A DNA stretch of 64,000 bases, from the IMG/VR virus record IMGVR_UViG_3300020470_003428, positions 1 to 64,000 of that record. One strand, written 5' to 3'. Within the stretch, counting starts at the first letter, position 1. Each line of letters starts with the position of its first letter. The notes below the pieces were generated by a model, which saw nothing but the letters and a program-made list of their open reading frames with translations, had not been told where the DNA came from and did not search any database. Made by a program: the position numbers and the translations under genes. Positions 1 to 64,000 of the stretch are shown here, piece by piece. This DNA is from a virus.

Positions 1-1
1 T

Positions 2-61
2 GCTGGTTTTGAAATCCTTAATAAGGACTTCATAACTGTTGCTTACTCATTCGTATATTGA
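2..61 (+). CDS. C-terminal end of an upstream gene (partial)
   Basis: An open frame enters from the left edge and gives a 19-residue C-terminus ending in ITVAYSFVY before a TGA at 59-61. The hydrophobic beta-strand-like ending and its place directly before virion genes would fit a capsid or other virion protein. Too little is visible to name it. Confidence 0.5.
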   Translation, partial: AGFEILNKDFITVAYSFVY

Positions 62-75
62 GGAGGTAACTAACA

Positions 76-711
76 ATGGCAAAACGTATTTATCCCGGTA
101 ACTGGGTAACTCAACTCAGTAGTTATCAAGGTCAGCCAGTTGTGGCTGTCCCAGGTCGTCAGTATTTCCAGAAAGTTGGATATGCATTAGTTGACGGCAC
201 AGGTGGCACAGAATTTTCTGTGACCATTCCTAGTCCTGATATGAGACAGGACGATAAGGTTCGTGCAAACATCACTAGCCTTGTTCTCCCTGCAGGTGCA
301 AGCGTCTACAACGTTGGTATTCGTGTGCCTGACATGAGGAAGGACAAAGCAGTTGGTAGTGCAACTTCTGGACTTGTTGGTACTAACACTGACACCATTG
401 CAGTTAAGCCTGCAGCTGGTGACGCTGCTGACACAATCAGCACAACAGTAGTTTCTACTCCAACACTTGCAGTTGCTAACACAACTATTGCTCCTACATC
501 TGCACAGAAAAGTGTAGTTACAGCGGCAATTTTGGCTGGATCAGAGACTCTTAAGGTCTATGTTCGCAACGCAGCTGGTAATGCAGCAGGTAGTAATCTA
601 TCTTCTACTGCAGCTGGTGGTACTCCAATCATTGTTGAAGTTTCATACTTCGTCGATGACGATGTTCCAGATGTTGAGTCAACATTCATTCCTTATATAA
701 CTGAGACCTAA
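76..711 (+). CDS. Putative virion protein, Ala/Thr-rich
   Basis: This 211-residue protein has a strong AGGAGGT ribosome site just before its ATG. It is rich in Ala, Thr, Val and Gly and looks beta-rich, with no signal peptide or membrane segment. The motif PDMR(Q/K)D occurs twice, near residues 54 and 86. It starts the visible late operon and is followed by a strong terminator, so it is probably made in quantity. A capsid decoration or other surface protein is possible, but I recognise no family. Confidence 0.8.
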   Translation: MAKRIYPGNWVTQLSSYQGQPVVAVPGRQYFQKVGYALVDGTGGTEFSVTIPSPDMRQDDKVRANITSLVLPAGASVYNVGIRVPDMRKDKAVGSATSGLVGTNTDTIAVKPAAGDAADTISTTVVSTPTLAVANTTIAPTSAQKSVVTAAILAGSETLKVYVRNAAGNAAGSNLSSTAAGGTPIIVEVSYFVDDDVPDVESTFIPYITET

Positions 712-733
712 ACCAGGTTTCTCACTACAATAT

Positions 734-760
734 GGGCATCTCAAAAGGATGCCCTTTTTT
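734..760 (+). terminator. Rho-independent terminator
   Basis: A perfect 7-bp stem (GGGCATC / GATGCCC) with a 7-nt loop is followed by six T. It lies 23 bp after the preceding stop codon. An ATG at 749 falls inside this hairpin and is therefore unlikely to start the next gene. Confidence 0.9.
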
Positions 761-766
761 ATTGAC

Positions 767-1198
767 ATGTCGTTGTATCAAAATCAAAAAAATGGACAAA
801 TTGTAGAGTTTATTGGCCACCATGATAAAGATTGGGCAATGGTCAAGAATTCTGCAGGAGTTGTTCAGTACGTCGCTTTAGATGATCTCGTTTCCTACGA
901 ACCTAACAAAGGCAGGACAGGAGAGAAAATAGAACCTCAGTCTGCTGAAAAATCCAAAGACGAGGACAAGATTCCTGAGACTGCAATCCCAGTTGACACG
1001 AGATTAAACATTAATGTTGCAACTGCTGAAGGAATTGCTAAGTCTGTTAAAGGTATTGGGTATGCCACAGCAAAGAAAATTCTTGAACTTAGAATGTCTC
1101 TCCCCGGTGAGAAATTTAAGAACCTTGATCAACTCAGAAAGATTAGTCGAGTTGATTGGGATCAAGTTATAAAGGATGATTTAATTTACGTTGCTTAG
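767..1198 (+). CDS. Helix-hairpin-helix protein
   Basis: The 143-residue product begins at the ATG just after the terminator T-tract. The N-terminal third (residues 1-45) looks like a small beta domain. A charged linker follows. The C-terminal 65 residues match a ComEA-type helix-hairpin-helix: LNINVATAEGIA, VKGIGYATAKKILELR and FKNLDQLRKI. Such domains bind DNA without sequence specificity. Its position among head genes suggests a virion-associated or head-completion role; that role is inferred. Confidence 0.75.
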   Translation: MSLYQNQKNGQIVEFIGHHDKDWAMVKNSAGVVQYVALDDLVSYEPNKGRTGEKIEPQSAEKSKDEDKIPETAIPVDTRLNINVATAEGIAKSVKGIGYATAKKILELRMSLPGEKFKNLDQLRKISRVDWDQVIKDDLIYVA

Positions 1199-1226
1199 AA
1201 TAGAACGAAAGGCTTTTGTTTAGCGA

Positions 1227-1712
1227 TTGGAATTAAACGACTACGATAAGAGCCGTTGCAGGTTTCACCTCGGCTACAACGTCGGTGCAAATTTACCTGC
1301 TGGAGATATAGCCCGTCTCGAAGAGGCGATGGCTCGTATTCCAGACAGTTATTTTTACACTCGTGTTATTGAACATTTAACTCGTTGCGATAAGGCTTAT
1401 AAGCTTTCTCAAGTTTTCAGAGTTGAAACTCAGCCACAGCCAAGTCGAATCGAACGGATCACAGGTGACACAGATCGTGCCATCTATCAATCTGATCCTA
1501 TTAAGGCTGATAAGGATTACAGAGAAATCTACTTAAGAGAAGTAGATCGATTAGCAGAAACTTTATATGTTGCTAATTACCGCAGAGATGAGGTTCGTCG
1601 ATATGCATTCGACAGGTCTGGAGGAGAGTTTATTATGTCTGTAAAAGGCCCAGCAGATACTGCTGTAGGGACGAGAGTTTCTCAGGCCGTTGGTTCTATG
1701 AATTGGAGGTAA
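1227..1712 (+). CDS. Hypothetical virion-cluster protein (TTG start)
   Basis: The 161-residue protein is hydrophilic, rich in Arg and Asp, and predicted largely helical. It starts at TTG; no ATG lies near the start. It ends in basic SMNWR, three bases before the next gene. Its position between head genes and later tail genes would suit a connector or neck protein, but no family is recognised. Confidence 0.7.
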   Translation: MELNDYDKSRCRFHLGYNVGANLPAGDIARLEEAMARIPDSYFYTRVIEHLTRCDKAYKLSQVFRVETQPQPSRIERITGDTDRAIYQSDPIKADKDYREIYLREVDRLAETLYVANYRRDEVRRYAFDRSGGEFIMSVKGPADTAVGTRVSQAVGSMNWR

Positions 1713-1715
1713 CCC

Positions 1716-2468
1716 ATGGCTAGAAAAGCATCAAACAAAGGTCAAGCATATCCTGGGCAATTTCCAGAATACACAGCAACCACTGTCAATAACTCTGTAG
1801 GCAGTTTCCCAGGACAAAAATGGGAACCTGTTGTGTTAAATCAAAAAGGAAAAGGCAAAAACGAGAAGGTTAAAGAGATGGGGATGAATGCTGGAATGAA
1901 AGCGCATGAGTTTGGCAAGATTAACCAACCTGCTCAAGATGCATTTTCTCAAATAGGAAATGAGATGACAGTAGCTCCTCAATCTGTTCCAAATAAAACA
2001 CTTAACAAGTCAGGCAATGTTAATACCTTCTTAAGTGCAGTTAAAGCAGAATTTAATGATCAAAGCAAAGCTACTGCTTCTGTAAAAGATTACAAATTTG
2101 GAGCTCAAATATCTGCTTTAGGTGTGAACCCTGCAGCAAATGCAAGTGAAGTTGGTTTCTCGGTAGGCAATGATCCATTGAGGTCAGGATTTAACAGGAC
2201 AACTGCTATGGGAGTTGTTCCTACTAGAAATCAAAAACCAGCATCAACGGATATTGATGTATTTCAAAACCCAACCAGTGCTCAGGTAAATGTCAACAGC
2301 GCAGGAGTTCAGATGGCTCAGAATAGCAACCCTGGCTCTAGTCCTAACCCTGCTGATAGAAGTCAGCTAACAGGGGAGGGAGGTATGAAAGTTCAGGCTA
2401 CTCCTAGCTTTACTGATTCCTTTGTGGCAAATGTGAGTCAGCAACTTAGTAGCACACCGTTAACATGA
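1716..2468 (+). CDS. Hypothetical protein, low complexity
   Basis: This 250-residue protein has a good GGAGGTAACCC ribosome site. It is rich in Asn, Gln, Ser, Gly and Pro with no membrane segment, so it is likely flexible or disordered. Its stop overlaps the start of the next gene, suggesting translational coupling in the virion operon. No family is recognised. Confidence 0.75.
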   Translation: MARKASNKGQAYPGQFPEYTATTVNNSVGSFPGQKWEPVVLNQKGKGKNEKVKEMGMNAGMKAHEFGKINQPAQDAFSQIGNEMTVAPQSVPNKTLNKSGNVNTFLSAVKAEFNDQSKATASVKDYKFGAQISALGVNPAANASEVGFSVGNDPLRSGFNRTTAMGVVPTRNQKPASTDIDVFQNPTSAQVNVNSAGVQMAQNSNPGSSPNPADRSQLTGEGGMKVQATPSFTDSFVANVSQQLSSTPLT

Positions 2469-2692
2469 GCACTCCTCAATTCAAAGGCTTTGATAAACCG
2501 AAAATGAAAGGCTCATATTTTGATCCTCCTCCTGTTCCGTTATTTTCTGGCCAACCCACAAGTCCTCGAAGTACTGAATCTCGAGGATTAAATACTGCAC
2601 TAGGATTAATGCATAGTGGACCTCAGCGAGACATTCCGGCTGGGGAACCAGGAAGTCATCAAGGATGGGCTCCTGCTGGTCCAGGAATGTAG
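2465..2692 (+). CDS. Small Pro/Gly-rich hypothetical protein
   Basis: The 75-residue product starts at an ATG overlapping the previous stop (ATGA). It is rich in Pro, Gly and Ser. The opposite-strand frame here is also open but has no ribosome site and looks like a shadow. Function unknown. Confidence 0.65.
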   Translation: MSTPQFKGFDKPKMKGSYFDPPPVPLFSGQPTSPRSTESRGLNTALGLMHSGPQRDIPAGEPGSHQGWAPAGPGM

Positions 2693-2732
2693 GCATAGAA
2701 AGCCTATAAAATTAATTAAGACGAGGTTTTAA

Positions 2733-3254
2733 ATGGCAACCAGCAGTTCAAACAAGATGCCGCTTTTGGTCGACAGACCATTGCATTCGTTCGCAACACT
2801 TGGTGCGACGGCGGCTTTAACATCAGCAACTAACTTGAACACACCTGCTCCAGCGGGATGTGTCTTACTAGTCGATTGTTCCGCTAATGACGGAGCCGTG
2901 ATTGATAGCTTATCAATCATTTGCAATGAAGCGACGACAACCACTTCCAATGTCATAGCATTTTTAAGTACAGCTACGACAGCAGCAAATATTACAACAG
3001 CGAACACTGTTGCAGTGGCGACGGGTACTATTGGATCTACCGCTATGGGGGATCGAACCAATATTTCTTTACCTCCTTTGACAGTACCAGTTCCTAACCT
3101 CGGGGGAACAACTGGTGCTAGTGAAACAGATAAGAAAAATACTGGGTTATATGTCCCATCAGGAGCGTTGTTATATGTCGGTTTAGATGTCGTACTAAGT
3201 GTTCCTAGTGCTGCAACTGTTGTTCACGTTTTAGCTCAAGGAGGATTCTTCTAA
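2733..3254 (+). CDS. Hypothetical virion protein, beta-rich
   Basis: The 173-residue product is rich in Ala, Thr, Val and Ser, as in capsid decoration or fibre-associated proteins. A GACGAGG ribosome site precedes the ATG. Its TAA overlaps the ATG of the large DUF4214 gene, so the two are probably co-translated. No diagnostic motif is visible. Confidence 0.75.
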   Translation: MATSSSNKMPLLVDRPLHSFATLGATAALTSATNLNTPAPAGCVLLVDCSANDGAVIDSLSIICNEATTTTSNVIAFLSTATTAANITTANTVAVATGTIGSTAMGDRTNISLPPLTVPVPNLGGTTGASETDKKNTGLYVPSGALLYVGLDVVLSVPSAATVVHVLAQGGFF

Positions 3255-5350
3255 TGCCATCAGCCGCTAGTACATCTTCTTTCTTAGACAATCTCTATCA
3301 ATCCAAATTTGGTCGAGCACCTGATGCTGGCGGTAAGGCTTATTGGGCAAAGCAACTAAATTCAGGAAAGTTAACTACCGATCAAGTATCTAAAAGTTTT
3401 GATGCTTCTCAAGAAGCGAAAGATCGAGCAGCTAAGAATATTGCGCCTGGGGTAAAAGATACTTCTAGTTTTAAAAAAGCAGCAGCAGCAGTTGCAGCTA
3501 AAACAGCTTCTTCAACACCTGCAGCTTCTTCAACACCTGCTGCGACAGTTACTACTACGGCGAATACTAGTAGTGCAAATTCTGGCGGAGGTAGTACAAG
3601 TTCTGGTGGTGGTGGTGGAAATGTAACAATCACCGCTAACAATTCAAGCGGTGGAGGTGGATCTTCTAGTGGAGGTGGATCCTCTTCCGGTGGAGGTGGA
3701 TCTTCCTCTGGTGGTGGTGGTGGTGGTGGGTCTTCCACTCCAAGCACAAGAGAACAGGTAGAAAATTTATACAAAGAAATCTTACATCGAGGATCCGATC
3801 AAGGTGGAAGTGATTATTGGACCAAAGAAATTGAATCCGGTAGGCAAACGATTGACCAAGTGCGAGGACATATTGAAGCTAGTCCCGAGGCTGCAAAAGT
3901 TGGAGAGAATTTAAATTTCCTAGAAAATCTTTATAAGACCGATCTAGATAGAACCGAATCTCCCGACGCAGATGTAACTGACAGTGTCTTAGATACGGGT
4001 GGAAAAGAATATTGGATGAAAGCATTGGCTACAGGTTCTAGCCAAGAAGATGTGGCGAGAGCAGTGCGTCATTCAAACGAATTTGAAACCGCTGCTACTG
4101 ATTGGATTAAAGATACGTATAGCGATGTACTTGGACGTGAATATGGATACAAAGGCGAAGTTAATGAATTCGGGGATGGCGACCATCGGATGGATGACGA
4201 GGCAGGAGAAATTAGCGGAATGGATTATTGGCTAAACCACTTGAGAAGTGGAGATAGCCGTGACGACGTCAGGAATATGATTGCCAATACGGACGAAGGT
4301 TGGATACAGCAAATGTATCTAGAACATTTAGATCGTAGTGCAGGAGCAGAAGGAAGAACTTACTGGGGTGATGATTTAAAGGCGGGAGCAACGAGGGAGG
4401 AAGTCCTCGCTAACATTAAACGCTCAGCAGAGTACCAATGCAAGAGCTCTGGAGGAGCTTGGGATGGTGCAAGTAGAAGTTGCGGAACCCAGCCAACCCC
4501 TTGCCCTGAAGGTCAAACAAGAGACTCTGCAGGAAACTGTCAACCAAATGAGACACCTTGTCCTTCAGGTCAGACAAGAAATTCTGCTGGTGCATGCGTT
4601 CCAGAAGAAACACCTTGCCCCTCAGGACAAACTCGTAATGCAGCAGGTGTCTGTGAAGTAGACGATGTCACATGTCCTACTGGTCAGACAAAAGATGCTA
4701 ACGGTAATTGCATTAATACTCCTATTGTTTGTGGTACTGGTCAAAAATTAAACGCAGCAGGAACAGGTTGTGTTCCTGATAATCCTGATCCTATTGTGTG
4801 TGGCGCTGGCCAAAAACCAAACGCAGCAGGGACAGGTTGTATTCCTGATGACGGAGGTAACGGAGGTAACGGAGACAATGGTAACGGAGACAATGGTAAC
4901 GGCGACACAGGAACTTGGTCTGGACCAGGAGAAGATTCTGACCCAATAGACGACCCTTCAGGCGCTTATTCAAAAGAGAATCCTACTCAGTCATACGACA
5001 ACAAGAAAGCAGAATACGCACAATTATATGCTCACACTTTGCAAGACAAAGCAAATTTAGAGGGTCAGAATTACAAGCAGCTTCAAAGAGAATTGCAGGG
5101 TTATATTGACGCTCAAAGAGATGACGAAACTTCGAGATTAAGAAGTGGTATCACAATTGGAGGTAATCAAGCAAGTCAAAGACCTAGTAATTTAAAGAGT
5201 GGCTCTCCTAGCTATGGCAGTAAGTCCAGTGATAGAGGTTTGATTACTAGTGGACCAAAGTATAAGGATGACAGACCTTATGCCCCTAGAGGAATGAAGA
5301 AAGGTTCTCCTATCTCTAGTTCTTACTTCGCAATGGCTGAGAGGTTCTAG
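3254..5350 (+). CDS. Multi-DUF4214 virion protein with Gly/Ser linker and Cys repeats
   Basis: This 698-residue mosaic protein carries five DUF4214-like modules of the form (NLY...GR...G..YW...L..G....V). One is near residues 8-50 and the others lie between about 165 and 395. The first is separated from the rest by a poly-Gly/Ser linker at about 110-165. A run of six repeats of the form CPxGQTxNxAGxC follows at about 410-540, then an Asn/Gly/Asp linker and a charged tail. DUF4214 occurs in secreted and adhesion proteins. In a tail operon this suggests a receptor-binding or fibre-like component; the exact role is inferred. Confidence 0.85.
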   Translation: MPSAASTSSFLDNLYQSKFGRAPDAGGKAYWAKQLNSGKLTTDQVSKSFDASQEAKDRAAKNIAPGVKDTSSFKKAAAAVAAKTASSTPAASSTPAATVTTTANTSSANSGGGSTSSGGGGGNVTITANNSSGGGGSSSGGGSSSGGGGSSSGGGGGGGSSTPSTREQVENLYKEILHRGSDQGGSDYWTKEIESGRQTIDQVRGHIEASPEAAKVGENLNFLENLYKTDLDRTESPDADVTDSVLDTGGKEYWMKALATGSSQEDVARAVRHSNEFETAATDWIKDTYSDVLGREYGYKGEVNEFGDGDHRMDDEAGEISGMDYWLNHLRSGDSRDDVRNMIANTDEGWIQQMYLEHLDRSAGAEGRTYWGDDLKAGATREEVLANIKRSAEYQCKSSGGAWDGASRSCGTQPTPCPEGQTRDSAGNCQPNETPCPSGQTRNSAGACVPEETPCPSGQTRNAAGVCEVDDVTCPTGQTKDANGNCINTPIVCGTGQKLNAAGTGCVPDNPDPIVCGAGQKPNAAGTGCIPDDGGNGGNGDNGNGDNGNGDTGTWSGPGEDSDPIDDPSGAYSKENPTQSYDNKKAEYAQLYAHTLQDKANLEGQNYKQLQRELQGYIDAQRDDETSRLRSGITIGGNQASQRPSNLKSGSPSYGSKSSDRGLITSGPKYKDDRPYAPRGMKKGSPISSSYFAMAERF

Positions 5351-5352
5351 TA

Positions 5353-6759
5353 ATGGGTAAAGGATTGGGGGCGGCTTCCTTGGGTGGCGGCTTTGGTCTC
5401 CAACCGATTACTCGTGGCTTAAGATCTAAAGCAAAAGGCTTATATCCTACTAAGACGACAGGGGCAGGGGAATATGGAACAATCGTTTTTCCTACTGTTC
5501 TAGAAAACTACAATCGCACGACAGATTACAAGCGTTGGCAATTAGGTCAAGCATATTATTACGGCACAGGTCGATCATGGGATGATGTTGCTTTGTACAG
5601 CAATACTCGTTTTTCTACAGGAGCCGTTAGTGGTGTGTCTAAAGATATTGTCACGATGTTTCCTAGTAAAACCAGTCCTGAAAGAACATGGTATGTAGGA
5701 CTAAGAACAAGGGGAAGTATCATATTGCCTCAACCTCTCAATGCATCAGCAATTAGTACTTTCACTTCTGATCCTGATCCTGCAAACCATCGATTAGTTT
5801 ATGACGTTAGTGGAGTATTAACTGCAACGCAAGTTGGCATCTTTAATGTTTTTATAGGAGATCAATTCGAAGACACGGCTAGCGGTCCTAACTATCCAGA
5901 CGATGTTGTAGAAAAGCCAGAAGGAAGTATTGCTCTAACTCTTTTAGAAGCTAACGCAGGTGCATTAACTTTAACGTTTGATTTATCAAAAGCGTTTACT
6001 CGTGTTCGGAAAAATAATACGTTGTATTGGAAACAAATAGATTACGATCCTGCTTCTCCCCCTGAGTGGAACACTAGTGGTCGCCATTTATGTTCTTCTC
6101 ATAAGTTGTTTTGTTGTTGTCCTGATCATCTAGGAGGCGCCTTAGCAAATTTAGAATTTCCGAAAGAATCAGGAGGAATGGACAGCTTCCCTTTACCCAA
6201 CGCTAGTCGTACTGTTTTTTCTAAATGGGAAAAAGAAGGTGCAGGTTATTACAGACAATGGAGAAGCCTACCTCAACGTATTGACGAAAGAAGAGAATGC
6301 AAGCATATGCATGCAATGAGGTGGGAGTGTGGTTGTCCTTGGTATGAACCTAATGATTATCCAATCAATGAAGATGAATTTAGCACTTTTAGTAATCAAT
6401 TAGAACGTGATTTTGGAGATGAAGTTTATTCTGAATACAATGCACGACATCGGATCAATTACGACCGATACATTCTCTCGTTAGCAGAAGTTGTTGGTAT
6501 TAACTTATTCCCTGGGGGAGATGTTCGAAACAATATTCGACCTTCATCATTGCCTATGCTATGGAATGATCCTACTGAACCTGAAATTAGTTGGTGTCGA
6601 CAAAATGATTGGTGGCTAAAAAGAGGCTCTCAGCAAATGAGAATTTTCAATAGTACTACTCAACAATTCGAATCGACTGTTACACAAGGAGGAATCGAAT
6701 TCCCAATGATTGAATCTGTGAAAGGTGGTTCAGCCAATGCTCCAGTCATTATCAAGTAA
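5353..6759 (+). CDS. Virion-cluster protein with two Cys/His clusters
   Basis: The 468-residue protein follows the DUF4214 gene by 2 bp. It is aromatic-rich with no signal or membrane segment. Two dense metal-ligand-like clusters occur: C247, H250 and C254-C256, then C316, H318, H320, C326 and C328. These could bind zinc or an iron-sulfur cluster. Its position among tail genes suggests a tail or baseplate-like structural protein. I recognise no family. Confidence 0.8.
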   Translation: MGKGLGAASLGGGFGLQPITRGLRSKAKGLYPTKTTGAGEYGTIVFPTVLENYNRTTDYKRWQLGQAYYYGTGRSWDDVALYSNTRFSTGAVSGVSKDIVTMFPSKTSPERTWYVGLRTRGSIILPQPLNASAISTFTSDPDPANHRLVYDVSGVLTATQVGIFNVFIGDQFEDTASGPNYPDDVVEKPEGSIALTLLEANAGALTLTFDLSKAFTRVRKNNTLYWKQIDYDPASPPEWNTSGRHLCSSHKLFCCCPDHLGGALANLEFPKESGGMDSFPLPNASRTVFSKWEKEGAGYYRQWRSLPQRIDERRECKHMHAMRWECGCPWYEPNDYPINEDEFSTFSNQLERDFGDEVYSEYNARHRINYDRYILSLAEVVGINLFPGGDVRNNIRPSSLPMLWNDPTEPEISWCRQNDWWLKRGSQQMRIFNSTTQQFESTVTQGGIEFPMIESVKGGSANAPVIIK

Positions 6760-6768
6760 AATCAAACT

Positions 6769-7296
6769 ATGGCGTATTACCCAGAAAATACTGGTGGCAT
6801 TATCGCCGCTATTAATGCCTGCATACTTGCAGCGGGAGGTACAGTGACCAGTTATAACAACAATACTGGTGGAATTATTCAAGCATTGCTTGCTTTGCAA
6901 ACAGCAATAGCAGGAATGGGAGGAGGCTCTGCTGTTGAAATAGAACTCACAGCAGGAGAGGTCTTAGCAAAAGGAGATGCTGTTTATATTGACAGCAATG
7001 GGAAGTTGATGAAAGCTATACAAGACAGCACAAGAGACATAGCCACAGTTGCAGGGGTCATAAAAGATGATGTTGCAATGGACTCTTTAGCTAAATTAGT
7101 GTTCGCAGGAAAAATAGACTTAACAGGCTGGGGAGGTGCTGCTTTAACTCCTGGAGATAGATATTTTTTAGATGGTTCAGGTGGTTTAAGTCAGACTCCA
7201 ACTTCAACTGCGGGAGAATATGTAGTGTTAGTAGGCGAGGCTTTAGATGCTAATACTCTCGCATTAAATATTGATACCCCTGTCTTACTAAGCTGA
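6769..7296 (+). CDS. Putative tail/virion protein
   Basis: This 175-residue protein has an N-terminal direct repeat of the type (Y)NNTGGII(A/Q)A near residues 6-15 and 31-40. Its C-terminal half reads LTAGEVLAKGDAVYI, GVIKDD and LTPGDRYFLD. That pattern resembles small phage domains often found on virion surface or tail-fibre proteins. The stop overlaps the next ATG. Assignment to the virion rests mainly on context. Confidence 0.7.
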   Translation: MAYYPENTGGIIAAINACILAAGGTVTSYNNNTGGIIQALLALQTAIAGMGGGSAVEIELTAGEVLAKGDAVYIDSNGKLMKAIQDSTRDIATVAGVIKDDVAMDSLAKLVFAGKIDLTGWGGAALTPGDRYFLDGSGGLSQTPTSTAGEYVVLVGEALDANTLALNIDTPVLLS

Positions 7297-7925
7297 TGGC
7301 AATTCGCAATCCAATTGTCTATGTAAATGGCTATCCAGAAGAGTTAGCCAACTCTGATCGATTGAATGGTGTAGGAAAGAGTACAGTTTCAGCAACTGCT
7401 CCTTCTAATCCAGAAGAAGGCGATATTTGGCTAGATACAAACGGAGATATTCTAAAGATCTACAAGAGTGGAGCATGGACAGAACCAACAGAAGACTTAT
7501 CCACTGCTGTAGTTGCGGGGTCAGCCCCATCGAGTCCTAGTAATGGATTACTTTGGTTCGATACAACCACTGATCAATTAAAAATTTACGAGGGATCTTC
7601 TAGTAGCTGGAAATTAGCAGAATCTCAAACTTATATTTCAGGTAGCACTCCTAGCTCTGCTTTAGCAGGAGAATTTTGGTGGGATACAACAAACACCAGA
7701 TTAAAAATTTACACAGGCAGTGCTTGGGTTGAAATTGGACATAAAACTTTTAGTAGTGCTGCAGCACCTACATCTGGAATGGTTGAAGGTGATTGGTGGT
7801 ATAACTCAACATCGGGAGCCTTTAGTATGTATATAGCAGGATCCATTAACGCTTGGACTGTCGTGAGTAGCGGTGGTGGAAGCGGTGGAGGAGGATCTGT
7901 TAACGACATCCTTGCGTATGGTTAA
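7296..7925 (+). CDS. Tail-fibre-like repeat protein
   Basis: The 209-residue product contains four tandem repeats of about 35 residues. Each has the pattern APSxPxxGDxWxDTTxxxLKIYxGSxW, a module common in phage tail fibres. It ends in a Gly/Ser linker (GGGSGGGGS) and a short tail. Start and stop overlap both neighbours, so it belongs to a tightly coupled tail operon. Confidence 0.8.
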   Translation: MAIRNPIVYVNGYPEELANSDRLNGVGKSTVSATAPSNPEEGDIWLDTNGDILKIYKSGAWTEPTEDLSTAVVAGSAPSSPSNGLLWFDTTTDQLKIYEGSSSSWKLAESQTYISGSTPSSALAGEFWWDTTNTRLKIYTGSAWVEIGHKTFSSAAAPTSGMVEGDWWYNSTSGAFSMYIAGSINAWTVVSSGGGSGGGGSVNDILAYG

Positions 7926-8305
7926 TGGCAACGTTTAAGAAGTTTAATCTACCTTTTGGTTCGGCTACTTATCCAAGTAGTGGAGCGACAAATATTTATA
8001 CACACCCTGGTTCTACTGACAAGGCAAGTGTGATTGTAGGATTATCCGTTTCCAACACAAGCAGTTTTGACCTTCCATGTGATGTTTGGCTTAAGAAAGG
8101 AGGTACATCATTACCTCATTACTTAGCTAAAGAGAGGACAATCAAAGCTGGCGAAACAATTCAATTGATCGATAGCGGTCAAAAGGTTGTTTTAGAATAT
8201 GCATCATCAAATGCAGACGCTCTATGGGCGAATGCTCCTACAGTAGATGGAAGTAGTACTACAACCTTTAGCTGTTGGTTATCTATTTATGAGGACGTTA
8301 ACTAA
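7925..8305 (+). CDS. Hypothetical tail-associated protein
   Basis: A 126-residue beta-rich protein lies between fibre-like genes. The sequence includes YTHPGSTDKASVIVGLSVSN and a second half ending TFSCWLSIYEDVN. This resembles small phage domains that cap or trimerise fibres, but I cannot name a family. Overlapping TAATG junctions join it to both neighbours. Confidence 0.7.
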   Translation: MATFKKFNLPFGSATYPSSGATNIYTHPGSTDKASVIVGLSVSNTSSFDLPCDVWLKKGGTSLPHYLAKERTIKAGETIQLIDSGQKVVLEYASSNADALWANAPTVDGSSTTTFSCWLSIYEDVN

Positions 8306-8595
8306 TGAGCCTTGATTCAATTAGTCTCGTCAAAGAAGTCGAGACTCCCGCAACCGTCGAATTCAAAGAACCCACAGGCAAAATTGCTTATGGTTTCTTA
8401 TTTAATCGTTTGACAGGTTCTTTAGACGTTCTACGTCATGAAGACGGATCCTTTGTGAAGATGGAGGATAATATTAATAATATAATTAGTGATGATGACT
8501 ATACCACAGTTGTATGGTCGAACAAGCTTCTCAACTTTAGTTGGGCGGCACCAAGTACAAACTACACAGGACACTTACAGGTTGAAATCGTATGA
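8305..8595 (+). CDS. Hypothetical small tail-operon protein
   Basis: The 96-residue acidic product sits in an overlapping run of tail genes; its stop overlaps the next start by 4 bp. It has no membrane segment or recognisable motif. Function unknown, probably virion-related by context. Confidence 0.7.
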   Translation: MSLDSISLVKEVETPATVEFKEPTGKIAYGFLFNRLTGSLDVLRHEDGSFVKMEDNINNIISDDDYTTVVWSNKLLNFSWAAPSTNYTGHLQVEIV

Positions 8596-10055
8596 GCACT
8601 GTTATTGATCTCGGTAAACTACGATTTCTATTTCGTGGTGACTATAACAACGGTACTAGCTATGAGCTAAATGATGTTGTCACCTACGGTGGTAACTCCT
8701 ATGCCTACATAAACGTTACAACTGCCTCTGGGAACAATCCAGACAATACAACCTACTGGTCTTTAATGACTAGAGGTTTAACACTTAGAGGTGATTGGGA
8801 TTCAGCAACTCAATATGTTGCAGGCGATATCATCAAGCTCAATGGAATTCTTTATAAGGCTAAAGCGACCACAACAAATCATGAGCCGCCTAATGCTACA
8901 TATTGGGAAGAGTTCGTAGCAGGATTTAACTATACCGGTAATTGGAGCTCAGCAACTGCATACAAGAAAAACGATGTCGCCATGCAAAATGGCGTCAATT
9001 ATATTTGTATCCTTGCTCATACCAATCAAGATCCACCTAACGGTACCTATTGGAATGAATTTGCAGCAGGTTACAACGATACCGGTGATTGGAATAATGC
9101 AACAGCCTATCAAGTTAATGACTTAGCTACTCTTAGCGGAATTATTTACAAATGTAAGGCTGATAATACAAACCAAGAGCCACCTAATAGTACTTATTGG
9201 GATGTCTTTAGTATTGGTTTTACTTATACAGGAGCGTACAACAATGCAACAGCTTATAAAATTAATGACATTGTTTTAAATAGCAGTGTTACATACCGCT
9301 GTACGGCTGCAAGTACTGGTAATGAGCCTCCTAATGCAAGTTACTGGGAAGCATTTGCTTCAGGTTTTGAGTTTAAAGGAGCTTACAACGGTGCAACTGC
9401 ATACAAGCTAAACGATATTGCGACAGTTAATGGCATTCAATACCGTTGCAAAGCAGCTAGCACAGGGAATGAGCCTCCTAATGGTACTTATTGGGAAGTT
9501 TTTTCTGAAGGGTACAAACATATAGGTAATTGGCTAGTTGGTACTAATTACAAGCTGAATGACATCGTTAAACACGGTGGAGCTCAATACAGAGCCAAGC
9601 AAGCAAACGTAGGACAAGAGCCTCCAAGTGCTGCTAATTGGGATGTTTTTGTTGAGGGTGTTAATTTTGTAGGTGCATGGGCGGCAACAACTGCTTATAA
9701 CGTGGGTGATGTTGTTTTCCATCAAGGACAACAATACAAGTGTTTAATAGATAACACTTCTAGTTCTAGTTTCTTATCTGATTATGTTACTGATAGCAAG
9801 TGGGAGAGGTTCACGACAGGAACCTTCTATAGGGGTGGCTATGCTGATGCAACTGAATACTTTAAAAATGATCTAGTAACAACTGGTAGCTCTCCAAACT
9901 TAAACCTATATATCAATATCAACGATCATACTTCTAATGGCGCAGCGATAACAGATGCAACAGAAGTAGCTAATTGGATGGTTCTTATAGCAGGACAATG
10001 GCAGGCGACAACTGATGTTACTATGCGTTCGTTCTTCTATGGCATTATGAACTGA
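8592..10055 (+). CDS. Tail fibre with nine carbohydrate-binding-like repeats
   Basis: The 487-residue protein is almost entirely nine tandem repeats of about 48 residues. Each has the pattern G(D/N)W-NNATAYKxNDIVxxxGxxYxCxAxNTNxEPPNxTYWExF. The aromatic spacing matches the chitin/cellulose-binding CBM5/12 fold, which is common in phage fibres and binds sugars through exposed Trp and Tyr. It probably contacts host surface polysaccharide. The last repeat diverges before a short C-terminal tail. Confidence 0.85.
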   Translation: MSTVIDLGKLRFLFRGDYNNGTSYELNDVVTYGGNSYAYINVTTASGNNPDNTTYWSLMTRGLTLRGDWDSATQYVAGDIIKLNGILYKAKATTTNHEPPNATYWEEFVAGFNYTGNWSSATAYKKNDVAMQNGVNYICILAHTNQDPPNGTYWNEFAAGYNDTGDWNNATAYQVNDLATLSGIIYKCKADNTNQEPPNSTYWDVFSIGFTYTGAYNNATAYKINDIVLNSSVTYRCTAASTGNEPPNASYWEAFASGFEFKGAYNGATAYKLNDIATVNGIQYRCKAASTGNEPPNGTYWEVFSEGYKHIGNWLVGTNYKLNDIVKHGGAQYRAKQANVGQEPPSAANWDVFVEGVNFVGAWAATTAYNVGDVVFHQGQQYKCLIDNTSSSSFLSDYVTDSKWERFTTGTFYRGGYADATEYFKNDLVTTGSSPNLNLYININDHTSNGAAITDATEVANWMVLIAGQWQATTDVTMRSFFYGIMN

Positions 10056-10216
10056 TGCCTTTATTTAAAAGGTTGCAGAAGAAAATAGCCAAGCAAGAAA
10101 CACTTGCTAATTTTATAGACGAAAAAAATAAGCAATCAACACGACGTCGCTTGAAGGCACGAGCTAAACTACGAATACGTGTAGAAAAGAATGGCGACTT
10201 CGGAATTGGTCCTTAG
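10055..10216 (+). CDS. Small basic protein (53 aa)
   Basis: A TGATG junction couples this 53-residue frame to the fibre gene. The product is strongly basic (FKRLQKKIAK, TRRRLKARAKLRIRVEK) and lacks a membrane segment. It could bind nucleic acid or act as an assembly factor, but this is speculative. The junction and coding look support it despite its size. Confidence 0.55.
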   Translation: MPLFKRLQKKIAKQETLANFIDEKNKQSTRRRLKARAKLRIRVEKNGDFGIGP

Positions 10217-10283
10217 TTATTCCTATCTACTCTATACTTGTTAATGACAGGGTATTACCTACCCGAAACTTTGAATAGTACAC

Positions 10284-10625
10284 ATGGCCTCTGGAATTAA
10301 GGGTACCAACAAACCTGCTAGTGGAAGTTCATCCTTTGATTACTCAACAACGCCTTTATTTACCGCAAGTGCTACTACTACGGTAATTCTGTCAGCGTGT
10401 AATCAGAACTCTACTTCCGATACAATCCGTATTTGCATCGCTCCTGGTTCAGATTCTGCAACCTCTGGAACGATTAGTGCTGGTTATTACTTGGAATATG
10501 ATTACCCACTAGCTGGAAACACAGCAATAGAAAGAACGGGAATCACAATGGAAGCAAGTAGCCGTATGTGGGTCGGCAGCGGTGGCGGAAATGTTTCCTT
10601 CGTGGCCTACGGCCTAGAATCGTAA
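10284..10625 (+). CDS. Hypothetical virion protein
   Basis: This 113-residue beta-rich protein has many Ser, Thr and Gly residues and ends in YGLES. It resembles small phage tail-associated or decoration proteins in composition. It starts after a 67-bp gap, the longest in this part of the operon. The gap contains a short GGGTA/TACCC hairpin at 10250-10264. Confidence 0.65.
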   Translation: MASGIKGTNKPASGSSSFDYSTTPLFTASATTTVILSACNQNSTSDTIRICIAPGSDSATSGTISAGYYLEYDYPLAGNTAIERTGITMEASSRMWVGSGGGNVSFVAYGLES

Positions 10626-10634
10626 GAGGTAAAA

Positions 10635-10964
10635 ATGGGACGTAAACTTTCTTTCTCAGGTGCCGTACCTGACGCAAAAAGGGATTGGGTAACCAAGACC
10701 AGTGCTTATACAGCTGTTTCAGGCGATGCTCTACTTTTAGATTCTTCAGGAGGAGCGTTTACTGTCACATTGCCAGCTTCTCCTCAAGCAGACGATTACG
10801 TCGATTTTGCTGATGGTGCAGGAAGCTTAGGCACTAATAACGTCACGATTGCTCGTAACAGTGAAAATATTTGTGGCACTGCAGACGACTTAGAATGTGA
10901 TTTAAAGAACGTGGGTTGGACCATGGTTTACAAAGACTCAACACAAGGCTGGAGGATTGCTTAA
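10635..10964 (+). CDS. Tail-fibre-type domain protein
   Basis: The 109-residue product reads TSAYTAVSGDALLLDSS, FTVTLPASP, GTNNVTIARNS and GWRIA. This is a recurrent beta-strand module in phage tail fibres and tail-needle proteins. An AAGAGGTAAAA ribosome site precedes the ATG. The TAA overlaps the next ATG. Confidence 0.75.
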   Translation: MGRKLSFSGAVPDAKRDWVTKTSAYTAVSGDALLLDSSGGAFTVTLPASPQADDYVDFADGAGSLGTNNVTIARNSENICGTADDLECDLKNVGWTMVYKDSTQGWRIA

Positions 10965-12577
10965 TGGCTACTTTATTATCAGCATTAATCGGATCAAGCG
11001 CTTCGTCGACAGGAGAAGACAATCGCGAATTTAAGAACTTCCAAGATTGGTACGGTTACTATGCTGGAGGACAAAGTAACACCTTCAACTTTGCCACTCC
11101 TCAGTCAACTAGAGACCCTGGTAACACCTCAGGAGGAACAGGTACTGGTGCGCAAAACAGAAGAGCACCTGACAACACAACATTTAACTGGGATGTTCCT
11201 AATGGTGTAACAAAAGTAAGAATCACTTGCCTAGGTGGTGGTGGTGGTGGTGGTCACTATCGCTCGCATTATCATGGTGACTCTGGTGGTTCTGGTGGAG
11301 CTTTTGGTAGTGGAGAATTTAACGTTACAGCTGGTGAGACTTTACAAATTTTTGTAGGACGTGGTGGATGGGGTCGCTATCAAGATGCTGGTTGGGCTGG
11401 CTCAGGACAGACTACTAGTGTGCAGGCTGCAAGTGGTAGTGGTGGATCTGGTCATATCAACGTACAAGCTGGAGGTGGTGGTGGTGGATATCATCAAAGC
11501 AATGTTCAAGGGCCTGGTTCTGCAACTGTAAACGGAAGCGACCTAATAAGTGGTACGAACATTGCCTACACAGGCGGTCGTGGTGGCTACGGTTCTCCTA
11601 ACGGTTTTGGATGGGGTCCAGAGGGTTACCCAACAGGTGGTGGCGGATCATGTGCTAGCTATAAAAGAGATGGTTATAGAGGAGGCAACGGAGATAATGG
11701 AGGCTACGGATATGGTGGAGCCGGTGGTGGTGGAATAGGAGGAGAAGGTGGAAATGTTTCCGGTAATAACAGCCCTAGTAACGTTGAATTTTGGGGCGCA
11801 GGAGGTGGTGGATCAAATGGCACTGGTGTGAATGGCTACCCAAGTGGTGGTGGATCAACCTACGACCCTAAGGGAGGCGACGGTGCTTCAGGAGTCTCTG
11901 CAGGAGGTGGCGGTGGCTACACAGGACAAGGTGAGAAAAACGTCGCAGGAACAAACAGCGGTCAAAAGGTATACACGGGCTATAGTAGTGCTGATTGGTA
12001 TTACTACGGTTCTGGAAGCCGTTATGGAGATGGTGTAGGCACTAGCTATGGTGGAACAGGCGGCGGTGGTAGTAGCAGCCAGTACGAGCAGAGCTTTGGT
12101 GGAGGCGGTGGTGGTGGTACCACAAGCTATCCAAACGCTAAGACATTTAATGGAATCTTAGGAAGACTATTTGGCGGAGGAGGATGCGGAGCTCCTAGAA
12201 ACGACAACAACTTCGGAAATACTTGCCACAGTGCTGGAAATGGAGGTGCCGGTGCAGGCGGTGGTGGCGCTGCAAGCGAAGAAAACCAAAGCCGCAACGA
12301 TTACCAAAACATGGCTAACTACTGTACATTTAGTACAACTGATTTGGCTTGGTACGTTAACGACAATAGATTAACGGATAACGGCTACAGGATTAATGGT
12401 AACGGAGGTCATGGCGGCGCATTAGGCGGCGGTGGCGGTGGTAACTCCCAGAATGGAGCGATGGGAGGCAACGGTGGAATTGGTGCTGGTGGTGGCGGTG
12501 CAACCGGTCATTACAACCCAAGTTCTAATGGTCAGGCTGGTGCGGGTGGCCCAGGCTACGTTCTCATCGAATGGTAA
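10964..12577 (+). CDS. Glycine-rich tail/adhesin protein
   Basis: The start is the ATG that overlaps the previous TAA, giving 537 residues. A short N-terminal region is followed by a glycine-rich domain beginning FNWDVPNGVTKVRITCLGG. Long Gly-rich stretches then alternate with Tyr, Asn and Ser. Similar phage Gly-rich domains form polyglycine-II bundles at tail tips and determine host specificity. An adhesin role fits the neighbouring fibre genes. Confidence 0.8.
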   Translation: MATLLSALIGSSASSTGEDNREFKNFQDWYGYYAGGQSNTFNFATPQSTRDPGNTSGGTGTGAQNRRAPDNTTFNWDVPNGVTKVRITCLGGGGGGGHYRSHYHGDSGGSGGAFGSGEFNVTAGETLQIFVGRGGWGRYQDAGWAGSGQTTSVQAASGSGGSGHINVQAGGGGGGYHQSNVQGPGSATVNGSDLISGTNIAYTGGRGGYGSPNGFGWGPEGYPTGGGGSCASYKRDGYRGGNGDNGGYGYGGAGGGGIGGEGGNVSGNNSPSNVEFWGAGGGGSNGTGVNGYPSGGGSTYDPKGGDGASGVSAGGGGGYTGQGEKNVAGTNSGQKVYTGYSSADWYYYGSGSRYGDGVGTSYGGTGGGGSSSQYEQSFGGGGGGGTTSYPNAKTFNGILGRLFGGGGCGAPRNDNNFGNTCHSAGNGGAGAGGGGAASEENQSRNDYQNMANYCTFSTTDLAWYVNDNRLTDNGYRINGNGGHGGALGGGGGGNSQNGAMGGNGGIGAGGGGATGHYNPSSNGQAGAGGPGYVLIEW

Positions 12578-12608
12578 TAGAATAAAAGTAAATTAATTAA
12601 ACAGACAC

Positions 12609-12863
12609 ATGGCACCTTGGGCTCGAATTGCAGATTTACCAACCAAAGCGGGAGGAACCGCTAAAGGGGTAAAAGAAATCCGTGGCGACGGAGGCGAAAT
12701 GATGGGCGCTGATTGGGTGGAATGCGATGACACCGTCGTCGAATGGGCTTCTTACGACGAGTCTTCTAAGACTTTTGGAGCATTAGTGTGGGACACATCA
12801 ACCGACACTAGCGCTCCAGAAGATGGGGAGAAGTACGCAACTGAATTTAAAGGCGTAGGATAA
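12609..12863 (+). CDS. Small acidic hypothetical protein
   Basis: This 84-residue acidic protein is Trp- and Asp-rich and closes the fibre block. An AT-rich spacer (aaattaatta) precedes it. No motif, signal or membrane segment is seen. It may be a chaperone or cap for the Gly-rich adhesin, by position only. Confidence 0.65.
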   Translation: MAPWARIADLPTKAGGTAKGVKEIRGDGGEMMGADWVECDDTVVEWASYDESSKTFGALVWDTSTDTSAPEDGEKYATEFKGVG

Positions 12864-12915
12864 ACCTAGATTTATATAGTATTGTCGTTACACTATCTGT
12901 AATGGATATTATGTA

Positions 12916-13740
12916 ATGTCAGAAAAAATAAGTCCTGAGACAGAAACGACTACCAAGGAAGGGCAGTATGGGGTAGCTGATAATACCTTGAAAATGGAGG
13001 ATTTTGGCTCTCCTAGAGAGTATGACTTAGCAGCAGAATATGGAACCTATAGAAAAGATATCTTTGCAACACCTATATACGTGGGAGAAGATGCTGATCA
13101 TGCATCCCTAACTGATAAATATTTAAAGAAAGGTTATGAATTGTTTGACAGATTAGAGGAAGCTGGGACGGTTTCAGATGGTTGGTCGAAAGGTGAAACT
13201 ACCTCGTCTACCAAAATTAAAGATACAAAAGGAGTTACAAGTTTTTTTAATGGAAATTTAGCCCCTGATCCTGAGTGGGCTGAATTTAATGAATATATTT
13301 TAGGGATGGCTTTGACCATGCTAAAAGATACTGTTCCTGAAAAACTACTGCATGGTTTTACGATTGCTAATAGTTGGTTAACCTTATATCCCAATGGTGC
13401 TTATGTCCCAGAACATATTCATTCATGCTTTGAAGTTAGCGGTGTTTATTATCTAAAAGCGCAAGGAGAGCAAAAATCTGGAATGATTAGTTTTAAAGAT
13501 CCATCATGGGTTGCTAAAACAATGAATATTTGGGGTCAAGGTAGCAGGATATTCCCTGGTCCTTCTACTGTTATGGAATTTGCCGTGAAATCTGGAATGA
13601 TGGTACTATTTCCTTCTTGGTTGCCACATTCAACAATGCCAAATGAATCAGGAGAGGATCGTATGATTTATAGTTTTAACTTGATTACTGATAATGCAAG
13701 ATTAAGATTGGTTCATAATCATGGTCATTTAAATCGATAA
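12916..13740 (+). CDS. 2OG/Fe(II) oxygenase-like protein, TIGR02466 type
   Basis: The 274-residue protein has a C-terminal double-stranded beta-helix pattern. H167-x-H169 sits in EHIHS..FEVSGVYYL, distal H238 in WLPHST, and R249 precedes YSFNL. These are the iron and 2-oxoglutarate ligands expected in the TIGR02466/2OG-FeII_Oxy_5 family, which is common in cyanophages. The N-terminal 50 residues are an acidic extension. It is the first of three consecutive oxygenase-like genes (stop overlaps the next ATG). The substrate is unknown. Confidence 0.8.
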   Translation: MSEKISPETETTTKEGQYGVADNTLKMEDFGSPREYDLAAEYGTYRKDIFATPIYVGEDADHASLTDKYLKKGYELFDRLEEAGTVSDGWSKGETTSSTKIKDTKGVTSFFNGNLAPDPEWAEFNEYILGMALTMLKDTVPEKLLHGFTIANSWLTLYPNGAYVPEHIHSCFEVSGVYYLKAQGEQKSGMISFKDPSWVAKTMNIWGQGSRIFPGPSTVMEFAVKSGMMVLFPSWLPHSTMPNESGEDRMIYSFNLITDNARLRLVHNHGHLNR

Positions 13741-14372
13741 TGCTTGGAGATTATTACGTTTTAAAAGGTGTTTTAAATAAGAAAGAATGCCAAGATGTCA
13801 TTGATCATTACGATCCAAAATGTAAAGCTTCTCGTGTTGGAGGTGATGATAGTGCGGGAACAGGAAAATTAAGGAGTAATAAACGAAATTCTAAAAATGC
13901 ATGGGTCATCCCTGAGGAGTTAGAAGAGGAAGGAATGCTAGGTGTAGCTATAGCAGTTAAGAAAATGGTGAGAACTTATTTAGAAGTGTCACGGGATATT
14001 TTTAGGACTCCTATCGATCACTTGGAAACGCCTCAGTTTACAAAATACGAGGAACAAGATCATTATCAATGGCATATAGATGCAGGTATTGATCATTCTT
14101 CTTTTCGAGATGTATCTGCCACGATGTTGTTATCTCAAGTTGATGAGGATTTTACTGGTGGAATGTTGAAGTTTTTTCCTCATCCATCATCAAAGCATTA
14201 TTTTGATCGAGGTGATATGATTCTTTTTTCTTCGAATTACGCTCATCGAGTTTGCCGTGTAACTTCCGGCACAAGGTATTCTATTGTCTTATGGGGAGGC
14301 AGAGAACAACCTAGCAAAGTCCAGCGCAATAAAGATTTGGAAGAGGAAGGTGGTTGGGGGTTGGCTAATTAA
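13740..14372 (+). CDS. 2OG/Fe(II) oxygenase, PKHD/prolyl-hydroxylase type
   Basis: The 210-residue protein carries H112-x-D114 (WHID), distal H169 (NYAHRV) and R179 (GTRYSIVLWGG), the classical ligands of PKHD-type hydroxylases. The family oxidises a protein or small-molecule substrate with O2 and 2-oxoglutarate. Both ends overlap the flanking oxygenase-like genes, so the three are probably made together. It resembles phage PiuC/P4H-like proteins; the substrate is unknown. Confidence 0.85.
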   Translation: MLGDYYVLKGVLNKKECQDVIDHYDPKCKASRVGGDDSAGTGKLRSNKRNSKNAWVIPEELEEEGMLGVAIAVKKMVRTYLEVSRDIFRTPIDHLETPQFTKYEEQDHYQWHIDAGIDHSSFRDVSATMLLSQVDEDFTGGMLKFFPHPSSKHYFDRGDMILFSSNYAHRVCRVTSGTRYSIVLWGGREQPSKVQRNKDLEEEGGWGLAN

Positions 14373-15013
14373 TGGATGTAGGTCATTTACCATTATTTGC
14401 ATCTAATGTTTTCTATTTAAAAGCAGATCACATAGATGTTGAACCTATCAAGAAGATTGATAGTGGGTTCGTTAAAGCAGCCCAATACACTGGCGAGGAT
14501 GTAGGGGTTATTGATACAAGTCGACCAAATTACAGAGTCTTAGATTCAATCCCTGAAACAAAAGAGGCTTTATTAGAAATCTTCAAGAGAATTAATCACG
14601 ATTTACTGAGATATGATAATGATTGGGCAATTTCCACTTCTTGGCTAACAGTTACTGAAAAAGGTTGTGATGGTCAATTACATAACCATCGCAATTGTTT
14701 TTATAGTGGTATTTTTTATTTTGATCATTACGAAGAAGAAGGAATGTCTTCTTTAGAAATAATGACACCACTGCAATACCACGGTGGTTACCAATTAAAA
14801 AGATTGAATGATGAGTTTGGACCTCCTATAACCGTCGCTGATCAATGGGAAATTCCACCGGAACATAAGAAGTTAATTTTATTTCCTAGTTATTTGGTTC
14901 ATAAAATAGGAAAACAAAAAGCAGATAAACCTAGGTATTCGTTAGCCTTTAATATTGTTCCCATAGCTCCTTATGGTGTTGCAGATTCACAAGCACTTGA
15001 TTTGTCTAAGTAG
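14372..15013 (+). CDS. 2OG/Fe(II) oxygenase-like protein, TIGR02466 type
   Basis: The 213-residue protein has H104-x-H106 (LHNHRN..YSGIFYF), distal H177 (YLVHKIG) and R188 (KPRYSLAFN). It shares the HxH pattern with the protein encoded at 12916 but is otherwise diverged. A TAATG overlap couples it to the PKHD-type gene. It completes the three-gene cassette; the substrate is unknown. Confidence 0.8.
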   Translation: MDVGHLPLFASNVFYLKADHIDVEPIKKIDSGFVKAAQYTGEDVGVIDTSRPNYRVLDSIPETKEALLEIFKRINHDLLRYDNDWAISTSWLTVTEKGCDGQLHNHRNCFYSGIFYFDHYEEEGMSSLEIMTPLQYHGGYQLKRLNDEFGPPITVADQWEIPPEHKKLILFPSYLVHKIGKQKADKPRYSLAFNIVPIAPYGVADSQALDLSK

Positions 15014-15045
15014 CATAGCTATTGTCTAGAAACATTAGGAGCACC

Positions 15046-15345
15046 ATGGAAGACACGATGACCCCTTTGCAAAGGGTAAGAAACAATCAGAATAGATCTG
15101 ACTATATGAGCTATCTATATGATCTATATCGAAGAGATGATGCGCCCATACCTCTTAGAAATACTTATACAGGATTAGCCGAACTACATGCTAAACATTT
15201 AGGTAAAAGAGAAATTGATCGCCAAGTGGAGTTATGGCATGACGAGAAACATCAGGGTCAGATTCGTGCATATGATGCAGCAAATCCTGTACGTCTTGAT
15301 TTCAATCCTATACAACCTAATGATGAAACTGAGACATCCGATTAG
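15046..15345 (+). CDS. Hypothetical protein (99 aa)
   Basis: I chose the ATG at 15046 because an AGGAGCACC ribosome site precedes it; an upstream in-frame TTG at 15022 lacks one. The charged product ends with an acidic tail (PNDETETSD). It overlaps the next gene by 23 bp. No family is recognised. Confidence 0.65.
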   Translation: MEDTMTPLQRVRNNQNRSDYMSYLYDLYRRDDAPIPLRNTYTGLAELHAKHLGKREIDRQVELWHDEKHQGQIRAYDAANPVRLDFNPIQPNDETETSD

Positions 15346-15529
15346 TACTCCACAACAAAAGGTAACTGCTGTTGTAGCTACAAGAGATTTCCTTTTACGT
15401 CTAACGAATGTAAAAGAGACGCCACGCATTCCGAGAGAAGTACGTCGGGAAGCTAAAACATTGCTCAGACACTATCCTTTGATATCAGAGTTGAAGCCTA
15501 TCCTGGAAAAGGAACTGTCACAAACCTAA
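15323..15529 (+). CDS. Small conserved phage-type protein
   Basis: The 68-residue product from the ATG at 15323 contains TRDFLLRLTNVKETPRIPREVRREAKTLLRHYP. That pattern resembles small phage proteins of the BPSL0761 type, whose function is unknown. A longer upstream frame is open but overlaps the previous gene and looks like a shadow. It is basic and helical. Confidence 0.65.
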   Translation: MKLRHPISTPQQKVTAVVATRDFLLRLTNVKETPRIPREVRREAKTLLRHYPLISELKPILEKELSQT

Positions 15530-15560
15530 TAAAATTGTTACAAATTATGTATAAGATGAG

Positions 15561-15585
15561 AACTGTTATTTAAAATAATCAGTTC
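15561..15585 (+). other. Hairpin immediately before a GTG start
   Basis: An inverted repeat (AACTGTTATT / AATAATCAGTT, one bulge) lies two bases before the GTG at 15587. No Shine-Dalgarno sequence is present. A TATAAG at 15550-15555 could be a -10 element. The hairpin could be a 5'-leader structure or a terminator without a T-tract. Confidence 0.4.
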
Positions 15586-15586
15586 T

Positions 15587-15958
15587 GTGTTAAAGACTGC
15601 ATACGCTGCTTCTGCACTTGCTTTAGTGCTAGCTCCAGCAACATTTGCTGGCCCTTATCTCAATGTCGAAACTAATGCTAGTTGGACAGATAAGAAATAT
15701 ACAAACGCTACTACTGACGTTCACGTTGGTTATGCAGGTGCTAATGATACTGGTAAGGTTTCTTACTACGTACAAGGTGGTCCAGCATTCGTAGCTGTTA
15801 AGGATCAAGATACTGAGACTCGTCTTTCAGGAAAAGCTGGTGGAAGTATTGCTATCACTGAAGCTACTGATGTTTATGGTGAAGTTTCTTTCCTTACAGG
15901 AGAAGAGAAAGAAGATTTCGGTACAGGTGGAAAGGTAGGAGTTAAGTACAGCTTCTAG
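15587..15958 (+). CDS. Secreted beta-barrel/porin-like protein
   Basis: The 123-residue product starts at GTG. It has a clear signal peptide (LKTAYAASALALVLAPATFA, cleavage before GPYL). The mature part has alternating strands ending in VGVKYSF, typical of outer-membrane barrels. Similar small porin-like proteins occur in marine cyanophages. It may alter the host outer membrane during infection or lysis; this role is inferred. Confidence 0.7.
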   Translation: MLKTAYAASALALVLAPATFAGPYLNVETNASWTDKKYTNATTDVHVGYAGANDTGKVSYYVQGGPAFVAVKDQDTETRLSGKAGGSIAITEATDVYGEVSFLTGEEKEDFGTGGKVGVKYSF

Positions 15959-15971
15959 TCGTAATCAGGAT

Positions 15972-16013
15972 ACTAAGACTTATTACTATATAGAATAGGT
16001 AATGAGTCTTAGT
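15972..16013. other. 15-bp near-perfect inverted repeat between genes
   Basis: ACTAAGACTTATTAC (15972-15986) pairs with GTAATGAGTCTTAGT (15999-16013) with one G-U pair and a 12-nt loop. No T-tract follows on the plus strand. It lies 12 bases before the next ATG. It may terminate the porin-like gene, be cut by RNase III, or form a leader hairpin. Confidence 0.6.
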
Positions 16014-16025
16014 CCCTATTCATAA

Positions 16026-16745
16026 ATGCAAAGTAGGCTTAAAAACCTCTACGATGAACGCCAAAGGATGGCGGGTAGAGATGCACAACTTTTAGCGCTG
16101 CTAGCTGCTTCTATGACTGGAGGTGTAGGAGCTTTAGGAACTGCTGATTTGGTTTTAGGTGATAAGAAAGCTTGGAATTCAGGCGAGATTCCTTTGAACG
16201 CAATGATCAGCCTGATACCGGCTTTATCTGGAGGTGTCGGATATGGAGCATATACATTAGCAGACCCCATATTGAGGGAACAGTTTTTGAATTTCATGAG
16301 CAAGGATGTAGCTCATGATGCAGGACAAGTTATGGGTCGACAACCATTCAGAAGAGCAGATGGTACTACGGGCAATATTGATTTCCCCTTGGGAGTATAT
16401 GAGTATGACTATGATGCTGCTCCTTTCAAGAGTCAGAAAGTTCAAATGAAAGATGGTGTTGCAGTTGGTCCGGGAGTATCACCTAAGAGAGAGGCAGAAG
16501 CAAAGAAAGTTTTAGCTGACATATATGAGGCAGCGCAGAAACAGGGAGGGGCAACAGTTGACCCAGTTAATGATTATAAGATGAGCAATACTGCTGTTCT
16601 AAATAGAAGGCATAGGAACAGGATGGCTGCCACTGCATTAGCGACCTTACTAGGAGGCGGTTTTGCTGTTAATCAACTAAACAAAAACGACAATATGGAT
16701 GTCTTAGGCGATATCAAACGCCAAGCTCTACTTGCTCACTCTTAA
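16026..16745 (+). CDS. Hypothetical protein with hydrophobic segments
   Basis: The 239-residue protein has hydrophobic stretches near residues 22-45, 56-80 and 198-215, separated by charged regions. Such a pattern would suit an internal virion protein that enters the host membrane, or a morphogenesis protein. No Shine-Dalgarno sequence is visible; a strong hairpin precedes the start. No family is recognised. Confidence 0.7.
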   Translation: MQSRLKNLYDERQRMAGRDAQLLALLAASMTGGVGALGTADLVLGDKKAWNSGEIPLNAMISLIPALSGGVGYGAYTLADPILREQFLNFMSKDVAHDAGQVMGRQPFRRADGTTGNIDFPLGVYEYDYDAAPFKSQKVQMKDGVAVGPGVSPKREAEAKKVLADIYEAAQKQGGATVDPVNDYKMSNTAVLNRRHRNRMAATALATLLGGGFAVNQLNKNDNMDVLGDIKRQALLAHS

Positions 16746-16750
16746 TTACC

Positions 16751-17113
16751 ATGGAACTCGCTGGCAAAAAACTGGGACTTACCCCAACAACTGTTGGAGA
16801 TATTGCCCAAGCAACACAAGAAGGGAAATCTGAGGAGAACGTCAACATGTTCACTCAGATAATGAAAACCCTGAGTTCTATTGTTGGACCTAGAGAAGGT
16901 GAATTCAATACTGGAACAGGCATTCAACCAGAAGGAATGCATCCTTATCAAAAGGAACTCTTATTGCAAAGACAGATGGAGGAAGCGAGAGAGGAGGCTA
17001 AGAAGCAAAAGCAAAAAGAATTGGCGCCAGGAATAAGTGATCTTCTTTATAGAGGTGACACAGGATTAAGAAAAATCCATCCTTTCTATTCAGGTGAGGG
17101 CTGGGGACCTTAA
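16751..17113 (+). CDS. Hypothetical protein (120 aa)
   Basis: This charged helical protein has a Lys/Glu-rich stretch at residues 70-95. Its TAA overlaps the next ATG. It sits between two probable virion-associated proteins. No motif is recognised. Confidence 0.7.
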   Translation: MELAGKKLGLTPTTVGDIAQATQEGKSEENVNMFTQIMKTLSSIVGPREGEFNTGTGIQPEGMHPYQKELLLQRQMEEAREEAKKQKQKELAPGISDLLYRGDTGLRKIHPFYSGEGWGP

Positions 17114-18294
17114 TGCCTAAGCGGATTAGCAAAGAAGAATTTGATGCTCGCTTTGGAAAGAGAAGATTTTCCGAGCAAGAGTTGTTTGAAAGAGGATTGT
17201 CGACAGATCCTAACGGTCAAGTTCGTCCCACTGCTGAAGTATTTAACGATCTCTTTATTGATGGCGTTAACCGTTTAGGCCTAAGTCATCCAGAAGCTAA
17301 AGCAAGAGCGAATAGGTATTTTGGACGTAATACAGATCCTCTAAGCCATACGCAAGCAGGACCAGAATTACAGTCTTTAGTTACGAAAGCTCAGGCTAGT
17401 CCACCTCCTCCGGCGGATATTCTAAATGCTCCAGCAAGTCCTGCGGCACAAAGAGTTAGGACTGAAGCTCAGTTAGACGATAGTGCTTTGAGGGATATTT
17501 CTGATGATTTTCGTAGTATGTTTGGTGAAGTAAATGCTGATTTTTCTAATGTAGGCCCTGACAAGAGAGATTGGATTAGGGCTAAACAGATCGCAGACAA
17601 TATAGATTCTTATCAATATTCTTTAAATAACGTTTCTGCATTTGGAGGTAGTTCCAAGCCTTATCCTTTGTCACCTCAAGACAGCCAATTTGTTTCTGAT
17701 TTCTTCAAGAAACAGATGATATATGACGACGGGGCTGGCACTAATGTTTATGGGCGTGAAGGTGACGCAGAAGCTACTCGTCAATTCTATGATTTGCTTT
17801 ATGACTTGGAAGTCGGTTCTGGAAAGAATGCAAAGACAAGAAGACAGATTAGTGACGAATTAGATGCTAAACGCTTTGCAGAAGAAGAAGCATTGTTTGC
17901 CGCAGAACAAGCTGCTAAAGCAACTCCAGTTCAGAAACAAGTTACAGATGATATATGGTCAGACAATTCATCTATAGATCCTAGGAATATTCCTGTCACG
18001 CCAGATTCTGTATCAAGAACTGATCTATGGGGTGGAGGAAGTGTACCTCCTGATCAGGTTTCTCCTAGTTCTAGGCAGCCATATATTTATCCTGAGGATT
18101 TACAATTAGCAGTTCGAATGCTTAATGAAGCTAAAGAAACTAAATCACCCACGGGTAATCGAATGAGTATGAAGTTTTCGCCTGAATTAATAGCTGCCTT
18201 ACTGGTTCCCTCTGCTGTAGTATCACCTCTAGTTCTTGATGAGATAGGACAACCGAAACCAAAAGATGAAAAAGCCTTACAAAAAACTTATTAA
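17113..18294 (+). CDS. Hypothetical protein (393 aa)
   Basis: The protein is hydrophilic and Asp/Arg/Ala-rich, with one hydrophobic C-terminal helix at about 352-372 (PELIAALLVPSAVVSPLVL). A single C-terminal membrane segment on a long soluble protein is consistent with a membrane-associated virion or ejection protein. The following short basic gene overlaps its end. Function unknown. Confidence 0.75.
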   Translation: MPKRISKEEFDARFGKRRFSEQELFERGLSTDPNGQVRPTAEVFNDLFIDGVNRLGLSHPEAKARANRYFGRNTDPLSHTQAGPELQSLVTKAQASPPPPADILNAPASPAAQRVRTEAQLDDSALRDISDDFRSMFGEVNADFSNVGPDKRDWIRAKQIADNIDSYQYSLNNVSAFGGSSKPYPLSPQDSQFVSDFFKKQMIYDDGAGTNVYGREGDAEATRQFYDLLYDLEVGSGKNAKTRRQISDELDAKRFAEEEALFAAEQAAKATPVQKQVTDDIWSDNSSIDPRNIPVTPDSVSRTDLWGGGSVPPDQVSPSSRQPYIYPEDLQLAVRMLNEAKETKSPTGNRMSMKFSPELIAALLVPSAVVSPLVLDEIGQPKPKDEKALQKTY

Positions 18295-18391
18295 ACTAAG
18301 CAAAAAAGCCGAGCAATGTTCTACTAGAGAAGAAGCTCAACTTCTCATTAAAAAAGCCAGTAAATGGCATAAAAAATTACAATCAATTTAA
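18266..18391 (+). CDS. Small Lys-rich protein (41 aa)
   Basis: This 41-residue frame overlaps the end of the preceding gene. It encodes a very basic peptide (MKKPYKKLIKLSKKAEQ, LIKKASKWHKKLQSI). Its TAA overlaps the next ATG. The chain of overlapping junctions supports it, but no ribosome site is clear. Function unknown. Confidence 0.45.
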   Translation: MKKPYKKLIKLSKKAEQCSTREEAQLLIKKASKWHKKLQSI

Positions 18392-18564
18392 TGAATTTTT
18401 ACAGTGATCCAGCAGCTTTTCAGCTTGCTATTCTATTTCCGTTTATCCCATTAATTTGCGTAGGAATTGTTACTTTCGCTTTAGGCTATGACATGCGTGA
18501 TGATAATGATGATGATGATGATGATAGAGGTACTTTAGTTCCTGTAATGTATCCTGCGTCTTAA
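18391..18564 (+). CDS. Small membrane protein with poly-Asp tail (57 aa)
   Basis: A TAATG junction starts this 57-residue protein. It has one membrane segment (about residues 10-32) followed by an acidic cytoplasmic or periplasmic stretch with six consecutive Asp. It sits just before other membrane proteins. A role in envelope change or lysis is possible. Confidence 0.5.
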   Translation: MNFYSDPAAFQLAILFPFIPLICVGIVTFALGYDMRDDNDDDDDDRGTLVPVMYPAS

Positions 18565-18710
18565 TCGTCAACAGGTTTAAAAACTTCTACGAAGGCATGA
18601 CATTTAGGACATGTCAGGATTGTTACGATAGACCATTCATCCATTAGATTCGGATCAACTGTTTTGTCTGGGCCGCGATCAAGAGGAGTATTGCAATAAA
18701 GACAGTTCAT
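18561..18710 (-). CDS. Small zinc-ribbon protein (49 aa), antisense orientation
   Basis: This minus-strand frame lies between plus-strand genes and fills an otherwise empty 188-bp gap. It has two zinc knuckles, CLYCNTPL at the N-terminus and CPKCHAF near residue 34, as expected for a one-zinc ribbon. It overlaps the end of the plus-strand gene by four bases. Function unknown. Confidence 0.5.
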   Translation of the reverse strand: MNCLYCNTPLDRGPDKTVDPNLMDEWSIVTILTCPKCHAFVEVFKPVDD

Positions 18711-18751
18711 ATTTTAAAAAGCCTAATATTAATGTAGCGGTTTAAAATTAC

Positions 18752-19192
18752 ATGGCTACTGAAGAAGTAATTCAGGAAGAACCTAAGAAAAGTATTTTCC
18801 AAAAAATAAAGGAAAAGATAGATGATAAGGAAGAACAGTTTGAATACATCTCAGTCGCAGTAAGGCTTCTCGTGGTTTTCTGGTCCGGAGCCCTGGTGAC
18901 CTTAAATTATTTGCCAAAGATTCCTGGCCTAACGTCAGGGGAAAAACAGGATATAACTTTTCCGGCTTCTCTCCTGGCTTCGTCGCTTGCAAGTTTTGGC
19001 CTGGAGAAGAGTGCTAAAAAGAAAGGCGATGGAACATATGATGTTAATTCAGAGGATAAGCCATTAAGTAAGAAAGAAATGTTGGCTTTAATGTCAAACC
19101 AAGGCGGTGGCTTCCAGACAATTCGTGTAGAGACTCCGATTAAGATATTAGGTGCAGACGTTGTTGATTCTTCCAAAAAGGTTAAGTCATGA
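18752..19192 (+). CDS. Membrane protein, possibly lysis-related
   Basis: The 146-residue product has a charged N-terminus and a hydrophobic region (residues 31-55), then a more amphipathic one (70-85), and a soluble C-terminus. It resembles small membrane proteins often conserved in cyanophages. Its stop overlaps the start of a holin-like gene. A holin or spanin-like part is possible but unproven. Confidence 0.6.
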   Translation: MATEEVIQEEPKKSIFQKIKEKIDDKEEQFEYISVAVRLLVVFWSGALVTLNYLPKIPGLTSGEKQDITFPASLLASSLASFGLEKSAKKKGDGTYDVNSEDKPLSKKEMLALMSNQGGGFQTIRVETPIKILGADVVDSSKKVKS

Positions 19193-19401
19193 CTTGCGAG
19201 AACCATTCGAATGTAGACGCCTCTCAGGAGACCCGCCTGACAGTGCAAGCTCTCAAAATCGAAAGATTGGAAGAGAAGCAAGAGGAGTTACGTGAACGCC
19301 TCAAGGTTGTAGAGAAGTGGGTTATCGGGGCTGCAGCAGTATTGGCAGCCGGGGTGACTTTAATAGGGTTCGCTACGAATATATCGAAAGCATATTTATG
19401 A
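19189..19401 (+). CDS. XhlA/holin-like coiled-coil membrane protein
   Basis: The 70-residue product has an N-terminal coiled coil (residues 14-42, Glu/Leu/Arg-rich heptads) followed by one membrane helix (46-65, VIGAAAVLAAGVTLIGFAT). This matches XhlA/phage haemolysin-type holin accessory proteins. Overlapping start and stop codons join it to both neighbours. It may take part in host membrane disruption at lysis. Confidence 0.6.
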   Translation: MTCENHSNVDASQETRLTVQALKIERLEEKQEELRERLKVVEKWVIGAAAVLAAGVTLIGFATNISKAYL

Positions 19402-19586
19402 TCGAAAAAACGGTAGATCCACAATTAGTATTTGTTATAGGTAGTTTAGTAACCATTCTTTTGGGTGCTATTAGCTACGGAATTTATTTAACTCTTGGAA
19501 GTGGATCTAAAGATTTAAGAGATCCTATTGATGAACACGCCAAGATGCACGAGTTGGGTATAGCTCACGGACATCGTAAAAAATAA
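19398..19586 (+). CDS. psbN: PsbN-like photosystem II assembly protein
   Basis: The ATG at 19398 overlaps the previous stop, giving 62 residues. One membrane helix (residues 9-31) is followed by SYGIYLTLGSGSKDLRDPIDEH. This matches the PsbN C-terminal signature (GIYxxFGPxSKxLRDPFxxHED). PsbN helps assemble or repair photosystem II. The phage copy adds a His-rich tail of about 15 residues. It is a host-derived auxiliary gene. Confidence 0.7.
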   Translation: MIEKTVDPQLVFVIGSLVTILLGAISYGIYLTLGSGSKDLRDPIDEHAKMHELGIAHGHRKK

Positions 19587-19622
19587 TTACCTACTATAAG
19601 TAGAGACGTCTAAATTTTTCCC

Positions 19623-20153
19623 ATGAAGCGCGTAGTGTTACCAGCGCTGTTGCTCACATCTCTTGCAGCGCCTGCGATGGCAGATATAACGCATAGTCTG
19701 AGTTCTTCGGTTCAATTGACCGTGGATGGGGCCAGTTCAGTGGCGACCAGGGTGCCAAGTACATATAGCGTGTCGGGTACAAATATAAAAGTTGGCACTG
19801 GTAATAGCGACGTATTTGGAGGTTTGACCGCTGGATCGGCTACTGCTGCACCGACAATGAAGGCCGGTACCTACGATTTGAATGTCTCCGGAAATCAATT
19901 CAGCTTTTCAGAAAGTTGGCTCCAAGGGGACGCCATACCTGCTATTAATGCAGGTTCGACTGTGTCAACCACAACCGGTCAGGTACAGTCCATTCCGGCG
20001 TTTGGCTCGACTACAACATTTGCCGGTGGAACAAAAGGTACGTTGGCCGGTGGAGTCTCAAGTTTATCCGGTGGAACAGTTACTTCGCTAACCGCCGGTG
20101 GCGCCGGTACTACCGCTATTGGACAATTCATATCTACTCTTAACGTGAAGTAG
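19623..20153 (+). CDS. Secreted Ser/Thr/Gly-rich protein
   Basis: The 176-residue product has a signal peptide (MKRVVLPALLLTSLAAPAMA, cleavage before DITH). The mature part is low-complexity Ser/Thr/Gly with beta character and FAGGTKGTLAGG-like repeats. It is the first of three consecutive exported proteins. It may go to the periplasm or outer membrane. Confidence 0.65.
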   Translation: MKRVVLPALLLTSLAAPAMADITHSLSSSVQLTVDGASSVATRVPSTYSVSGTNIKVGTGNSDVFGGLTAGSATAAPTMKAGTYDLNVSGNQFSFSESWLQGDAIPAINAGSTVSTTTGQVQSIPAFGSTTTFAGGTKGTLAGGVSSLSGGTVTSLTAGGAGTTAIGQFISTLNVK

Positions 20154-20205
20154 ATGGGCAATGTTTTCAGTATCCGTGAGACCGGTTGCCCCGATTGTTG
20201 GCGCA

Positions 20206-20646
20206 ATGTGGAAATTAAAGTTTGCTGTACTTGCGGTGGTTGCTCTTGTCACACCTGCAAATGCGGTCCCAGTAGTACCGAATTTTTCATCCGGCCAGCT
20301 TACTCAGACTACGACATCGCGGTCTGTGATATCTGAGTCGATAGTCTCGGAAGATTTTGCGACAGGCTGGCAATACACTGTGTCCGGTACAGGGATTTCT
20401 TTAGATGGTGCATCTATCGAACCATCTGCCATAATCAATACAAATACAACTGCCGCGTCAGGAATAACTACAAAATGGACAGGCTTAGACGTGAACAACA
20501 AGCCAAATTGGACGCTGACTCAGCCCGGGGGTTCGTTCCAATTTCAATCCAGTTACTCCGGACCCGGACTCCAGAATCGCACGACCATAACGAGGACCAT
20601 AGAAACGGACACAACGATAGAATCGGTTTCCGTATTTTCTCAGTAA
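20206..20646 (+). CDS. Secreted beta-rich protein
   Basis: The ATG at 20206 gives a 146-residue protein with a clean signal peptide (MWKLKFAVLAVVALVTPANA, then VPVV). The upstream ATG at 20161 would put the signal internally. The mature part is Ser/Thr-rich with alternating beta patterns. It follows the exported protein at 19623 and probably shares its location. Confidence 0.6.
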   Translation: MWKLKFAVLAVVALVTPANAVPVVPNFSSGQLTQTTTSRSVISESIVSEDFATGWQYTVSGTGISLDGASIEPSAIINTNTTAASGITTKWTGLDVNNKPNWTLTQPGGSFQFQSSYSGPGLQNRTTITRTIETDTTIESVSVFSQ

Positions 20647-21488
20647 TACCAAGGGTTCTTAGCATTTTAATGCTATTTCCTTTTTGTCCTGTCGTCAAGG
20701 CAAGTGACGTGGGAGGAATATCTGCTACCTCTAATCCGGTCGCTAATTCATCCGGTCAAGCGAATGTCAATGCATACCAAGTGTTGACAGGAAACTTCAT
20801 GCAGTCAGGTTTTACCAATGGTGTTGTTTGCCAGTCTGAGACATTAACAATATCTCCTTACGTGGGTCGTTCTGCAAATATTAAAGAACCTTTTTTCGAA
20901 ACTTACGAAGATCCGGTATACGATGTTCGAGATTTAGATGGTGATGGTGCTCCTGATAATCCTGGAGATATTTTGTGGTACAAAACAGTACAAACCCTGC
21001 AGAAAGATAACTACTCCTTAAACATGGGAATAACGGCTCAATGGAGTCGGCCACTCGATAAGGAGATGATGTCTCTTTGCAAGGACGCTGCTGCGACTGA
21101 AATAGCCTTAAGAAAAGCAACATTAAATTTACGGGTTTTAGACTACGAAATTTCTCGGCTCAAGCATTGCGGAAATTTAGCGAAGGAGGGCATAGTATGG
21201 GATCCGACCAGTAAATACAAGGTCATCTGCGAGGATGTCCTCTTAACGAATCCTCCCGGAGTGTTATTAAATCACAGTCATTCAATTGATCCTATTACTT
21301 TCGATTCTTCCTCTGTTCAGTCATCCTCTCTCGAACAGACAGAATCTTCTCAGGCTTCTTCAGAATCTTCTTTAGAACAGTCTTCGTCACTTTCTTCGCC
21401 AGAGGCTTCACAATCTTCATTAGATACTGTTGGAGAGGTTGGCCCACTAGGGCCACCCCTAGAGTTGCGCCTACAGCTATCGAAGTAG
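20475..21488 (+). CDS. Exported protein, start uncertain
   Basis: The frame is open from an ATG at 20475, but a hydrophobic signal-like stretch occurs only at about residues 52-75 (RIFSVIPRVLSILMLFPFCPVVKA). The true start is therefore probably internal; the nearest ATG (20670) lacks a positively charged N-region. The mature part has EPFFETYEDP and DRDLDGDGAPDN-like stretches and Cys residues, then a Ser/Glu/Gln-rich tail. That tail overlaps the opposite-strand gene by 194 bp. Confidence 0.5.
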   Translation: MDRLRREQQAKLDADSARGFVPISIQLLRTRTPESHDHNEDHRNGHNDRIGFRIFSVIPRVLSILMLFPFCPVVKASDVGGISATSNPVANSSGQANVNAYQVLTGNFMQSGFTNGVVCQSETLTISPYVGRSANIKEPFFETYEDPVYDVRDLDGDGAPDNPGDILWYKTVQTLQKDNYSLNMGITAQWSRPLDKEMMSLCKDAAATEIALRKATLNLRVLDYEISRLKHCGNLAKEGIVWDPTSKYKVICEDVLLTNPPGVLLNHSHSIDPITFDSSSVQSSSLEQTESSQASSESSLEQSSSLSSPEASQSSLDTVGEVGPLGPPLELRLQLSK

Positions 21489-22107
21489 TATTCAGGACGG
21501 TTGCAGGAGGGGGCGTGTAGTTATTGATGACATTGAGCAAAGCAATATCTTCGTACAACGTAATACATTCGCCTTCAGAGTTTTTCTCGTAGCCTTTTAC
21601 AATCTTCGTACCATACTTACCGTATGCTCCCGGCGGGGGACTTCCTGGTCTGGGACAGGGGAGATCAATGTCAATAGGCTTAATAGCGTTAACATCGAGA
21701 CCAGGAAGATCAGAGACTTGACTTGCTCCCTCTGTATTGGATTCATCTGTTTCACTTTCGTTATCCTTGGATTTTGTATTTCCTAAACCACTAACGGCTC
21801 CCAAGTTAGGAGTATTCTCCATGGGAATAACTACTAATTCTTTGCTTGGATCAAACTCAGGGGGATTGAAGGAGGGCATACCTGGCCCTGTACATAGCGT
21901 GAGAGTTCCTTGAGGATCGTCTTCTATTAGTTTGTTATTACCTTGTGTCTCTCTAGCTTCAACACAACCAGGCATCTCTACGGTTGGGAAGCCTATCTGC
22001 AGAGTCACAGGAGGGGCTTGAGGAATGCTTAAAGGTAAATCAATCGCCCATGTCGGTACCTGTGGAACGTATATCTCCCTGACGCCTATCCGAGGGACTG
22101 AACCCAC
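21295..22107 (-). CDS. Putative membrane-associated protein (GTG start)
   Basis: The 270-residue frame is Pro-rich in its first half (VPTWAIDLPLSIPQAPPV). A hydrophobic helix lies near residues 205-225 (TSIAVGATLGVALVGQPL), followed by a very basic C-terminus (KPLAKKVTKTVLKKILKKPEK). It starts with GTG 6 bp after the small membrane gene at 22113. Its basic tail is antisense to the Ser/Glu-rich tail of the plus-strand gene. Function unknown. Confidence 0.6.
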   Translation of the reverse strand: MGSVPRIGVREIYVPQVPTWAIDLPLSIPQAPPVTLQIGFPTVEMPGCVEARETQGNNKLIEDDPQGTLTLCTGPGMPSFNPPEFDPSKELVVIPMENTPNLGAVSGLGNTKSKDNESETDESNTEGASQVSDLPGLDVNAIKPIDIDLPCPRPGSPPPGAYGKYGTKIVKGYEKNSEGECITLYEDIALLNVINNYTPPPATVLNTTSIAVGATLGVALVGQPLQQYLMKIVKPLAKKVTKTVLKKILKKPEKILSVRERMTEQRKNRK

Positions 22108-22112
22108 TGATC

Positions 22113-22379
22113 TTACTTGTTAACTGGCAGAACGCCCCCAGTGGTACTAGGAATAGATAGAAAACTGCTAGTGCCACCAGAAGCACTACCACCGAGGCCA
22201 GGTAATGCACTCTTGATTTGAGATTCGACCAAAGGTCCGACTTGTTCAATTAATGCCTTCTTTAATTGTTCTTGAGTTGCTGGAGCTTTGAGGTAAAAAT
22301 AGGCTGCAATAGTTCCACCAACAAGGCTACCTGATAACGCTAAGCTTGCTGCTGCGAGAATAGTGGGAAGGTTTTTCAT
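22113..22379 (-). CDS. Small exported/membrane-anchored protein
   Basis: The 88-residue product has an N-terminal signal or anchor (residues 5-30, ILAAASLALSGSLVGGTIAAYFYL). A helical segment (EQLKKALIEQVGPLVESQIKSALPG) and a Gly/Ser/Pro tail follow. Proteins of this layout recur in marine cyanophages. It is followed at 6 bp by the 270-residue gene. Confidence 0.6.
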   Translation of the reverse strand: MKNLPTILAAASLALSGSLVGGTIAAYFYLKAPATQEQLKKALIEQVGPLVESQIKSALPGLGGSASGGTSSFLSIPSTTGGVLPVNK

Positions 22380-22479
22380 GGTTATTTAGGTGCCACTTCT
22401 AATCTTAGGCACTTTTCAGTAGTGAATGCAGGAAAATATAGATTTTATTTTTTAATCTTGGTGTAACCGAAAATTACGA

Positions 22480-22989
22480 TTGACACCAGAACACTGGGGT
22501 TCATACGTGTTTAACCTTGTAGACCTGTCTAAAGGTGCTGCACGAAAAAGGTTTAAACAATCTATTAAAGACGAATGGAGGTGTTGTGCCTATTGCGGAA
22601 TTGATGATTCTCTTCTGACTATCGACCACTTGAAACCTAAAAAACATGGTGGAGATAGTTGCAGGAGAAACCTTGTACCTGCCTGTCGATGCTGTAATAC
22701 CAATAAAGGATCTCTCATGGATTGGCGTCTTTGGTACCAACAACAAGTATTCTTTTCTAAAGTTAGAGAAAACAGAATTTTGGAATGGATGAAACCAAGA
22801 CCAATGGAGAATCTTGAATTATGGTATGTAAAAAGGGAGGAGCATGAGAGACGATCTAACTCAAGAACAGCAGTTCATGCTTCAACGTATAACGTTGGAA
22901 ATCAAGGATTACTCGAAAGAGGAACTTATAGAAGCATTGCTAAGCTGCTGGGAGGCACGATTCAGGCAGAAGCAAATCTTTCTTGCTAG
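22480..22989 (+). CDS. HNH endonuclease, probably homing
   Basis: The 169-residue product starts at TTG. It contains the HNH core CCAYCGIDDSLLTIDHLKPKKHGG, then NLVPACRCCNTNKGS. The CxxC pairs are zinc ligands and the IDHLxPxxxGG...N...N pattern is catalytic. It is a typical free-standing phage homing or nicking enzyme. Its last 146 bp overlap the NblA-like gene, which has a better ribosome site. Confidence 0.8.
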   Translation: MTPEHWGSYVFNLVDLSKGAARKRFKQSIKDEWRCCAYCGIDDSLLTIDHLKPKKHGGDSCRRNLVPACRCCNTNKGSLMDWRLWYQQQVFFSKVRENRILEWMKPRPMENLELWYVKREEHERRSNSRTAVHASTYNVGNQGLLERGTYRSIAKLLGGTIQAEANLSC

Positions 22990-23185
22990 TAGTCAAGATG
23001 CTGGATTTTCTTTCGCATTTAATGATGGTGTAGCTGTCATGCCAGAAGCTGCTGTTAAAGAATTTGAACAGTCCCATGGCTACAAACCAACATGGGAAGA
23101 CGCGGAAGACTACATGGAATCGATTGCAGAGGAGGCTTGTATGGAGCTAGACATGGAAGCTATTGTTCTTGAACCTGAAGAATAA
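22844..23185 (+). CDS. Candidate NblA-like phycobilisome degradation adaptor with C-terminal extension
   Basis: The 113-residue protein has a strong GGGAGGAGC ribosome site inside the HNH gene. Residues 4-55 (LTQEQQFMLQRI..., SKEELIEALLSCW..., and RQKQIFLASS) align with the two-helix NblA pattern (LxxEQxFxLrxxxxxxxxMSxEQxxExLxxLyxxxMxRExxY). NblA tethers phycobilisomes to Clp protease. A 55-residue acidic tail is extra compared with usual NblA. Similarity is moderate, so this is a candidate. Confidence 0.5.
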   Translation: MRDDLTQEQQFMLQRITLEIKDYSKEELIEALLSCWEARFRQKQIFLASSQDAGFSFAFNDGVAVMPEAAVKEFEQSHGYKPTWEDAEDYMESIAEEACMELDMEAIVLEPEE

Positions 23186-23219
23186 CTCGTTACACTAATA
23201 TTCAGATACGTATTTTTTA

Positions 23220-23603
23220 ATGGAAACCCTCATAGCAGGAGCAGCAGCAGTTTTAGTGGGGATTTTTTCCGGTAGAGTAATTACCTTGAAACAAGGGGAG
23301 AAAAAGGGAGTAGCTTTTCATGAACACAATGAGTTACTTCAAAGGGTTTCAGATATTGAGCAAGTCATACCAGGGCTAATTCCTCGTACTGAAGTGCAAG
23401 ATGCTATTAACAAGGTTCCTCCTTTGGTCATGGATGCTGTTAGAACGGAGATTAATAGTATTGGCTTATCGATGAATCAGAGACCTGCTCCTTCAGTTGG
23501 TTTAGGAGGAGTTGATCTTGCTCAAGTTAGGGCTGACACGGAGAAGATGAAACAGTTGAATGACATGCTTAAGAACTTCGAACAGGCTCAAGGTAATGGC
23601 TAA
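23220..23603 (+). CDS. Membrane-anchored coiled-coil protein
   Basis: The 127-residue protein has an N-terminal membrane segment (residues 3-22) and a helical soluble domain ending in a coiled coil (DTEKMKQLNDMLKNFEQAQ). It may be a small envelope or virion-associated protein. Its stop overlaps the start of the oxygenase-like gene at 23596. Confidence 0.6.
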   Translation: METLIAGAAAVLVGIFSGRVITLKQGEKKGVAFHEHNELLQRVSDIEQVIPGLIPRTEVQDAINKVPPLVMDAVRTEINSIGLSMNQRPAPSVGLGGVDLAQVRADTEKMKQLNDMLKNFEQAQGNG

Positions 23604-24315
23604 ACTTTTTGAGACATATTATCTAGATACTAAAACTGCTGACGATATAGAGGCATGGGTCTTAAAGAAAAATACTCCCTTGAATTGGAGTTTCAACGAT
23701 AATGTTGCTTATGATTATCATCATCTACAAGAAACTAAAAAGAAATGGGGACATGAATTGAACTTTGAAGAGAACACATGGTTTTGTCCTGGGTTTTCTT
23801 GTCGCTTAATTCACCAAGGATCAGAACATCCTAATTTTTGGTTACCTGGTTGTATGAAGAATCTACAAATTCCCAAACTAAAGTCATTACTAGATAGTAA
23901 ATATACAGCATTAAATATATGGAGAATGCAACTTTGGATATATCCTTCTGTTAGTCAGGAAGCATTTAATCAGCCTCATAGTCCTCACATAGATATTTCT
24001 ACTCGTAAAGGTCGTAAGAATGGAAGAAGAATAACTAAAGATGAAACAGGAGAAGGGAATATAGTCCTCTTATATTACATTAATGATGCTGATGGTGATA
24101 ATTTCTTTTACAAGGTCAAAGATGAATATATAGATCACCCTTCGTTAGATGATGATCAAATGTATCATCCTGACCTACTAGACATAGTGCATACGGAGAC
24201 TCCTGAAAAAGGCAAATTATTAGTGATGGATGGCGACGTAATTCATGCTAGTTCCTCCCCTTCTAAAGGAATAAGGTCAACATTAAATATCAATTTACTA
24301 CCTAAACGTGATTGA
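23596..24315 (+). CDS. 2OG/Fe(II) oxygenase-like protein
   Basis: The ATG at 23596 overlaps the previous gene and gives 239 residues. H131-x-D133 (PHIDIS), distal H217 (VIHASSSPS) and R227 (GIRSTLNINLL) form a complete iron and 2-oxoglutarate ligand set. A long insert (about 135-195) lies between the first two. It starts a second oxygenase cluster, next to the halogenase. The substrate is unknown. Confidence 0.75.
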   Translation: MAKLFETYYLDTKTADDIEAWVLKKNTPLNWSFNDNVAYDYHHLQETKKKWGHELNFEENTWFCPGFSCRLIHQGSEHPNFWLPGCMKNLQIPKLKSLLDSKYTALNIWRMQLWIYPSVSQEAFNQPHSPHIDISTRKGRKNGRRITKDETGEGNIVLLYYINDADGDNFFYKVKDEYIDHPSLDDDQMYHPDLLDIVHTETPEKGKLLVMDGDVIHASSSPSKGIRSTLNINLLPKRD

Positions 24316-24877
24316 GTTACCTTTCTTACATAATTTTTTCTACACTGATATACCTAGTAATAAAGATGAATTATTGCATGAAATAGAAAATAGCGAGTTA
24401 GATAAAAACCAAGATTTCTCATGGAATACTTTTTGCTCATTAAAGTTAGAACGACTTGATTTAGATAAAAAAATAGAATTATTTTATCCTTCTTTATCCA
24501 AGTTCTTTAAAGAATTAGATATTGAAGGTCGGAATGTTAAACTTCGATTATGTGGTATGTGGAAAAATACATATAGCAAACATGCTTTTCAAGAAATTCA
24601 TGATCATTGTCCTCATCATTTTTCAGGTGTTTTATTTTTAACGGATGAACAACCTGGTGATAGTAGATTTTATTTTGTAAATAAACATGGAAGCGAGATT
24701 CCGCAGGGTTGGCGAAAACTTAGAAAAAATCAAAATATTCTTCATGCGGGTAGGTATTGGGTAAAAGCTGAACGAGGTCGAATTATATTCTTTCCTTCTT
24801 ATTTAATGCATGGTGTTACGGAACATCAATCAGATAAACCTAGGCAGACAGTATCCTTTAATTTTGATTTCCTTTAA
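24308..24877 (+). CDS. 2OG/Fe(II) oxygenase-like protein (GTG start)
   Basis: The 189-residue product starts at GTG inside the end of the preceding oxygenase-like gene. H98-x-H100 (EIHDHCPHHFSGVLFL), distal H168 (LMHGVTEH) and R179 (KPRQTVSFNF) match the HxH TIGR02466-like pattern. It converges on the minus-strand oxygenase gene, overlapping it by 4 bp. Confidence 0.75.
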   Translation: MIELPFLHNFFYTDIPSNKDELLHEIENSELDKNQDFSWNTFCSLKLERLDLDKKIELFYPSLSKFFKELDIEGRNVKLRLCGMWKNTYSKHAFQEIHDHCPHHFSGVLFLTDEQPGDSRFYFVNKHGSEIPQGWRKLRKNQNILHAGRYWVKAERGRIIFFPSYLMHGVTEHQSDKPRQTVSFNFDFL

Positions 24878-25521
24878 GTTGGGTTATAAAAACTACACCA
24901 CCCAGTTGCAATATATTTTTCTCCTTTATTAGGAGTGACTCCTTTGTGGGGATGAGTCCAATAAGCAGGCCAAATCACAACACGTCCTTCCTTAGGTTGA
25001 ATAGTTGTAGCTTGATGGGGAAATTCTGTTCCCGATTGTGCATCATTTAAATAAATCATCCAAACCAGCATACGATCTCCAGCTAGTGCGTGATCTTCTG
25101 CAGTTAATGAATTTAGGTCTAATTCCTGATTATTAATATTTTTCCATCTAGAAACATGTTCACAATGTAAGCCGCTGTATCCTTGGCCTTCTGAATAATA
25201 TTGAATGTTATACCAAGATCTCAAACACCATGAGGCTAATTGATCTAGAAATGGATAAGTGATTTTATATCGCCCAATAGCCTCAACAACAGTCGGTAAA
25301 AGAATTGTATTGAACTGACGAAATGGTGTATATGGTATTTCATTATCAATTTCAGAAAAATCGACATTAAAATCTATCGATTTCTTGGATTCTGTATCTC
25401 TCGAATACATGAAACGCTGTTTGTCTTTATCTTTTAATTGTTTGAAGTATTGAATGACTGATTGGCAAGAATTTGAATCTAATAAATCATCATAAATTTC
25501 AATAAAGGATACATCAGTCAT
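24874..25521 (-). CDS. 2OG/Fe(II) oxygenase, prolyl-4-hydroxylase-like
   Basis: The 215-residue protein has H119-x-E121 (LHCEH), RMLVWMIYLNDAQSGTEFP, and a distal THPHKGVTP with H192 as likely iron ligand; K202 may replace the usual Arg. This is the P4H/2OG-FeII_Oxy_3 layout, with Glu instead of Asp as the middle ligand. It overlaps the halogenase gene by 8 bp and is probably co-transcribed with it. Confidence 0.75.
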   Translation of the reverse strand: MTDVSFIEIYDDLLDSNSCQSVIQYFKQLKDKDKQRFMYSRDTESKKSIDFNVDFSEIDNEIPYTPFRQFNTILLPTVVEAIGRYKITYPFLDQLASWCLRSWYNIQYYSEGQGYSGLHCEHVSRWKNINNQELDLNSLTAEDHALAGDRMLVWMIYLNDAQSGTEFPHQATTIQPKEGRVVIWPAYWTHPHKGVTPNKGEKYIATGWCSFYNPT

Positions 25522-26686
25522 TTTGTTTTAATTCTTCTGTCATTCCTTTGTGCCAATATTTTAAACCAGATAGAGCCCAAGGACCGTATCTAAAACTTGC
25601 AGGATTAGTCGCTTCAGCAATTTTGACATCTTCTAATGTTTTGTTTGCAATAAACTCAAAGGCATCATGAAACAAAGGCTCATGTATTGATAGATCCTTT
25701 GCATACTTCCAAAATGGAGTGTCATATTTAGAACCAAATTTATAGTGCCAAAGGATAAAAGTTTCCACCTGTTTAATATGTTGTTTGATATCTATGGAAG
25801 CATGATGAGCAGCCCAACCTTTGTTGCCAATGAACTGATATGAATACCTAGCCCATGTTTGATAAGTTGAAATAGATGTGGATTCCATTGGTTCTAAAAA
25901 GAACAAACGATTCCCATTAAGAATGATTCGATTATTGATAACAGGTTGTTTAGCTACATAGTTCTTAAATGTCAAATGATCAGTGATTTTAACGTTAAAA
26001 TTTTTGGTGAAATTTTTTTCAGCATCTTCCCGCGAGGTTATTTCCTTGTTATATAAATATCCAATAGACCTGTCATATGATGGTGATTCTTCATGAGTTG
26101 GAATAATAAATGTCCAACCATCCTCTGTTGCTATGTGTTTGGTATATGGATCATTTATTTTAGACTCAGGCTTACCTAAGACAACCGCATTAACAGGGTT
26201 AATCAATTCATCGTAATCGTCAAAATTTGAAGGTCTCCCCCTGCAGTCAATAATATAATCTGCGTCTACTTCATCTAAATTATTAATTGCTTTTTCAACA
26301 ACTTTAAAAGTATTAGATGATAAAACATATCGTTGCATTTCCGCAGGACAAAAATGTACTGCAATTTGATTACCAGGGAAAGGATGAAAAACATCTTTAT
26401 TAATCTTGCCCCAATCCTGATATAAGATTCCTAACTTAGGAGTGGCATGAATAGCATTGGAGTAATAATTAAATTCTTCCTCTAAAGCACTCCAAAGTAA
26501 TTGAGGCTGTTGAGGAAATGTTGCCTGACCTACTTTTTCAGTCTCAGTATGAGGATCATGAATCAGTTCAATTTCGTCAATCCCTCTGCCATTGCCTCTC
26601 CATTTATCCATCTTGGATTGCCAAGAATACTCCAAAGCTGAGAAGCATCCTGCATTACCAGCCCCAACGATAGAAACTTTAGTCAT
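25514..26686 (-). CDS. Flavin-dependent (tryptophan-type) halogenase
   Basis: The 390-residue protein begins with a Rossmann GxGxxG (VGAGNAGC, residues 7-14). It has the ATPKLGILYQDWG segment with the presumed catalytic K84, the WTFIIP equivalent of the family's WxWxIP box (191-196), and FLEPMESTSIS with E268. This is the Trp_halogenase family (PF04820). Halogenases of this family are known from cyanophages, for example VirX1 of Syn10. It would halogenate an unknown aromatic substrate using FADH2 and halide. An oxygenase gene overlaps its 3' end. Confidence 0.85.
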   Translation of the reverse strand: MTKVSIVGAGNAGCFSALEYSWQSKMDKWRGNGRGIDEIELIHDPHTETEKVGQATFPQQPQLLWSALEEEFNYYSNAIHATPKLGILYQDWGKINKDVFHPFPGNQIAVHFCPAEMQRYVLSSNTFKVVEKAINNLDEVDADYIIDCRGRPSNFDDYDELINPVNAVVLGKPESKINDPYTKHIATEDGWTFIIPTHEESPSYDRSIGYLYNKEITSREDAEKNFTKNFNVKITDHLTFKNYVAKQPVINNRIILNGNRLFFLEPMESTSISTYQTWARYSYQFIGNKGWAAHHASIDIKQHIKQVETFILWHYKFGSKYDTPFWKYAKDLSIHEPLFHDAFEFIANKTLEDVKIAEATNPASFRYGPWALSGLKYWHKGMTEELKQND

Positions 26687-26769
26687 CGACGTACCTTTTT
26701 AATAGTGAGATATAAATTGGAATACGCAGCAATTACCAATAAGACTAATAGAAAAGTATTAACTGTCAT
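26680..26769 (-). CDS. 29-aa membrane microprotein coupled to the halogenase
   Basis: This short frame begins at an ATG overlapping the stop of the DUF5664 gene and ends inside the start region of the halogenase. The peptide is one hydrophobic helix (FLLVLLVIAAYSNLYLTI) with a short charged tail. Overlaps at both ends support translation. Function unknown. Confidence 0.45.
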
Positions 26770-27086
26770 CTGCCATCTCCTTTAGTAAAGGCTTCCTCAT
26801 CGGGACCGGTGAATCTGTCGTCAGTTCCCCATCCATTTCTTTGGTATTCCATGAGAAAGAGGAGGCAGCATCCGGCGTGGGCAAGGTGGGAGTATCCTGT
26901 CTCTGGGTCATTATCCTCTCCTCTCCACCAGGCAAAGAGGTGTCTACATAACGCGGCAAAGTAACGCCCCCACTCAGTTCCCCTACACCAGTTATTAGAG
27001 CTATACTTTCGAGCACCGTAGCCGAGAACGTCAGCGATGTCTCCAACAGCTTGCCAAGGGACGAGATCAAAACGAGTCTTTTCCAT
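26766..27086 (-). CDS. dATP/dGTP diphosphohydrolase-like protein (DUF5664)
   Basis: The 106-residue protein matches DUF5664: TRFDLVPWQAVGDIADVLGYGARKY, NW.RGTEWGRYFAALCRHLFAWWRGEDNDPETGYSHLAHAGCCLLFL. The conserved ARKY, RHLxAxxxGED and HLAHA motifs are all present. The family is annotated as a dNTP diphosphohydrolase and lies in phage nucleotide-metabolism loci. The alternative overlapping frame at 26759 is a shadow. Confidence 0.85.
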   Translation of the reverse strand: MEKTRFDLVPWQAVGDIADVLGYGARKYSSNNWCRGTEWGRYFAALCRHLFAWWRGEDNDPETGYSHLAHAGCCLLFLMEYQRNGWGTDDRFTGPDEEAFTKGDGR

Positions 27087-27137
27087 TTATAGTTCTATTT
27101 TGCCTAGGATAGAAAATGAAGCAAGTTCTATCAAGTT

Positions 27138-27428
27138 TTGAAAGGTAATTCGAGTTCTCCTTACAGGTGGGGACCTAAAAGTAAGTCAGGATTAGTACGG
27201 CAATACCTGGCCAAAGCTAGAAACTTTAATGCAAAAGCGCAACATTATGGTGGTAGTACTGGAGGAAGAAAAAGTATTGATCAAGGATCAGGAATATCCG
27301 TATTAAATAGACGTTCTGCAGAGCAAGCAGCTAAGAAAAAAGTATTTGAGCAAGAGGTCAAGCCTTTCAGTGCAGGAAAAGCTGCATGGGATGTTAAAAA
27401 AGAATTATATAAAGACTTAGGCACTTAG
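27138..27428 (+). CDS. Hypothetical basic protein (TTG start)
   Basis: A 96-residue Lys/Ser/Ala-rich protein, probably starting at TTG 27138; no ATG exists near the N-terminus. It stands alone on the plus strand between minus-strand genes and overlaps the 3' end of one by 4 bp. Function unknown. Confidence 0.45.
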   Translation: MKGNSSSPYRWGPKSKSGLVRQYLAKARNFNAKAQHYGGSTGGRKSIDQGSGISVLNRRSAEQAAKKKVFEQEVKPFSAGKAAWDVKKELYKDLGT

Positions 27429-27874
27429 TTAATTGCTTGAGCCTCCACTAATCTTGAAGTAAGTTTAGTTAACTGCAAACGATTACCTCTTCTCGTTTTG
27501 TTGTAATGCAGTAAGTCTTCAGAAGAAAAATCGGCAACCATAAAACGACAAGTCTTACCTGAATTCCATCTATCGTCTGCATCCGTAGGATCCCACCATA
27601 GAACAAATTCAAAGGGAGGCTCCATTGTGCCTTTATAGCCGGGTAGTGATTGATGGAATTTGTGAAGTCTCCCTGCTAATTCTGTGATGTTGGAAAAATT
27701 CTCTAGTGTTAATAATTTCCTCTGAGCTTCATCTATAGGTAATGCATCTTTCCATGTAATCCATGAGTCGTAAACAATTGCTCTAATTGTTAGATAGGTC
27801 TTACCATCCGGCGCCTGGAATTTGTCAGGCGGATTATCGAATATTTGATTATCCATGTCAAGAATGGAAGTCAT
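27425..27874 (-). CDS. Hypothetical protein (149 aa)
   Basis: I start at the ATG 27874 (MTSILDMDNQ), which overlaps the preceding methyltransferase-like gene by 17 bp; a longer frame would bury 110 bp in that gene. The product has aromatic-rich segments (FVLWWDPTDADDRW) but no known motif. It is probably co-translated with the methyltransferase-like protein. Confidence 0.65.
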   Translation of the reverse strand: MTSILDMDNQIFDNPPDKFQAPDGKTYLTIRAIVYDSWITWKDALPIDEAQRKLLTLENFSNITELAGRLHKFHQSLPGYKGTMEPPFEFVLWWDPTDADDRWNSGKTCRFMVADFSSEDLLHYNKTRRGNRLQLTKLTSRLVEAQAIN

Positions 27875-28502
27875 ACGCTTTACGACAGGTAATCTGATAC
27901 GATTTTTCCCAATCGTTTTCGCCGCTATATTCGTTGAAAACAATCCGCCCCATTGGATGAAAAACATTATGGAAACGAGATAATCCTGTTTGAAATTGAT
28001 CGTGTTGGACTGGCGGCAAATAAATAATTGCCGACCAATCAGATGGAGAAACGCTTCTAAATGTATCTAATTCATCGTCATACCACATTGGACGTAGTCT
28101 TCTAAATGGAATGCAGATCGGAAAGTCCCAAATCCAAGGAGCACGAATGATTGCCTCGTTATGGGCAATCCAAATCACAGCGTGGTCTATATGACCTTTT
28201 CTATATTCCTTTAATGTTTTATTCAGCAGTCGTCGTGTTAAGGCTGCTCCTGTTGGGGCTCCTACAAAAACTCTTCTAGAAGAACTATGAACATCATCTG
28301 TATACCAATCTTTGCGGATAATATCTTCTAAGGATTCTTGCTCTCGGTTGTAATAGCGAGATGCTCCAATCAACCGATTGAGATCAGGTGATGAATAAGG
28401 GTCGAGATCAATAGAACCTAGAACAGATTTAGCCCCGGCAACGACATCAGCTGGTGGCGCTAAATCACACTTGTCTGGATGATGACGAATCTTATCGCTC
28501 AT
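27858..28502 (-). CDS. Phage DNA N6-adenine methyltransferase-like protein, catalytic motif changed
   Basis: The 214-residue protein matches the phage Dam family (PF05869) at the N-terminus: PADVVAGAKSVLGSIDLDPYSS, LNRLIGASRYYNREQESL. Where the family has the catalytic (D/N)PPY-type motif, this protein reads VFVGAPTG (78-85). Either methylation is lost or the motif has diverged. It lies in a cluster of nucleotide and DNA-modification genes. Confidence 0.65.
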   Translation of the reverse strand: MSDKIRHHPDKCDLAPPADVVAGAKSVLGSIDLDPYSSPDLNRLIGASRYYNREQESLEDIIRKDWYTDDVHSSSRRVFVGAPTGAALTRRLLNKTLKEYRKGHIDHAVIWIAHNEAIIRAPWIWDFPICIPFRRLRPMWYDDELDTFRSVSPSDWSAIIYLPPVQHDQFQTGLSRFHNVFHPMGRIVFNEYSGENDWEKSYQITCRKAYDFHS

Positions 28503-28504
28503 CC

Positions 28505-28975
28505 TTACAAGTCATTCATTAATTTTGCAATTCTCCCTGCTGGATTGTCTCGCGGTAATGTCGTACAAGAAGCACCAGATTTATCTATCAAAATGAGACA
28601 TATCTCTTCTTTAGGATTAGCACCCTTGATTGTTTTTAATGCATCTTTGCAAAACTCTACGACTGTTGAATCATTATTTCTTTCCGCATCTTTTAAATCC
28701 TCTGACATCATGAATTCATTAATATAATTAGATCTGTCTGGGTGGCCTTTTTCAGCTATTAAATTTAAAATAATTGCTCCTGCTCCGAGATAGCTATAGG
28801 CACGATCATATCTATCTATCATGTCAGCCATGATCGCTTCGCAAATTCTGATATTTAATTCCTTAGAAGCTTCTTTATTACCTTCAGGAACTTTCTTGTC
28901 TATTAATTCTGGAAAAAACTTAACAAGAAATTCGGCTGGTTGAGGTCTCGCCACGAAAGTAAGTACGTTGAACAT
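28505..28975 (-). CDS. Hypothetical helical protein (156 aa)
   Basis: The protein is helical and acidic with no clear motif. Its start overlaps the small gene at 28920 by 56 bp and its end abuts the methyltransferase-like gene. It is part of the leftward metabolism block. Confidence 0.65.
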   Translation of the reverse strand: MFNVLTFVARPQPAEFLVKFFPELIDKKVPEGNKEASKELNIRICEAIMADMIDRYDRAYSYLGAGAIILNLIAEKGHPDRSNYINEFMMSEDLKDAERNNDSTVVEFCKDALKTIKGANPKEEICLILIDKSGASCTTLPRDNPAGRIAKLMNDL

Positions 28976-29114
28976 CTATTAACAAAGAGTCGCAACGTTC
29001 TTCTGCGTCTTGAGCTAAAGGTATTAAGTGCTCGAACTCTTTGTCTACAGATATCGAATCAACTAACTGACTGAGATAATCATGCAGTTCAGCGACGTCA
29101 ATAACAAGATCCAT
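28920..29114 (-). CDS. Small acidic hypothetical protein (64 aa)
   Basis: Its ATG overlaps the stop of the ThyX-like gene. The product is acidic (VIDVAELHDYLSQLVDSISVDKEF). It overlaps the following gene by 56 bp. Function unknown. Confidence 0.55.
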   Translation of the reverse strand: MDLVIDVAELHDYLSQLVDSISVDKEFEHLIPLAQDAEERCDSLLIDVQRTYFRGETSTSRISC

Positions 29115-29884
29115 TAGACTCTTAATTCGGTTTTAGAACGTTGGCTGTTAGACCACCATGCATACACTTCAGGAACCCAATTAGCAACATGATCAGCAAT
29201 TAGATCTGTCAAGCTCTTTGTTTCGTAAGACTTATTAGGTCTAGAACAGCTATCGAGTAAACGTAGCCATGCACGAAGACTACCTGAAGCTGTAACATTC
29301 TGCAACATACACATCGTTAATAACTGCTGTGCTTGTACTGCACTCGCTCCTGCTTCTCGTTGACAGTTGTAGTCAATAGCGGAAGAATAAGCAGAAGCAA
29401 GTTGGTTTTGTTCATCCTCTTCGCTCCAAGGATGTCGATTGCCAGTGTAGTCTGGATAATTCCCAGGGGTTCGAGAGTGGAAAAGTTTTTCTAGAGGATA
29501 ATCTTTTTCGTGAACACATAATCTTGTATCTTCTGCCGCTTCATATAAGGGTTGAAAGCTAAATGTAATATCATTTCTTTCAGTACATAACTCGTGTAAT
29601 GTACTATGATCTGCTCTTATATATAGAGATAAATAAGGATGTTCAAGAGAGGAAAAAGATCCCCAAGAAGGATGAGTCTGACTTGTATTGCGAAAATGAC
29701 TCGTTAAAAGGTTGCCACAAGTATCTTCTGCAAAAGCATCCTCTTGAACATCTTCTTGCTTTTCTATGTTATTAATAAAGTCGCCATGCTTATTCATATA
29801 TAAAGCCGTATACATTAAACGTTGAGGCATTTCCGTCCCTGCAACTTTTTGCACCTCGTAGGCTTGTATGGCTGACTTGGTCAA
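29114..29884 (-). CDS. Possible ThyX-like protein with degraded signature motif
   Basis: Parts of this 256-residue protein look like FAD-dependent thymidylate synthase (ThyX). SLEHPYLSLYIRADHSTLHEL resembles the helix before the signature. REAGASAVQAQQLLTMCMLQ followed by GSLRAWLRLLD resembles its C-terminal core. The expected RHRxxSxNxxSxRY region reads ERNDITFSFQPLYEA (102-116), so the Arg, His and catalytic Ser are missing. It may be inactive, repurposed or a different fold. The neighbouring dCMP deaminase and DUF5664 genes fit a nucleotide role. Confidence 0.45.
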   Translation of the reverse strand: MTKSAIQAYEVQKVAGTEMPQRLMYTALYMNKHGDFINNIEKQEDVQEDAFAEDTCGNLLTSHFRNTSQTHPSWGSFSSLEHPYLSLYIRADHSTLHELCTERNDITFSFQPLYEAAEDTRLCVHEKDYPLEKLFHSRTPGNYPDYTGNRHPWSEEDEQNQLASAYSSAIDYNCQREAGASAVQAQQLLTMCMLQNVTASGSLRAWLRLLDSCSRPNKSYETKSLTDLIADHVANWVPEVYAWWSNSQRSKTELRV

Positions 29885-29966
29885 AATACTCAGTATCTCT
29901 TGGCAAAGAGTATCACCATGCCATTGTTAGGCAAGCCATCTTGAGCTTTTCGATTGTTAAGTTTTA

Positions 29967-30785
29967 TTAATCGTCGTCGTCGTCGTCGCCGTACACTTTG
30001 CTGTGGAAATAATCAAACATCTCCTTGGGATCCATGTAATCAGGAATGTTTAATTTATTACCAATAACTTTACCGTAGTCATCACGTTCATATGTTCTGC
30101 CTTGGTGATAATTTAATGCTGCGCCAGTTTCTAATACTCCCCTATCTATATATGCCTTGTTCTGAGGCAAGCCACGCATATAAAAATGATCGGTCATACG
30201 ATTACCTGCACTTGCTGCAGCATCTATACCGTCATTAACTTCATACTCAGGAAGAGTAGGAGAAAAATTATTCCAATCAATATCTTGCCAATTAGGCCCT
30301 GGCGTTGGAGTTGGAGTTGGAGTAGGGGTAGGGGTTGGAGTAGGGGTAGGAGTAGGAGTCGGGGTAGGAGTGGGAGAAGTATTACGTTGTTTCCATTCGT
30401 CTGAACGTCTGATATTTGCTAAGACGTCATCTCTAGTCGCTCCTTGTTTAAGGTCGTTCATCCAATAAGACCGGCCTTCATCTCTTAATCCTCGGCCTAA
30501 TTCACTTTTATAAGTATCTTGAAGCCACTTTTCGTCACTCAACCCTATGTCTCTTTCTATATCTGCTTTTGAAGTTCCGCTACGATAAGCATCACCCCAG
30601 TAATTAAGACCTTCTTCCCCGACATCTCTCCCAAGATCTCTCTGATAGACGCTACGCAACCAAGAACTGGTTGCTGGATCTTTCTTCCATGCGTCTGTTC
30701 TTTCTATTGCGGATTGCTGGTTACTTAATATACCTGAAGCAGCCTTTGATATTGCGTTATTTAATATCCCAGGAGAGAACAACAT
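29967..30785 (-). CDS. DUF4214 protein with Pro-Thr repeat and Asp tail
   Basis: The 272-residue protein has two DUF4214-like modules at about 42-80 and 88-130: WLRSVYQRDLGRDVGEEGLNYWGDAYRSG and WLQDTYKSELGRGLRDEGRSYWMNDLKQG. A (Thr-Pro) repeat follows at about 135-162, then a soluble domain and a C-terminus of six Asp. It is the first of three adjacent DUF4214 genes. A surface or virion role is likely. Confidence 0.75.
   Translation of the reverse strand: MLFSPGILNNAISKAASGILSNQQSAIERTDAWKKDPATSSWLRSVYQRDLGRDVGEEGLNYWGDAYRSGTSKADIERDIGLSDEKWLQDTYKSELGRGLRDEGRSYWMNDLKQGATRDDVLANIRRSDEWKQRNTSPTPTPTPTPTPTPTPTPTPTPTPTPGPNWQDIDWNNFSPTLPEYEVNDGIDAAASAGNRMTDHFYMRGLPQNKAYIDRGVLETGAALNYHQGRTYERDDYGKVIGNKLNIPDYMDPKEMFDYFHSKVYGDDDDDD
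30303..30373. repeat. Tandem repeat encoding Pro-Thr linker
   Basis: An imperfect 6-bp tandem repeat (plus strand GG(A/T/G)GT(T/A), about 12 units) encodes the Thr-Pro linker of the minus-strand DUF4214 protein. Unit number is likely to vary between related phages. Confidence 0.75.
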
Positions 30786-30824
30786 TTGGACTGTACGAAT
30801 TATCTAATCTTTATTTTAAACGAG

Positions 30825-31112
30825 TTACTTGTTCAACTCTGCGTAAACAGCGTCCTTGCTAATGCATGTTCCGTTTTTATGAGAATAAAAACCACCTTTC
30901 TGAGCACAAGCATACTCTGGAGAAAGCATGATATTAGACAACACTTCTGTTCTAGTTGCGCCTCCTCTGAGATCTGCACCCCAATATTCAAGACCTTCTG
31001 TGCATACGTCTCTACCAAGATGCTTGGTATACATAGCTTGTAGCCATTTTGCGTTCTCAGGATCTTTATCCCAAGCAATAGTTCGAGCGTCTTTTTCTGC
31101 TGTGATGGTCAT
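30825..31112 (-). CDS. Single DUF4214 module protein
   Basis: The 95-residue protein contains one DUF4214-like unit (WLQAMYTKHLGRDVCTEGLEYWGADLRGGATRTEVLSNI). A CAQKGGFYSHKNGTC pair of Cys follows. It is close in sequence to modules in both neighbours, consistent with local duplication. Probably secreted or structural. Confidence 0.75.
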   Translation of the reverse strand: MTITAEKDARTIAWDKDPENAKWLQAMYTKHLGRDVCTEGLEYWGADLRGGATRTEVLSNIMLSPEYACAQKGGFYSHKNGTCISKDAVYAELNK

Positions 31113-31154
31113 AGCAATATTTCAATGTGTTACAAGACTAGCTCGAAATCTTGA

Positions 31155-31679
31155 CTATGAAAGGAATGAATCAGTATCGTCCCACATCGAGGCGATCAAA
31201 CTATTAGCTAATTTACTGCTTTCTTGTGGTTTATTATGCAGGAAATCGACGAATCGTCCGGATTTATAGCGGTTGCCATATTGATTAGAAGTGACAAAAG
31301 GAATTGAACCCATCTGTTCTGCTGGAGTTAAATCAACACCTAGTCTTCTTCCTAGCGGATTCCAAGTATCTTCGAAGTGTCCTCCGTATCCTCCGACTTT
31401 TGGTTCAGGAATTGTAGATGATCCAGATGGGTCGTCTGGATCTACTGGAACGACAGGAGTTACTGGATCAGGTCTTTGTGCTAAGCCGCGACGGTATCCG
31501 TCATACTCAGGACTTCTTCTGATATTGGCTATCACTTGTTCACGGGTTTGACCTCTCTCATGAACGTCATCAGTCCAATATTTACGTCCTTCAGCGCCTA
31601 GTTCTCTTCCTAGTTCATCTCTGTATACACCTTCTAACCAAGCTTCAGTTCGAGCCCTCGCATCATCAGTGGCTGACAT
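31155..31679 (-). CDS. DUF4214 protein with C-terminal domain
   Basis: The 174-residue product has one DUF4214-like unit (WLEGVYRDELGRELGAEGRKYWTDDVHERG) and a Pro/Val/Asp linker. Its C-terminal region includes LTPAEQMGSIPFVTSNQYG. It ends the three-gene DUF4214 cluster, which is far from the main virion operon. Confidence 0.75.
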   Translation of the reverse strand: MSATDDARARTEAWLEGVYRDELGRELGAEGRKYWTDDVHERGQTREQVIANIRRSPEYDGYRRGLAQRPDPVTPVVPVDPDDPSGSSTIPEPKVGGYGGHFEDTWNPLGRRLGVDLTPAEQMGSIPFVTSNQYGNRYKSGRFVDFLHNKPQESSKLANSLIASMWDDTDSFLS

Positions 31680-31718
31680 TATCGACTTAAAATTAACACT
31701 AGTTATATCTTAGTTGAT

Positions 31719-32393
31719 CTAAGGTTGTTGCTTTTCTTTGACGGCTGTGGGACTGAGTGGACCATTTGCTGCTAATCGGAAATCAATCCACATTCGATTA
31801 GCTGCTTGAATTTTTTTAAATCGTTTAGGATCTTTGTCGTGAGTTGTTTCGAGAAATAATTGAGTCTCATGAGTCAACTTATTAGACGAGAATTCTAAGT
31901 CAACTGTTTGTAAATGACGGTTATGAAAGAAATGAGGAACTCCTTTTACTCTGAGGTGTAATGGGTTACAGCAATTATTGTCACCACAAACTGCTTTAAT
32001 AGGTAGTCTTCCTATATCTCCCCAAGTAAACCATGCTGCAACTCTAGGAGCAGAATACTGTCTACCAGAACCCCAGTGTCTTGGCATAGGAAAATAACTA
32101 GAGTTTGACCGGGAATGGAATTTACCCCTCCATGGCCAACATTCTTCTGGGCCTCTTATTTCAACGAACGACCAAAATTCCAAGAATCTACGTCTATATT
32201 TTTTCTCGATCTTGTGAACATCTAAGGATAATCTTCCTTCAGTAAGAGAACTAATACACCTGACGCAAGCATGACTATCTGTGTAGCGAGGTATTAATCC
32301 ATCCTTAGAGCCGATGGAATGTTCACAGTGGAAACATATAGGACCTCCTTCTGTTTTGGAATGCAACTTAGGAGGAATAGCCCATTGAGACAT
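31719..32393 (-). CDS. HNH-type endonuclease
   Basis: The 224-residue product has an N-terminal zinc-knuckle region (CFHCEHS, CVRC). It then has ECWPWRG, YSAPRVAAWFTWG and C.DNNCCNPLHLRVK, the pattern of phage HNH homing-type nucleases. Its ATG overlaps the stop of the 75-residue gene. Likely a mobile or self-spreading nuclease. Confidence 0.8.
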   Translation of the reverse strand: MSQWAIPPKLHSKTEGGPICFHCEHSIGSKDGLIPRYTDSHACVRCISSLTEGRLSLDVHKIEKKYRRRFLEFWSFVEIRGPEECWPWRGKFHSRSNSSYFPMPRHWGSGRQYSAPRVAAWFTWGDIGRLPIKAVCGDNNCCNPLHLRVKGVPHFFHNRHLQTVDLEFSSNKLTHETQLFLETTHDKDPKRFKKIQAANRMWIDFRLAANGPLSPTAVKEKQQP

Positions 32394-32620
32394 TACTTTA
32401 AATGAAGAGGAAAACCAGTTGGTGGTTTAAACTTACCGCCTAATTTCACTAATTGCTGTGCAAGAGGTTTGAGTTTCGTTTGGACTTCAGGCCATAACTC
32501 CTTACGAGTACTACCTTCTATAGCTACTGGAACTAATTTGTTGTAAGGACTGCTAATAACGAATCCATTGCGGCCATCATTAATATTCTTAACACGATGT
32601 CCTATTTTGAGGTCTTTCAT
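32393..32620 (-). CDS. Small basic hypothetical protein (75 aa)
   Basis: The product begins MKDLKIGHRVKNINDGRNGFVI, resembling the short beta-barrel start of many small nucleic-acid-binding proteins. It is Lys-rich. It shares a TAATG junction with the HNH gene. Function unknown. Confidence 0.6.
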   Translation of the reverse strand: MKDLKIGHRVKNINDGRNGFVISSPYNKLVPVAIEGSTRKELWPEVQTKLKPLAQQLVKLGGKFKPPTGFPLHLK

Positions 32621-32659
32621 GGTATAAGACGAATCTATATACCCGCTACAGTAGCTTAA

Positions 32660-33151
32660 TTATTCTTCTGTATCGTCTATTTCTCCATCAAAGGGAATAC
32701 GATGCACTGCAATACCTGCTTCTACACACATTTCCCTGGCTTTATCAAATGATTCTTGCCATCGATAAGGCTCTACAAAATCAGGAACAATAATTTGAGC
32801 AATATCTGCTTGAATTAAAACTGCAGCACATTGACTGCAAGTCATTAAAGGCCAAACATACATTGTCGCACCTGCTAAACAAACTCCATTTCGCGCTGCA
32901 AATGAAACACAATTCATCTCTGCATGTACTGTCATAGCAAGACGAGTATCTCGATTCTTTAACCTAGAGTCTGAGTCAGTTATCCCACTAGGTAGTCCGT
33001 TATAACCCTGCACTAAAATACGTCTATCTCTAACAGCAACTGCTCCGACTTTAGTACTAGGATCTTTCGACCAACCCGCGAACATCCTTGCGGCGTGTAG
33101 GAATCTTTGATCCCAATTCTTTGGAGTTCGTGGTGCTTTAAGAGATGTCAT
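32660..33151 (-). CDS. dCMP deaminase
   Basis: The 163-residue protein contains the zinc deaminase motif H76-A-E78 (TVHAEMN) with C105-S-Q-C108 (MTCSQCAA). RMFAGWSKDPSTKVGAVAVRD and GYNGLPSG, typical of dCMP deaminases, come before it. It converts dCMP to dUMP for thymidylate synthesis. It is in the nucleotide-metabolism block with DUF5664. Confidence 0.9.
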   Translation of the reverse strand: MTSLKAPRTPKNWDQRFLHAARMFAGWSKDPSTKVGAVAVRDRRILVQGYNGLPSGITDSDSRLKNRDTRLAMTVHAEMNCVSFAARNGVCLAGATMYVWPLMTCSQCAAVLIQADIAQIIVPDFVEPYRWQESFDKAREMCVEAGIAVHRIPFDGEIDDTEE

Positions 33152-33180
33152 AGAATAAAGATGTAAAGGAGGTATTTGAT

Positions 33181-33396
33181 TTGTTGGAAGTCACCGCCAT
33201 TATCGGAATAGCCTCAGCTGGAGCCTTGTGGAGGATGGCTTTCACTTGGGGAAGTATGAAGACAGGGATGGAAGCAATTTTAAGAGAAGTTAAGTTATTA
33301 AGAACTGAACTATCTAAGGATATAGTAATGTTAAAAGAAGATGTCAAGGATCATGAAATGAGACTTAGACAACTAGAAAATTCCAAACGCAGATGA
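33181..33396 (+). CDS. Small membrane/coiled-coil protein (TTG start)
   Basis: AAAGGAGGTA precedes a TTG start. The 71-residue product has an N-terminal hydrophobic helix (residues 3-20) and a long charged coiled coil. The layout is the reverse of XhlA and resembles small holin-accessory or virion-associated proteins. Function unknown. Confidence 0.6.
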   Translation: MLEVTAIIGIASAGALWRMAFTWGSMKTGMEAILREVKLLRTELSKDIVMLKEDVKDHEMRLRQLENSKRR

Positions 33397-33399
33397 ACT

Positions 33400-33612
33400 G
33401 TGGACTGGGACGCAGAACTTAAAAACGAACAATGTGAAAGTATGCTCACTGTTTATCAAGATCACATTGAAGAATTACAAAAAGAAATCAAAGAGAAAGA
33501 AGTGCATATTAAATTCCTAGAGCAACAATTAGAGTATAAAACTATGGGTCCACCTGACACAGAACCTGTTGATACTCAAACTTTTCTTTCTATTGGCCGC
33601 AACCTGCTGTAA
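33400..33612 (+). CDS. Coiled-coil protein (GTG start)
   Basis: The 70-residue product is a long acidic and basic coiled coil (HIEELQKEIKEKEVHIKFLEQQLEYK). It starts at GTG four bases after the preceding stop and converges on the minus-strand gene, overlapping it by 23 bp. Probably expressed with the previous gene. Confidence 0.55.
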   Translation: MDWDAELKNEQCESMLTVYQDHIEELQKEIKEKEVHIKFLEQQLEYKTMGPPDTEPVDTQTFLSIGRNLL

Positions 33613-33892
33613 CATCAGCGCCTGAACCTATTTCGTCTTCTTCTAATCGGCCCGGTCTCCACCCACTTTGCCAAATACTTTTAGATTTTTCGTTAAGTTG
33701 ATCGGGAGTCTTGTCCCACTTATGAAGCGCCATGATAATACTATCTCGAATATCTTCACTATTAGGTACGCCGCTATAACGAATGAGGATTCGAGATGCA
33801 TTGGTGATATCGTCATTAGTTAGATTTTCTAGGTCTTTAGATGCTAATCTATCCGCGATTTCTTTGTCTGTCTCGTAAAGTGGACTAGGCAT
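33590..33892 (-). CDS. Hypothetical acidic protein (100 aa)
   Basis: The protein is helical and acidic. ITNASRILIRYSGVPNSEDIRDSIIMALHKWDKTP is a compact predicted fold without a known name. It is flanked by the 316-bp non-coding stretch at its 5' side. Function unknown. Confidence 0.65.
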   Translation of the reverse strand: MPSPLYETDKEIADRLASKDLENLTNDDITNASRILIRYSGVPNSEDIRDSIIMALHKWDKTPDQLNEKSKSIWQSGWRPGRLEEDEIGSGADVTAGCGQ

Positions 33893-34108
33893 GGTGCCAG
33901 GGTGCCAAGGGTGACAGTGCTACTATAAACTTTTTTTGAGTTTATCTTTCTTATTTAATTAAATATCTACAAAATCGTCACATATTTCAATACTAAGTGT
34001 TTTAAAAAGTGAACAACTTTCTATTTTTCTAATAAAGGTTTTCTAGAAGGGTGTCACCTATGGCCCCATTTATGAGACTCATTCGAGCAGAAGAGATATA
34101 AACAACAA

Positions 34109-34136
34109 GACCCTGGCACCTAAGTACCAGAGTCCT
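34109..34136. other. Bidirectional hairpin
   Basis: GACCCTGGCAC pairs with GTACCAGAGTC around a CTAA loop (11 bp with two G-U pairs). Its left arm is also one arm of the 11-bp inverted repeat with 33893-33903, so two alternative structures are possible. It may be a second terminator or part of a regulatory element. Confidence 0.5.
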
Positions 34137-34139
34137 AAT

Positions 34140-34180
34140 AAAAAAGACCACTGATTAAGTTATGTCAGCAGTCTTGGTGT
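34140..34180 (-). terminator. Terminator of the primase-helicase gene
   Basis: On the minus strand AAGACTGCTGA pairs with TCAGTGGTCTT (11 bp with G-U pairs) and is followed by TTTTTTATTA. It begins about 30 bp after the primase-helicase stop. Confidence 0.75.
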
Positions 34181-34208
34181 GAGATTAATTTATCTAGTCT
34201 CGAGAATC

Positions 34209-36557
34209 TCAGTTTGGACCAAGCCAGATTCTTTGACTTTTACCATTTCTTTTGATTCTCTTCGGTTTGTAACCTAATCTTTTTAAGCAGTCAGTTACTG
34301 GTGTTGTCATTTGATGTTGTTGAGCAACATTGACATCGACCCATGTGAACAGATCTGCAAGGATGACGTAAGATTGGCCTTGATAGTAGCCACTGCTATT
34401 GGTCTCTAACGCACGAGTAACCAAGGCGTCAATAGGGTTATCTCGTGTGAATGAATCTTGATAGTCAGCAATATAGCTGAGCTCGTAACTGGAAAAGACA
34501 TGAACAGGATCGTCTAGGTAAGCCTTATATGCTGCAGCCCATATTGAATCACGATCTTTCTTCAGCCTATCTAAGTCAATAATTTTTAACGCAGGATTCT
34601 CTTTCGAAGGTACTTTGCCTTCTACGATGATCGGCATAAACCTACGATTTCCTGTTGGATCACATAGGAAGTCTGAGTTATTTGTAGCAGCAGCTAAGAC
34701 GAAGGCACGAGGATAAGATTTCTCATTCTCATACTTGCGAGCAGATCTATCGACAGAGACAGAAACTAGGTTCTTTAATTCTTCCGAGTACTTTCGTTTG
34801 CAGTAACGTTCAAACTCATCCATGACAACGATGAATCCTGCATGCAAAGCGTGGGGTTTTTCCTTTAGGTATTCAATCCCCTGCTGCATAGTGACTACCC
34901 AAGGGTAGGTACCAGGGTCATCTAATGATGGTGGAGTTAAGTATTGGAAGAAGGTTGTTTTACCGCAATTTTGGTTGCCGATTAAAATTGGCATCCAGTC
35001 ATGGCGACATCCCGGAGCTAAAACTCTGGCTACCGCACCAATCAGGAAACGTTTGATGATAACATCTGCCAGTAAATTTCCGCAAGGCATGACAGGATTT
35101 TGCATGTCATCCTTTGGTACACCTAGGATCTCAGAGGCAATTCTATCAAAGTAAGTACAAGGACTAGCACTAGCTGCGCATCTTTCTAAGTAGGATTTTA
35201 CGGGGTGGAATCTATTCTCATACCCAATAACTCCTGCTAAATCAAAAACTAGGGTTTTAGGAAAGACCTGTCTTTGACCTCTAGAAATATAGACATAAGC
35301 TTGAGATATATCGTGTATTTCTCTTGGTTGTTGCTCTGGACCATAAACCAACTGTTGGCTCATGCAATTCAATCGCAAGCCGTTGTAATGACTATCAAGT
35401 AGATCTTTAATTCGTTCAACTAAGTCCTCGTTATTACTATTGTTATTTCCTCTTGAGCGAGGAGTATTCGGAGGTTCTTCATGATCAAAGGTGGCGACTT
35501 CAGCCGGTTCATTATTATCATCTGGCTTATCTATAACTGCTATTTGTGTCCAAGGTTTATTCTCATCAAACAAACCTTGAGCTTGTTCAATAGGTTCTAC
35601 AATATCTGGTTCACCGAGAAAATCCTCATGGTCATACCCTGCAAAAGCATCTCCATGGACTCCTAATTTAAAAGATCCTGAGTTACCTTTTAGTTCGGGA
35701 GGTAAAGACTGCCTCCAGCCGGGTTGTTGGGTATCGGCAGCCCAAAAGATGGTTGCCAACGATTTACCACGCCATCCATAGAAGAATTTTTCGCTGGTTT
35801 GAGATTTATTTTTTCCTTTTCCGTGGTGTCCTCTAGATGCCCATTCTGACCAACAGGAGAATAAAGCTTCTCCTCCAGTACTGGCTGCTCTGGTGATACT
35901 ACAGAATTGGTCTCTATCACCATCGGAAGTAGGATCCAACACATGCTCGAGACAATAAGCAGCAAGGTTAATTGAATGTTCATCAACATCGGCTGATTGG
36001 GAGTGATAAGTCGTCCGTTGATGTGCTGCGTGTGCTACCGCATCATCTATGAAAGATTCAGGCAATACTGCTTTCGGTTGCCAAACAGGGTGTTGAGCAC
36101 GACTATTACCGTAGAAAATCCTGCAACGGTCAGAACAATTAGCGTCACCTCCTAAAGATTTGATCAGGAGTGATGTGATTGATTGGTATAGTTCTCCATC
36201 GCTAATCCTATGAGGAAGTTGAAATACAACTCTAAAGCGATGCTTATCTGCCTTAGGATTATGGCTTGCAGAGGTATACACCCATGCTGCCAAGCTAGAT
36301 AAGGAATGTTTAGCGAATTGTTCTAATGTTAAACCGTTATCAATGTCGACGACGACAAGATCAGCGTGGTCGAAGGCTGCGCTATTCCTGTGGTCGGACA
36401 CCATCGCTGCAGGAATAAAGGCTCCGCCATGTGAAATATGATCCTTTAAATCAAATATCGTACCTGATTTCCTTTGCCAATTCTTACCAAAGGCTGGTGA
36501 CCATACACTTGGCTTGTCTTTTATTGTGGGATGAATACTGAATTCAATCTTTCGCAC
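34209..36557 (-). CDS. Primase-helicase (AEP-like primase plus VapE/D5-type ATPase)
   Basis: The 782-residue protein has an N-terminal archaeo-eukaryotic-primase-like region with ADLVVVDIDNG (D71 and D73 as metal ligands) and HRFRVVFQLP. A DQFCSITRAAS...ALFSCWSEWA region (about 215-240) resembles PriCT domains. The C-terminal VapE/VirE-like helicase ATPase has Walker A GNQNCGKTT (527-535), Walker B MDEFER (579-584) and ATNNSDFLCDPTGNRRF (sensor and Arg). It probably primes and unwinds phage DNA. It is the largest replication gene here. Confidence 0.85.
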   Translation of the reverse strand: MRKIEFSIHPTIKDKPSVWSPAFGKNWQRKSGTIFDLKDHISHGGAFIPAAMVSDHRNSAAFDHADLVVVDIDNGLTLEQFAKHSLSSLAAWVYTSASHNPKADKHRFRVVFQLPHRISDGELYQSITSLLIKSLGGDANCSDRCRIFYGNSRAQHPVWQPKAVLPESFIDDAVAHAAHQRTTYHSQSADVDEHSINLAAYCLEHVLDPTSDGDRDQFCSITRAASTGGEALFSCWSEWASRGHHGKGKNKSQTSEKFFYGWRGKSLATIFWAADTQQPGWRQSLPPELKGNSGSFKLGVHGDAFAGYDHEDFLGEPDIVEPIEQAQGLFDENKPWTQIAVIDKPDDNNEPAEVATFDHEEPPNTPRSRGNNNSNNEDLVERIKDLLDSHYNGLRLNCMSQQLVYGPEQQPREIHDISQAYVYISRGQRQVFPKTLVFDLAGVIGYENRFHPVKSYLERCAASASPCTYFDRIASEILGVPKDDMQNPVMPCGNLLADVIIKRFLIGAVARVLAPGCRHDWMPILIGNQNCGKTTFFQYLTPPSLDDPGTYPWVVTMQQGIEYLKEKPHALHAGFIVVMDEFERYCKRKYSEELKNLVSVSVDRSARKYENEKSYPRAFVLAAATNNSDFLCDPTGNRRFMPIIVEGKVPSKENPALKIIDLDRLKKDRDSIWAAAYKAYLDDPVHVFSSYELSYIADYQDSFTRDNPIDALVTRALETNSSGYYQGQSYVILADLFTWVDVNVAQQHQMTTPVTDCLKRLGYKPKRIKRNGKSQRIWLGPN

Positions 36558-36756
36558 AGGGTTCTACCTCTCTTAAATGATTTTGAGCTTCTATTAGGTC
36601 GTTACAAAAACGACATGATCCGAGATAACAAGCTAAGTGACGAACAAACGTAGATTTTCCGCCTGTTAACGGATAGGTATGGATCGTTCCCCCTAGTGGA
36701 GTTGTCAGAATTAGTTCTGGCTTGGGCATCGGGGTTTCACAATTTAGTACACGCAT
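36544..36756 (-). CDS. Small Cys-containing hypothetical protein
   Basis: The ATG at 36756 gives 70 residues; an upstream in-frame TTG is less likely. HLACYLGSCRFCNDLIEAQNH holds a possible metal site (H, C, CxxC, H). Its end overlaps the start of the primase-helicase by 14 bp, so the two are probably co-translated. Confidence 0.6.
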   Translation of the reverse strand: MRVLNCETPMPKPELILTTPLGGTIHTYPLTGGKSTFVRHLACYLGSCRFCNDLIEAQNHLREVEPCAKD

Positions 36757-36832
36757 ATGGAGTATGCCGATTATTCTGACGAATTGCAAATTTACTCTTT
36801 TATTCTAAAATCTATTCAAAGTATCTTTTCCC

Positions 36833-37420
36833 ATGCCGTTGACAACTAATAATTGGTTGCAAAAGACAGCAGTGATTGCAGTAGCCGGCACCTTTGGTCT
36901 ATCTCACTTATGGATGATTAGTTTAATCGCTAACAAAGAAGGTGGGCTGCCGAAGTTTAATCTACCTGTCGGTCCATATAGTCAATACACAATTGATGCT
37001 AGTAAGGAAGGCTACAGGATTACCCATCGGATGAATGATCCGAAGGTGATGGAGATGCGTAAGGATATCGTTGTCCCTCAAGGAGGGTTGTTCGGTAGCA
37101 AGAAAGATAAGAAAATTTTCCAGCTTGAGCAGTACACCATGGAGGGCCATCAGCATTTGGTAGGTCCAGGTATCTTTCAAGCTCAAGAAGGAGGAGACGG
37201 AAAACTTACCGAAAAACAAATCGCCTGTCTCAAGAAAGCCGGATCCGGAGCAGGAGTTGGGGCTGCGGTTGGCGCTGCGGCAGCTTCTGAGTATATCGCT
37301 CCTTCCGTTTCTTCCATACCTATTATCGGTTGGGTTGCATCTGGCTTTGCTACTGCTTTCGGAGCTAAGAAAGGGGGTGAAGTAGGAGAAAATCTGGCTG
37401 AGTGGTACCATGACTGCTAG
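36833..37420 (+). CDS. Membrane protein with Gly/Ala zipper
   Basis: The 195-residue product has an N-terminal hydrophobic helix (residues 10-30). A C-terminal Gly/Ala-rich helical hairpin (about 130-178, GAGVGAAVGAAAAS, VASGFATAFGAKKGG) resembles glycine-zipper membrane or bacteriocin-like proteins. It overlaps the oxygenase-like gene by 11 bp. It may be a host-envelope or lysis-related protein. Confidence 0.65.
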   Translation: MPLTTNNWLQKTAVIAVAGTFGLSHLWMISLIANKEGGLPKFNLPVGPYSQYTIDASKEGYRITHRMNDPKVMEMRKDIVVPQGGLFGSKKDKKIFQLEQYTMEGHQHLVGPGIFQAQEGGDGKLTEKQIACLKKAGSGAGVGAAVGAAAASEYIAPSVSSIPIIGWVASGFATAFGAKKGGEVGENLAEWYHDC

Positions 37421-37940
37421 GGTTGAGAGTCTATTTGGCATTCCGTTATGGGTCTTAGAAGGAGATTTACTAGAAGGTAGTTTGGAATGGGCATTGGATT
37501 TTAAGAGAAAAAATCCTGATGGTGCTCAAATGACAAACCAAGGGGGATATCACAGTCGGGATATGCAAGACGAGTTCCCTTTCTTTGATCACTTGAAATC
37601 AAGAATCGAGACATTACCTAGATGCAAGGTTGTTTCTGCTTGGATCAATGTTAACGGTCAAGGACATTCCAATAGTATTCATACACATCCTCTAACGGAT
37701 ATTGCGTTGGTGTGGTATTTAACGAACAACCAAAACGCCTTGAGACTTGTAGATCCTTTGGGAGGAATGAAGCATAAATTATTGCGAGCTTTGGACTATA
37801 CAAACATGGATGATACGAACCTAGTCCGAGCTACTGCAGGGGATATGGTGGCTTTCCCAGGATTCATTCCTCATTTGGTTGAGCCTAATAAAGAGGAAAC
37901 CGAACGTGTGTCAATTGCTATAAATCTAGTATGTCCATAA
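37410..37940 (+). CDS. 2OG/Fe(II) oxygenase-like protein, TIGR02466 type
   Basis: The 176-residue protein has H91-x-H93 (SIHTHPLTDIALVWYL), distal H155 (FIPHLVEPN) and R166 (TERVSIAINLV). It is a compact member of the TIGR02466-like group. It lies directly upstream of hli on the plus strand, in the otherwise leftward replication region, so both look like an inserted auxiliary cassette. Confidence 0.8.
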   Translation: MTARVESLFGIPLWVLEGDLLEGSLEWALDFKRKNPDGAQMTNQGGYHSRDMQDEFPFFDHLKSRIETLPRCKVVSAWINVNGQGHSNSIHTHPLTDIALVWYLTNNQNALRLVDPLGGMKHKLLRALDYTNMDDTNLVRATAGDMVAFPGFIPHLVEPNKEETERVSIAINLVCP

Positions 37941-37963
37941 CGATTGTTGATGGACGGTATAAG

Positions 37964-37994
37964 ACTAAGTAATATTACCTAGTGGCTATACTTA
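37964..37994 (+). promoter_or_regulatory. Possible hli promoter region with hairpin
   Basis: CTAAGTA and TACTTAG form a 7-bp inverted repeat. A TATACT hexamer (37987-37992) lies 28 bp before the hli ATG and could be a -10 element. No good -35 is seen at normal spacing. Weak evidence. Confidence 0.3.
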
Positions 37995-38019
37995 GCTTGT
38001 AATCTTTTCTTTAGATTTA

Positions 38020-38205
38020 ATGACTACGACTACTGAGTACGGCAAGCAAAACATGTTTGCCAAGGAAGTAGCTCCTCATGTTACAGAGGCTGGATCTTAT
38101 TCAGAGCAATCAGAATTACTTAACGGTCGTCTTGCAATGATCGGCTTTGTTGCTGCTCTTGGTGCTTACGTTACTACTGGTCAACTCATCCCTGGCATCT
38201 TTTAG
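38020..38205 (+). CDS. hli: High-light-inducible protein
   Basis: The 61-residue protein carries the Hli/Lhc signature E32-LLNGR-LAM-IGF (residues 32-43) in a single membrane helix. Hli proteins bind chlorophyll and protect photosystems under light stress. They are standard auxiliary genes of marine cyanophages. Its last 90 bp overlap the minus-strand nuclease gene. Confidence 0.95.
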   Translation: MTTTTEYGKQNMFAKEVAPHVTEAGSYSEQSELLNGRLAMIGFVAALGAYVTTGQLIPGIF

Positions 38206-38952
38206 AATTTGTTTAGCTAGTCGTTCTTCTTCTTTTATTTCTTGATAACGACGAACTTTTTGAAGCCATTTTGTTTGGAACTTCGCTAATTCGTTGGCAT
38301 TTAATATAAAACTTTGGTCCATCTCTGGTGTAGACACAATGATTTCAGCACAGCTGACGTTGACTCCCAAAGTTTCCTTGCATGCCTGAGCATAAGCAGC
38401 TAACTGCATTGCACATTTATTGAACTTATTCCATCCAGTAAATAAGCTTCTATTAGAACTATTAGAAGAAGGATAGTAGCGACAATAAGGTTGATTAGAT
38501 GTTTTAAAGTCTCCAATAATCACTGTGTCATTACGGATTCCTAGTAAATCAGGACACCCGCAATACATATATTTATGACTCCAAACTCTACTGATTCCGT
38601 CCTCGCCTGTACAGAATTTCCATTCTGGTCTTAAGGGCATTTCACTCCAGATAAATTCATCGTATTTATCTAAGTGTTTACTTATTCCCTCCCAAAATGG
38701 TTGGTATTCTTTTTCTATTGTTATTTCTTTCCCTCGAATATAGTCCTCGCAGGCTTGGTGTACCGCTGAACCTCGCTTGGCTGCGGCTGCGGCACCGTTC
38801 GGATTCTTGATTTGCCAGTTCAGCAGAGCTTTCTTGCTCTTTTCTGATGATGTTTTTCCGAGGATAGTTGTTACGGATGGATATGCTTTATCTGCTTGAT
38901 CTGTTGCATAATGACGTTCGCCGTCTATCTCAAATCGAGTCGGCGCAGTCAT
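38116..38952 (-). CDS. PD-(D/E)XK nuclease (RecB/Cas4-like)
   Basis: The 278-residue protein has VTTILGKT, GSAVHQACEDYI (H65), GCPDLLG (D135), VIIGDFKTS (D148, K150) and MQLAAYAQA (Q183). This is the motif order of RecB-type PD-(D/E)XK nucleases, found in many phage recombination or DNA-degradation systems. Its C-terminal residues are antisense to hli. Recombination or host DNA breakdown is the likely role. Confidence 0.85.
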   Translation of the reverse strand: MTAPTRFEIDGERHYATDQADKAYPSVTTILGKTSSEKSKKALLNWQIKNPNGAAAAAKRGSAVHQACEDYIRGKEITIEKEYQPFWEGISKHLDKYDEFIWSEMPLRPEWKFCTGEDGISRVWSHKYMYCGCPDLLGIRNDTVIIGDFKTSNQPYCRYYPSSNSSNRSLFTGWNKFNKCAMQLAAYAQACKETLGVNVSCAEIIVSTPEMDQSFILNANELAKFQTKWLQKVRRYQEIKEEERLAKQILKDARDELTSSNVSTKSSNKADHCKTTVK

Positions 38953-39009
38953 AAACAGTTACATTATTTCTTCTAATGTAACAATTTATTGAGTTTTGTC
39001 ACAAAATTG

Positions 39010-39244
39010 GGGGCTTGGCTCTTCAGTGTCCTTGTAACCAGCCTATGAAAAGAGGCTCCCATTAAACCCCTTCGGCACTACTGGTTAACCTCGATGGGTC
39101 CCTGATCTGGTAAGACTAATTCTTGAAAGAAGCAAGATTACCGTCCTGCTAGAACCAACCACATAGCCCGAGTAGTTGCTTTCTCAAATTAAGGGAGAAC
39201 ACTTAATGGCGGCAATCATGCAAAACCTCCGAAGGAAGCCCCTA
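39010..39244. ncRNA. Candidate structured RNA or structured intergenic element
   Basis: The 295-bp gap between two minus-strand genes has no ORF of note but is rich in pairing. A closing pair is GGGGCTT (39010-39016) with AAGCCCC (39238-39244). Inside are AACCAG/CTGGTT, AGCCT(8 nt)AGGCT, GGTAA/TTACC with an inner TTCTT/AAGAA, TTAAG/CTTAA and CCTCCGAAGG. It resembles no tRNA, tmRNA, RNase P or group I intron core that I can see. Strand is unknown. Confidence 0.35.
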
Positions 39245-39247
39245 TAA

Positions 39248-39637
39248 TTACTCTGCCGTATTTTCCTTAGAATTCAAGAACTCTAACGCATTACTTAATA
39301 TATCCTTTTGTTGCTGTTGTTCTTGGTAGGCAGAATACTCTTCTGTCACCTGAGAAGACAAGTGAACCATTCCTTTTAATATCTCTTCAATTCCTCTCAC
39401 ATTATCTAACTTACGTGCCAATGCTGGTCCTGCTAGCAATAGATATGCCAATGTTGCAGTGTCTGGTATGTACCCATTAAAACTGACTCCACCAGAGGTG
39501 AAGCCATTGACTAGATAACGTAAATCTTCTGTTGCTTTAGCTATAAGTCTTAAGTACTCACCATTGTGCTTTGTCTCTTGGAGAATGTCTGTTAGCAGTT
39601 GGTGGTCGTTCTTCTCTGTCTGTTTCTTTGTAGTCAT
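39248..39637 (-). CDS. Hypothetical protein (129 aa)
   Basis: The ATG at 39637 (MTTKKQTEKN) is preferred over an upstream in-frame start lying deeper in the neighbour. The product is helical with a Gln-rich stretch (YQEQQQQKD). It overlaps the previous gene by 80 bp. Function unknown. Confidence 0.6.
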   Translation of the reverse strand: MTTKKQTEKNDHQLLTDILQETKHNGEYLRLIAKATEDLRYLVNGFTSGGVSFNGYIPDTATLAYLLLAGPALARKLDNVRGIEEILKGMVHLSSQVTEEYSAYQEQQQQKDILSNALEFLNSKENTAE

Positions 39638-39818
39638 GAATAATTGTGCCTTGGAAAACGTTTGCAAATTGAAGTGCAGCCCTATCTACTGAGCTTAGTT
39701 GTTTCCAAGCTTTATTACATTCTGCTTGCCCGTATTGATCGATAATACGCTTGACATCCCTACCGCAAGTTGCCTCACGGAGGGAATCAAGTGCTATTGA
39801 ATATTCAGACCCAGTCAC
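39558..39818 (-). CDS. Hypothetical protein (86 aa)
   Basis: The protein contains a compact helical region (SIALDSLREATCGRDVKRIIDQYG, AECNKAWKQLSSVDRAAL) common in small phage replication-region proteins. A charged tail then overlaps the following gene. It overlaps the 249-residue gene by 14 bp. Confidence 0.6.
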   Translation of the reverse strand: MTGSEYSIALDSLREATCGRDVKRIIDQYGQAECNKAWKQLSSVDRAALQFANVFQGTIIHDYKETDREERPPTANRHSPRDKAQW

Positions 39819-40554
39819 TGCCGATACTTTCCTCGGTAGTTTTCTTGCCTATTTCATGGTCTGCACCTAGTTCATCTCTGTGAGTAGGAGGCAGTCCTCT
39901 AGTTGTCGCCTCTGCTGGCTTACCAGCAAAAGGATCTGCGTTGTCATATAGAGCAGGTAGATACCATTTATCTTTGATTTCTGCCCATTTTTTAGCGACG
40001 GCATTTCTGACAGGCGCTTTCAGGGGAGCAGGAGTTAATGTATAAACAGTGTCTGTACCTGATCCTTTTCGAGCTAACTTCATCATGAAGTTGTAGACAC
40101 CATCGTCGTTCGCCTCGTAAGAATCCATAGACAGGATTTCTTCTAAGGCTGTACGTAGTCCTCGAGTATTGAACTCGATAATGGCAAAGTCTTTCTTCTC
40201 TTTGATATAGCCAATAAAGCTAAGAATTTGCTTTGGCTTATCTAAGTCATCTTCCGTATGAGATCCATATTCAACTTTACGTTTAAATTTAGCCTCATAG
40301 TTTAAGCCGATATCCTCCTTATAGTCTTTTGGATAACCCTCAGAGAAAGGAGTCGTATGTGGTTGACCATCATTTTTAAAATACTTATAGCCACTAATGA
40401 CATGACCAGTATCAAAACCACCGCAGACGATTATTTCATGAGAATCGCCATCTTTTAATTGTTTACCAGGTGAGTAGAAGCGATCAGTTTCTTCCTGTGT
40501 AAAAGTGTTTGCTGTGTCTGTAGCAAACTTATGATCTGGAGGAAAGAATCCCAT
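39805..40554 (-). CDS. Replication-region protein, unknown (249 aa)
   Basis: The protein is mixed alpha/beta with a C-terminal acidic stretch. It lies three bases downstream of the SSB gene and was probably transcribed with it. Its place with SSB and a nuclease suggests a DNA-replication or recombination accessory. No motif allows naming. Confidence 0.7.
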   Translation of the reverse strand: MGFFPPDHKFATDTANTFTQEETDRFYSPGKQLKDGDSHEIIVCGGFDTGHVISGYKYFKNDGQPHTTPFSEGYPKDYKEDIGLNYEAKFKRKVEYGSHTEDDLDKPKQILSFIGYIKEKKDFAIIEFNTRGLRTALEEILSMDSYEANDDGVYNFMMKLARKGSGTDTVYTLTPAPLKAPVRNAVAKKWAEIKDKWYLPALYDNADPFAGKPAEATTRGLPPTHRDELGADHEIGKKTTEESIGSDWV

Positions 40555-40557
40555 AAT

Positions 40558-41247
40558 TTATTTCCAAGAGTTAGAGGTTGGCATGTCACCAGGATCGTCG
40601 TCACCCATAAACGCAGAGGGCTCATATCCTGATGCGGAAGTATCTTTAGCTGGATCTTGAGCTCCAGAACCTCCTTTTGTTCTTTCGTGAATGCGGATAC
40701 GTCGGCATTTCACTTCCGTATAGATTTTTCCTTTCGAATCTTTTTGAGGAGTGAGCATACCTAATACTTCAGCTAAGCTTCCCTTTGGATAATCAAGGAT
40801 TCGTTCCTTCCAATTACCGTATCCTCTTACTCGATACCAGTCAGTGTGTTGAGTACCTGCAACATATCTGTTGACTGCGACACTTCTACTAGCGCTTTTC
40901 TCTGCTGCTCTTCCATCCTTAGAAAAGCGTCCAACAAACATTGCTTCGTTGATGAACTGGTCTGGGTTGGCATTACAGATAGTACTAATGGTGATGATGG
41001 GTATGCCATCATGTTCTGTCTCTTTTTCTCCTAAAGCTAGAGCACCAACAACAAGAATATTCTCATCTGGCTTTTTCGCTTGAAATTTAGAAGCGGGACC
41101 GGAACTGTTTTTCAAAGCTGCTCGAAGGATAACCGCCATCGGTTCAGGAGTGCTTGCAACAGCAGGAGCTTCTAAATACTCCTGTCCATTAATGACGACC
41201 TGAGTGGGTATTGATCCTAGAGCAACCGTAAGAATTGCTGTAGACAA
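40558..41247 (-). CDS. Single-stranded-DNA-binding protein
   Basis: The 229-residue protein has an OB-fold-like core: INEAMFVGRFSKDG, KSASRSVAVNRYVAGTQHTDWYRVRGYGNWKERILDYPKGSLAEVLG. A basic segment and an acidic C-terminal tail (DDDPGDMP) follow, as in bacterial-type SSBs. An extra N-terminal domain of about 80 residues precedes the fold. It coats ssDNA in replication. Confidence 0.75.
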   Translation of the reverse strand: MSTAILTVALGSIPTQVVINGQEYLEAPAVASTPEPMAVILRAALKNSSGPASKFQAKKPDENILVVGALALGEKETEHDGIPIITISTICNANPDQFINEAMFVGRFSKDGRAAEKSASRSVAVNRYVAGTQHTDWYRVRGYGNWKERILDYPKGSLAEVLGMLTPQKDSKGKIYTEVKCRRIRIHERTKGGSGAQDPAKDTSASGYEPSAFMGDDDPGDMPTSNSWK

Positions 41248-41306
41248 ACTTCTTCATAGTGTGGGCAATTCAGAATAACGCTGCTCGTAGCGGATGCAAG
41301 TTTTAT

Positions 41307-41945
41307 TTATACCATCTGTGGTGTTGCACCTTCGTGAGCATAATTCCTTAGCCATTGAGGAATAGGTGGAATCGGCTCTGCTGTCTGAGGCATAACAAGT
41401 ACGACTATTTCTCCAGAGCTTTCTTCTATTCTCATTGGACCACCATTAAACGAACTAAGGATTACAGAAGCATTGAGTGTACTCAATCCTTTAATTGCTC
41501 GTTGAATGTAAGAGATGTTGTATCGACCAGCTGTTGCAGATACGGACTGTGCATCTAATCGATCCCAATGATCTAAACAATCTTTCAAAGCTTTGGCTAA
41601 GTTCGGAGAATTGACTGAACTGCGATTGATTGGAATTTCTTTTGTTTCTGAAGTGGTCTTCCTATATGTCGTGACCTTTGCAATATCGTTTTCAATTACC
41701 AAAGTTCTAGTAGCTGTTTTAACTCCACGAGAGGCTTTTATCAGTTCTGAATTTGGTAGTAGATTAATTGTTTCATCGCCTTCTCCTGCTGGATCAAAGG
41801 CTAAGCAGGCTACGTTTCCTTTATCTGTAGAAGCTAGGAAGACTCCTCCTCTCTCATGAGGTGTTAATTCAACGGCTTGGTAGGGAGCATAAGTGCCTGT
41901 AAATTCAGACGCTATGGCAAGCAGTGCCGAATTGCAACTGAGCAT
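41307..41945 (-). CDS. Possible sliding-clamp-like protein
   Basis: The 212-residue product has a clamp-type pattern: ELTPHERGGVFLASTDKG, YNISYIQRAIKGL and GPMRIEE...IVVLVMP. This resembles phage versions of DNA polymerase III beta domains. Usual clamps have three such domains; this one is shorter. The neighbouring SSB supports a replication role. The match is by pattern only. Confidence 0.5.
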   Translation of the reverse strand: MLSCNSALLAIASEFTGTYAPYQAVELTPHERGGVFLASTDKGNVACLAFDPAGEGDETINLLPNSELIKASRGVKTATRTLVIENDIAKVTTYRKTTSETKEIPINRSSVNSPNLAKALKDCLDHWDRLDAQSVSATAGRYNISYIQRAIKGLSTLNASVILSSFNGGPMRIEESSGEIVVLVMPQTAEPIPPIPQWLRNYAHEGATPQMV

Positions 41946-42180
41946 TTTCTGATGTCTCGGCTAAATTGACTGTCCCAGCAAGATTAACTAAATTTCCCAC
42001 CCATTGCCATTGCCATATACTATAATCTTCGTCTAATAAGTGATTCGCCATATCAAACTCCTCTTGAGATATGAGTGGTCTCCAATGCATATCTAGGCAC
42101 TTCTTGTTCTGCCTGTCGATCAGAACTGCTCTTCTCATTCCTTCCATTTTCTTTTTTCGCGGAATTACATCATATATCAA
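41905..42180 (-). CDS. Hypothetical protein (91 aa)
   Basis: A basic N-terminus (RKKKMEGMRRA) is followed by a Trp-rich region (SIWQWQWVGNLV). It overlaps the next gene by 41 bp on the same strand. Function unknown. Confidence 0.6.
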   Translation of the reverse strand: MIYDVIPRKKKMEGMRRAVLIDRQNKKCLDMHWRPLISQEEFDMANHLLDEDYSIWQWQWVGNLVNLAGTVNLAETSENAQLQFGTACHSV

Positions 42181-42257
42181 ATGGTTAAGAAACGAAACAA
42201 TTCTTAATTGAAAAATTATTACAATCAGGCAGAATAAGGAGAACGCTGAGGTTTTTC

Positions 42258-42506
42258 GTGAGTCAAGAATACAAGCAAATTAAATCGTATACTTATTATT
42301 TGTTTTGGGGTGCTGCGACTATTGCAGTTGTTGTAGGACAAATGCAAATATCGAAAGGTCTTTACGCTTTAAGTGAGAGCATCGAAAGATCTGCTTGGCA
42401 GTTGAGACCAGAACCAAGATTTTCCCCTGTCCCAATACCTTCAGAACCAGAGCCTTACATAGAACCTATCTATATAGAACCCTATCCAGATATCAGTAAT
42501 TACTAG
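42258..42506 (+). CDS. Single-pass membrane protein with Pro/Glu tail (GTG start)
   Basis: The 82-residue product has one membrane segment near the N-terminus (YYLFWGAATIAVVVGQM). A Pro/Glu/Tyr-rich periplasmic-type tail (EPEPYIEPIYIEPYPD) follows. AAGGAGAACG is a likely ribosome site. It may be a lysis or envelope protein; no family is recognised. Confidence 0.6.
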   Translation: MSQEYKQIKSYTYYLFWGAATIAVVVGQMQISKGLYALSESIERSAWQLRPEPRFSPVPIPSEPEPYIEPIYIEPYPDISNY

Positions 42507-42536
42507 AATAAGAAGGTTATCAATGCTTACTGTTAG

Positions 42537-43007
42537 ATGTCCAATATATTAGATCGAATAGGTGGTTGGACTGGAATTGACGCAGCCTCTATAGAAGATT
42601 ACGCCCTCAGAGAAGCAGCTAAACAAGCAGGGGTTAGTTATGACGGTCGTACCTTTAGTAGGAGAGCAGGTGAGAATCCACAGGTTAATCAGCTTATGAA
42701 TAGTATGCAAAATCAGACCGGCACTCTGATAGATCAAGGCCAAACAGCTGATGGAATTAACCCAAGTCAACAGAAGAATGTTGTTCCTTGGAATTTCAGT
42801 GTTGATGCTGACAGTTCAGGGGTGCAAAATTTAGGAGTGAATTTTAGCCCTAATGATCAATTCAATGTCTCTGGAAATTTAGACACGCAATATGGGGGAT
42901 TAGGTGTACAAGGCAGCTACCAACCTAATAAGAACGTAAAGATTGATTTTAATTACGACACTAGACAAGGACCAGGTATATACGGTGGTGGAAATTTTAC
43001 GTTCTAA
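42537..43007 (+). CDS. Beta-rich hypothetical protein
   Basis: The 156-residue protein has an N-terminal helical region. Its C-terminal half has alternating beta-strands (GVNFSPNDQFNVSGNLDTQYGGLGVQGSY) ending in GGGNFTF, reminiscent of barrel or porin-like C-termini. No signal peptide is seen. Function unknown. Confidence 0.6.
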   Translation: MSNILDRIGGWTGIDAASIEDYALREAAKQAGVSYDGRTFSRRAGENPQVNQLMNSMQNQTGTLIDQGQTADGINPSQQKNVVPWNFSVDADSSGVQNLGVNFSPNDQFNVSGNLDTQYGGLGVQGSYQPNKNVKIDFNYDTRQGPGIYGGGNFTF

Positions 43008-43028
43008 ATCGTTAAATTTTGTAAAACC

Positions 43029-43058
43029 GTATCAAGGTGATACAGTATCGGTTGATAC
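43029..43058 (+). promoter_or_regulatory. Tandem palindromic operator-like sites
   Basis: Two adjacent palindromes occur: GTATCAAGGTGATAC (43029-43043) and GTATCGGTTGATAC (43045-43058). Both have GTATC half-sites. The second overlaps the likely -35 of the promoter that follows. Such paired sites are typical of a dimeric repressor or activator acting on the downstream microprotein genes. Confidence 0.5.
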
Positions 43059-43082
43059 CGTTTGTTAGGATGAAGATATAAT
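43052..43082 (+). promoter_or_regulatory. Sigma-70-like promoter
   Basis: TTGATA (43052-43057) and TATAAT (43077-43082) are separated by 19 bp, a little long. The perfect -10 is the strongest match to this box noted in the window. It would drive the two small genes at 43148 and 43254. Confidence 0.5.
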
Positions 43083-43147
43083 CGTCGGACCTTATAGGTT
43101 GCAATCACCAGCACCATACGACGGGGGTGTTGTTATGGAGAAAAACC

Positions 43148-43252
43148 ATGGCTACAGCAACAGCTACAAAACCTGCACAGAAGTCTGTCACTTTAACTTA
43201 TAGAGGAGTTGCATATAAGCAGCAGCCTTTAACTTGCGTTAGAGGAAGCTAG
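43148..43252 (+). CDS. DUF4278-type microprotein (34 aa)
   Basis: The 34-residue product contains KSVTLTYRGVAYKQQP, the TYRGVxY signature of DUF4278, a cyanobacterial family often carried by cyanophages. ATGGAGAAAAACC is a good ribosome site. Function is unknown. It has its own promoter and operator-like sites. Confidence 0.65.
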   Translation: MATATATKPAQKSVTLTYRGVAYKQQPLTCVRGS

Positions 43253-43253
43253 T

Positions 43254-43343
43254 ATGACAGAACTTCTATTAATTCGTAGGCGTTTACTTAGAGCAAGACG
43301 CCTACATGATGCACAGGTTATGGCATGTGTACCTCATCGTTAG
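43254..43343 (+). CDS. 29-aa basic peptide
   Basis: The frame starts two bases after the DUF4278 stop. The product is short and Arg/Leu-rich (LLLIRRRLLRARRLHDA) and may be an amphipathic helix. AGAGGAAG precedes the ATG. It is supported mainly by spacing and ribosome site. Confidence 0.4.
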   Translation: MTELLLIRRRLLRARRLHDAQVMACVPHR

Positions 43344-43543
43344 ATTAATTTCTTATCTAACAGAATCGACTCAAGGATGGACGCCCACCGTTGGATTGTC
43401 CATCCTTTTCTTATGGTGCGATAAGTAAGTTTATTAAGGTGATTAGCTGTCTCAACAGCAACCTCAATATTTTCTGTATCCCTTAGTCTTGCCCAACAAG
43501 AGACCAAGTCTTTCGCTGAGCCTTGCAGATATAATTCATTCAT
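43340..43543 (-). CDS. Hypothetical protein (67 aa)
   Basis: The product is helical with Trp residues (GWTIQRWASILESILLDKK). Its start overlaps the previous stop by four bases. Function unknown. Confidence 0.6.
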   Translation of the reverse strand: MNELYLQGSAKDLVSCWARLRDTENIEVAVETANHLNKLTYRTIRKGWTIQRWASILESILLDKKLI

Positions 43544-44073
43544 TTCTTGGCATTCATCCAGTGATCAGTCTTATTTAATTCATGCTTGCAGATGTTAGGA
43601 GCAATTTCCTCTAAGTGTCCTCCCTTATATTTATCAGGTTCAACAACAGTACAGAAGGTCATAACTCCAGCATCATTTTGTTCATCATCTTGAGATGCAA
43701 TAGCCCATATATCTTTATGAGGATTAGGTGTGGATCCTATAGATAGTCTTAGTGCCAAGGTGGAATTAGTCCAATGACCACATTCTTCTTCATCTAAATA
43801 TTTAACCGCAGTGATAGTCCTGCCTAGAAGTTGTTCTCTAAACCTATTAGCCCATGCTTGCCCGAAGGGAAGTTTTCTTGGTTTCCTTTTCGCGGTTTCC
43901 TTTTGCTTTGCTATTTTCTTTTGAAGTTTTTCTGCTTTAGCCACTGATTGTTTGACGTCACTAGAGACTTTCCATTGAGAGTCTTCCTGAGCTCGACGTT
44001 GTCTAGCTAGAAACTCATCGACTTCTTTTTGATTTTCAAGAGGAGTTTTTGTGTTTGAAGTTGTCACTTTCAT
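43540..44073 (-). CDS. Hypothetical protein downstream of the cytosine methyltransferase
   Basis: The ATG at 44073 (MKVTTSNTK) gives 177 residues. A charged coiled-coil-like N-terminal half (AKAEKLQKKIAKQKETAKRKPRK) precedes an alpha/beta C-terminal domain. It overlaps the methyltransferase by 38 bp and is likely coupled to it. No family is recognised. Confidence 0.65.
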   Translation of the reverse strand: MKVTTSNTKTPLENQKEVDEFLARQRRAQEDSQWKVSSDVKQSVAKAEKLQKKIAKQKETAKRKPRKLPFGQAWANRFREQLLGRTITAVKYLDEEECGHWTNSTLALRLSIGSTPNPHKDIWAIASQDDEQNDAGVMTFCTVVEPDKYKGGHLEEIAPNICKHELNKTDHWMNAKK

Positions 44074-45109
44074 AGTGGGGATAAGTGGATAAGTGTTTAA
44101 TTCGTTGTAGAGGTACAGCAGCACAAGCCGGAACTATGGTATTTCCGAGTGCTTTTAAACGAGATATCCGATTGGATAACCCATCATCTCCTCTACGAAG
44201 TGTGGGTTCAGATACGTACTCTCGCCACTGCGGGTCAAGGCGTCTGGAAGTTGGCGGGGTCTGCCACCTGATCGATCCTGGAAACCTTGGCCTGATCTGC
44301 CCTTCCAATCCCGAGCGCATGGGGTTGGCAGGCTGTTCGTCAAGACGACCGCCGAACCAGCTAGCCTTCTTTTTTGGTGAGCCTTCTCGTAATTCAGGTT
44401 GGGACCCGAGTCCTTGTGGTCTCTCGCTGTCGGAGTTGGTAGAGGTGGATTCCTCATCTCCTTCAGTTCCTCGAAGAGTTGAATTGCTTCTGGGTTGACT
44501 GCCTCCCTGAGATTGGAGAGTTGTGTCCTGCCTGGTCTCGTCTCTGTCACTTGCTTGATCATGGATTCCTTGCTCCTTAGAGGGAGGGAGTCCATTGTGT
44601 TTGGGGTAGGCAATGATCCAGATACGTTCTCTTTTATGACAGGCTCCCACATCTCTAGCTGAAACAATCGACCATTCAGCATCGTACCCTGCTTTGGCAA
44701 TTTGAAAGAGAATTTCTTGGAAGGTTTCCCCTTGCTGGTGCGAGATAAGATTTCTAACGTTTTCAAGTAAGACGAATCGAGGTCGAATGAGCCTAACCAA
44801 TCGCATGACTTCGTAGAAAAGACCGCTGCGAGTTCCTGCTCCAATACCCTTCTGCGAACCAGCCACGGACAAATCTTGGCAAGGAAATCCGGCTGTAAGT
44901 AAGTCGTACTCTCCTTGGTATGATTGGAATGTGGTGATGTCATTGTGTATAGGAATGTTAGGAAAATTCTTCTTTAAAACTGATTGACAATAAGGATCGA
45001 TTTCAATGAATTGTTTAGTTTCAAATCCACCGACTAGTCTTTCAGCTGCATAAGAGAATCCTCCTATGCCAGCAAAGGCGTCTAATAGTTTCAACTTACA
45101 TTGGTTCAT
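44036..45109 (-). CDS. dcm: DNA (cytosine-5) methyltransferase
   Basis: The 357-residue protein has AFAGIGGFSYAAERL (motif I), the catalytic PCQ loop GFPC77QDLSVAGSQKG (motif IV), LLENV (E116, motif VI) and RERIW (motif VIII). The target-recognition region is about 170-300, and motif IX/X-like LKALGNTIVPACA lies near residue 320. It methylates cytosine at C5, probably to protect phage DNA from host restriction. No partner endonuclease is visible. Confidence 0.92.
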   Translation of the reverse strand: MNQCKLKLLDAFAGIGGFSYAAERLVGGFETKQFIEIDPYCQSVLKKNFPNIPIHNDITTFQSYQGEYDLLTAGFPCQDLSVAGSQKGIGAGTRSGLFYEVMRLVRLIRPRFVLLENVRNLISHQQGETFQEILFQIAKAGYDAEWSIVSARDVGACHKRERIWIIAYPKHNGLPPSKEQGIHDQASDRDETRQDTTLQSQGGSQPRSNSTLRGTEGDEESTSTNSDSERPQGLGSQPELREGSPKKKASWFGGRLDEQPANPMRSGLEGQIRPRFPGSIRWQTPPTSRRLDPQWREYVSEPTLRRGDDGLSNRISRLKALGNTIVPACAAVPLQRIKHLSTYPHYESDNFKHKNSS

Positions 45110-45377
45110 CGTCGGTAACAGCGCACCAAGCCATTTGAAAATCTATTAACCATTGTCGCTGATCTTTTGAAAGATACAAGTCATCCATGTGATCAACTAA
45201 TTCATCTTCAGGAATACCAGCCCAACCTTTTATGTCGGTTGTGAGTGGGCTGATATCTTTATTAAGAAGATCATCACAGCACCAATTAGGTAGTGATTGT
45301 TCTTTACAGAATTTCTCGAGTTGCTCGGATAAGCAGACTCGAAATTCTTTAATAGGAGTAACAGTAGTTTTAGTCAT
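45096..45377 (-). CDS. Hypothetical acidic protein (93 aa)
   Basis: The ATG at 45377 (MTKTTVTP) is chosen over an upstream ATA-rich stretch. The product is acidic with several Cys and Trp (NWCCDDLL, AWCAVTDDEPM). It overlaps the methyltransferase by 14 bp. Function unknown. Confidence 0.6.
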   Translation of the reverse strand: MTKTTVTPIKEFRVCLSEQLEKFCKEQSLPNWCCDDLLNKDISPLTTDIKGWAGIPEDELVDHMDDLYLSKDQRQWLIDFQMAWCAVTDDEPM

Positions 45378-45540
45378 ACTCTTTGACCTTATGAACAACG
45401 GATGAATCGTAATCGGTGTAATCATCGTAGTGATCTACACCATCTTCATTAACTATCCTGAGAGCTTCCTTTTTACAGGATGCTTCTATGTTGTAGTCAA
45501 GATAACGATTCATAACGCAAGTGATTTTGTAGTTAGGCAT
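45370..45540 (-). CDS. Small protein, first of three similar proteins
   Basis: The 56-residue product (MPNYKITCVMNRYLDYNIEASCKKEALRI) has an exposed beta-hairpin then a YxIEAxxxxEA helix. It shares the layout of its neighbours at 45540 and 45997, suggesting tandem duplication. The C-terminus is acidic. It overlaps neighbours at both ends. Confidence 0.5.
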   Translation of the reverse strand: MPNYKITCVMNRYLDYNIEASCKKEALRIVNEDGVDHYDDYTDYDSSVVHKVKEYD

Positions 45541-45755
45541 TACGTGTAAGATGCAGCGTCGCTTTCGGAATCATAAGATTCGTCTCCATCAGGATCCTCG
45601 ATCTTATCTATACCGAGAAAGTTGCTGGTTGAATCAACACGGTCGAGATATTCGAACTCTGATTCATCCATTTGTTCAACATCTTCAAGACTGTTAGCCT
45701 TGACATGAACGGTATAGCTGGTTTTCTCAGAGCAAGTGACGTGAAAAATAGGCAT
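45540..45755 (-). CDS. Small acidic protein, related to neighbours
   Basis: The 71-residue product starts MPIFHVTCSEKTSYTVHVKANSLEDVE, matching the strand and V(K)A(N)S...E pattern of the other two copies. It then has a very acidic tail (DPDGDESYDSESDAAS). Overlap with the flanking genes is a single base at each end. Function unknown. Confidence 0.55.
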   Translation of the reverse strand: MPIFHVTCSEKTSYTVHVKANSLEDVEQMDESEFEYLDRVDSTSNFLGIDKIEDPDGDESYDSESDAASYT

Positions 45756-45997
45756 TAGGTTTTCTCCTTTTTGTGAATAAAGAGTGTGTTGTCAATTAAT
45801 TCAGCTAATAAATCTTTGTCATCAGCTTCTATTAACTCTTTCAGTTGATCGGGAGTTTTCTTAGCGTAGTGTTCTATAAGCATTTCGGTATGTTCTGCTT
45901 GTAGTTGCTTGGTGTCCATTCGATCAACTTCTATTTCAGAGAATTGTTCGACAAGTGTTCCCATTTGTTCTGGGGTTAAATCATGAATCGTTGTCAC
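45755..45997 (-). CDS. Helical acidic protein (80 aa)
   Basis: The product is helical and acidic: THDLTPEQMGTLVEQFSEIEVDRM-type spacing and KTPDQLKELIEADDKDLLAELID. It looks like a four-helix or extended helical protein. It is translationally coupled to both neighbours. Function unknown. Confidence 0.55.
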   Translation of the reverse strand: MTTIHDLTPEQMGTLVEQFSEIEVDRMDTKQLQAEHTEMLIEHYAKKTPDQLKELIEADDKDLLAELIDNTLFIHKKEKT

Positions 45998-46164
45998 TAG
46001 ACTTCCTCTACTTCGTGAACATAGTAATCATCGCTATCAAATTCCTCCCAACTTAAGTTGTCGTTTCTCATTTCTTTAGCTTTTTCCTTGCTAACAGCTT
46101 GTACTGTTGTTGAGTAGTTAGTAATTCGAGAGGCATGGAGGCGATACCATTTAAGTTCAGTCAT
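45997..46164 (-). CDS. Small acidic protein, third related copy
   Basis: The 55-residue product (MTELKWYRLHASRITNYSTTVQAVSKEKAKEM) shares the strand-turn-strand and VQAxSxxxA pattern. It ends in an acidic tail. It starts within the end of the DUF6915-like gene and overlaps its downstream neighbour by one base. Confidence 0.5.
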   Translation of the reverse strand: MTELKWYRLHASRITNYSTTVQAVSKEKAKEMRNDNLSWEEFDSDDYYVHEVEEV

Positions 46165-46519
46165 TGTTCTTCGTCATGAATTTGGTGTACAACATTTTGG
46201 CTGGTCTAGACGCCCAGCGTGGAGTACGAAGACATTCGATGTAATGATCCAAGGTTGGAACAAAACCGAGATCTTCTGTAATGTGTTGCTCAAGGATGAG
46301 AGAGGTAGGTACTTTTCTTCCTTTGGAATTAGTGAAGGTGTCGCCAAACAAGGCAACACCATCTGCTATTCCTTGGGTGTGATGACACAACATCCTATGA
46401 AGGATCTTGCTTGTACCTGTACGTCCTCTATCCATCCACTTATGTAGTGGTGCATAATCTTCTGGTTCACCACCAAAAGCTTTAGCAGAACTAACACAGT
46501 GATAGTGGTAGTGGGACAT
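46157..46519 (-). CDS. DUF6915-like protein
   Basis: The 120-residue protein reads HYHCVSSAKAFGGEPEDYAPLHKWMD, HRMLCHHTQGIADGVALFGDTFTNSKGR and VPTSLILEQHITEDLGFVPTL. This closely matches DUF6915 (found in phages and bacteria, function unknown). The His-rich pattern could bind metal. It overlaps the DUF6878-like gene by one base. Confidence 0.75.
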   Translation of the reverse strand: MSHYHYHCVSSAKAFGGEPEDYAPLHKWMDRGRTGTSKILHRMLCHHTQGIADGVALFGDTFTNSKGRKVPTSLILEQHITEDLGFVPTLDHYIECLRTPRWASRPAKMLYTKFMTKNND

Positions 46520-47088
46520 TAGAACATCTCCACCTCATGTCTTTCAGTGGTGATTACATTGTTCTCGTGATCACAGGTACACTTCCATTGACCTAGATCG
46601 TTGTGATCTTTTTTGATATCAATTTCACCTTGACCTCCTTCATTGTTATGAAAACCAGGAGAAACATCTTGTGTTATCCACCATCCCGCTTCTGATACGT
46701 GCTTATAGATCAGATCGTCGCTTGATATATTAATAACTTTGCCTTTTCTGTCATAGAATTCAACATCTTCAACTTGGCCGTCATCTCCTTGACCTTCATA
46801 TCGGATATTAATAGCATCCAATTCAGGGTGGACAAGACTGATTGCATTCAAGGCATGCTGAAAAGCTTGCATCTTTCTCATGAACAAGTCATGTTCCCAT
46901 GCTTGTGACTGAGCCCAAAAATTGTTCCAATCTCCTTCCATTTCAGGAAATCTAGGCTTCTTTCTTCCTACGATATTTGCTGAGTTTTCATGTTTAAAAT
47001 ATTCATCAAGACGTTCAAAGTATTCAGCGAGTGATTCGTCGCGATTCTTTTTAAAGTCCAATGGGACTACTGTGGTGGAATTTGACAT
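46519..47088 (-). CDS. DUF6878-like protein
   Basis: The 189-residue protein contains INIRYEGQGDDGQVEDVEFYDRKG, SEAGWWITQDVSPGFHNNEGGQGEIDI and CDHENNVITTERHEVEMF. This is the DUF6878 pattern (GxGDxGQ, GW, NEGGxGE). The family is often found beside DUF6915, as here. Function unknown. Confidence 0.75.
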   Translation of the reverse strand: MSNSTTVVPLDFKKNRDESLAEYFERLDEYFKHENSANIVGRKKPRFPEMEGDWNNFWAQSQAWEHDLFMRKMQAFQHALNAISLVHPELDAINIRYEGQGDDGQVEDVEFYDRKGKVINISSDDLIYKHVSEAGWWITQDVSPGFHNNEGGQGEIDIKKDHNDLGQWKCTCDHENNVITTERHEVEMF

Positions 47089-47090
47089 GG

Positions 47091-47732
47091 TTAGTGATAT
47101 AGAAGAGCAAAGGGTTGGTCTATAGGACCGTAAGCAAGATCATCTTTCTTATCAATAGGAAGATTAAGCTTGGCAGCTTCTTCCTCTGAGCGAACGACTC
47201 TTGCATTTCGTGGAAAATCAACAGGGTTGATTAAGTGATCGAAGCGACCTCCCCAACTAGCAGAGAGTCTGTAGTTGTCAGGTCTTTTGACATCCAAGAA
47301 TAAAGGTAAATTCTTGGTGTAAGAGTAATGAATCAGATGATTAATCTCTTTAGAAGTATTAAAAATTGCATCACGGAGTTTAACCGAGTCGCAATCACCT
47401 GAAACAAACCATCTCACTTTCTCAGCTTTTTTGAAGCCTTTATGGGTAGAGATGGATATGACCATGAGGTCAGTAAGATCTGTAAGAGTTAGAGAATCTA
47501 TAAGATCTTTGTTATGCCAACGAGCCTTACGGACATTGGGATAACGAGCTTCCATACGTGCTGCATAGCAGTCATATAAAAGGTTGGCAGCTTTAGTGAG
47601 CTTGCCTGTCTCTCTGTCAGAAATAACGTGACAGTGCTTAGCACCAGGACAGCAATGGCCAGCTGGTGTGCTAAAGGTGAGGATGGTGTCGGCAAGCTTG
47701 AGGTTACCTGCCCCAAGCTTTAATAGATCCAT
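47091..47732 (-). CDS. Gp88-like protein
   Basis: The ATG at 47732 follows a conserved upstream motif and yields 213 residues. TPAGHCCPGAKHC at the start matches the cysteine-rich LPAxxTCPGAxxC motif of phage Gp88-like proteins (PF17338), whose function is unknown. The frame stays open upstream through a terminator; translation upstream is not supported. Confidence 0.75.
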   Translation of the reverse strand: MDLLKLGAGNLKLADTILTFSTPAGHCCPGAKHCHVISDRETGKLTKAANLLYDCYAARMEARYPNVRKARWHNKDLIDSLTLTDLTDLMVISISTHKGFKKAEKVRWFVSGDCDSVKLRDAIFNTSKEINHLIHYSYTKNLPLFLDVKRPDNYRLSASWGGRFDHLINPVDFPRNARVVRSEEEAAKLNLPIDKKDDLAYGPIDQPFALLYH

Positions 47733-47736
47733 AAAA

Positions 47737-47754
47737 GTACTGATGAAAAGATCC
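47737..47754 (-). promoter_or_regulatory. Conserved upstream motif, copy 1
   Basis: On the minus strand this reads GATCTTTTCATCAGTAC, four bases before the Gp88-like ATG. It belongs to a 12-copy family with the core TTTTCATC(A/G)GTAC found only at minus-strand gene starts between 47.7 and 59.9 kb. The function is not known; a phage-specific promoter or translation signal is likely. Confidence 0.7.
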
Positions 47755-47758
47755 AACA

Positions 47759-47792
47759 AAAAATCCCTCTGCGCCCACCAACGCAAAGGGAT
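47759..47792 (-). terminator. Terminator upstream of the Gp88-like gene
   Basis: On the minus strand ATCCCTTTGCG pairs with CGCAGAGGGAT (11 bp, one G-U) followed by TTTTTTG. It lies directly before motif copy 1, so the Gp88-like gene has its own transcription signals. Confidence 0.8.
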
Positions 47793-47895
47793 CTTAAGCC
47801 TGGGCTTACGTGAGATGATATGAATTAATGCTTCTCTATCACTGGATTCATACCATACCCTTTCTGTCTCACGGCCAGAAAAGGTTACATGAATC

Positions 47896-48078
47896 TTAGT
47901 CCATTGAATCTAAGCTGTTATGGAATCTGATCTTCTTTGTTGGCGTATCAAATTCTGCTATAAATTCATTAATCCTTTCAATCATTGCGATTGTGGATGG
48001 AGTGGTGGGGATCTTAGATAAAACGTCATCTCGGAGAGAGACTAATTCGTTTCTAGTTACTTCAATGGAACGGTGCAT
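47896..48078 (-). CDS. Small helical protein (60 aa)
   Basis: The product is helical (EVTRNELVSLRDDVLSKIP...MIERINEFIAEFD). Function unknown. It ends shortly before the open stretch that leads to the terminator at 47759. Confidence 0.55.
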   Translation of the reverse strand: MHRSIEVTRNELVSLRDDVLSKIPTTPSTIAMIERINEFIAEFDTPTKKIRFHNSLDSMD

Positions 48079-48129
48079 TGTGCGGATGTGGGATAGATGT
48101 TGCAGATTGGTTGAACAGAAGTCACAGAC

Positions 48130-48312
48130 TTAGCTGCTTCTTCTATTAGTTTTAGGAAGTTTTGCCGATGATCGGATGTCAATTGTGTCAATGTTTCCAT
48201 CAGGAAATAGGGGTTGTCCGTCTGTATTTAATTGGTATCTAAGGGAACGCTTATAGCTGCCTTCCCTTAGTCTATATTTTTGACTGTATGTTTTACGTTT
48301 ATGCTTGCCCAT
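48130..48312 (-). CDS. Small basic protein (60 aa)
   Basis: A Lys/Arg-rich product (MGKHKRKTYSQKYRLREGSYKRSLRYQL) likely to bind nucleic acid. Its start overlaps the preceding gene by 14 bp. Function unknown. Confidence 0.5.
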   Translation of the reverse strand: MGKHKRKTYSQKYRLREGSYKRSLRYQLNTDGQPLFPDGNIDTIDIRSSAKLPKTNRRSS

Positions 48313-48553
48313 TATCAGGTATTAGCATCGCTTGCGCTACTGGAGTGGGTTCTGATTTACCTTCGAACATCACGTAGTACCCTGGGTGAGTACGTCCGTT
48401 AGTGTATTTCAGATCTTTTCTGCCACAGATAACACCCTTCTTGGTGCGAAGGGTTCCATTGCGGTCAGGTTTAAGCACTTTGTCTCCTAATTTGAACTTG
48501 GCTCCTTCAGTCTTATTAGACCTCTTCTTGAGCTTGTAATTAGTGTCCGGCAT
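48299..48553 (-). CDS. Small basic protein (84 aa), SH3-like
   Basis: The ATG at 48553 (MPDTNYKLKKR) gives a protein with a KLGDKVLKPDRNGTLR and YVMFEGKSEPTPVAQAML region. This looks like a small SH3-type beta-barrel. It overlaps the DUF932 gene by 14 bp. Function unknown. Confidence 0.55.
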   Translation of the reverse strand: MPDTNYKLKKRSNKTEGAKFKLGDKVLKPDRNGTLRTKKGVICGRKDLKYTNGRTHPGYYVMFEGKSEPTPVAQAMLIPDNGQA

Positions 48554-49619
48554 AGAATTTAACTTTCGGATGGTCAAGCAAGTGGTTAGTAAAGCTAGCA
48601 TTTAATCTGGCTATTGGGCCATCAAGCTGCTGAGCAAATCTTGCTTCGTCCCCATTTTTAACGTGTTTTGTGTGACTTGTAAATTGGGTGACTGCAGAAT
48701 GAACACTAAACATATTGTTTTGTCTTGTTTCCAGTTCGCTTCCTATGAGATCTCCTTTGAAGATCCTTTCTAATTGATTCAAGAACTTACTCTTGATCGG
48801 AGAGTTAGGGAACTGAAGGGCATGGCCTCTGTCTTCCTCTGGAATCATATCTTGGAAAAATTCACGCATTAACACAACACCTTCTTCTTGAGAACATGGT
48901 GTATTAATCATGCGGATTTTGTCTTTGATATATTGTTCGCCAGTGGTGATAGCAGCATCCATTGCTTGTTCTACGTCGATAATGTCACGCTTTTGCCTAT
49001 GACTTACTCTTGTGTCTGACCCTTGTACTCGACGTGTCATCCCATTGTCACAAACCAATTCATTTGCATAAACAGTTGCTCTCATGGATTGAGCCTTGAG
49101 ATAGTTGATGGTGTACATCAAAAAGAAGTCGGTAGTATCACCAACTTTTCTTAACTCAGGAGGATTAAGGTTGGTCATCTTAGAAAAGAAGTACAAGACT
49201 TTCTGTTCTGGCAACCAACCAATACCATCAAGGGTAATGTCGGGTTTGTTCTCTATGGATTTCTTGTACCAATTCAATGCGTCTACTGGATTAACAATGA
49301 ATCTTTTATCTGAGAATTGACCTAACTTATCTCCAGTATTGCTTTGATACCAATGGACTACGTTAGGATATTCTTTATCAAAATTTCTAGAGTAAAGAGT
49401 TTCAGGCTCTACCGTCCAGTTACAACCAATTGATTTCAATTGTTCTTCTGTTGTTTGCCAATCTCTACACTCTGATTTATATCCTTGGAAGAACTTAGCG
49501 TCTTCTCGAGTTAACTTACCGGGGACAAATACAGTTGAACCTGGGTCATCAATTTCTTTTGTACAGATACCTGCCGTTGTTTGAGAACGAGGCATAGCTT
49601 GGGTGGGAGTAATAGTCAT
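48540..49619 (-). CDS. DUF932-type phage/plasmid protein
   Basis: The 359-residue protein has the layout of DUF932 (TIGR03299) phage/plasmid proteins: a GDKLGQFSDKRFIVNP region, FFLMYTINYLKAQSMRATVYANELVCDNGMTRR, VQGSDTRVSHRQKRDII, and a C-terminal helical part. The family is widespread in phages with large genomes and is of unknown role. It lies upstream of several small genes. Confidence 0.75.
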   Translation of the reverse strand: MTITPTQAMPRSQTTAGICTKEIDDPGSTVFVPGKLTREDAKFFQGYKSECRDWQTTEEQLKSIGCNWTVEPETLYSRNFDKEYPNVVHWYQSNTGDKLGQFSDKRFIVNPVDALNWYKKSIENKPDITLDGIGWLPEQKVLYFFSKMTNLNPPELRKVGDTTDFFLMYTINYLKAQSMRATVYANELVCDNGMTRRVQGSDTRVSHRQKRDIIDVEQAMDAAITTGEQYIKDKIRMINTPCSQEEGVVLMREFFQDMIPEEDRGHALQFPNSPIKSKFLNQLERIFKGDLIGSELETRQNNMFSVHSAVTQFTSHTKHVKNGDEARFAQQLDGPIARLNASFTNHLLDHPKVKFYAGH

Positions 49620-49631
49620 TGAAGGATAGGG

Positions 49632-49865
49632 TTAAGGACTTCTGAGTGCTAGATCTGTTGCAATATCTTCAACAATGATCTCAATAGCGGTGAGATCTCT
49701 GCGAAGAGAAGGATCTAATTTGGGTTTAATCTTACGTAACTTCCCAAGTATGAAAGTTACGTTGTCTTTTGTATTAAGAGGTGGTTGATTCTCCTGTTCT
49801 TGAACTCGCTTCAATAAGAGTTTGTTCTGCCTGAACTTCGTCAAGTCTGTTATCTTGCTCATCAT
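49632..49865 (-). CDS. Small basic helical protein (77 aa)
   Basis: The product is helical (LKRVQEQENQPPLNTKDNVTFILGKLRKIKPKLD). Its first 92 bp overlap the end of the 241-residue gene on the same strand in another frame. Function unknown. Confidence 0.55.
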   Translation of the reverse strand: MMSKITDLTKFRQNKLLLKRVQEQENQPPLNTKDNVTFILGKLRKIKPKLDPSLRRDLTAIEIIVEDIATDLALRSP

Positions 49866-50499
49866 TTACACCTATTAATTGTGAGAAAGGAAGAGGTTGA
49901 TCTAGTTTTCTACAAAGTTCGCAGACTCTATCTTCAAACAACAGTGGATCACGAGTGAATGCAGTACCCTGCACTGGTCTGTTATCCGTGTTGAAGATAT
50001 TGGCAAAGATGCCACCTTTGGATCCTCTAGATGTGTATATCGTGCCGTAAATATCCCAGAGGTCAAGATTGTTTGTTATGTGGTAGTCGATAATCGACTC
50101 TAAGTCTCCTAACAGGGTTGCAGGTGCGCATTGTATGAGCTTTTTACCTGTATCAGGGTTAACTAGGCCTCCACATCTCATCTTGAGAATACCTGTGACA
50201 ACTTCATCTGTTCGCTCAAGATCAGGAAGGATATTGAACGTTTGAAAAATGAAGTTTAAATAAGGTGTCTTTTGCCCTTTGCTGAAGTGATGGCTGACTC
50301 TAAGGACAGGCTTGCTCCAGAAGACAAGACCTTCGTTTTTCTCTAGCGTGAACGCTGGATTGTCAGGAGTCTGACCATAACCATAGATACAGCCGGATCC
50401 ATTAATACCCATGACTACAGTGTTAGTCTCGGGTTTGAACTGTCTAGTAGTGTCAACTACAGCAGTATCAGTGGTGAGAGAACTCGTGTTAGAACTCAT
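49774..50499 (-). CDS. Hypothetical protein (241 aa)
   Basis: I start at ATG 50499, 24 bp after conserved motif copy 2; the frame upstream of it is not translated into a convincing N-terminus. The product has a TNTVVMGINGSGCIYGYGQTP region and FQTFNILPDLERTDEVVTGIL-type segments. No family is recognised. Confidence 0.65.
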   Translation of the reverse strand: MSSNTSSLTTDTAVVDTTRQFKPETNTVVMGINGSGCIYGYGQTPDNPAFTLEKNEGLVFWSKPVLRVSHHFSKGQKTPYLNFIFQTFNILPDLERTDEVVTGILKMRCGGLVNPDTGKKLIQCAPATLLGDLESIIDYHITNNLDLWDIYGTIYTSRGSKGGIFANIFNTDNRPVQGTAFTRDPLLFEDRVCELCRKLDQPLPFSQLIGVNDEQDNRLDEVQAEQTLIEASSRTGESTTS

Positions 50500-50523
50500 A
50501 AAACAAAAGCAACAACATAAAAC

Positions 50524-50541
50524 GTACTGATGAACAGCCGC
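50524..50541 (-). promoter_or_regulatory. Conserved upstream motif, copy 2
   Basis: Minus strand reads GTTCATCAGTAC with a diverged left arm (GCGGCT). It lies 24 bp before the ATG at 50499 and within the divergent region shared with the plus-strand Dps-like gene. Confidence 0.6.
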
Positions 50542-50582
50542 ACAAAAAGCTCTCCTAAGATAGGAATAATCGCATCTTTCAG

Positions 50583-51110
50583 ATGGAACTACATAACGCT
50601 CCTGTACCAGAATCTCCAGACCAACCAAAGTTGGCACTAATGGTGCAAGGAGAATCTTACGAAGATAAAGTGGGAGCTATTGGAGAGAAGTTGGTTTTAT
50701 TAGCTGCGTTTGCCAAAGAATTACAGACACAATCTCACCTTATTCATTTCAACTACGAAGGATCTAATTTCCTTGCAGTGCATCAGTTCTTAAAGGATCA
50801 GTATGAATTACATACAGAGCAATTTGATACCTTAGGCGAGTTGGTGAGGACTCTTAATTATTGGATGCCTATGTGTTCTAAAGGATTAAAAGAATCGTTA
50901 GGTCCTTGCTTCAAGCATTGCGATTGCTACGAGGGAAATGCAATGCTGGCTACGTATTATAGAAATCTAGAATCATTCTCTAGCATGGTCAAGATGGTTG
51001 AACCAGCTGCTCAAGAAACACAGCATTACGATATTGCTAATTATCTAGGCGAATTGATTGGTCAGATATGGAAAACTTGCTGGATGGTTAAAGCTACTCT
51101 GAAGAATTAG
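50583..51110 (+). CDS. dps: Dps-like ferritin
   Basis: The 175-residue protein contains LIHFNYEGSNFLAVHQFLKDQYELHTEQFDTLGELVR. Ligands H55, H67, D82 and E86 have exactly the 12/15/4 spacing of the Dps ferroxidase site. It would oxidise and store iron and protect DNA from peroxide. It is alone on the plus strand among minus-strand genes, divergent from motif copy 2. Dps in a phage is uncommon. Confidence 0.75.
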   Translation: MELHNAPVPESPDQPKLALMVQGESYEDKVGAIGEKLVLLAAFAKELQTQSHLIHFNYEGSNFLAVHQFLKDQYELHTEQFDTLGELVRTLNYWMPMCSKGLKESLGPCFKHCDCYEGNAMLATYYRNLESFSSMVKMVEPAAQETQHYDIANYLGELIGQIWKTCWMVKATLKN

Positions 51111-51417
51111 AGCCATCGAAATCTTCTATTGCTTGTTCAAAATCACTTGCTGTGAGTTCAGCTGGTTTATCAGATGGCAACGTATGAATCACAGGTGGTT
51201 TACTACTAGTAATATTTTCTTCTTCTTCGGTATTGCATAGCCATTTAACAATAGTGACAGGAAAGGTTAGAGACTGTTCTTCTCTACCTCTGACTTCTAG
51301 CATTATTTTGGATGTCAGCCATCCTATTAATGCTTCCTTAGTAGCGAATGTATCTAATTCTTCCGACTTAGGACCAGAAACGCCTTGTCTTACTGCGTAT
51401 ACTTGTTGAAGGGGCAT
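51094..51417 (-). CDS. Hypothetical protein (107 aa)
   Basis: The product starts MPLQQVYAVRQGVSGPKSEELDTFATKEALIGWL and ends with an acidic tail. It overlaps the Dps-like gene end by 17 bp. No family recognised. Confidence 0.6.
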   Translation of the reverse strand: MPLQQVYAVRQGVSGPKSEELDTFATKEALIGWLTSKIMLEVRGREEQSLTFPVTIVKWLCNTEEEENITSSKPPVIHTLPSDKPAELTASDFEQAIEDFDGSNSSE

Positions 51418-51446
51418 AGCCTTGTTTGATCTGACAATATATTAGT

Positions 51447-51635
51447 TCAACTGTAGTCATATGTCGGTAGAACTTGCCACACATCTGCTGAGCCTCTTTT
51501 GCAGGCTGGAATAGTTTTCAGAAATCTTTCCATGGCTGTATGAGACGTACATCCATACGCTAAGAAATGGAAGGGAAACGACTCCCCTGGCGGTCGGTAT
51601 CGAACTTGCCAGTCACCTAAGTATGTGTGTTGCAT
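51447..51635 (-). CDS. Small hypothetical protein (62 aa)
   Basis: The product is aromatic-rich (HTYLGDWQVRYRPPGESFPFHFLAYGC) with a compact beta-like start. It is one base from the following gene. Function unknown. Confidence 0.55.
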   Translation of the reverse strand: MQHTYLGDWQVRYRPPGESFPFHFLAYGCTSHTAMERFLKTIPACKRGSADVWQVLPTYDYS

Positions 51636-51636
51636 A

Positions 51637-51792
51637 TCAGTAAGATGGAACGTCTAAAAAAGCTTCGTCTTTACAATCGCTAGAGCAGGTTTGGTCGTTG
51701 AGAGCGCATTCAGATAAGCATTCAAAGTATTGATCTATTTCATCTAGTTGAGTCGCGTCTTTAGGTAGGAGAGTGGGTGAAATGGTCTTCAT
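51637..51792 (-). CDS. Small Cys-rich acidic protein (51 aa)
   Basis: The ATG at 51792 is preferred because a GGAGGCACCAAC ribosome site precedes it. Residues 28-43 (CLSECALNDQTCSSDC) hold four Cys, possibly a metal site. The upstream in-frame extension is not needed. Confidence 0.6.
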   Translation of the reverse strand: MKTISPTLLPKDATQLDEIDQYFECLSECALNDQTCSSDCKDEAFLDVPSY

Positions 51793-51889
51793 GTTGGTGC
51801 CTCCCTGCGTGTCTGTGTTTGGCTTTTCTCTGGATACCATAGAGAATAATAAACCAGGAAAAGAATCCTAATAAGTCTAAGAAAGTCAT
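51761..51889 (-). CDS. 42-aa membrane protein with His-rich tail
   Basis: The frame gives one hydrophobic helix (MTFLDLLGFFSWFIILYGI) followed by a basic, His-rich tail (KHRHAGRHQHEDHFTH). It overlaps the next gene by 32 bp. It lacks a clear ribosome site, so confidence is modest. Confidence 0.4.
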   Translation of the reverse strand: MTFLDLLGFFSWFIILYGIQRKAKHRHAGRHQHEDHFTHSPT

Positions 51890-51928
51890 AAAAATAATTC
51901 CAGTAGTGAAAACAATAGTCTGCTAGTA

Positions 51929-52057
51929 TTACCTGCCTCGGGGAATTAAAGTGATATTTTTAACTGCACTTCCTTTCGTCCACTTGATTCTCACCCTGTG
52001 AGCAGGGAACTTGTAGGATAATTTAACCCATTGGATGAAGCGTTTGAAATGTTTCAT
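51929..52057 (-). CDS. Small basic protein (42 aa)
   Basis: The ATG overlaps the previous stop (ATGA). The product is basic (MKHFKRFIQWVKLSYKFPAHRVRIKWTKG). Junction and composition support it. Function unknown. Confidence 0.5.
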   Translation of the reverse strand: MKHFKRFIQWVKLSYKFPAHRVRIKWTKGSAVKNITLIPRGR

Positions 52058-52287
52058 AAATCTATAAGTTCTTTAATGAGTAGATATTCTGTCTGGGCAT
52101 TACGCCAAGGAATTAGTTTGGCATGTCCTCCTGCTCCTTTCTTGAAAGAATAAGAGAGGACTCGACTGCCTGATCTTTTCCATGCGTAACAATCCCTTTG
52201 GTCTTTAGAGCAAACAGAAATAGTTTTACCTAGTTCTAGCTCTAAGAGAACACTTTTGCGAAGATGATCATCGTTGTTCTTCTTCAT
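52054..52287 (-). CDS. Small basic protein (77 aa)
   Basis: The product is basic with KDQRDCYAWKRSGSRVLSYSFKKGAGG in the middle. It overlaps the upstream gene by 20 bp and the downstream one by 4 bp. No family recognised. Confidence 0.6.
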   Translation of the reverse strand: MKKNNDDHLRKSVLLELELGKTISVCSKDQRDCYAWKRSGSRVLSYSFKKGAGGHAKLIPWRNAQTEYLLIKELIDL

Positions 52288-52501
52288 TTTCTTTGCGTTC
52301 CTCCTCGAAGAAATGTTCTAAGGCAGGATCTCCTATGCAATGTTGAATGTTATAGGAGTCCAAGGTATAAGGAGGTGGATAGTCGCTTTTGATAGGCCAT
52401 TCCACCTCCGGAGAGATAGTGATCTCTTCTGGTAATGGCTCAATAGAACTGTCTGCAATCTTTCCATCCTTAATAGTGAGAATGATTTTGTAATCTTGCA
52501 T
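52268..52501 (-). CDS. Small acidic protein (77 aa)
   Basis: ATG at 52501 (MQDYKIILTIKDG) follows a TTG that is less likely to start it. The C-terminus is strongly Glu-rich (FEEERKENEEEQR). It begins with a beta-hairpin-like segment. Function unknown. Confidence 0.6.
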   Translation of the reverse strand: MQDYKIILTIKDGKIADSSIEPLPEEITISPEVEWPIKSDYPPPYTLDSYNIQHCIGDPALEHFFEEERKENEEEQR

Positions 52502-52532
52502 CGTATTCAATACCTATTGAGACATATATTAG

Positions 52533-53192
52533 TTATGTATCAGCCTCTTGGCTAAATTGTCGTTGCCTTCTGATTTGGCCGTTAGCAATAAAGTCTTTAC
52601 CACTGTTAATGGCACAGGAGACAACGGATCTTTGAATATGGTCGACTGTGAAAGCAGGTTTGCATCCTAAGCGTTTAGCAGCATAAAGCATGCCATCGCA
52701 TAGTTGCTCAATCATGTACTTAAAGTCTGGGTCCAACTGTCCAAAAGAGTCAGTGGTATTGATACCATCTGCTCCGTAGTTGTCTGGGTAACCTTCAAAT
52801 CCAGCTTCTTGCCAGTCTGTTGAAATGAACGTAGAGTCGTCTTCCATTTTCGTGTTGCTTGCTTGTTGCTCGTCGCTAAAAAGGAGTACGTCGACGCCGA
52901 GGTCACGGTCGTATTGGATTCTTGTTGTGTAATGGTTTCCTTCGATTGGAGTTCCATCTGTGCTGAATGGCTCTCCTTTCTTGAATAACTCAGCGACTCT
53001 TTCTCGTGCTGATGCAGGGAACGCGACTGTTGCATGGACAGGTGCTCCGTTCCTTCCTCTGACGAGGTAGTCGAACCTAACGAACCAATATCCTGCGTGT
53101 GCAGGTTTTGATTTGACGCAGGCTGATGGGACTCCTGTGAATTTGTGGAAGGACTTGTAAGGTGTTTTGGCTTTCGTAGGGGTGGTAACCAT
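52533..53192 (-). CDS. Hypothetical protein (219 aa)
   Basis: The 219-residue protein looks like a real globular product (GYWFVRFDYLVRGRNGAPVHATVAFPASARERV; CDGMLYAAKRLGCKPAFTVDHIQRSVV). A second same-strand gene overlaps its first 481 bp in another frame. No family is recognised. Confidence 0.7.
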   Translation of the reverse strand: MVTTPTKAKTPYKSFHKFTGVPSACVKSKPAHAGYWFVRFDYLVRGRNGAPVHATVAFPASARERVAELFKKGEPFSTDGTPIEGNHYTTRIQYDRDLGVDVLLFSDEQQASNTKMEDDSTFISTDWQEAGFEGYPDNYGADGINTTDSFGQLDPDFKYMIEQLCDGMLYAAKRLGCKPAFTVDHIQRSVVSCAINSGKDFIANGQIRRQRQFSQEADT

Positions 53193-53395
53193 TTGACTGA
53201 ATAGGTGGGTGGGATGAAATGGGTAACGATAGCTTCTATGTCTCGAAGACAGAAAACAATAGAGTCTCCTTGTCTGGAGGAGTTGCCTCCGACAAATACA
53301 TCAGTCCATAGGAAAGCTAACGCTTCTTGCGTAACAGGAGTAAGGAAAACTTCACTAGCTCCTTTACGTGTTGAGACTAAGAAGTCATGTGTCAT
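52712..53395 (-). CDS. Overlapping hypothetical protein (227 aa)
   Basis: The first 68 residues look genuine (VSTRKGASEVFLTPVTQEALAFLWTDVFVG). The ATG overlaps the Gp157-like stop by 4 bp. The remaining part, in the overlap with the 219-residue gene, is low-complexity Ser/Thr/Gln. Either the gene has a long nested overlap, or translation shifts by -1 into the other frame, or there is a sequence error. Confidence 0.45.
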   Translation of the reverse strand: MTHDFLVSTRKGASEVFLTPVTQEALAFLWTDVFVGGNSSRQGDSIVFCLRDIEAIVTHFIPPTYSVKWLPPLRKPKHLTSPSTNSQESHQPASNQNLHTQDIGSLGSTTSSEEGTEHLSMQQSRSLHQHEKESLSYSRKESHSAQMELQSKETITQQESNTTVTSASTYSFLATSNKQATRKWKTTLRSFQQTGKKLDLKVTQTTTEQMVSIPLTLLDSWTQTLST

Positions 53396-54054
53396 TCGAA
53401 TCTAAAAGCTCGACGATTGTGCATCTTAACTCCTTGGAATTGAACTCCATGTTTAAGGTGGTCTTTGATGGCTGATTTCTTAATAGAAACAGATACTTCT
53501 TTACAATCAAGAGGTATTTCTTCCCAATCGATATTGTCGTAGTCGATATCAATGACATTAGAAACCATCTTGGACTTCATCTCGAAGCTTGGAAAGCTGT
53601 ATTTAGTTTCGTTCGGATGTAAGACGCTCATAACATCTAGGATCCTTTCCTCTATTTGATCAGCCTTGCGTTGAGCTTCCGAAGCTAAAGCATTTAGTCT
53701 CTTGACTTCTTGCTTACGTGCTTGCACCAAGGAGAGATATTTCTGCCTGAGGTGAAGGATACGATCAGCTTCTTGTTCGAACTGTTCAGACTTACTTAAA
53801 TACTCCTGAATGCTCTGATATAATTCATCTCTTTCTTCGTCTGTTTCTACATCTGCAAGTGAATCTATTAAGATCTCAATCGGACTTAAAGATCCTTTGC
53901 TTTGAATGTCGAGGTCGAAGGATGAAATCTGGGACTTTAGTTGGTTGGAGATCCCCTTCGCAGAGGTCACCGGAGTAGAGGGCGAGGCAGTAGTTACCTG
54001 CGTCTTCTGTTGTGTCGAAGCTTTCGACCCATTGGAGGTTGGTTTTGTGGTCAT
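53392..54054 (-). CDS. Gp157-like phage protein
   Basis: The 220-residue protein has the pattern of siphovirus Gp157 (PF05565). A central coiled coil (KSEQFEQEADRILHLRQKYLSLVQARKQEVKRL...AQRKADQIEERIL) is followed by KYSFPSFEMKSKMVSNVIDIDYDNID and KKSAIKDHLKHGVQFQGVKMHNRRAF. Family members were linked to phage resistance and occur near recombination genes. Its N-terminal Ser/Thr-rich region overlaps the next gene's end. Confidence 0.75.
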   Translation of the reverse strand: MTTKPTSNGSKASTQQKTQVTTASPSTPVTSAKGISNQLKSQISSFDLDIQSKGSLSPIEILIDSLADVETDEERDELYQSIQEYLSKSEQFEQEADRILHLRQKYLSLVQARKQEVKRLNALASEAQRKADQIEERILDVMSVLHPNETKYSFPSFEMKSKMVSNVIDIDYDNIDWEEIPLDCKEVSVSIKKSAIKDHLKHGVQFQGVKMHNRRAFRFE

Positions 54055-54238
54055 GAATTTGAATCCTTTTGAAATTGTCTCGATAAGGAGTGGCTGTGTA
54101 TCTATCCATGGGTTCTACCGAGTCTTGAGGTAAGTAGGCAGACCAATGAACGTACACGTCTTGCTTTGGGCTGTGGAATATCCTGAAGGGATTCATGTGA
54201 ACTATCAATCGCTTCAAGAAGTTGTTGAATTCCGTCAT
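53876..54238 (-). CDS. Hypothetical protein overlapping Gp157 gene (120 aa)
   Basis: The ATG at 54238 (MTEFNNFLKRL) gives a protein whose first 60 residues (VHWSAYLPQDSVEPMDRYTATPYRDNFKRIQIHDHKTNLQW) look coding. Its last 179 bp overlap the Gp157-like gene on the same strand in another frame. Function unknown. Confidence 0.5.
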   Translation of the reverse strand: MTEFNNFLKRLIVHMNPFRIFHSPKQDVYVHWSAYLPQDSVEPMDRYTATPYRDNFKRIQIHDHKTNLQWVESFDTTEDAGNYCLALYSGDLCEGDLQPTKVPDFILRPRHSKQRIFKSD

Positions 54239-54313
54239 TGCGGCAATTGATCTTAGAAGCAGAACCATGTGCTAGCATTTCTAACTTGTAGGTAATTAGA
54301 TGATGCCGAATAA

Positions 54314-54407
54314 AACAAGTTTTGGGTAGTCCTGGTCTTAAGCTTTAGCCAGAAAAGTGGAGCAGACCATCCACAAGATTGGATTGCAGCCAGGACTATC
54401 ACTTGTT
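54314..54407 (-). other. Large imperfect hairpin after the 54406 gene
   Basis: On the minus strand AACAAGT pairs with ACTTGTT and AGTCCTGG with CCAGGACT, with an inner GTGGA(8 nt)TCCAC hairpin. It runs from the stop of the 138-residue gene for about 94 nt and ends in TTTTATT. It could be a terminator or a small structured RNA. Confidence 0.5.
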
Positions 54408-54822
54408 ATGCAGCAGCAGTGGCTTGCTTCTTGGCAGTATTATTCTTAGCAATGGCAGCATTGTCAGCGGCTGACTGTTGAACCATCTTTGCTATGTACT
54501 CGCCAGAGATTGTCCAGCCTTGGTAGACTCTAGTTTCGTAGGTCTGACCTGTGGTAGGACATGTGAAGTCTTCTCCTTCTACAACTGGGCATGACATCAG
54601 TTCAGCGACAGAAGTCTTTTTGATGATCTCAGCACAGTCTTCATAGGAAGTTTTGAAAACTCTAGGGATACCTTCGTACTTACCACCGAGTCGGTTAAGT
54701 TGCCATGCGTTGACAGTGGCACCACCTTCTCTGTATCGGTAATACGTAAGGAGACCACCGAAGAACTCTGCAAATGCAGGATCATCTTTGGTGTAGAAAT
54801 TGGGTTTGGTTTTGGTGTTCAT
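54406..54822 (-). CDS. Hypothetical protein (138 aa)
   Basis: The ATG at 54822 is preferred to an in-frame TTG at 54843. The product contains TTYYRYREGGATVNAWQLNRLGGKYEGIPRV-like residues and an Ala/Lys/Asn-rich C-terminus (AAIAKNNTAKKQATAAA). It lies downstream of motif copy 3. Function unknown. Confidence 0.65.
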   Translation of the reverse strand: MNTKTKPNFYTKDDPAFAEFFGGLLTYYRYREGGATVNAWQLNRLGGKYEGIPRVFKTSYEDCAEIIKKTSVAELMSCPVVEGEDFTCPTTGQTYETRVYQGWTISGEYIAKMVQQSAADNAAIAKNNTAKKQATAAA

Positions 54823-54864
54823 TGTGATTGTGAACGTGAACAACCCCCATCATCAACACAAAAA

Positions 54865-54882
54865 GTACTGATGAAAAAGGTC
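54865..54882 (-). promoter_or_regulatory. Conserved upstream motif, copy 3
   Basis: Minus strand TTTTTCATCAGTAC with one extra T. It is unusually far (about 42 bp) from its ATG at 54822 and faces a plus-strand gene at 54940 across the divergent gap. Confidence 0.65.
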
Positions 54883-54893
54883 AAATAAGAAAA

Positions 54894-54931
54894 TGAAACA
54901 ACGTTAAACTATAGAGAGAACGGTTGTTTCA
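54894..54931 (+). other. Hairpin before a gene start
   Basis: TGAAACAAC (54894-54902) pairs with GTTGTTTCA (54923-54931), plus GTT/AAC inner pairs. The ATG follows eight bases later without a Shine-Dalgarno sequence. Confidence 0.5.
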
Positions 54932-54939
54932 TTGAATCG

Positions 54940-55563
54940 ATGGCTGAACAGAGGGTAAGACGTAGAGACATAGCAATGGCTGCTCTACAGGAGAAATTAG
55001 CTGAACTACAGCAGAAGGTTGGAAATATTCCACAAGGTATTACCGATAAAGCTCAGTCATTAGAGCAAATGGTGATAAATCAAGCATCTGATAGGGCTCG
55101 TAACGCTAGAACTCAGCAGATTAGTAATATTTCTGGGGGATATAGGCGTCAAGCAGAGAAAGGAAATGAGCAGATATTCAAATTATTAGCAGCTGCAATA
55201 TTCGAGGAGGCAAATGATGTGACTGTCGCTGCTGTTAAACAACGCATAGGAACACACGGATTAGATTCTGTAGTTCAGGAAGCTGCAAAGAATACAGCTA
55301 GACCAAAATACAGTGTTAATACTGCATATCAATCTGTTAACGAGGCAATTGCTAATGATCCAAATATCAGAAGAGTAGGTGGACCCGTAGCGGCAGCAGC
55401 TGGTGCAGTAGCAGGAACTGGAGCATTAATGGAATGGAATGATCCTGACAGAGGTTTTGCAATCGTAGCTGGACCTAATGTCAATCAGGCAGCGATGCAG
55501 GATATCATAGAATTCCTAGAGAATGGTGATCCTCTAAGAAGAGAGACAGAAACAATCGCATGA
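54940..55563 (+). CDS. Hypothetical helical protein (207 aa)
   Basis: The product is helical with coiled-coil potential at the N-terminus (AALQEKLAELQQKVGNIPQGITDKAQSLEQM) and an Ala/Gly-rich segment (GGPVAAAAGAVAGTGAL, about 148-165) that could insert in a membrane. Its stop overlaps the next start by 4 bp. Possibly an internal virion protein. Confidence 0.65.
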   Translation: MAEQRVRRRDIAMAALQEKLAELQQKVGNIPQGITDKAQSLEQMVINQASDRARNARTQQISNISGGYRRQAEKGNEQIFKLLAAAIFEEANDVTVAAVKQRIGTHGLDSVVQEAAKNTARPKYSVNTAYQSVNEAIANDPNIRRVGGPVAAAAGAVAGTGALMEWNDPDRGFAIVAGPNVNQAAMQDIIEFLENGDPLRRETETIA

Positions 55564-55790
55564 GATTAGCTGGCGACCTATTTGATTTTGATCTGACCGA
55601 GGGTTTAACTGCAGGTAATATTGACAGCCTGAGGCGTGGCTTCAGGGCTGACAAGATGATACCTAGGTCTTTAACTCGTGGTTTCTATGATATTAAAGAT
55701 ATACAGAGGAATGAGATGGCTCCTGAGAATAGCGAGCCTGAATATACATTGACAGGTGCTTACCAGCCTGAAGTCACCTATGGGCTTTAA
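55560..55790 (+). CDS. Small hypothetical protein (76 aa)
   Basis: The product begins MRLAGDLFDFDLTEGLTAGNIDSLRRGFRADK and ends EVTYGL. It follows the 207-residue gene with a 4-bp overlap and converges on an oxygenase-like gene (4-bp overlap). No family recognised. Confidence 0.6.
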   Translation: MRLAGDLFDFDLTEGLTAGNIDSLRRGFRADKMIPRSLTRGFYDIKDIQRNEMAPENSEPEYTLTGAYQPEVTYGL

Positions 55791-56392
55791 GTCTCGATCT
55801 TATCTCCGTAATAATTAACATTAATCACTGACCTATAAGGTTTATCGGTACAAGTAGCACCTCTATGTGGATATTTGTTGGAGAAGATAATAGCTCTATT
55901 AGCAACAGTATCTATCTTTTGTTCGAAGTTGTCTAAGTCTGGGTGTTGAACATTGGTCCATCCATTACATGTATTTAAATGGATGATGGCAACCATGCAA
56001 TTGTCTCCGTATGCCTCAGGTGGATTTTCGTCATGGTGGTAGGGAGCAGGTATATGCTTTCCTTTTGCACAGTTAAGGTTGACCTTAATTCTGACAGGCA
56101 CTCTGGATTTGAGGGCAAACAGCATAGGAATGAATCTATTGAAATGTTGAGATATATGAAATTCTGGTGAGACAGAGTAATGGTTAGCTACGAATTGAAG
56201 ATTAGCGTCAGGTGGTAAGTCTTTGAAATACTCTATATATCGTTTCTTCTCACTATCTGGCATATTAGGGTCTCCTATACCAGAAATAGTGCTTATCTCC
56301 CAAGGTTGATAGACTTCGCACCAATGGTTAAGTTCGTCGAAGTATTTCTTATCTAGGAAGTTATCAATGATTTGGACGTCTTCTAGTGCCAT
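55787..56392 (-). CDS. 2OG/Fe(II) oxygenase-like protein
   Basis: The 201-residue protein has H119-H-D121 (APYHHDENPPEAYG), distal H176 (YPHRGATC) and R187 (YRSVINVNYYG). The ligand set is intact. It is the only oxygenase-like gene in the early region and is preceded by a membrane microprotein whose stop overlaps its ATG. Confidence 0.75.
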   Translation of the reverse strand: MALEDVQIIDNFLDKKYFDELNHWCEVYQPWEISTISGIGDPNMPDSEKKRYIEYFKDLPPDANLQFVANHYSVSPEFHISQHFNRFIPMLFALKSRVPVRIKVNLNCAKGKHIPAPYHHDENPPEAYGDNCMVAIIHLNTCNGWTNVQHPDLDNFEQKIDTVANRAIIFSNKYPHRGATCTDKPYRSVINVNYYGDKIET

Positions 56393-56469
56393 TAGTAATT
56401 TTGATAGACATAGTTAACAATAAGGTAAACGCTGACAACAATAATTGCCAATAATAAGAGGTGAGTCAT
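56392..56469 (-). CDS. 25-aa membrane microprotein
   Basis: The peptide is one hydrophobic helix (THLLLLAIIVVSVYLIVNYVY). Its TAA overlaps the oxygenase ATG (TAATG). A very similar type of short membrane peptide precedes the halogenase gene at 26680. Translation is supported by the junction only. Confidence 0.4.
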   Translation of the reverse strand: MTHLLLLAIIVVSVYLIVNYVYQNY

Positions 56470-56487
56470 GGGTGCTGATGTAAGAGA

Positions 56488-56521
56488 GAAAAAAAGCCCT
56501 AACAGTTAGAGCTATTAGGGC
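56488..56521 (-). terminator. Terminator after the 56528 gene
   Basis: GCCCTAATAG and CTGTTAGGGC form a 10-bp stem (one G-U) with a TCTAA-type loop, followed by TTTTTTT on the minus strand. Confidence 0.85.
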
Positions 56522-56527
56522 AATATA

Positions 56528-56899
56528 TTAGTCCTTGTTTGGGTAGAAGTTGGGGTACTTCTTCTTGCTTATAACGTGATTGTTTATATTACGAGGCACA
56601 CCTCGCTTATCACGGTAGACGCAAATTTCACCATCGTAAAACTCAGCTAGAAATTGAGCTAGTTCTAGTGGTACGTTCCTCATTGCAAAGAGGAGTTTAA
56701 CTATAAGAGGGATAATTGGTCGAGAGGCTGCATTAATAAAACGAGCAAGAAGGTCAAGGATGTTCTTTGCCTTCCGATAGGTTTTCATTGCGAATTCGGA
56801 AAGTCTTGCCATAAGATTAACGCGGTTTGACTCATTTAGCTCTTCATAGTCAATGTCAAGGACTTCTCCAGGGACTTCGGTAGTCAGGATGGAGTTCAT
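56528..56899 (-). CDS. Hypothetical protein (123 aa)
   Basis: The ATG at 56899 lies four bases after motif copy 4. The product is helical (NLMARLSEFAMKTYRKAKNILDLLARFINAASRPIIPLIVKLLFAMR) with a hydrophobic middle and a basic C-terminus (RGVPRNINNHVISKKKYP). It might associate with a membrane. Function unknown. Confidence 0.6.
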   Translation of the reverse strand: MNSILTTEVPGEVLDIDYEELNESNRVNLMARLSEFAMKTYRKAKNILDLLARFINAASRPIIPLIVKLLFAMRNVPLELAQFLAEFYDGEICVYRDKRGVPRNINNHVISKKKYPNFYPNKD

Positions 56900-56903
56900 A
56901 AAA

Positions 56904-56921
56904 GTACTGATGAAAAGGTAC
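56904..56921 (-). promoter_or_regulatory. Conserved upstream motif, copy 4
   Basis: Minus strand GTACCTTTTCATCAGTAC, four bases from the ATG. Both GTAC arms are present, so it is a near-palindrome. Confidence 0.75.
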
Positions 56922-56927
56922 AAAAAA

Positions 56928-56953
56928 GCCCCACCTCAAGGGCAGGGCTGGGG
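56928..56953 (-). terminator. Terminator before motif copy 4
   Basis: A CCCCA/TGGGG stem with a 15-nt interior is followed by GCTTTTTTG on the minus strand, immediately before the motif. Confidence 0.6.
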
Positions 56954-56954
56954 T

Positions 56955-57137
56955 TTAAATGTGAGATTCATCAAGAGTGTCGTCAAAGAGCAGTTGGTCG
57001 GCTGCATAGCCTTCAACATCCGGAATCTCGTCAGGTTCATAAATGTTCTCTCCGACAGGGATGCCATCGGAGTTCTTTATGATCTTGTGAGGGTTGGCCT
57101 TCATAGGAAAGCCTTCGAAGCCACGTCGGTCACTCAT
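56955..57137 (-). CDS. Small acidic protein (60 aa)
   Basis: The acidic product begins MSDRRGFEGFPMKANPHKI and ends TLDESHI. It shares a junction with the upstream gene (one-base overlap) and has no motif copy of its own, so the two form one unit. Function unknown. Confidence 0.55.
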   Translation of the reverse strand: MSDRRGFEGFPMKANPHKIIKNSDGIPVGENIYEPDEIPDVEGYAADQLLFDDTLDESHI

Positions 57138-57436
57138 TAGTTATCCTCGTTGAGGTCTGAGTATTCTGACATAGCCTTCTCTTGTTTGGACTCGAGTTCA
57201 GCCTGACGCTTGGCATAATCAACAAGTTGCATCTTGCTTTGATCGTGAGACCATTTCAAGATGTCATATCTATGGTTGATCTTTTCAAGTAGAGTCTTGT
57301 GAATTCTCTCTAGGCCGGGCTTATTGAAGAGGTGCATAGCATCAAGAAGAGCTAGTGCCTCCTTAACAGTGATCCATCCTAGATCGATATCAAGATCTTC
57401 TACTTTGGGTTCAGGTTGATCGTACTTAGATAGCAT
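57137..57436 (-). CDS. Helical protein (99 aa)
   Basis: The ATG follows motif copy 5 by three bases. The product is helical and charged (KEALALLDAMHLFNKPGLERIHKTLLEKINHR), ending acidic. Function unknown; likely an early host-takeover protein by position. Confidence 0.6.
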   Translation of the reverse strand: MLSKYDQPEPKVEDLDIDLGWITVKEALALLDAMHLFNKPGLERIHKTLLEKINHRYDILKWSHDQSKMQLVDYAKRQAELESKQEKAMSEYSDLNEDN

Positions 57437-57439
57437 GTC

Positions 57440-57457
57440 GTACTGATGAAAAGGTAC
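57440..57457 (-). promoter_or_regulatory. Conserved upstream motif, copy 5
   Basis: Minus strand GTACCTTTTCATCAGTAC, three bases before the ATG at 57436. Confidence 0.75.
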
Positions 57458-57462
57458 AAAAA

Positions 57463-57496
57463 AGCCCCATCCAGCATGTGAAAGCTAGACAGGGCT
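57463..57496 (-). terminator. Terminator before motif copy 5
   Basis: AGCCCTGTCTAGC and TGCTGGATGGGGCT pair nearly along their whole length, followed by TTTTTTG. Confidence 0.75.
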
Positions 57497-57502
57497 GTTG
57501 GG

Positions 57503-58087
57503 TTAGAAGTCAGCGATAGCAGTATTCTCTTTAGGAGCGCTAGTCAAGACATCGAAGGCAAAAACCTTCTTGCTTGGGTTGTAGCGCAGAGTCTTCTCTT
57601 TCTGACCAGTAGGTTGACCATTGTCATCCAAGATGTCTCTTAGTTCAATGTCTTCCTTCTTTGAGTACCATTCCCAGTAGAGTCTTACAACTGCATATTC
57701 AGTCGTGTCAACCAATTCCATGATTTGGTCTCCTACTGGGTTTGGCTCTGCCTCTGTGCCATTGTTCCAGAAGTCAAACCAGGTTTCCCTGACTTTAACT
57801 TTCTGGTACTTGCCGTCACCCATGAAGATGTCGACTGACTCTCTTACAGGAGCAACAAAGAGGTTAGGAGAGATAACTGTGCCATCTTTCCTAGTACCAG
57901 GTTTTGCATAATTGATCAGACCAACCGTAGTAAAGTCTGCCCTCTGCTTACGGATCTCTAGCTTAGAAAGGGTTGGAGACTGAGCAGCTAATAGCTCCTC
58001 ATATTTATCAGCAACCTCATTCTTTGTGCCAGATGCAATCCTTTGCTTAGGAGTCATTTCTGCAAAAGTGGTAGAAGCGTTAGCCAT
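57503..58087 (-). CDS. Hypothetical protein (194 aa), possible ssDNA/structural
   Basis: The ATG at 58087 gives 194 residues. It has a beta-rich central part (VISPNLFVAPVRESVDIFMGDGKYQKVKVRETWFDFW). The last part includes KKVFAFDVLTSAP. It lies 17 bases from motif copy 6. No family recognised; it is the largest of the early array proteins. Confidence 0.65.
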   Translation of the reverse strand: MANASTTFAEMTPKQRIASGTKNEVADKYEELLAAQSPTLSKLEIRKQRADFTTVGLINYAKPGTRKDGTVISPNLFVAPVRESVDIFMGDGKYQKVKVRETWFDFWNNGTEAEPNPVGDQIMELVDTTEYAVVRLYWEWYSKKEDIELRDILDDNGQPTGQKEKTLRYNPSKKVFAFDVLTSAPKENTAIADF

Positions 58088-58104
58088 AGTACGCAGCACT
58101 AAAA

Positions 58105-58122
58105 GTACTGATGAAAAGGTAC
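58105..58122 (-). promoter_or_regulatory. Conserved upstream motif, copy 6
   Basis: Minus strand GTACCTTTTCATCAGTAC, 17 bases before the ATG at 58087. Confidence 0.75.
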
Positions 58123-58128
58123 AAAAAA

Positions 58129-58157
58129 GCCCCCACTCAGAGAAGTTGAGCAGGGGC
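58129..58157 (-). terminator. Terminator before motif copy 6
   Basis: GCCCCTGCTCA and TGAGTGGGGGC form an 11-bp stem followed by TTTTTTG. Confidence 0.8.
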
Positions 58158-58163
58158 GTTGGG

Positions 58164-58340
58164 TTAGTCAGTCCAAAAATCGAAGCTACTATCCCAGCCT
58201 TCAGCTGAAATATGTCTATAGGCATCGATACGAGCGTGGGCTCTTTGGGCTGACCCGTCTTCTAAGAATGAAAGCAACGCTGCACGTATAGAATCTTGTG
58301 CGGTGGCAGGCCGACCTTCATATAAAAAACTAGAAGCCAT
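58164..58340 (-). CDS. Small protein (58 aa)
   Basis: The frame starts at ATG 58340, after motif copy 7, and ends just before the next terminator. The product is MASSFLYEGRPATAQDSIRA, a helical stretch, and SFDFWTD. It fits the one-gene-per-cassette layout. Function unknown. Confidence 0.6.
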   Translation of the reverse strand: MASSFLYEGRPATAQDSIRAALLSFLEDGSAQRAHARIDAYRHISAEGWDSSFDFWTD

Positions 58341-58362
58341 GGTGGTGAGCAGTACCTAAAAC

Positions 58363-58380
58363 GTACTGATGAAAATGGAC
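58363..58380 (-). promoter_or_regulatory. Conserved upstream motif, copy 7
   Basis: Minus strand GTCCATTTTCATCAGTAC, about 22 bases before the ATG at 58340. Confidence 0.75.
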
Positions 58381-58385
58381 AAAAA

Positions 58386-58416
58386 ACCCCCACTCATACA
58401 AAAAATGAGCAGGGGT
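58386..58416 (-). terminator. Terminator before motif copy 7
   Basis: ACCCCTGCTCAT and ATGAGTGGGGGT pair over 12 bp and are followed by TTTTTTG. Confidence 0.8.
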
Positions 58417-58422
58417 GTGGGG

Positions 58423-58575
58423 CTAGGCATCATATTCCTCTACGACCTTCTTGATATGTTCAAATTCTCTTTCGATGATCTCTAACTCTGCAGGAGTGAA
58501 TAGAGAATGCATCTCTTCTTTGAACTGAAGGTTGGACTTAGCAATTTCCAAGGAATTAGGCTGACCGTTAAACAT
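58423..58575 (-). CDS. Small acidic helical protein (50 aa)
   Basis: The frame starts three bases after motif copy 8. The product is helical and Glu-rich (SLEIAKSNLQFKEEMHSLFT; LEIIEREFEHIKKVVEEYD). Function unknown. Confidence 0.6.
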   Translation of the reverse strand: MFNGQPNSLEIAKSNLQFKEEMHSLFTPAELEIIEREFEHIKKVVEEYDA

Positions 58576-58578
58576 AAC

Positions 58579-58596
58579 GTACTGATGAAAGGGAAC
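58579..58596 (-). promoter_or_regulatory. Conserved upstream motif, copy 8
   Basis: Minus strand GTTCCCTTTCATCAGTAC, three bases before the ATG at 58575. Confidence 0.75.
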
Positions 58597-58601
58597 GAAA
58601 A

Positions 58602-58632
58602 ACCCCCACTCAGAGAGAAACTGAGCAGGGGT
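58602..58632 (-). terminator. Terminator before motif copy 8
   Basis: ACCCCTGCTCAG and CTGAGTGGGGGT pair over 12 bp, followed by TTTTTCG. Confidence 0.8.
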
Positions 58633-58638
58633 GTTGGG

Positions 58639-58899
58639 TTAGAAAGGGAGATCGTCGTACTGACTTGAGTCTCCTACCTTCGCAGGTAAGGACTCATTCT
58701 CGATTCTTATCAGATTGTCAATAACTGTGTCTTTGATCCTGATCAACTGTTTCTGCGTTAGAACTTGGCTGTGGCCATGCTCAAGCAAATCCATGATCGT
58801 CTCAAAGCGAGACAGGCCGACCTCAGTCCTAGAAGGAGGCTGGGGAGTGGCTTTGAAATCTGCGTAAGGAGAGGAGATTTGTGGCGCTTGTGTCGTCAT
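58639..58899 (-). CDS. Small protein (86 aa)
   Basis: The ATG at 58899 lies seven bases after motif copy 9. The product has a helical region (SRFETIMDLLEHGHSQVLTQKQLIRIKDTVIDNL) and an acidic C-terminus (SSQYDDLPF) resembling an SSB-type tail. Function unknown. Confidence 0.6.
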   Translation of the reverse strand: MTTQAPQISSPYADFKATPQPPSRTEVGLSRFETIMDLLEHGHSQVLTQKQLIRIKDTVIDNLIRIENESLPAKVGDSSQYDDLPF

Positions 58900-58906
58900 C
58901 GTAAAA

Positions 58907-58924
58907 GTACTGATGAAAAGGGAC
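58907..58924 (-). promoter_or_regulatory. Conserved upstream motif, copy 9
   Basis: Minus strand GTCCCTTTTCATCAGTAC, seven bases before the ATG at 58899. Confidence 0.75.
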
Positions 58925-58930
58925 AAAAAT

Positions 58931-58954
58931 ACCCCCACTCAAGCAGAGCAGGGG
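58931..58954 (-). terminator. Terminator before motif copy 9
   Basis: CCCCTGCTC and GAGTGGGGG form a short stem with a small loop, followed by TATTTTTG. Confidence 0.75.
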
Positions 58955-58961
58955 CAAAACT

Positions 58962-59339
58962 TTAATGCCAAACTAAGCCTTCTTTACATATTTCTAGAAT
59001 CTCAAGGGATCTATCATATGTCAGATCGGCGTTGGCAGAGAGGAGGAGCCTGAGACAGAGCTCGGGATCTTTGGTGGATCCGATGGACTCATCCTCAGGA
59101 ATGAGACTGAGATCAAACTTACCCCATCCGTAAGACAGGAAGTCACGATATTTAGCAATAGGACCACCCTCGACAGCGACATGAAATGCTAAATCAACTT
59201 CGTCGATCTCCATTTTCTCGTAAGCGCAGTCCAAGGCATTCATAAGGATCTGGTAGTAATCGGCAATCCCAGAACGGACGCCGGCTAACTTCTCAAGATC
59301 ACTATCTGAACACTTAGCAGGATAAAGACGCGTACCCAT
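58962..59339 (-). CDS. Hypothetical protein (125 aa)
   Basis: The product starts MGTRLYPAKCSDSDLEKLAGVRSG and includes a WGKFDLSLIPEDES region. It is acidic. It lies three bases after motif copy 10. Function unknown. Confidence 0.6.
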   Translation of the reverse strand: MGTRLYPAKCSDSDLEKLAGVRSGIADYYQILMNALDCAYEKMEIDEVDLAFHVAVEGGPIAKYRDFLSYGWGKFDLSLIPEDESIGSTKDPELCLRLLLSANADLTYDRSLEILEICKEGLVWH

Positions 59340-59342
59340 AAT

Positions 59343-59360
59343 GTACCGATGAAAAGGAAC
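59343..59360 (-). promoter_or_regulatory. Conserved upstream motif, copy 10
   Basis: Minus strand GTTCCTTTTCATCGGTAC (a CGGTAC variant), three bases before the ATG. Confidence 0.75.
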
Positions 59361-59366
59361 AAAAAA

Positions 59367-59386
59367 ACCCCACCTAGCGGCGGGGT
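59367..59386 (-). terminator. Terminator before motif copy 10
   Basis: ACCCC/GGGGT stem with an inner GC pairing and TAGC loop, followed by TTTTTTTG on the minus strand. Confidence 0.7.
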
Positions 59387-59408
59387 AGCGCGCAGTAGTA
59401 CGGAACTA

Positions 59409-59564
59409 CTACATGAATACAGGAGCTAAAGGATTGAAGAATCTAGTGACAGACTGACCAACCCAGTACCAACGGATGACAGTGCCTAGGGCTATGCAGA
59501 TGGCGAGATACCAGCCGGTATGCTCCATTGCAAAGTCAACAACGTCATGGAATAAGCGATTCAT
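59409..59564 (-). CDS. Small membrane protein (51 aa)
   Basis: The ATG at 59564 follows motif copy 11 by five bases. The product has one likely membrane helix (TGWYLAICIALGTVIRWYW, about 16-34). It may target the host envelope early in infection; role unknown. Confidence 0.6.
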   Translation of the reverse strand: MNRLFHDVVDFAMEHTGWYLAICIALGTVIRWYWVGQSVTRFFNPLAPVFM

Positions 59565-59569
59565 GGAAT

Positions 59570-59587
59570 GTACTGATGAAAGGGTAC
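59570..59587 (-). promoter_or_regulatory. Conserved upstream motif, copy 11
   Basis: Minus strand GTACCCTTTCATCAGTAC, five bases before the ATG at 59564. Confidence 0.75.
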
Positions 59588-59592
59588 AAAAA

Positions 59593-59622
59593 ACCCCCAC
59601 TTCATAGAAACGAAGCAGGGGA
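59593..59622 (-). terminator. Terminator before motif copy 11
   Basis: CCCCTGCTTC and GAAGTGGGGG form a stem followed by TTTTTTG. Confidence 0.8.
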
Positions 59623-59629
59623 TTTAAGG

Positions 59630-59833
59630 TTATGACCACTGTCTAACGACTTGTGGATTACCTTGACCGAAGGCTGTCCTCCACTGCTGAAGCTGGTGGA
59701 AAGCATCCTTTGGGCCAAGATCAGGGACTAACTTGCCTAACCGTCTGCACTTAGCACTCATGATCACACCATGCCTGGAGATGATGGCGAGCTTATTACC
59801 TTGTGCAAAATCGTAGCGAGTTTCAGTAAACAT
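59630..59833 (-). CDS. Hypothetical protein (67 aa)
   Basis: The product starts MFTETRYDFAQGNKLAIISRHGVIMSAKC, a beta-like region, and has LGPKDAFHQLQQWRTAFGQG at the C-terminus. It is the first gene of the minus-strand array, next to the divergent junction, and lies six bases after motif copy 12. Function unknown. Confidence 0.6.
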   Translation of the reverse strand: MFTETRYDFAQGNKLAIISRHGVIMSAKCRRLGKLVPDLGPKDAFHQLQQWRTAFGQGNPQVVRQWS

Positions 59834-59839
59834 GAAAAT

Positions 59840-59857
59840 GTACCGATGAAAAGTGAC
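59840..59857 (-). promoter_or_regulatory. Conserved upstream motif, copy 12
   Basis: Minus strand GTCACTTTTCATCGGTAC, six bases before the ATG. It is the outermost copy, at the edge of the junction region. Confidence 0.7.
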
Positions 59858-59946
59858 ACTAACATCGGATTAACATAGTTTTGACATACGTCTACGCTTG
59901 GTAGCCATCAAAGGAACAATAGCTACAAGCGAATGTTATGTGAGAA

Positions 59947-59963
59947 GAATTGCGTAGCAATTC
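59947..59963. repeat. Perfect GTA-triloop hairpin
   Basis: GAATTGC-GTA-GCAATTC, 7-bp stem with a GNA-type loop. This loop class forms very stable single-strand DNA hairpins. Confidence 0.7.
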
Positions 59964-60010
59964 GAACACAAACATGAGCGACAATAAGGATAGCGAATAG
60001 CGAATATTAC

Positions 60011-60038
60011 TGTGATGAATCACGAAGTGATTTACACA
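60011..60038. repeat. GAA-triloop hairpin in a longer cruciform
   Basis: AATCAC-GAA-GTGATT (60018-60032) is perfect; outer TGTG/CACA pairs extend it around an ATG/TTA interior loop. Confidence 0.65.
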
Positions 60039-60274
60039 TAATATGAGCGTAATGAGCGTTCAAAGGTTCCCCAGTGATGCGTAAACGCAGCAGCTATGTA
60101 GGGTTGTCAAGGGATTTGGCGCACTCGCAAGCGCAAGAGGGAGGCGTGGGATAAACGCGCTATGCATGCGCATATACGCTGGATAACTGTTGCTAACGCA
60201 GAAGACAAAGGGGAACAGGTGAACGCACAAGAGTTGACAAAGGAACGCGTCCCTCAAGCGAGCGATTGATGCGC

Positions 60275-60291
60275 TAATTAGGAACTAATTA
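60275..60291. repeat. Perfect GAA-triloop hairpin
   Basis: TAATTAG-GAA-CTAATTA, 7-bp stem, third hairpin of the same loop class in the junction. Confidence 0.7.
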
Positions 60292-60610
60292 CGCACAATT
60301 GCGAGCGCTAATTAACACACACTTAACAGAAACGTTGCGTCGCTTAACATCAGAGCAACATCGGTGCGCTAGAATCGCCCCTTATTTTTTTGTTTACGCG
60401 GTATCGCAACTTGCAGTGGGTGTTTGATGTATAGCGCGGAGAGCAAAAAATTAGCAATTTCTCCCGCGAGGCTATATAGGGAATAACATCGCTTCATAGT
60501 GAAAATTCGCGACGTCAAATTCTGTGAAATTTTTTGTTCCCTATTTCCCGCGAGGCGCTTACCGGCGAAACCCTAGTAATCAGAGCCGATAGACTTGTAA
60601 TACGTGGAAT

Positions 60611-63550
60611 GTGTATCTGAGTCGAATGAACGCTTGGGAACGGTTAATTAATCTGGATCAAAGCAAGATGCAAGATCCAAAAAATACTTATTTCGGTCAA
60701 AAATATCCCGGGACGACGAACGAAAAAAAGAAAACTATTTTTAATGCCTTGCAAAACGCGGCAGGCTCTTTACCTCAATCGTTATTTCCGCCGATAACCA
60801 TAAATAAACCTGTTGATAATTACCAAATTCCAACTGTTTCTAATACTCAATACTCTCCTGCTAAAAAAATAGCTGCAATCGCCACGAGTCCCGGCGAAAT
60901 GAGGCCTACTGCAAAAGTTGCTTTACCTGTAGGCAAGATTGTTGTCCCAGAAATGCAGCGAATTACGCAAAAGAACGCTACAAACCTGAAAGCAACAGGA
61001 CGTCTTCGCTTAACGACGCCTGCTAAAGGTGATTCTTGGGATTTATCTGGTTTTGATACGTTAAATAAGCAATATGGCAAACGAAATTACGCTGTTACTC
61101 CTATTGGACTAGCTCAGCAACAACAAACTACTAAATGGCCGGCACCACTTTCTAGTAGAAGGGGCGACAGGACAGTACCAGGAGTAAATCTTGCAATTAA
61201 TAAACAAAAAACATTACAAAACAGCGAGCAAAAAGGCAACGAATTAGGAACAACAGAGAGTAGATTCGGTCGCAAAGTTGTACCGCAGTTTGAAAACTAT
61301 GAATATAAAGGTGCTGTTACTGATTCCAGGAAAAAACCTCAAACTTCTTGGTTTAAAAGGAGCAAAGATGATGCCACACCTGGTCGTTGGGACGGCAATC
61401 AGTATATAAAAGCTGTTGAAGATACTGTAGAGCGTAAGGTCTTAACTTCTCCTGCCGGTTCTATCAGCAGTCGGCGAAGTAGAAGTGGTATGCCTGCTCA
61501 AGGACCAACATCATTAAATCCAGAAGCGAGAAAAATTCTAGAAGAATATAGAACTGGAATGCAATATGAAACAGATGTCAGACCAGAAACCAAGGAACAA
61601 TTAAGAGGTGGAGTAAAAGCCGTTAATCCTGCAACTGGAGGAGATTGGACTCAAAACCCAGTTAAAGGCAGAAGAATTCCATATCCATTCGAAAATAACC
61701 CTAATTACGGCAAAGAGGTTGGCGGAACTAACTATGAAGTTGGTGTTGACATGCTTTATAAGACCGGTGATCAAACATATGATGTTCGTCGTGTATACGG
61801 TACGGATGCTGCAGGAGTAAGAACCAAAGATCCTGACGCTCGCTTCTTCAACGAGCAACAAGAGGATAAGCGATTGGGAACAGCCGCAACAGAAGCAATG
61901 GATGCGACTAAAACGCCTCTTATTAGCGGTAAGACTCTTGGGGAGATGAAAGAACAAGGCTTAGCAAGATTGGCAACTCCGGCTGACATGACAGCTACAG
62001 GTCCTAGTGGAAGACTGAAATACGAAAATAAGAGAGGTAAATTGAATATCGGTGGGGTAAGAACTGACTTAAAAGGATTCCTAAGAGGCGCAAAAGATCC
62101 CGATACAGGTAATTATTCTAAAATCCCTGTTTATCTATATCGCGGGGAAAACGAGAAAGATCCTGCAAAAAGACTATATAGACAAGGAGTACCTACTAAT
62201 AGAGATCTAGACGAAATGAGGAGGATATTGGCTGATCCTCGTAGAGAAACTAGCGTCAATCAATTAATAACAAATGCGTCAAGAGAAAGAGGTAAACCAG
62301 TGGAAAGAGGGTTTACTCCTTTCTTGAACAGAGAAGATGTGTATGACAAGGTCGGAGGAATTAGAAAGGGTTATGAAAATCCTATAAAATTCCCTCTTCC
62401 TCCTAAAGGACCACAAAATCCATACGGTGTAACAGAAGCTCAGTTAACGAGAGATTACAGCGAAGCTATAAGGATTCTTCAGACACAACATAGAGCAGAC
62501 AATAAATTCCCGATGACTAGCCAACATTCTTTGGCTGAAAGTTATAGACGTGTTCTTGCAAGTGCTGCAGCAAGTGGCGCAATGGTTGGTGCTCCTAGTC
62601 AGGCGGTTTCAGATTACATGAGATCTTCTAACCTCCAAAGAGTTGTAGAAGCCGGAGGCCGACAGTTAAGACATGCAATGATCCAAGCGAAAGCTCAAGG
62701 TCGGGTATTTAATACAGAGCAATTAATAGCAGCGTCCAACGCTATTGGATCAAGGATAGGAGTGAGTGGTAACGCTATTATCAACGCTGCGACTGCAAAT
62801 GTTGCTATGGGTCCGAACAGAGAAGTCAATCTGTTCCAAGAGCCTTATGGTTACGATCCACTTTTACCGAAGAATCAGCAAGGGCCAACTCCATTCACTA
62901 ATAAGAAACAATTAAGAGACAGAGAAGCTTTAGCGGCCTTACTTTCTCGCGATCAAAATTTATTAGATGATGAAGAAATAGCGTTAAGAGATTCTATTGT
63001 TAGCAAGGTAAGAAATAAGCCTTTAGATGAATCTGAAATTTATGCATTAAGTTACGAAGACAGAGGAACCAGTGAAGATGGGGTAAAAGGGTACAGAGTG
63101 ATAGACGATGATGAATACAGGAAAGCAATCGCTGCAAGTCCTGACCTATATCTAGATGTTGATAATATTGCGAGACGTGCTCCTCAAGCGCCTGTTACTC
63201 AGGATAATTTCCTTAGAACTTCCGTTGGTGGTCCAACAGTCTTGACTACTGGTGACGTCCCTGCTCAAGCCGCCGCACTACGAGCTCGGTACAACGCTGA
63301 TCCTCGCGTAGCTCTTGGACAAGAAGCTCATAATGATTCCCGGGTCTTGCAAGCTGGTGTAGATGGTGCTTCACTAAATGCACCTGCTAAACAAACAGCC
63401 CCTGTTCCTTACATGGATTACAGAAACGTCGCTGCTGCTTTAGGTGCTGGCAACGAAGGAAATATATCTGATGAAGCTTTCCTAAGACAGCGGAGAGCCG
63501 AAGCTATTATCGCCCAAAGAATTGCTGCCAGAAATAGAATGAGAGTATGA
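60611..63550 (+). CDS. Large hypothetical protein (979 aa), possible internal virion protein
   Basis: The frame opens with GTG at 60611 (an ATG at 60626 is also possible). The product is hydrophilic and basic, with many Arg, Gly, Pro and Asn, no signal peptide and no obvious membrane segment. It leads a plus-strand operon that leaves the window, consistent with the start of the late genes. No domain is recognised; an internal or ejected virion protein is possible by size and composition. Confidence 0.7.
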   Translation: MYLSRMNAWERLINLDQSKMQDPKNTYFGQKYPGTTNEKKKTIFNALQNAAGSLPQSLFPPITINKPVDNYQIPTVSNTQYSPAKKIAAIATSPGEMRPTAKVALPVGKIVVPEMQRITQKNATNLKATGRLRLTTPAKGDSWDLSGFDTLNKQYGKRNYAVTPIGLAQQQQTTKWPAPLSSRRGDRTVPGVNLAINKQKTLQNSEQKGNELGTTESRFGRKVVPQFENYEYKGAVTDSRKKPQTSWFKRSKDDATPGRWDGNQYIKAVEDTVERKVLTSPAGSISSRRSRSGMPAQGPTSLNPEARKILEEYRTGMQYETDVRPETKEQLRGGVKAVNPATGGDWTQNPVKGRRIPYPFENNPNYGKEVGGTNYEVGVDMLYKTGDQTYDVRRVYGTDAAGVRTKDPDARFFNEQQEDKRLGTAATEAMDATKTPLISGKTLGEMKEQGLARLATPADMTATGPSGRLKYENKRGKLNIGGVRTDLKGFLRGAKDPDTGNYSKIPVYLYRGENEKDPAKRLYRQGVPTNRDLDEMRRILADPRRETSVNQLITNASRERGKPVERGFTPFLNREDVYDKVGGIRKGYENPIKFPLPPKGPQNPYGVTEAQLTRDYSEAIRILQTQHRADNKFPMTSQHSLAESYRRVLASAAASGAMVGAPSQAVSDYMRSSNLQRVVEAGGRQLRHAMIQAKAQGRVFNTEQLIAASNAIGSRIGVSGNAIINAATANVAMGPNREVNLFQEPYGYDPLLPKNQQGPTPFTNKKQLRDREALAALLSRDQNLLDDEEIALRDSIVSKVRNKPLDESEIYALSYEDRGTSEDGVKGYRVIDDDEYRKAIAASPDLYLDVDNIARRAPQAPVTQDNFLRTSVGGPTVLTTGDVPAQAAALRARYNADPRVALGQEAHNDSRVLQAGVDGASLNAPAKQTAPVPYMDYRNVAAALGAGNEGNISDEAFLRQRRAEAIIAQRIAARNRMRV

Positions 63551-63762
63551 AAGAGTATTTAGTTGCCATCACTCCTGAAGACATGAGGAGGCATACTGAA
63601 CAAGGTTATGCACTGTTGGGAGCTATTACAAATGAAAAGGGTTTTGACCCAGTTGCTGTAGTAATGTTATCGACATTGATCTTTAATACTCATACATGGA
63701 TCTTCCACGCATTTGTACTGAAGAACGGAACCGTGCATGGTATAGAATTAAGAGATGAATAA
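63547..63762 (+). CDS. Small hypothetical protein with hydrophobic core (71 aa)
   Basis: The ATG overlaps the previous stop (ATGA). The product has a hydrophobic middle (VAVVMLSTLIFNTHTWIFHAFVL) that could be a membrane segment or a buried strand. Function unknown. Confidence 0.65.
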   Translation: MKEYLVAITPEDMRRHTEQGYALLGAITNEKGFDPVAVVMLSTLIFNTHTWIFHAFVLKNGTVHGIELRDE

Positions 63763-63859
63763 ATCTTGCGACACCAAAAAAGGTAGTTGTGGTTGCGACA
63801 AATGCAATCATGAGGAAGCCAAAGAAAGGGCTATGACTTACCGAAGAAATAAATCTTAA
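63755..63859 (+). CDS. Small Cys-rich protein (34 aa)
   Basis: The ATG overlaps the previous gene end. CDTKKGSCGCDKCNH holds four Cys and a His, a possible zinc site. The tail is basic (YRRNKS). Function unknown. Confidence 0.45.
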   Translation: MNKSCDTKKGSCGCDKCNHEEAKERAMTYRRNKS

Positions 63860-63905
63860 GTTTCTAGAATAGTTAATATAGATAATGAAAGGTATCCAGT
63901 AAGAC

Positions 63906-64000
63906 GTGGCTTTTAAGTTAAACAGAGATCCTGGATTTACGAGAGATGCTCTCAATGATATTGTTGGTGCTGAGGGTCGTGGAACTTTAGCTGGGTTAGA
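63906..64000 (+). CDS. Truncated gene at the right edge (GTG start)
   Basis: A frame from GTG 63906 (MAFKLNRDPGFTRDALNDIVGAEGRGTLAGL) continues past the window end. The first 31 residues are helical with a Gly/Arg-rich stretch. No identification is possible from this fragment. Confidence 0.5.
   Translation, partial: MAFKLNRDPGFTRDALNDIVGAEGRGTLAGL

Follow-up and report, generated by a model that had tools for sequence, protein, structure and literature searches.

The promoter of the single-subunit polymerase of cyanophage Syn5 has a length of 15 bp, ATTGGGCACCCGTAA (PMC3950665). In cluster K mycobacteriophages, the SAS/ESAS elements include AGGAG at the position of a ribosome-binding site and half of them are accompanied by inverted repeats (PMC3203893), while the L5-type stoperators of cluster A mycobacteriophages are asymmetric sites of 13 bp that follow the direction of transcription and occupy short gaps between genes (PMC9283540). 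The archaeal halovirus HF2 is reported to have intergenic repeats of 29 and 58 bp with AT-rich motifs that carry promoters (PMC8707807).

The element described here was found in a 64,000-nucleotide stretch of virus DNA (the window; positions 1 to 64,000 of the 80,539-bp IMG/VR record IMGVR_UViG_3300020470_003428) and shares properties with each of these systems. Like T7- and Syn5-type promoters, it is compact (about 20 bp) and present in many near-identical copies on one strand at the starts of transcription units, but its sequence is unrelated to the Syn5 promoter and none of the 16 records searched encodes a recognisable single-subunit polymerase. It resembles SAS/ESAS as a short asymmetric repeat that precedes the starts of many small genes and is conserved with orthologous genes; it differs from them in lacking a Shine-Dalgarno sequence, in its variable distance to the ATG, and in being tied to unit starts, mostly behind a terminator. 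With the stoperators it has in common the asymmetry, the orientation with transcription and the location in short intergenic gaps, whereas it stands at every unit start of the arm, abuts terminators and is not accompanied by an integrase. The HF2 repeats likewise lie between virus genes and are reported to be promoter-active, but HF2 is an archaeal virus and its AT-rich motifs reside within 29- and 58-bp repeats.

Results

The sequence-only reading had listed twelve minus-strand copies (left ends from 47737 to 59840), and all 12 are present at these positions. Nine carry the exact sequence TTTTCATCRGTAC, and since the other three deviate by a single mismatch (TGTTCATC at 50524; CTTTCATC at 58579 and 59570), the core common to all twelve is TTCATC(A/G)GTAC. 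When up to two mismatches were allowed, 16 matches were obtained versus 3.8 expected from shuffled sequence, and none of 100 shuffles reached 16. A position weight matrix of 22 columns, built from the window copies and those of one relative, returned only the same 12 sites over the whole 80,539-bp record at a score of at least 8. These sites score 23-35 and all lie on the minus strand, and shuffled sequence yielded 0-4 matches at this loose threshold. The matrix returned no further copy elsewhere in the window, where none had been noticed.

In the leftward arm, the unit that comes first is headed by copy 1 (59838..59858; gene 59630-59833), which has no upstream terminator. Terminators precede copy 2 (59568..59588; gene 59409-59564; terminator 59621-59594), copy 3 (59341..59361; gene 58962-59339; terminator 59386-59367), copy 4 (58905..58925; gene 58639-58899; terminator 58956-58930), copy 5 (58577..58597; gene 58423-58575; terminator 58632-58602), copy 6 (58361..58381; gene 58164-58340; terminator 58416-58386), copy 7 (58103..58123; gene 57503-58087; terminator 58157-58129), copy 8 (57438..57458; terminator 57496-57463), which heads a unit of two genes (57137-57436 and 56955-57137), and copy 9 (56902..56922; gene 56528-56899; terminator 56949-56927). 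A decayed 13th minus-strand copy, CTTACATCAGCAC (56472..56484; three mismatches), lies downstream of terminator 56521-56496 and is followed by a 23-codon ORF. Copy 10 (54863..54883; gene 54406-54822) and copy 11 (50522..50542; gene 49774-50499) are each found past a divergent plus-strand gene, and copy 12 (47735..47755) stands at the start of a long operon whose first gene (47091..47732, minus strand) belongs to the GP88 family (PF17338, E = 2.1e-26). At orthologous unit starts in the relatives G001 and G003 the element is retained in diverged flanking sequence: copy 10 is kept in G001 (16340), copy 11 in G001 (19905) and G003 (5989), and copy 12 in both.

An element precedes the first gene of all 12 leftward units and none of the 22 internal genes (p = 1.6e-8). 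Nine copies follow a strong terminator, in agreement with the earlier count, and the remaining three lie past the non-coding gap (left end 59840) or past a divergent gene on the plus strand (left ends 54865 and 50524). In G002, a relative with 97% identity that together with G000 appears to span the whole circle, the cassettes with genes 58962-59339 and 58423-58575 are missing and the terminator-element joints are clean. The exclusive association with first genes, the conserved orthologous starts and the gain and loss of cassettes support the proposal of autonomous units with a dedicated start element. One could also imagine that the element is where long read-through RNAs are processed, or that it is a mere seam of cassette recombination, as cassettes are gained and lost at these seams and terminator plus element recur as one unit. 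This is quite improbable, however, as the divergent unit starts without an upstream cassette (59840, 54865, 50524 and their orthologues) still have copies, strong T-run terminators lie 5' of the elements, and copies that lack an ordinary downstream gene are decayed (56472 in the window; 5095 in L130).

The distances between GTAC and ATG for the 12 copies are 3, 3, 3, 4, 4, 5, 6, 7, 17, 22, 24 and 42 nt, and a Shine-Dalgarno sequence is present at none of the 12 genes versus 17 of 57 other genes (p = 0.03). The earlier description had placed most copies 3-24 bp before an ATG, usually with no Shine-Dalgarno sequence between. The stretch between terminator T-run and ATG measures only some 25 bp in the majority of cassettes, which leaves a second promoter no room.

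Could these sites be host housekeeping promoters in disguise, with TAC-N-TT serving as the -10 box for the host sigma-70? In the AT-rich lineage to which the window belongs, 26 of the 29 copies do have TANNNT at +7, but it is absent from all 36 copies in GC-rich lineages that carry the same element, and GTAC is better conserved than the final T. In several genes, moreover, the ATG follows only 2-3 nt past GTAC, so that a sigma-70 start would fall within the gene, and sites resembling sigma-70 promoters are no more numerous than expected (16 against 26). We consequently regard this explanation as very improbable. An NtcA site (GTA-N8-TAC) was ruled out, as the spacing in the element is 12.

Relatives were identified by means of the PF17338 (GP88) gene, and 14 related uncultured records share both the element and its layout. 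No named phage was found within this clade. The closest named phage, Synechococcus phage S-EIV1 (KJ410740), is distant (terminase 50-52%, portal-like protein 47% and capsid-like protein 69% identity), and the element was not found in it. An alignment of 67 copies from eight diverged phages with 41-62% GC gave a consensus of about 21 bp plus a preceding T-rich run, TG-N2-C-N5-CA(G/T)C-N-GT(A/G)CA-(T/C), which is bipartite and asymmetric with fixed spacing. Positions A2, C4, G6, T7 and C9 are invariant (67/67), and C1 (66/67), G-8 (64/67) and T-9 (63/67) nearly so. The extended pattern has 116 matches in 0.94 Mb of overlapping and partly redundant family loci versus a single match in 2.93 Mb of viral loci outside the family, and the reversed pattern used as a control has two and one, respectively. 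A scan of the collection with the pattern alone retrieved 16 stretches, of which 11 belong to the family and the other five are single-copy sites without family genes. A broad collection scan with a 13-mer plus ATG gave, among the matches listed, single ones that were judged to be chance, as were four scattered single matches of the long motif in bacterial genomes, all non-cyanobacterial. In the GC-rich relatives, the ATG is often located some 20-65 nt 3' of the element, so nearness to the ATG does not define it; the near-leaderless mRNAs suggested by the sequence-only reading are plausible in the AT-rich lineage only.

It is also conceivable that the element acts as an RNA leader whose hairpin or pseudoknot, at the 5' end of the mRNA, regulates translation or stability. 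Its arms are complementary in the window (GTAC/GTAC) and in L151, L152 and L160 (GCAC/GTGC), a further segment that could pair with CTCAGCAG lies downstream in the G006/G010 subclade (z = 5.3 and 6.6), and the orthologous GP88 gene of S-EIV1 and its relatives bears a different, covarying pseudoknot-like motif. However, the arms do not preserve their central pair, as an A faces the invariant T (Watson-Crick) in only 20 of 65 copies; the adjacent pair covaries weakly (shuffle fraction 0.012), a signal confounded by lineage, and the downstream complementarity is missing in the close relatives of the window (G001 and G003 together, z = 0.05). The hairpin is accordingly not conserved family-wide and the downstream stem is confined to one subclade. 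With 2 to about 65 nt between element and ATG, a ribosome-binding element is ruled out. We deem an RNA leader unlikely for the family, although the element may have an RNA role in the G006/G010 subclade. Rfam returned nothing above the gathering score in the window, two G001 stretches and S-EIV1, with sub-threshold matches only at relaxed settings. A hammerhead ribozyme, considered for CTGATGA on the other strand, was rejected, as relatives have CTGCTGA instead.

By analogy with the L5-type repressors, a phage DNA-binding protein could use the copies as operators or stoperators to silence or halt transcription. Many asymmetric sites of the same orientation in short intergenic gaps would suit such a protein (PMC9283540), as would the weak dyad within the element (TGNNC...GTRCA). 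Nevertheless, this function appears rather unlikely, given that no integrase was detected in the 16 records (control positive in 14/14 genomes), that the photosynthesis gene psbA is present, which suggests a lytic phage, and that the units would be left without a visible promoter.

Discussion

From our point of view, the repeat is probably a clade-specific, core promoter-like start element for small gene cassettes, a reading that draws on its demonstrated position, strand and spacing, its conservation in diverged phages, the gain and loss of cassettes and the lack of a family-wide host-type -10 box. One element would mark the 5' end of every leftward transcription unit, and a cassette would consist of the element, one or two small genes and an intrinsic terminator. 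Because each cassette brings its own element and terminator, the unit could start and stop independently and be acquired or deleted as a whole. Transcription would initiate at, or a few bases from, GT(A/G)CA, and the housekeeping sigma factor of the host is presumably not what confers the specificity.

Should the element be a promoter, it would offer a simple sequence marker for transcription units in an uncultured group of cyanophages, predict where dozens of small genes without assigned function start, and point towards a transcription factor or polymerase, as yet undiscovered, by which the cyanobacterial machinery is redirected or replaced. The cassette array as such can serve directly as a list of candidate genes for host takeover.

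As for the reader of the element, the sequence-only reading had considered a phage-encoded polymerase or a modified host RNA polymerase. The former found no support: the T7-type single-subunit RNA polymerase domain (PF00940; T7 control E = 9.9e-110), the beta-prime-like domain (PF00623; control positive) and sigma70 region 2 (PF04542; control positive in 11 genomes) were not detected in any of the 16 records, although a diverged gp55-like factor would escape the latter search, and a regular expression for the polymerase palm motif had no match in G000-G002. A modified host RNA polymerase is a possible candidate. The reader may be the host enzyme redirected by an unrecognised factor, which the phage would encode or bring along in its virion, or else a polymerase too diverged to be recognised. 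More tentatively, one could speculate that the clade has a transcription-specificity system of its own, in which a bipartite TG...CAKCNGTRCA core promoter and a reader without sequence relationship to known RNA polymerases or sigma factors drive a modular array of cassettes, most of them with one gene.

Three conserved neighbours at 39805-41945 were considered as recognisers and rejected. The structure model of the first was unusable (pLDDT 40). By appearance they are an SSB-like protein, an SSB, whose G010 orthologue contains PF00436, and a PCNA-like clamp, which points to replication rather than promoter recognition.

Copies of the element and the units they open

The twelve minus-strand copies of the start element described in the sequence-only reading are real, nine of them exact and three with one base changed, and the exact core is absent from the remainder of the 80,539-bp IMG/VR virus record, whose first 64,000 bases form the window. 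When a weight matrix of 22 columns, derived from these 12 copies and 7 copies of one relative, was run over both strands of the full record, 12 sites scored between 23 and 35 and no other exceeded 8. The nine strong terminators reported ahead of gene starts were also recovered. The nine terminators ranked highest in the region all lie on the minus strand; eight run into an element that is exact or has one mismatch, and the remaining one (56521-56496) runs into a decayed thirteenth copy at 56472. Ahead of copy 47737 the terminator, which has a long loop, was identified by reading the sequence. Immediately behind the decayed copy lies a hydrophobic ORF of 23 codons (56389-56460, minus strand), possibly a tiny membrane peptide.

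Units were listed by hand from the ORF table, with mechanical gene calls, and a gene was taken as unit-first if it followed a terminator, a divergent gene or a non-coding gap. By this definition, the element is present at 12/12 genes opening a leftward unit (12/13 when the unit behind the decayed copy is included) and at none of the 22 listed internal genes of the leftward arm (Fisher p = 1.6e-8, unit-first genes entered as 12/13). The element marks the starts of units rather than of genes, and these counts support the earlier proposal of autonomous units. The spacing to the ATG, given earlier as 3-24 bp for most copies, is 3-7 nt at eight genes and 17-42 nt at the other four. A Shine-Dalgarno sequence, said to be usually missing, occurs at 0/12 element genes versus 17/57 other genes (p = 0.03); since so few of the other genes carry one, its absence is weak evidence.

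Close relatives

The related virus record G002 (IMGVR 3300020465_000013), ~97% identical to the window's record over the compared parts, has 8 copies. Two whole cassettes of the window (genes 58962-59339 and 58423-58575) are missing from it, with clean terminator-to-element joints. In G001 (3300025132_000031), whose arm proteins are roughly 30-86% identical to those of the window, there are 9 copies, reading CATC(A/G)GTACATT, on one strand throughout and with the same terminator-element-gene layout; G003 (3300006737_000112) has 8. In the units orthologous to those of copies 47737, 50524 and 54865 the element is kept and the flanks have changed. The first gene of G003 has its ATG 2 nt past GTAC, a firm start because the upstream frame reaches a TAA without another start codon. 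Where the leftward arm meets the structural genes that read rightward, the window holds a long non-coding gap (59861-60610), partly conserved in G001, which is possibly an origin or control region.

Distribution across the family

Distant relatives were gathered with the protein of GP88, the gene of the 47737 unit, as query (alignment with Synechococcus phage S-EIV1). The pattern TCA(G/T)CNGT(A/G)CA(T/C) occurs in 11 further records, several family records being fragments, practically always on one strand (reversed pattern 0-1) and again mostly with a terminator upstream and a gene downstream. Among 67 aligned copies from eight phages, C1 is conserved in 66 and A2, C4, G6, T7 and C9 in all 67, which is partly built in, as copies in the GC-rich records were retrieved with the core pattern itself. 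A second block, TG, keeps a constant spacing to the core (T-9 63/67, G-8 64/67) and is an independent result because it lies outside the query pattern; it is preceded by a T-rich run, even at copies without a preceding terminator. Two of the 67 copies are probably chance matches and were left out later, leaving 65.

The extended pattern has 116 matches in 0.94 Mb of overlapping and partly redundant family loci versus 1 in 2.93 Mb of other loci, viral and genomic, that had been retrieved for different purposes. When the entire viral collection was scanned with a GC-rich form of the pattern, 16 stretches were returned, 11 within known family records and five that are single-copy sites without family genes. 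Given this rarity outside family loci and the single-copy nature of the non-family sites, the element looks restricted to this clade. Matches of the terminase and portal-like proteins revealed no named phage near the clade; the best is S-EIV1, far ahead of other named phages, to which a capsid-like protein of G002 shows a 69% match.

Possible nature of the element

Since most cassettes have a terminator-to-ATG gap of only ~25 bp, in which nothing but the element is conserved, the simplest account would be that the core promoter lies within the element and its T-rich run. Given such a promoter, every cassette would be an independent unit, which would explain the gain and loss of whole cassettes.

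A host sigma-70 promoter would fit TANNNT at one offset in 26/29 copies of the window's AT-rich lineage, but this is found in 0/36 GC-rich copies, and sigma-70-like sites in the arm are fewer than expected. The phage-encoded polymerase suggested earlier was not borne out: PF00940 was detected in 0/16 records (T7 control 9.9e-110), PF00623 was not found in these 16 records and no polymerase palm motif was found in G000 (the window's record), G001 or G002, which together speak against a promoter of T7 type served by a polymerase of the phage. A search of the 16 records for PF04542, which would miss a gp55-like factor, found no recognisable phage sigma factor. G000 stops within psbA, as read from its final bases; G002 opens within psbA, judging by its first protein, and has an overlap with the beginning of G000, so that the two appear to span jointly a circle of ~87 kb; this apparent full coverage bears on the negative searches for polymerase and sigma factor.

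A ribosome-binding role is at odds with an ATG distance ranging from 2 to about 65 nt. As for a conserved hairpin, the arms TGNNC (left) and GTRCA (right) are partly complementary and change together from one lineage to another (GTAC/GTAC, GCAC/GTGC; the shuffles of this comparison take no account of kinship), but the pair opposite the invariant T7 is Watson-Crick in just 20/65 copies. A further downstream stem is limited to the subclade of records G006 and G010 (z = 5.3 and 6.6), with z = 0.05 in the window's near relatives. In loci of that subclade (L354, L363, L356, L358-L360), a segment CTGTTGAG behind the element is complementary to CTCAGCAG, giving an extra 5' stem. Several GC-rich relatives have a CCCGG...CCGGG hairpin immediately ahead of the ATG.

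Three consecutive genes (window 39805-41945) are among those that the examined phages with the element have in common and that were not found in S-EIV1. They encode an SSB-like protein, an SSB and a PCNA-like sliding clamp, all of which look like replication proteins. The clamp model is of low confidence, and nearly all listed Foldseek matches are PCNA or related clamps. In T4, the clamp serves as a late-transcription coactivator; by analogy, the PCNA-like clamp may offer a remote lead to the recogniser of the element.

Other features

In S-EIV1 (KJ410740, minus strand 25895-42988) and, upstream of GP88, in relatives (L181-L225), a different short motif, GTC-CY-[NNNN]-AN-GAC-N-YTAAACT-[NNNN], lies some 30-60 nt ahead of gene starts and, judging from its base pairing, looks like an H-type pseudoknot RNA. 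Among 83 distinct sequences, all four second-stem pairs are intact in 60, and the total of 304 pairs compares with a maximum of 277 among 2000 shuffles. No Rfam match was found in S-EIV1, and the motif is possibly a new riboswitch-like element. S-EIV1 has two more repeated leader motifs on the minus strand, each ahead of a gene: CCCTGGGCRTCCAT...GTAAGTCCCAGG (40773 and 41464) and GATCCGTCAAAGCGGGT (43481 and 43775). A large DUF4214 protein with a HINT/intein-like domain match (PF07591) is encoded at L128:7376-9694 (record 70375-72693), and a gene at window 25514-26686 (minus strand) matches a phage tryptophan halogenase family (phrog_2928, E = 3.6e-67).
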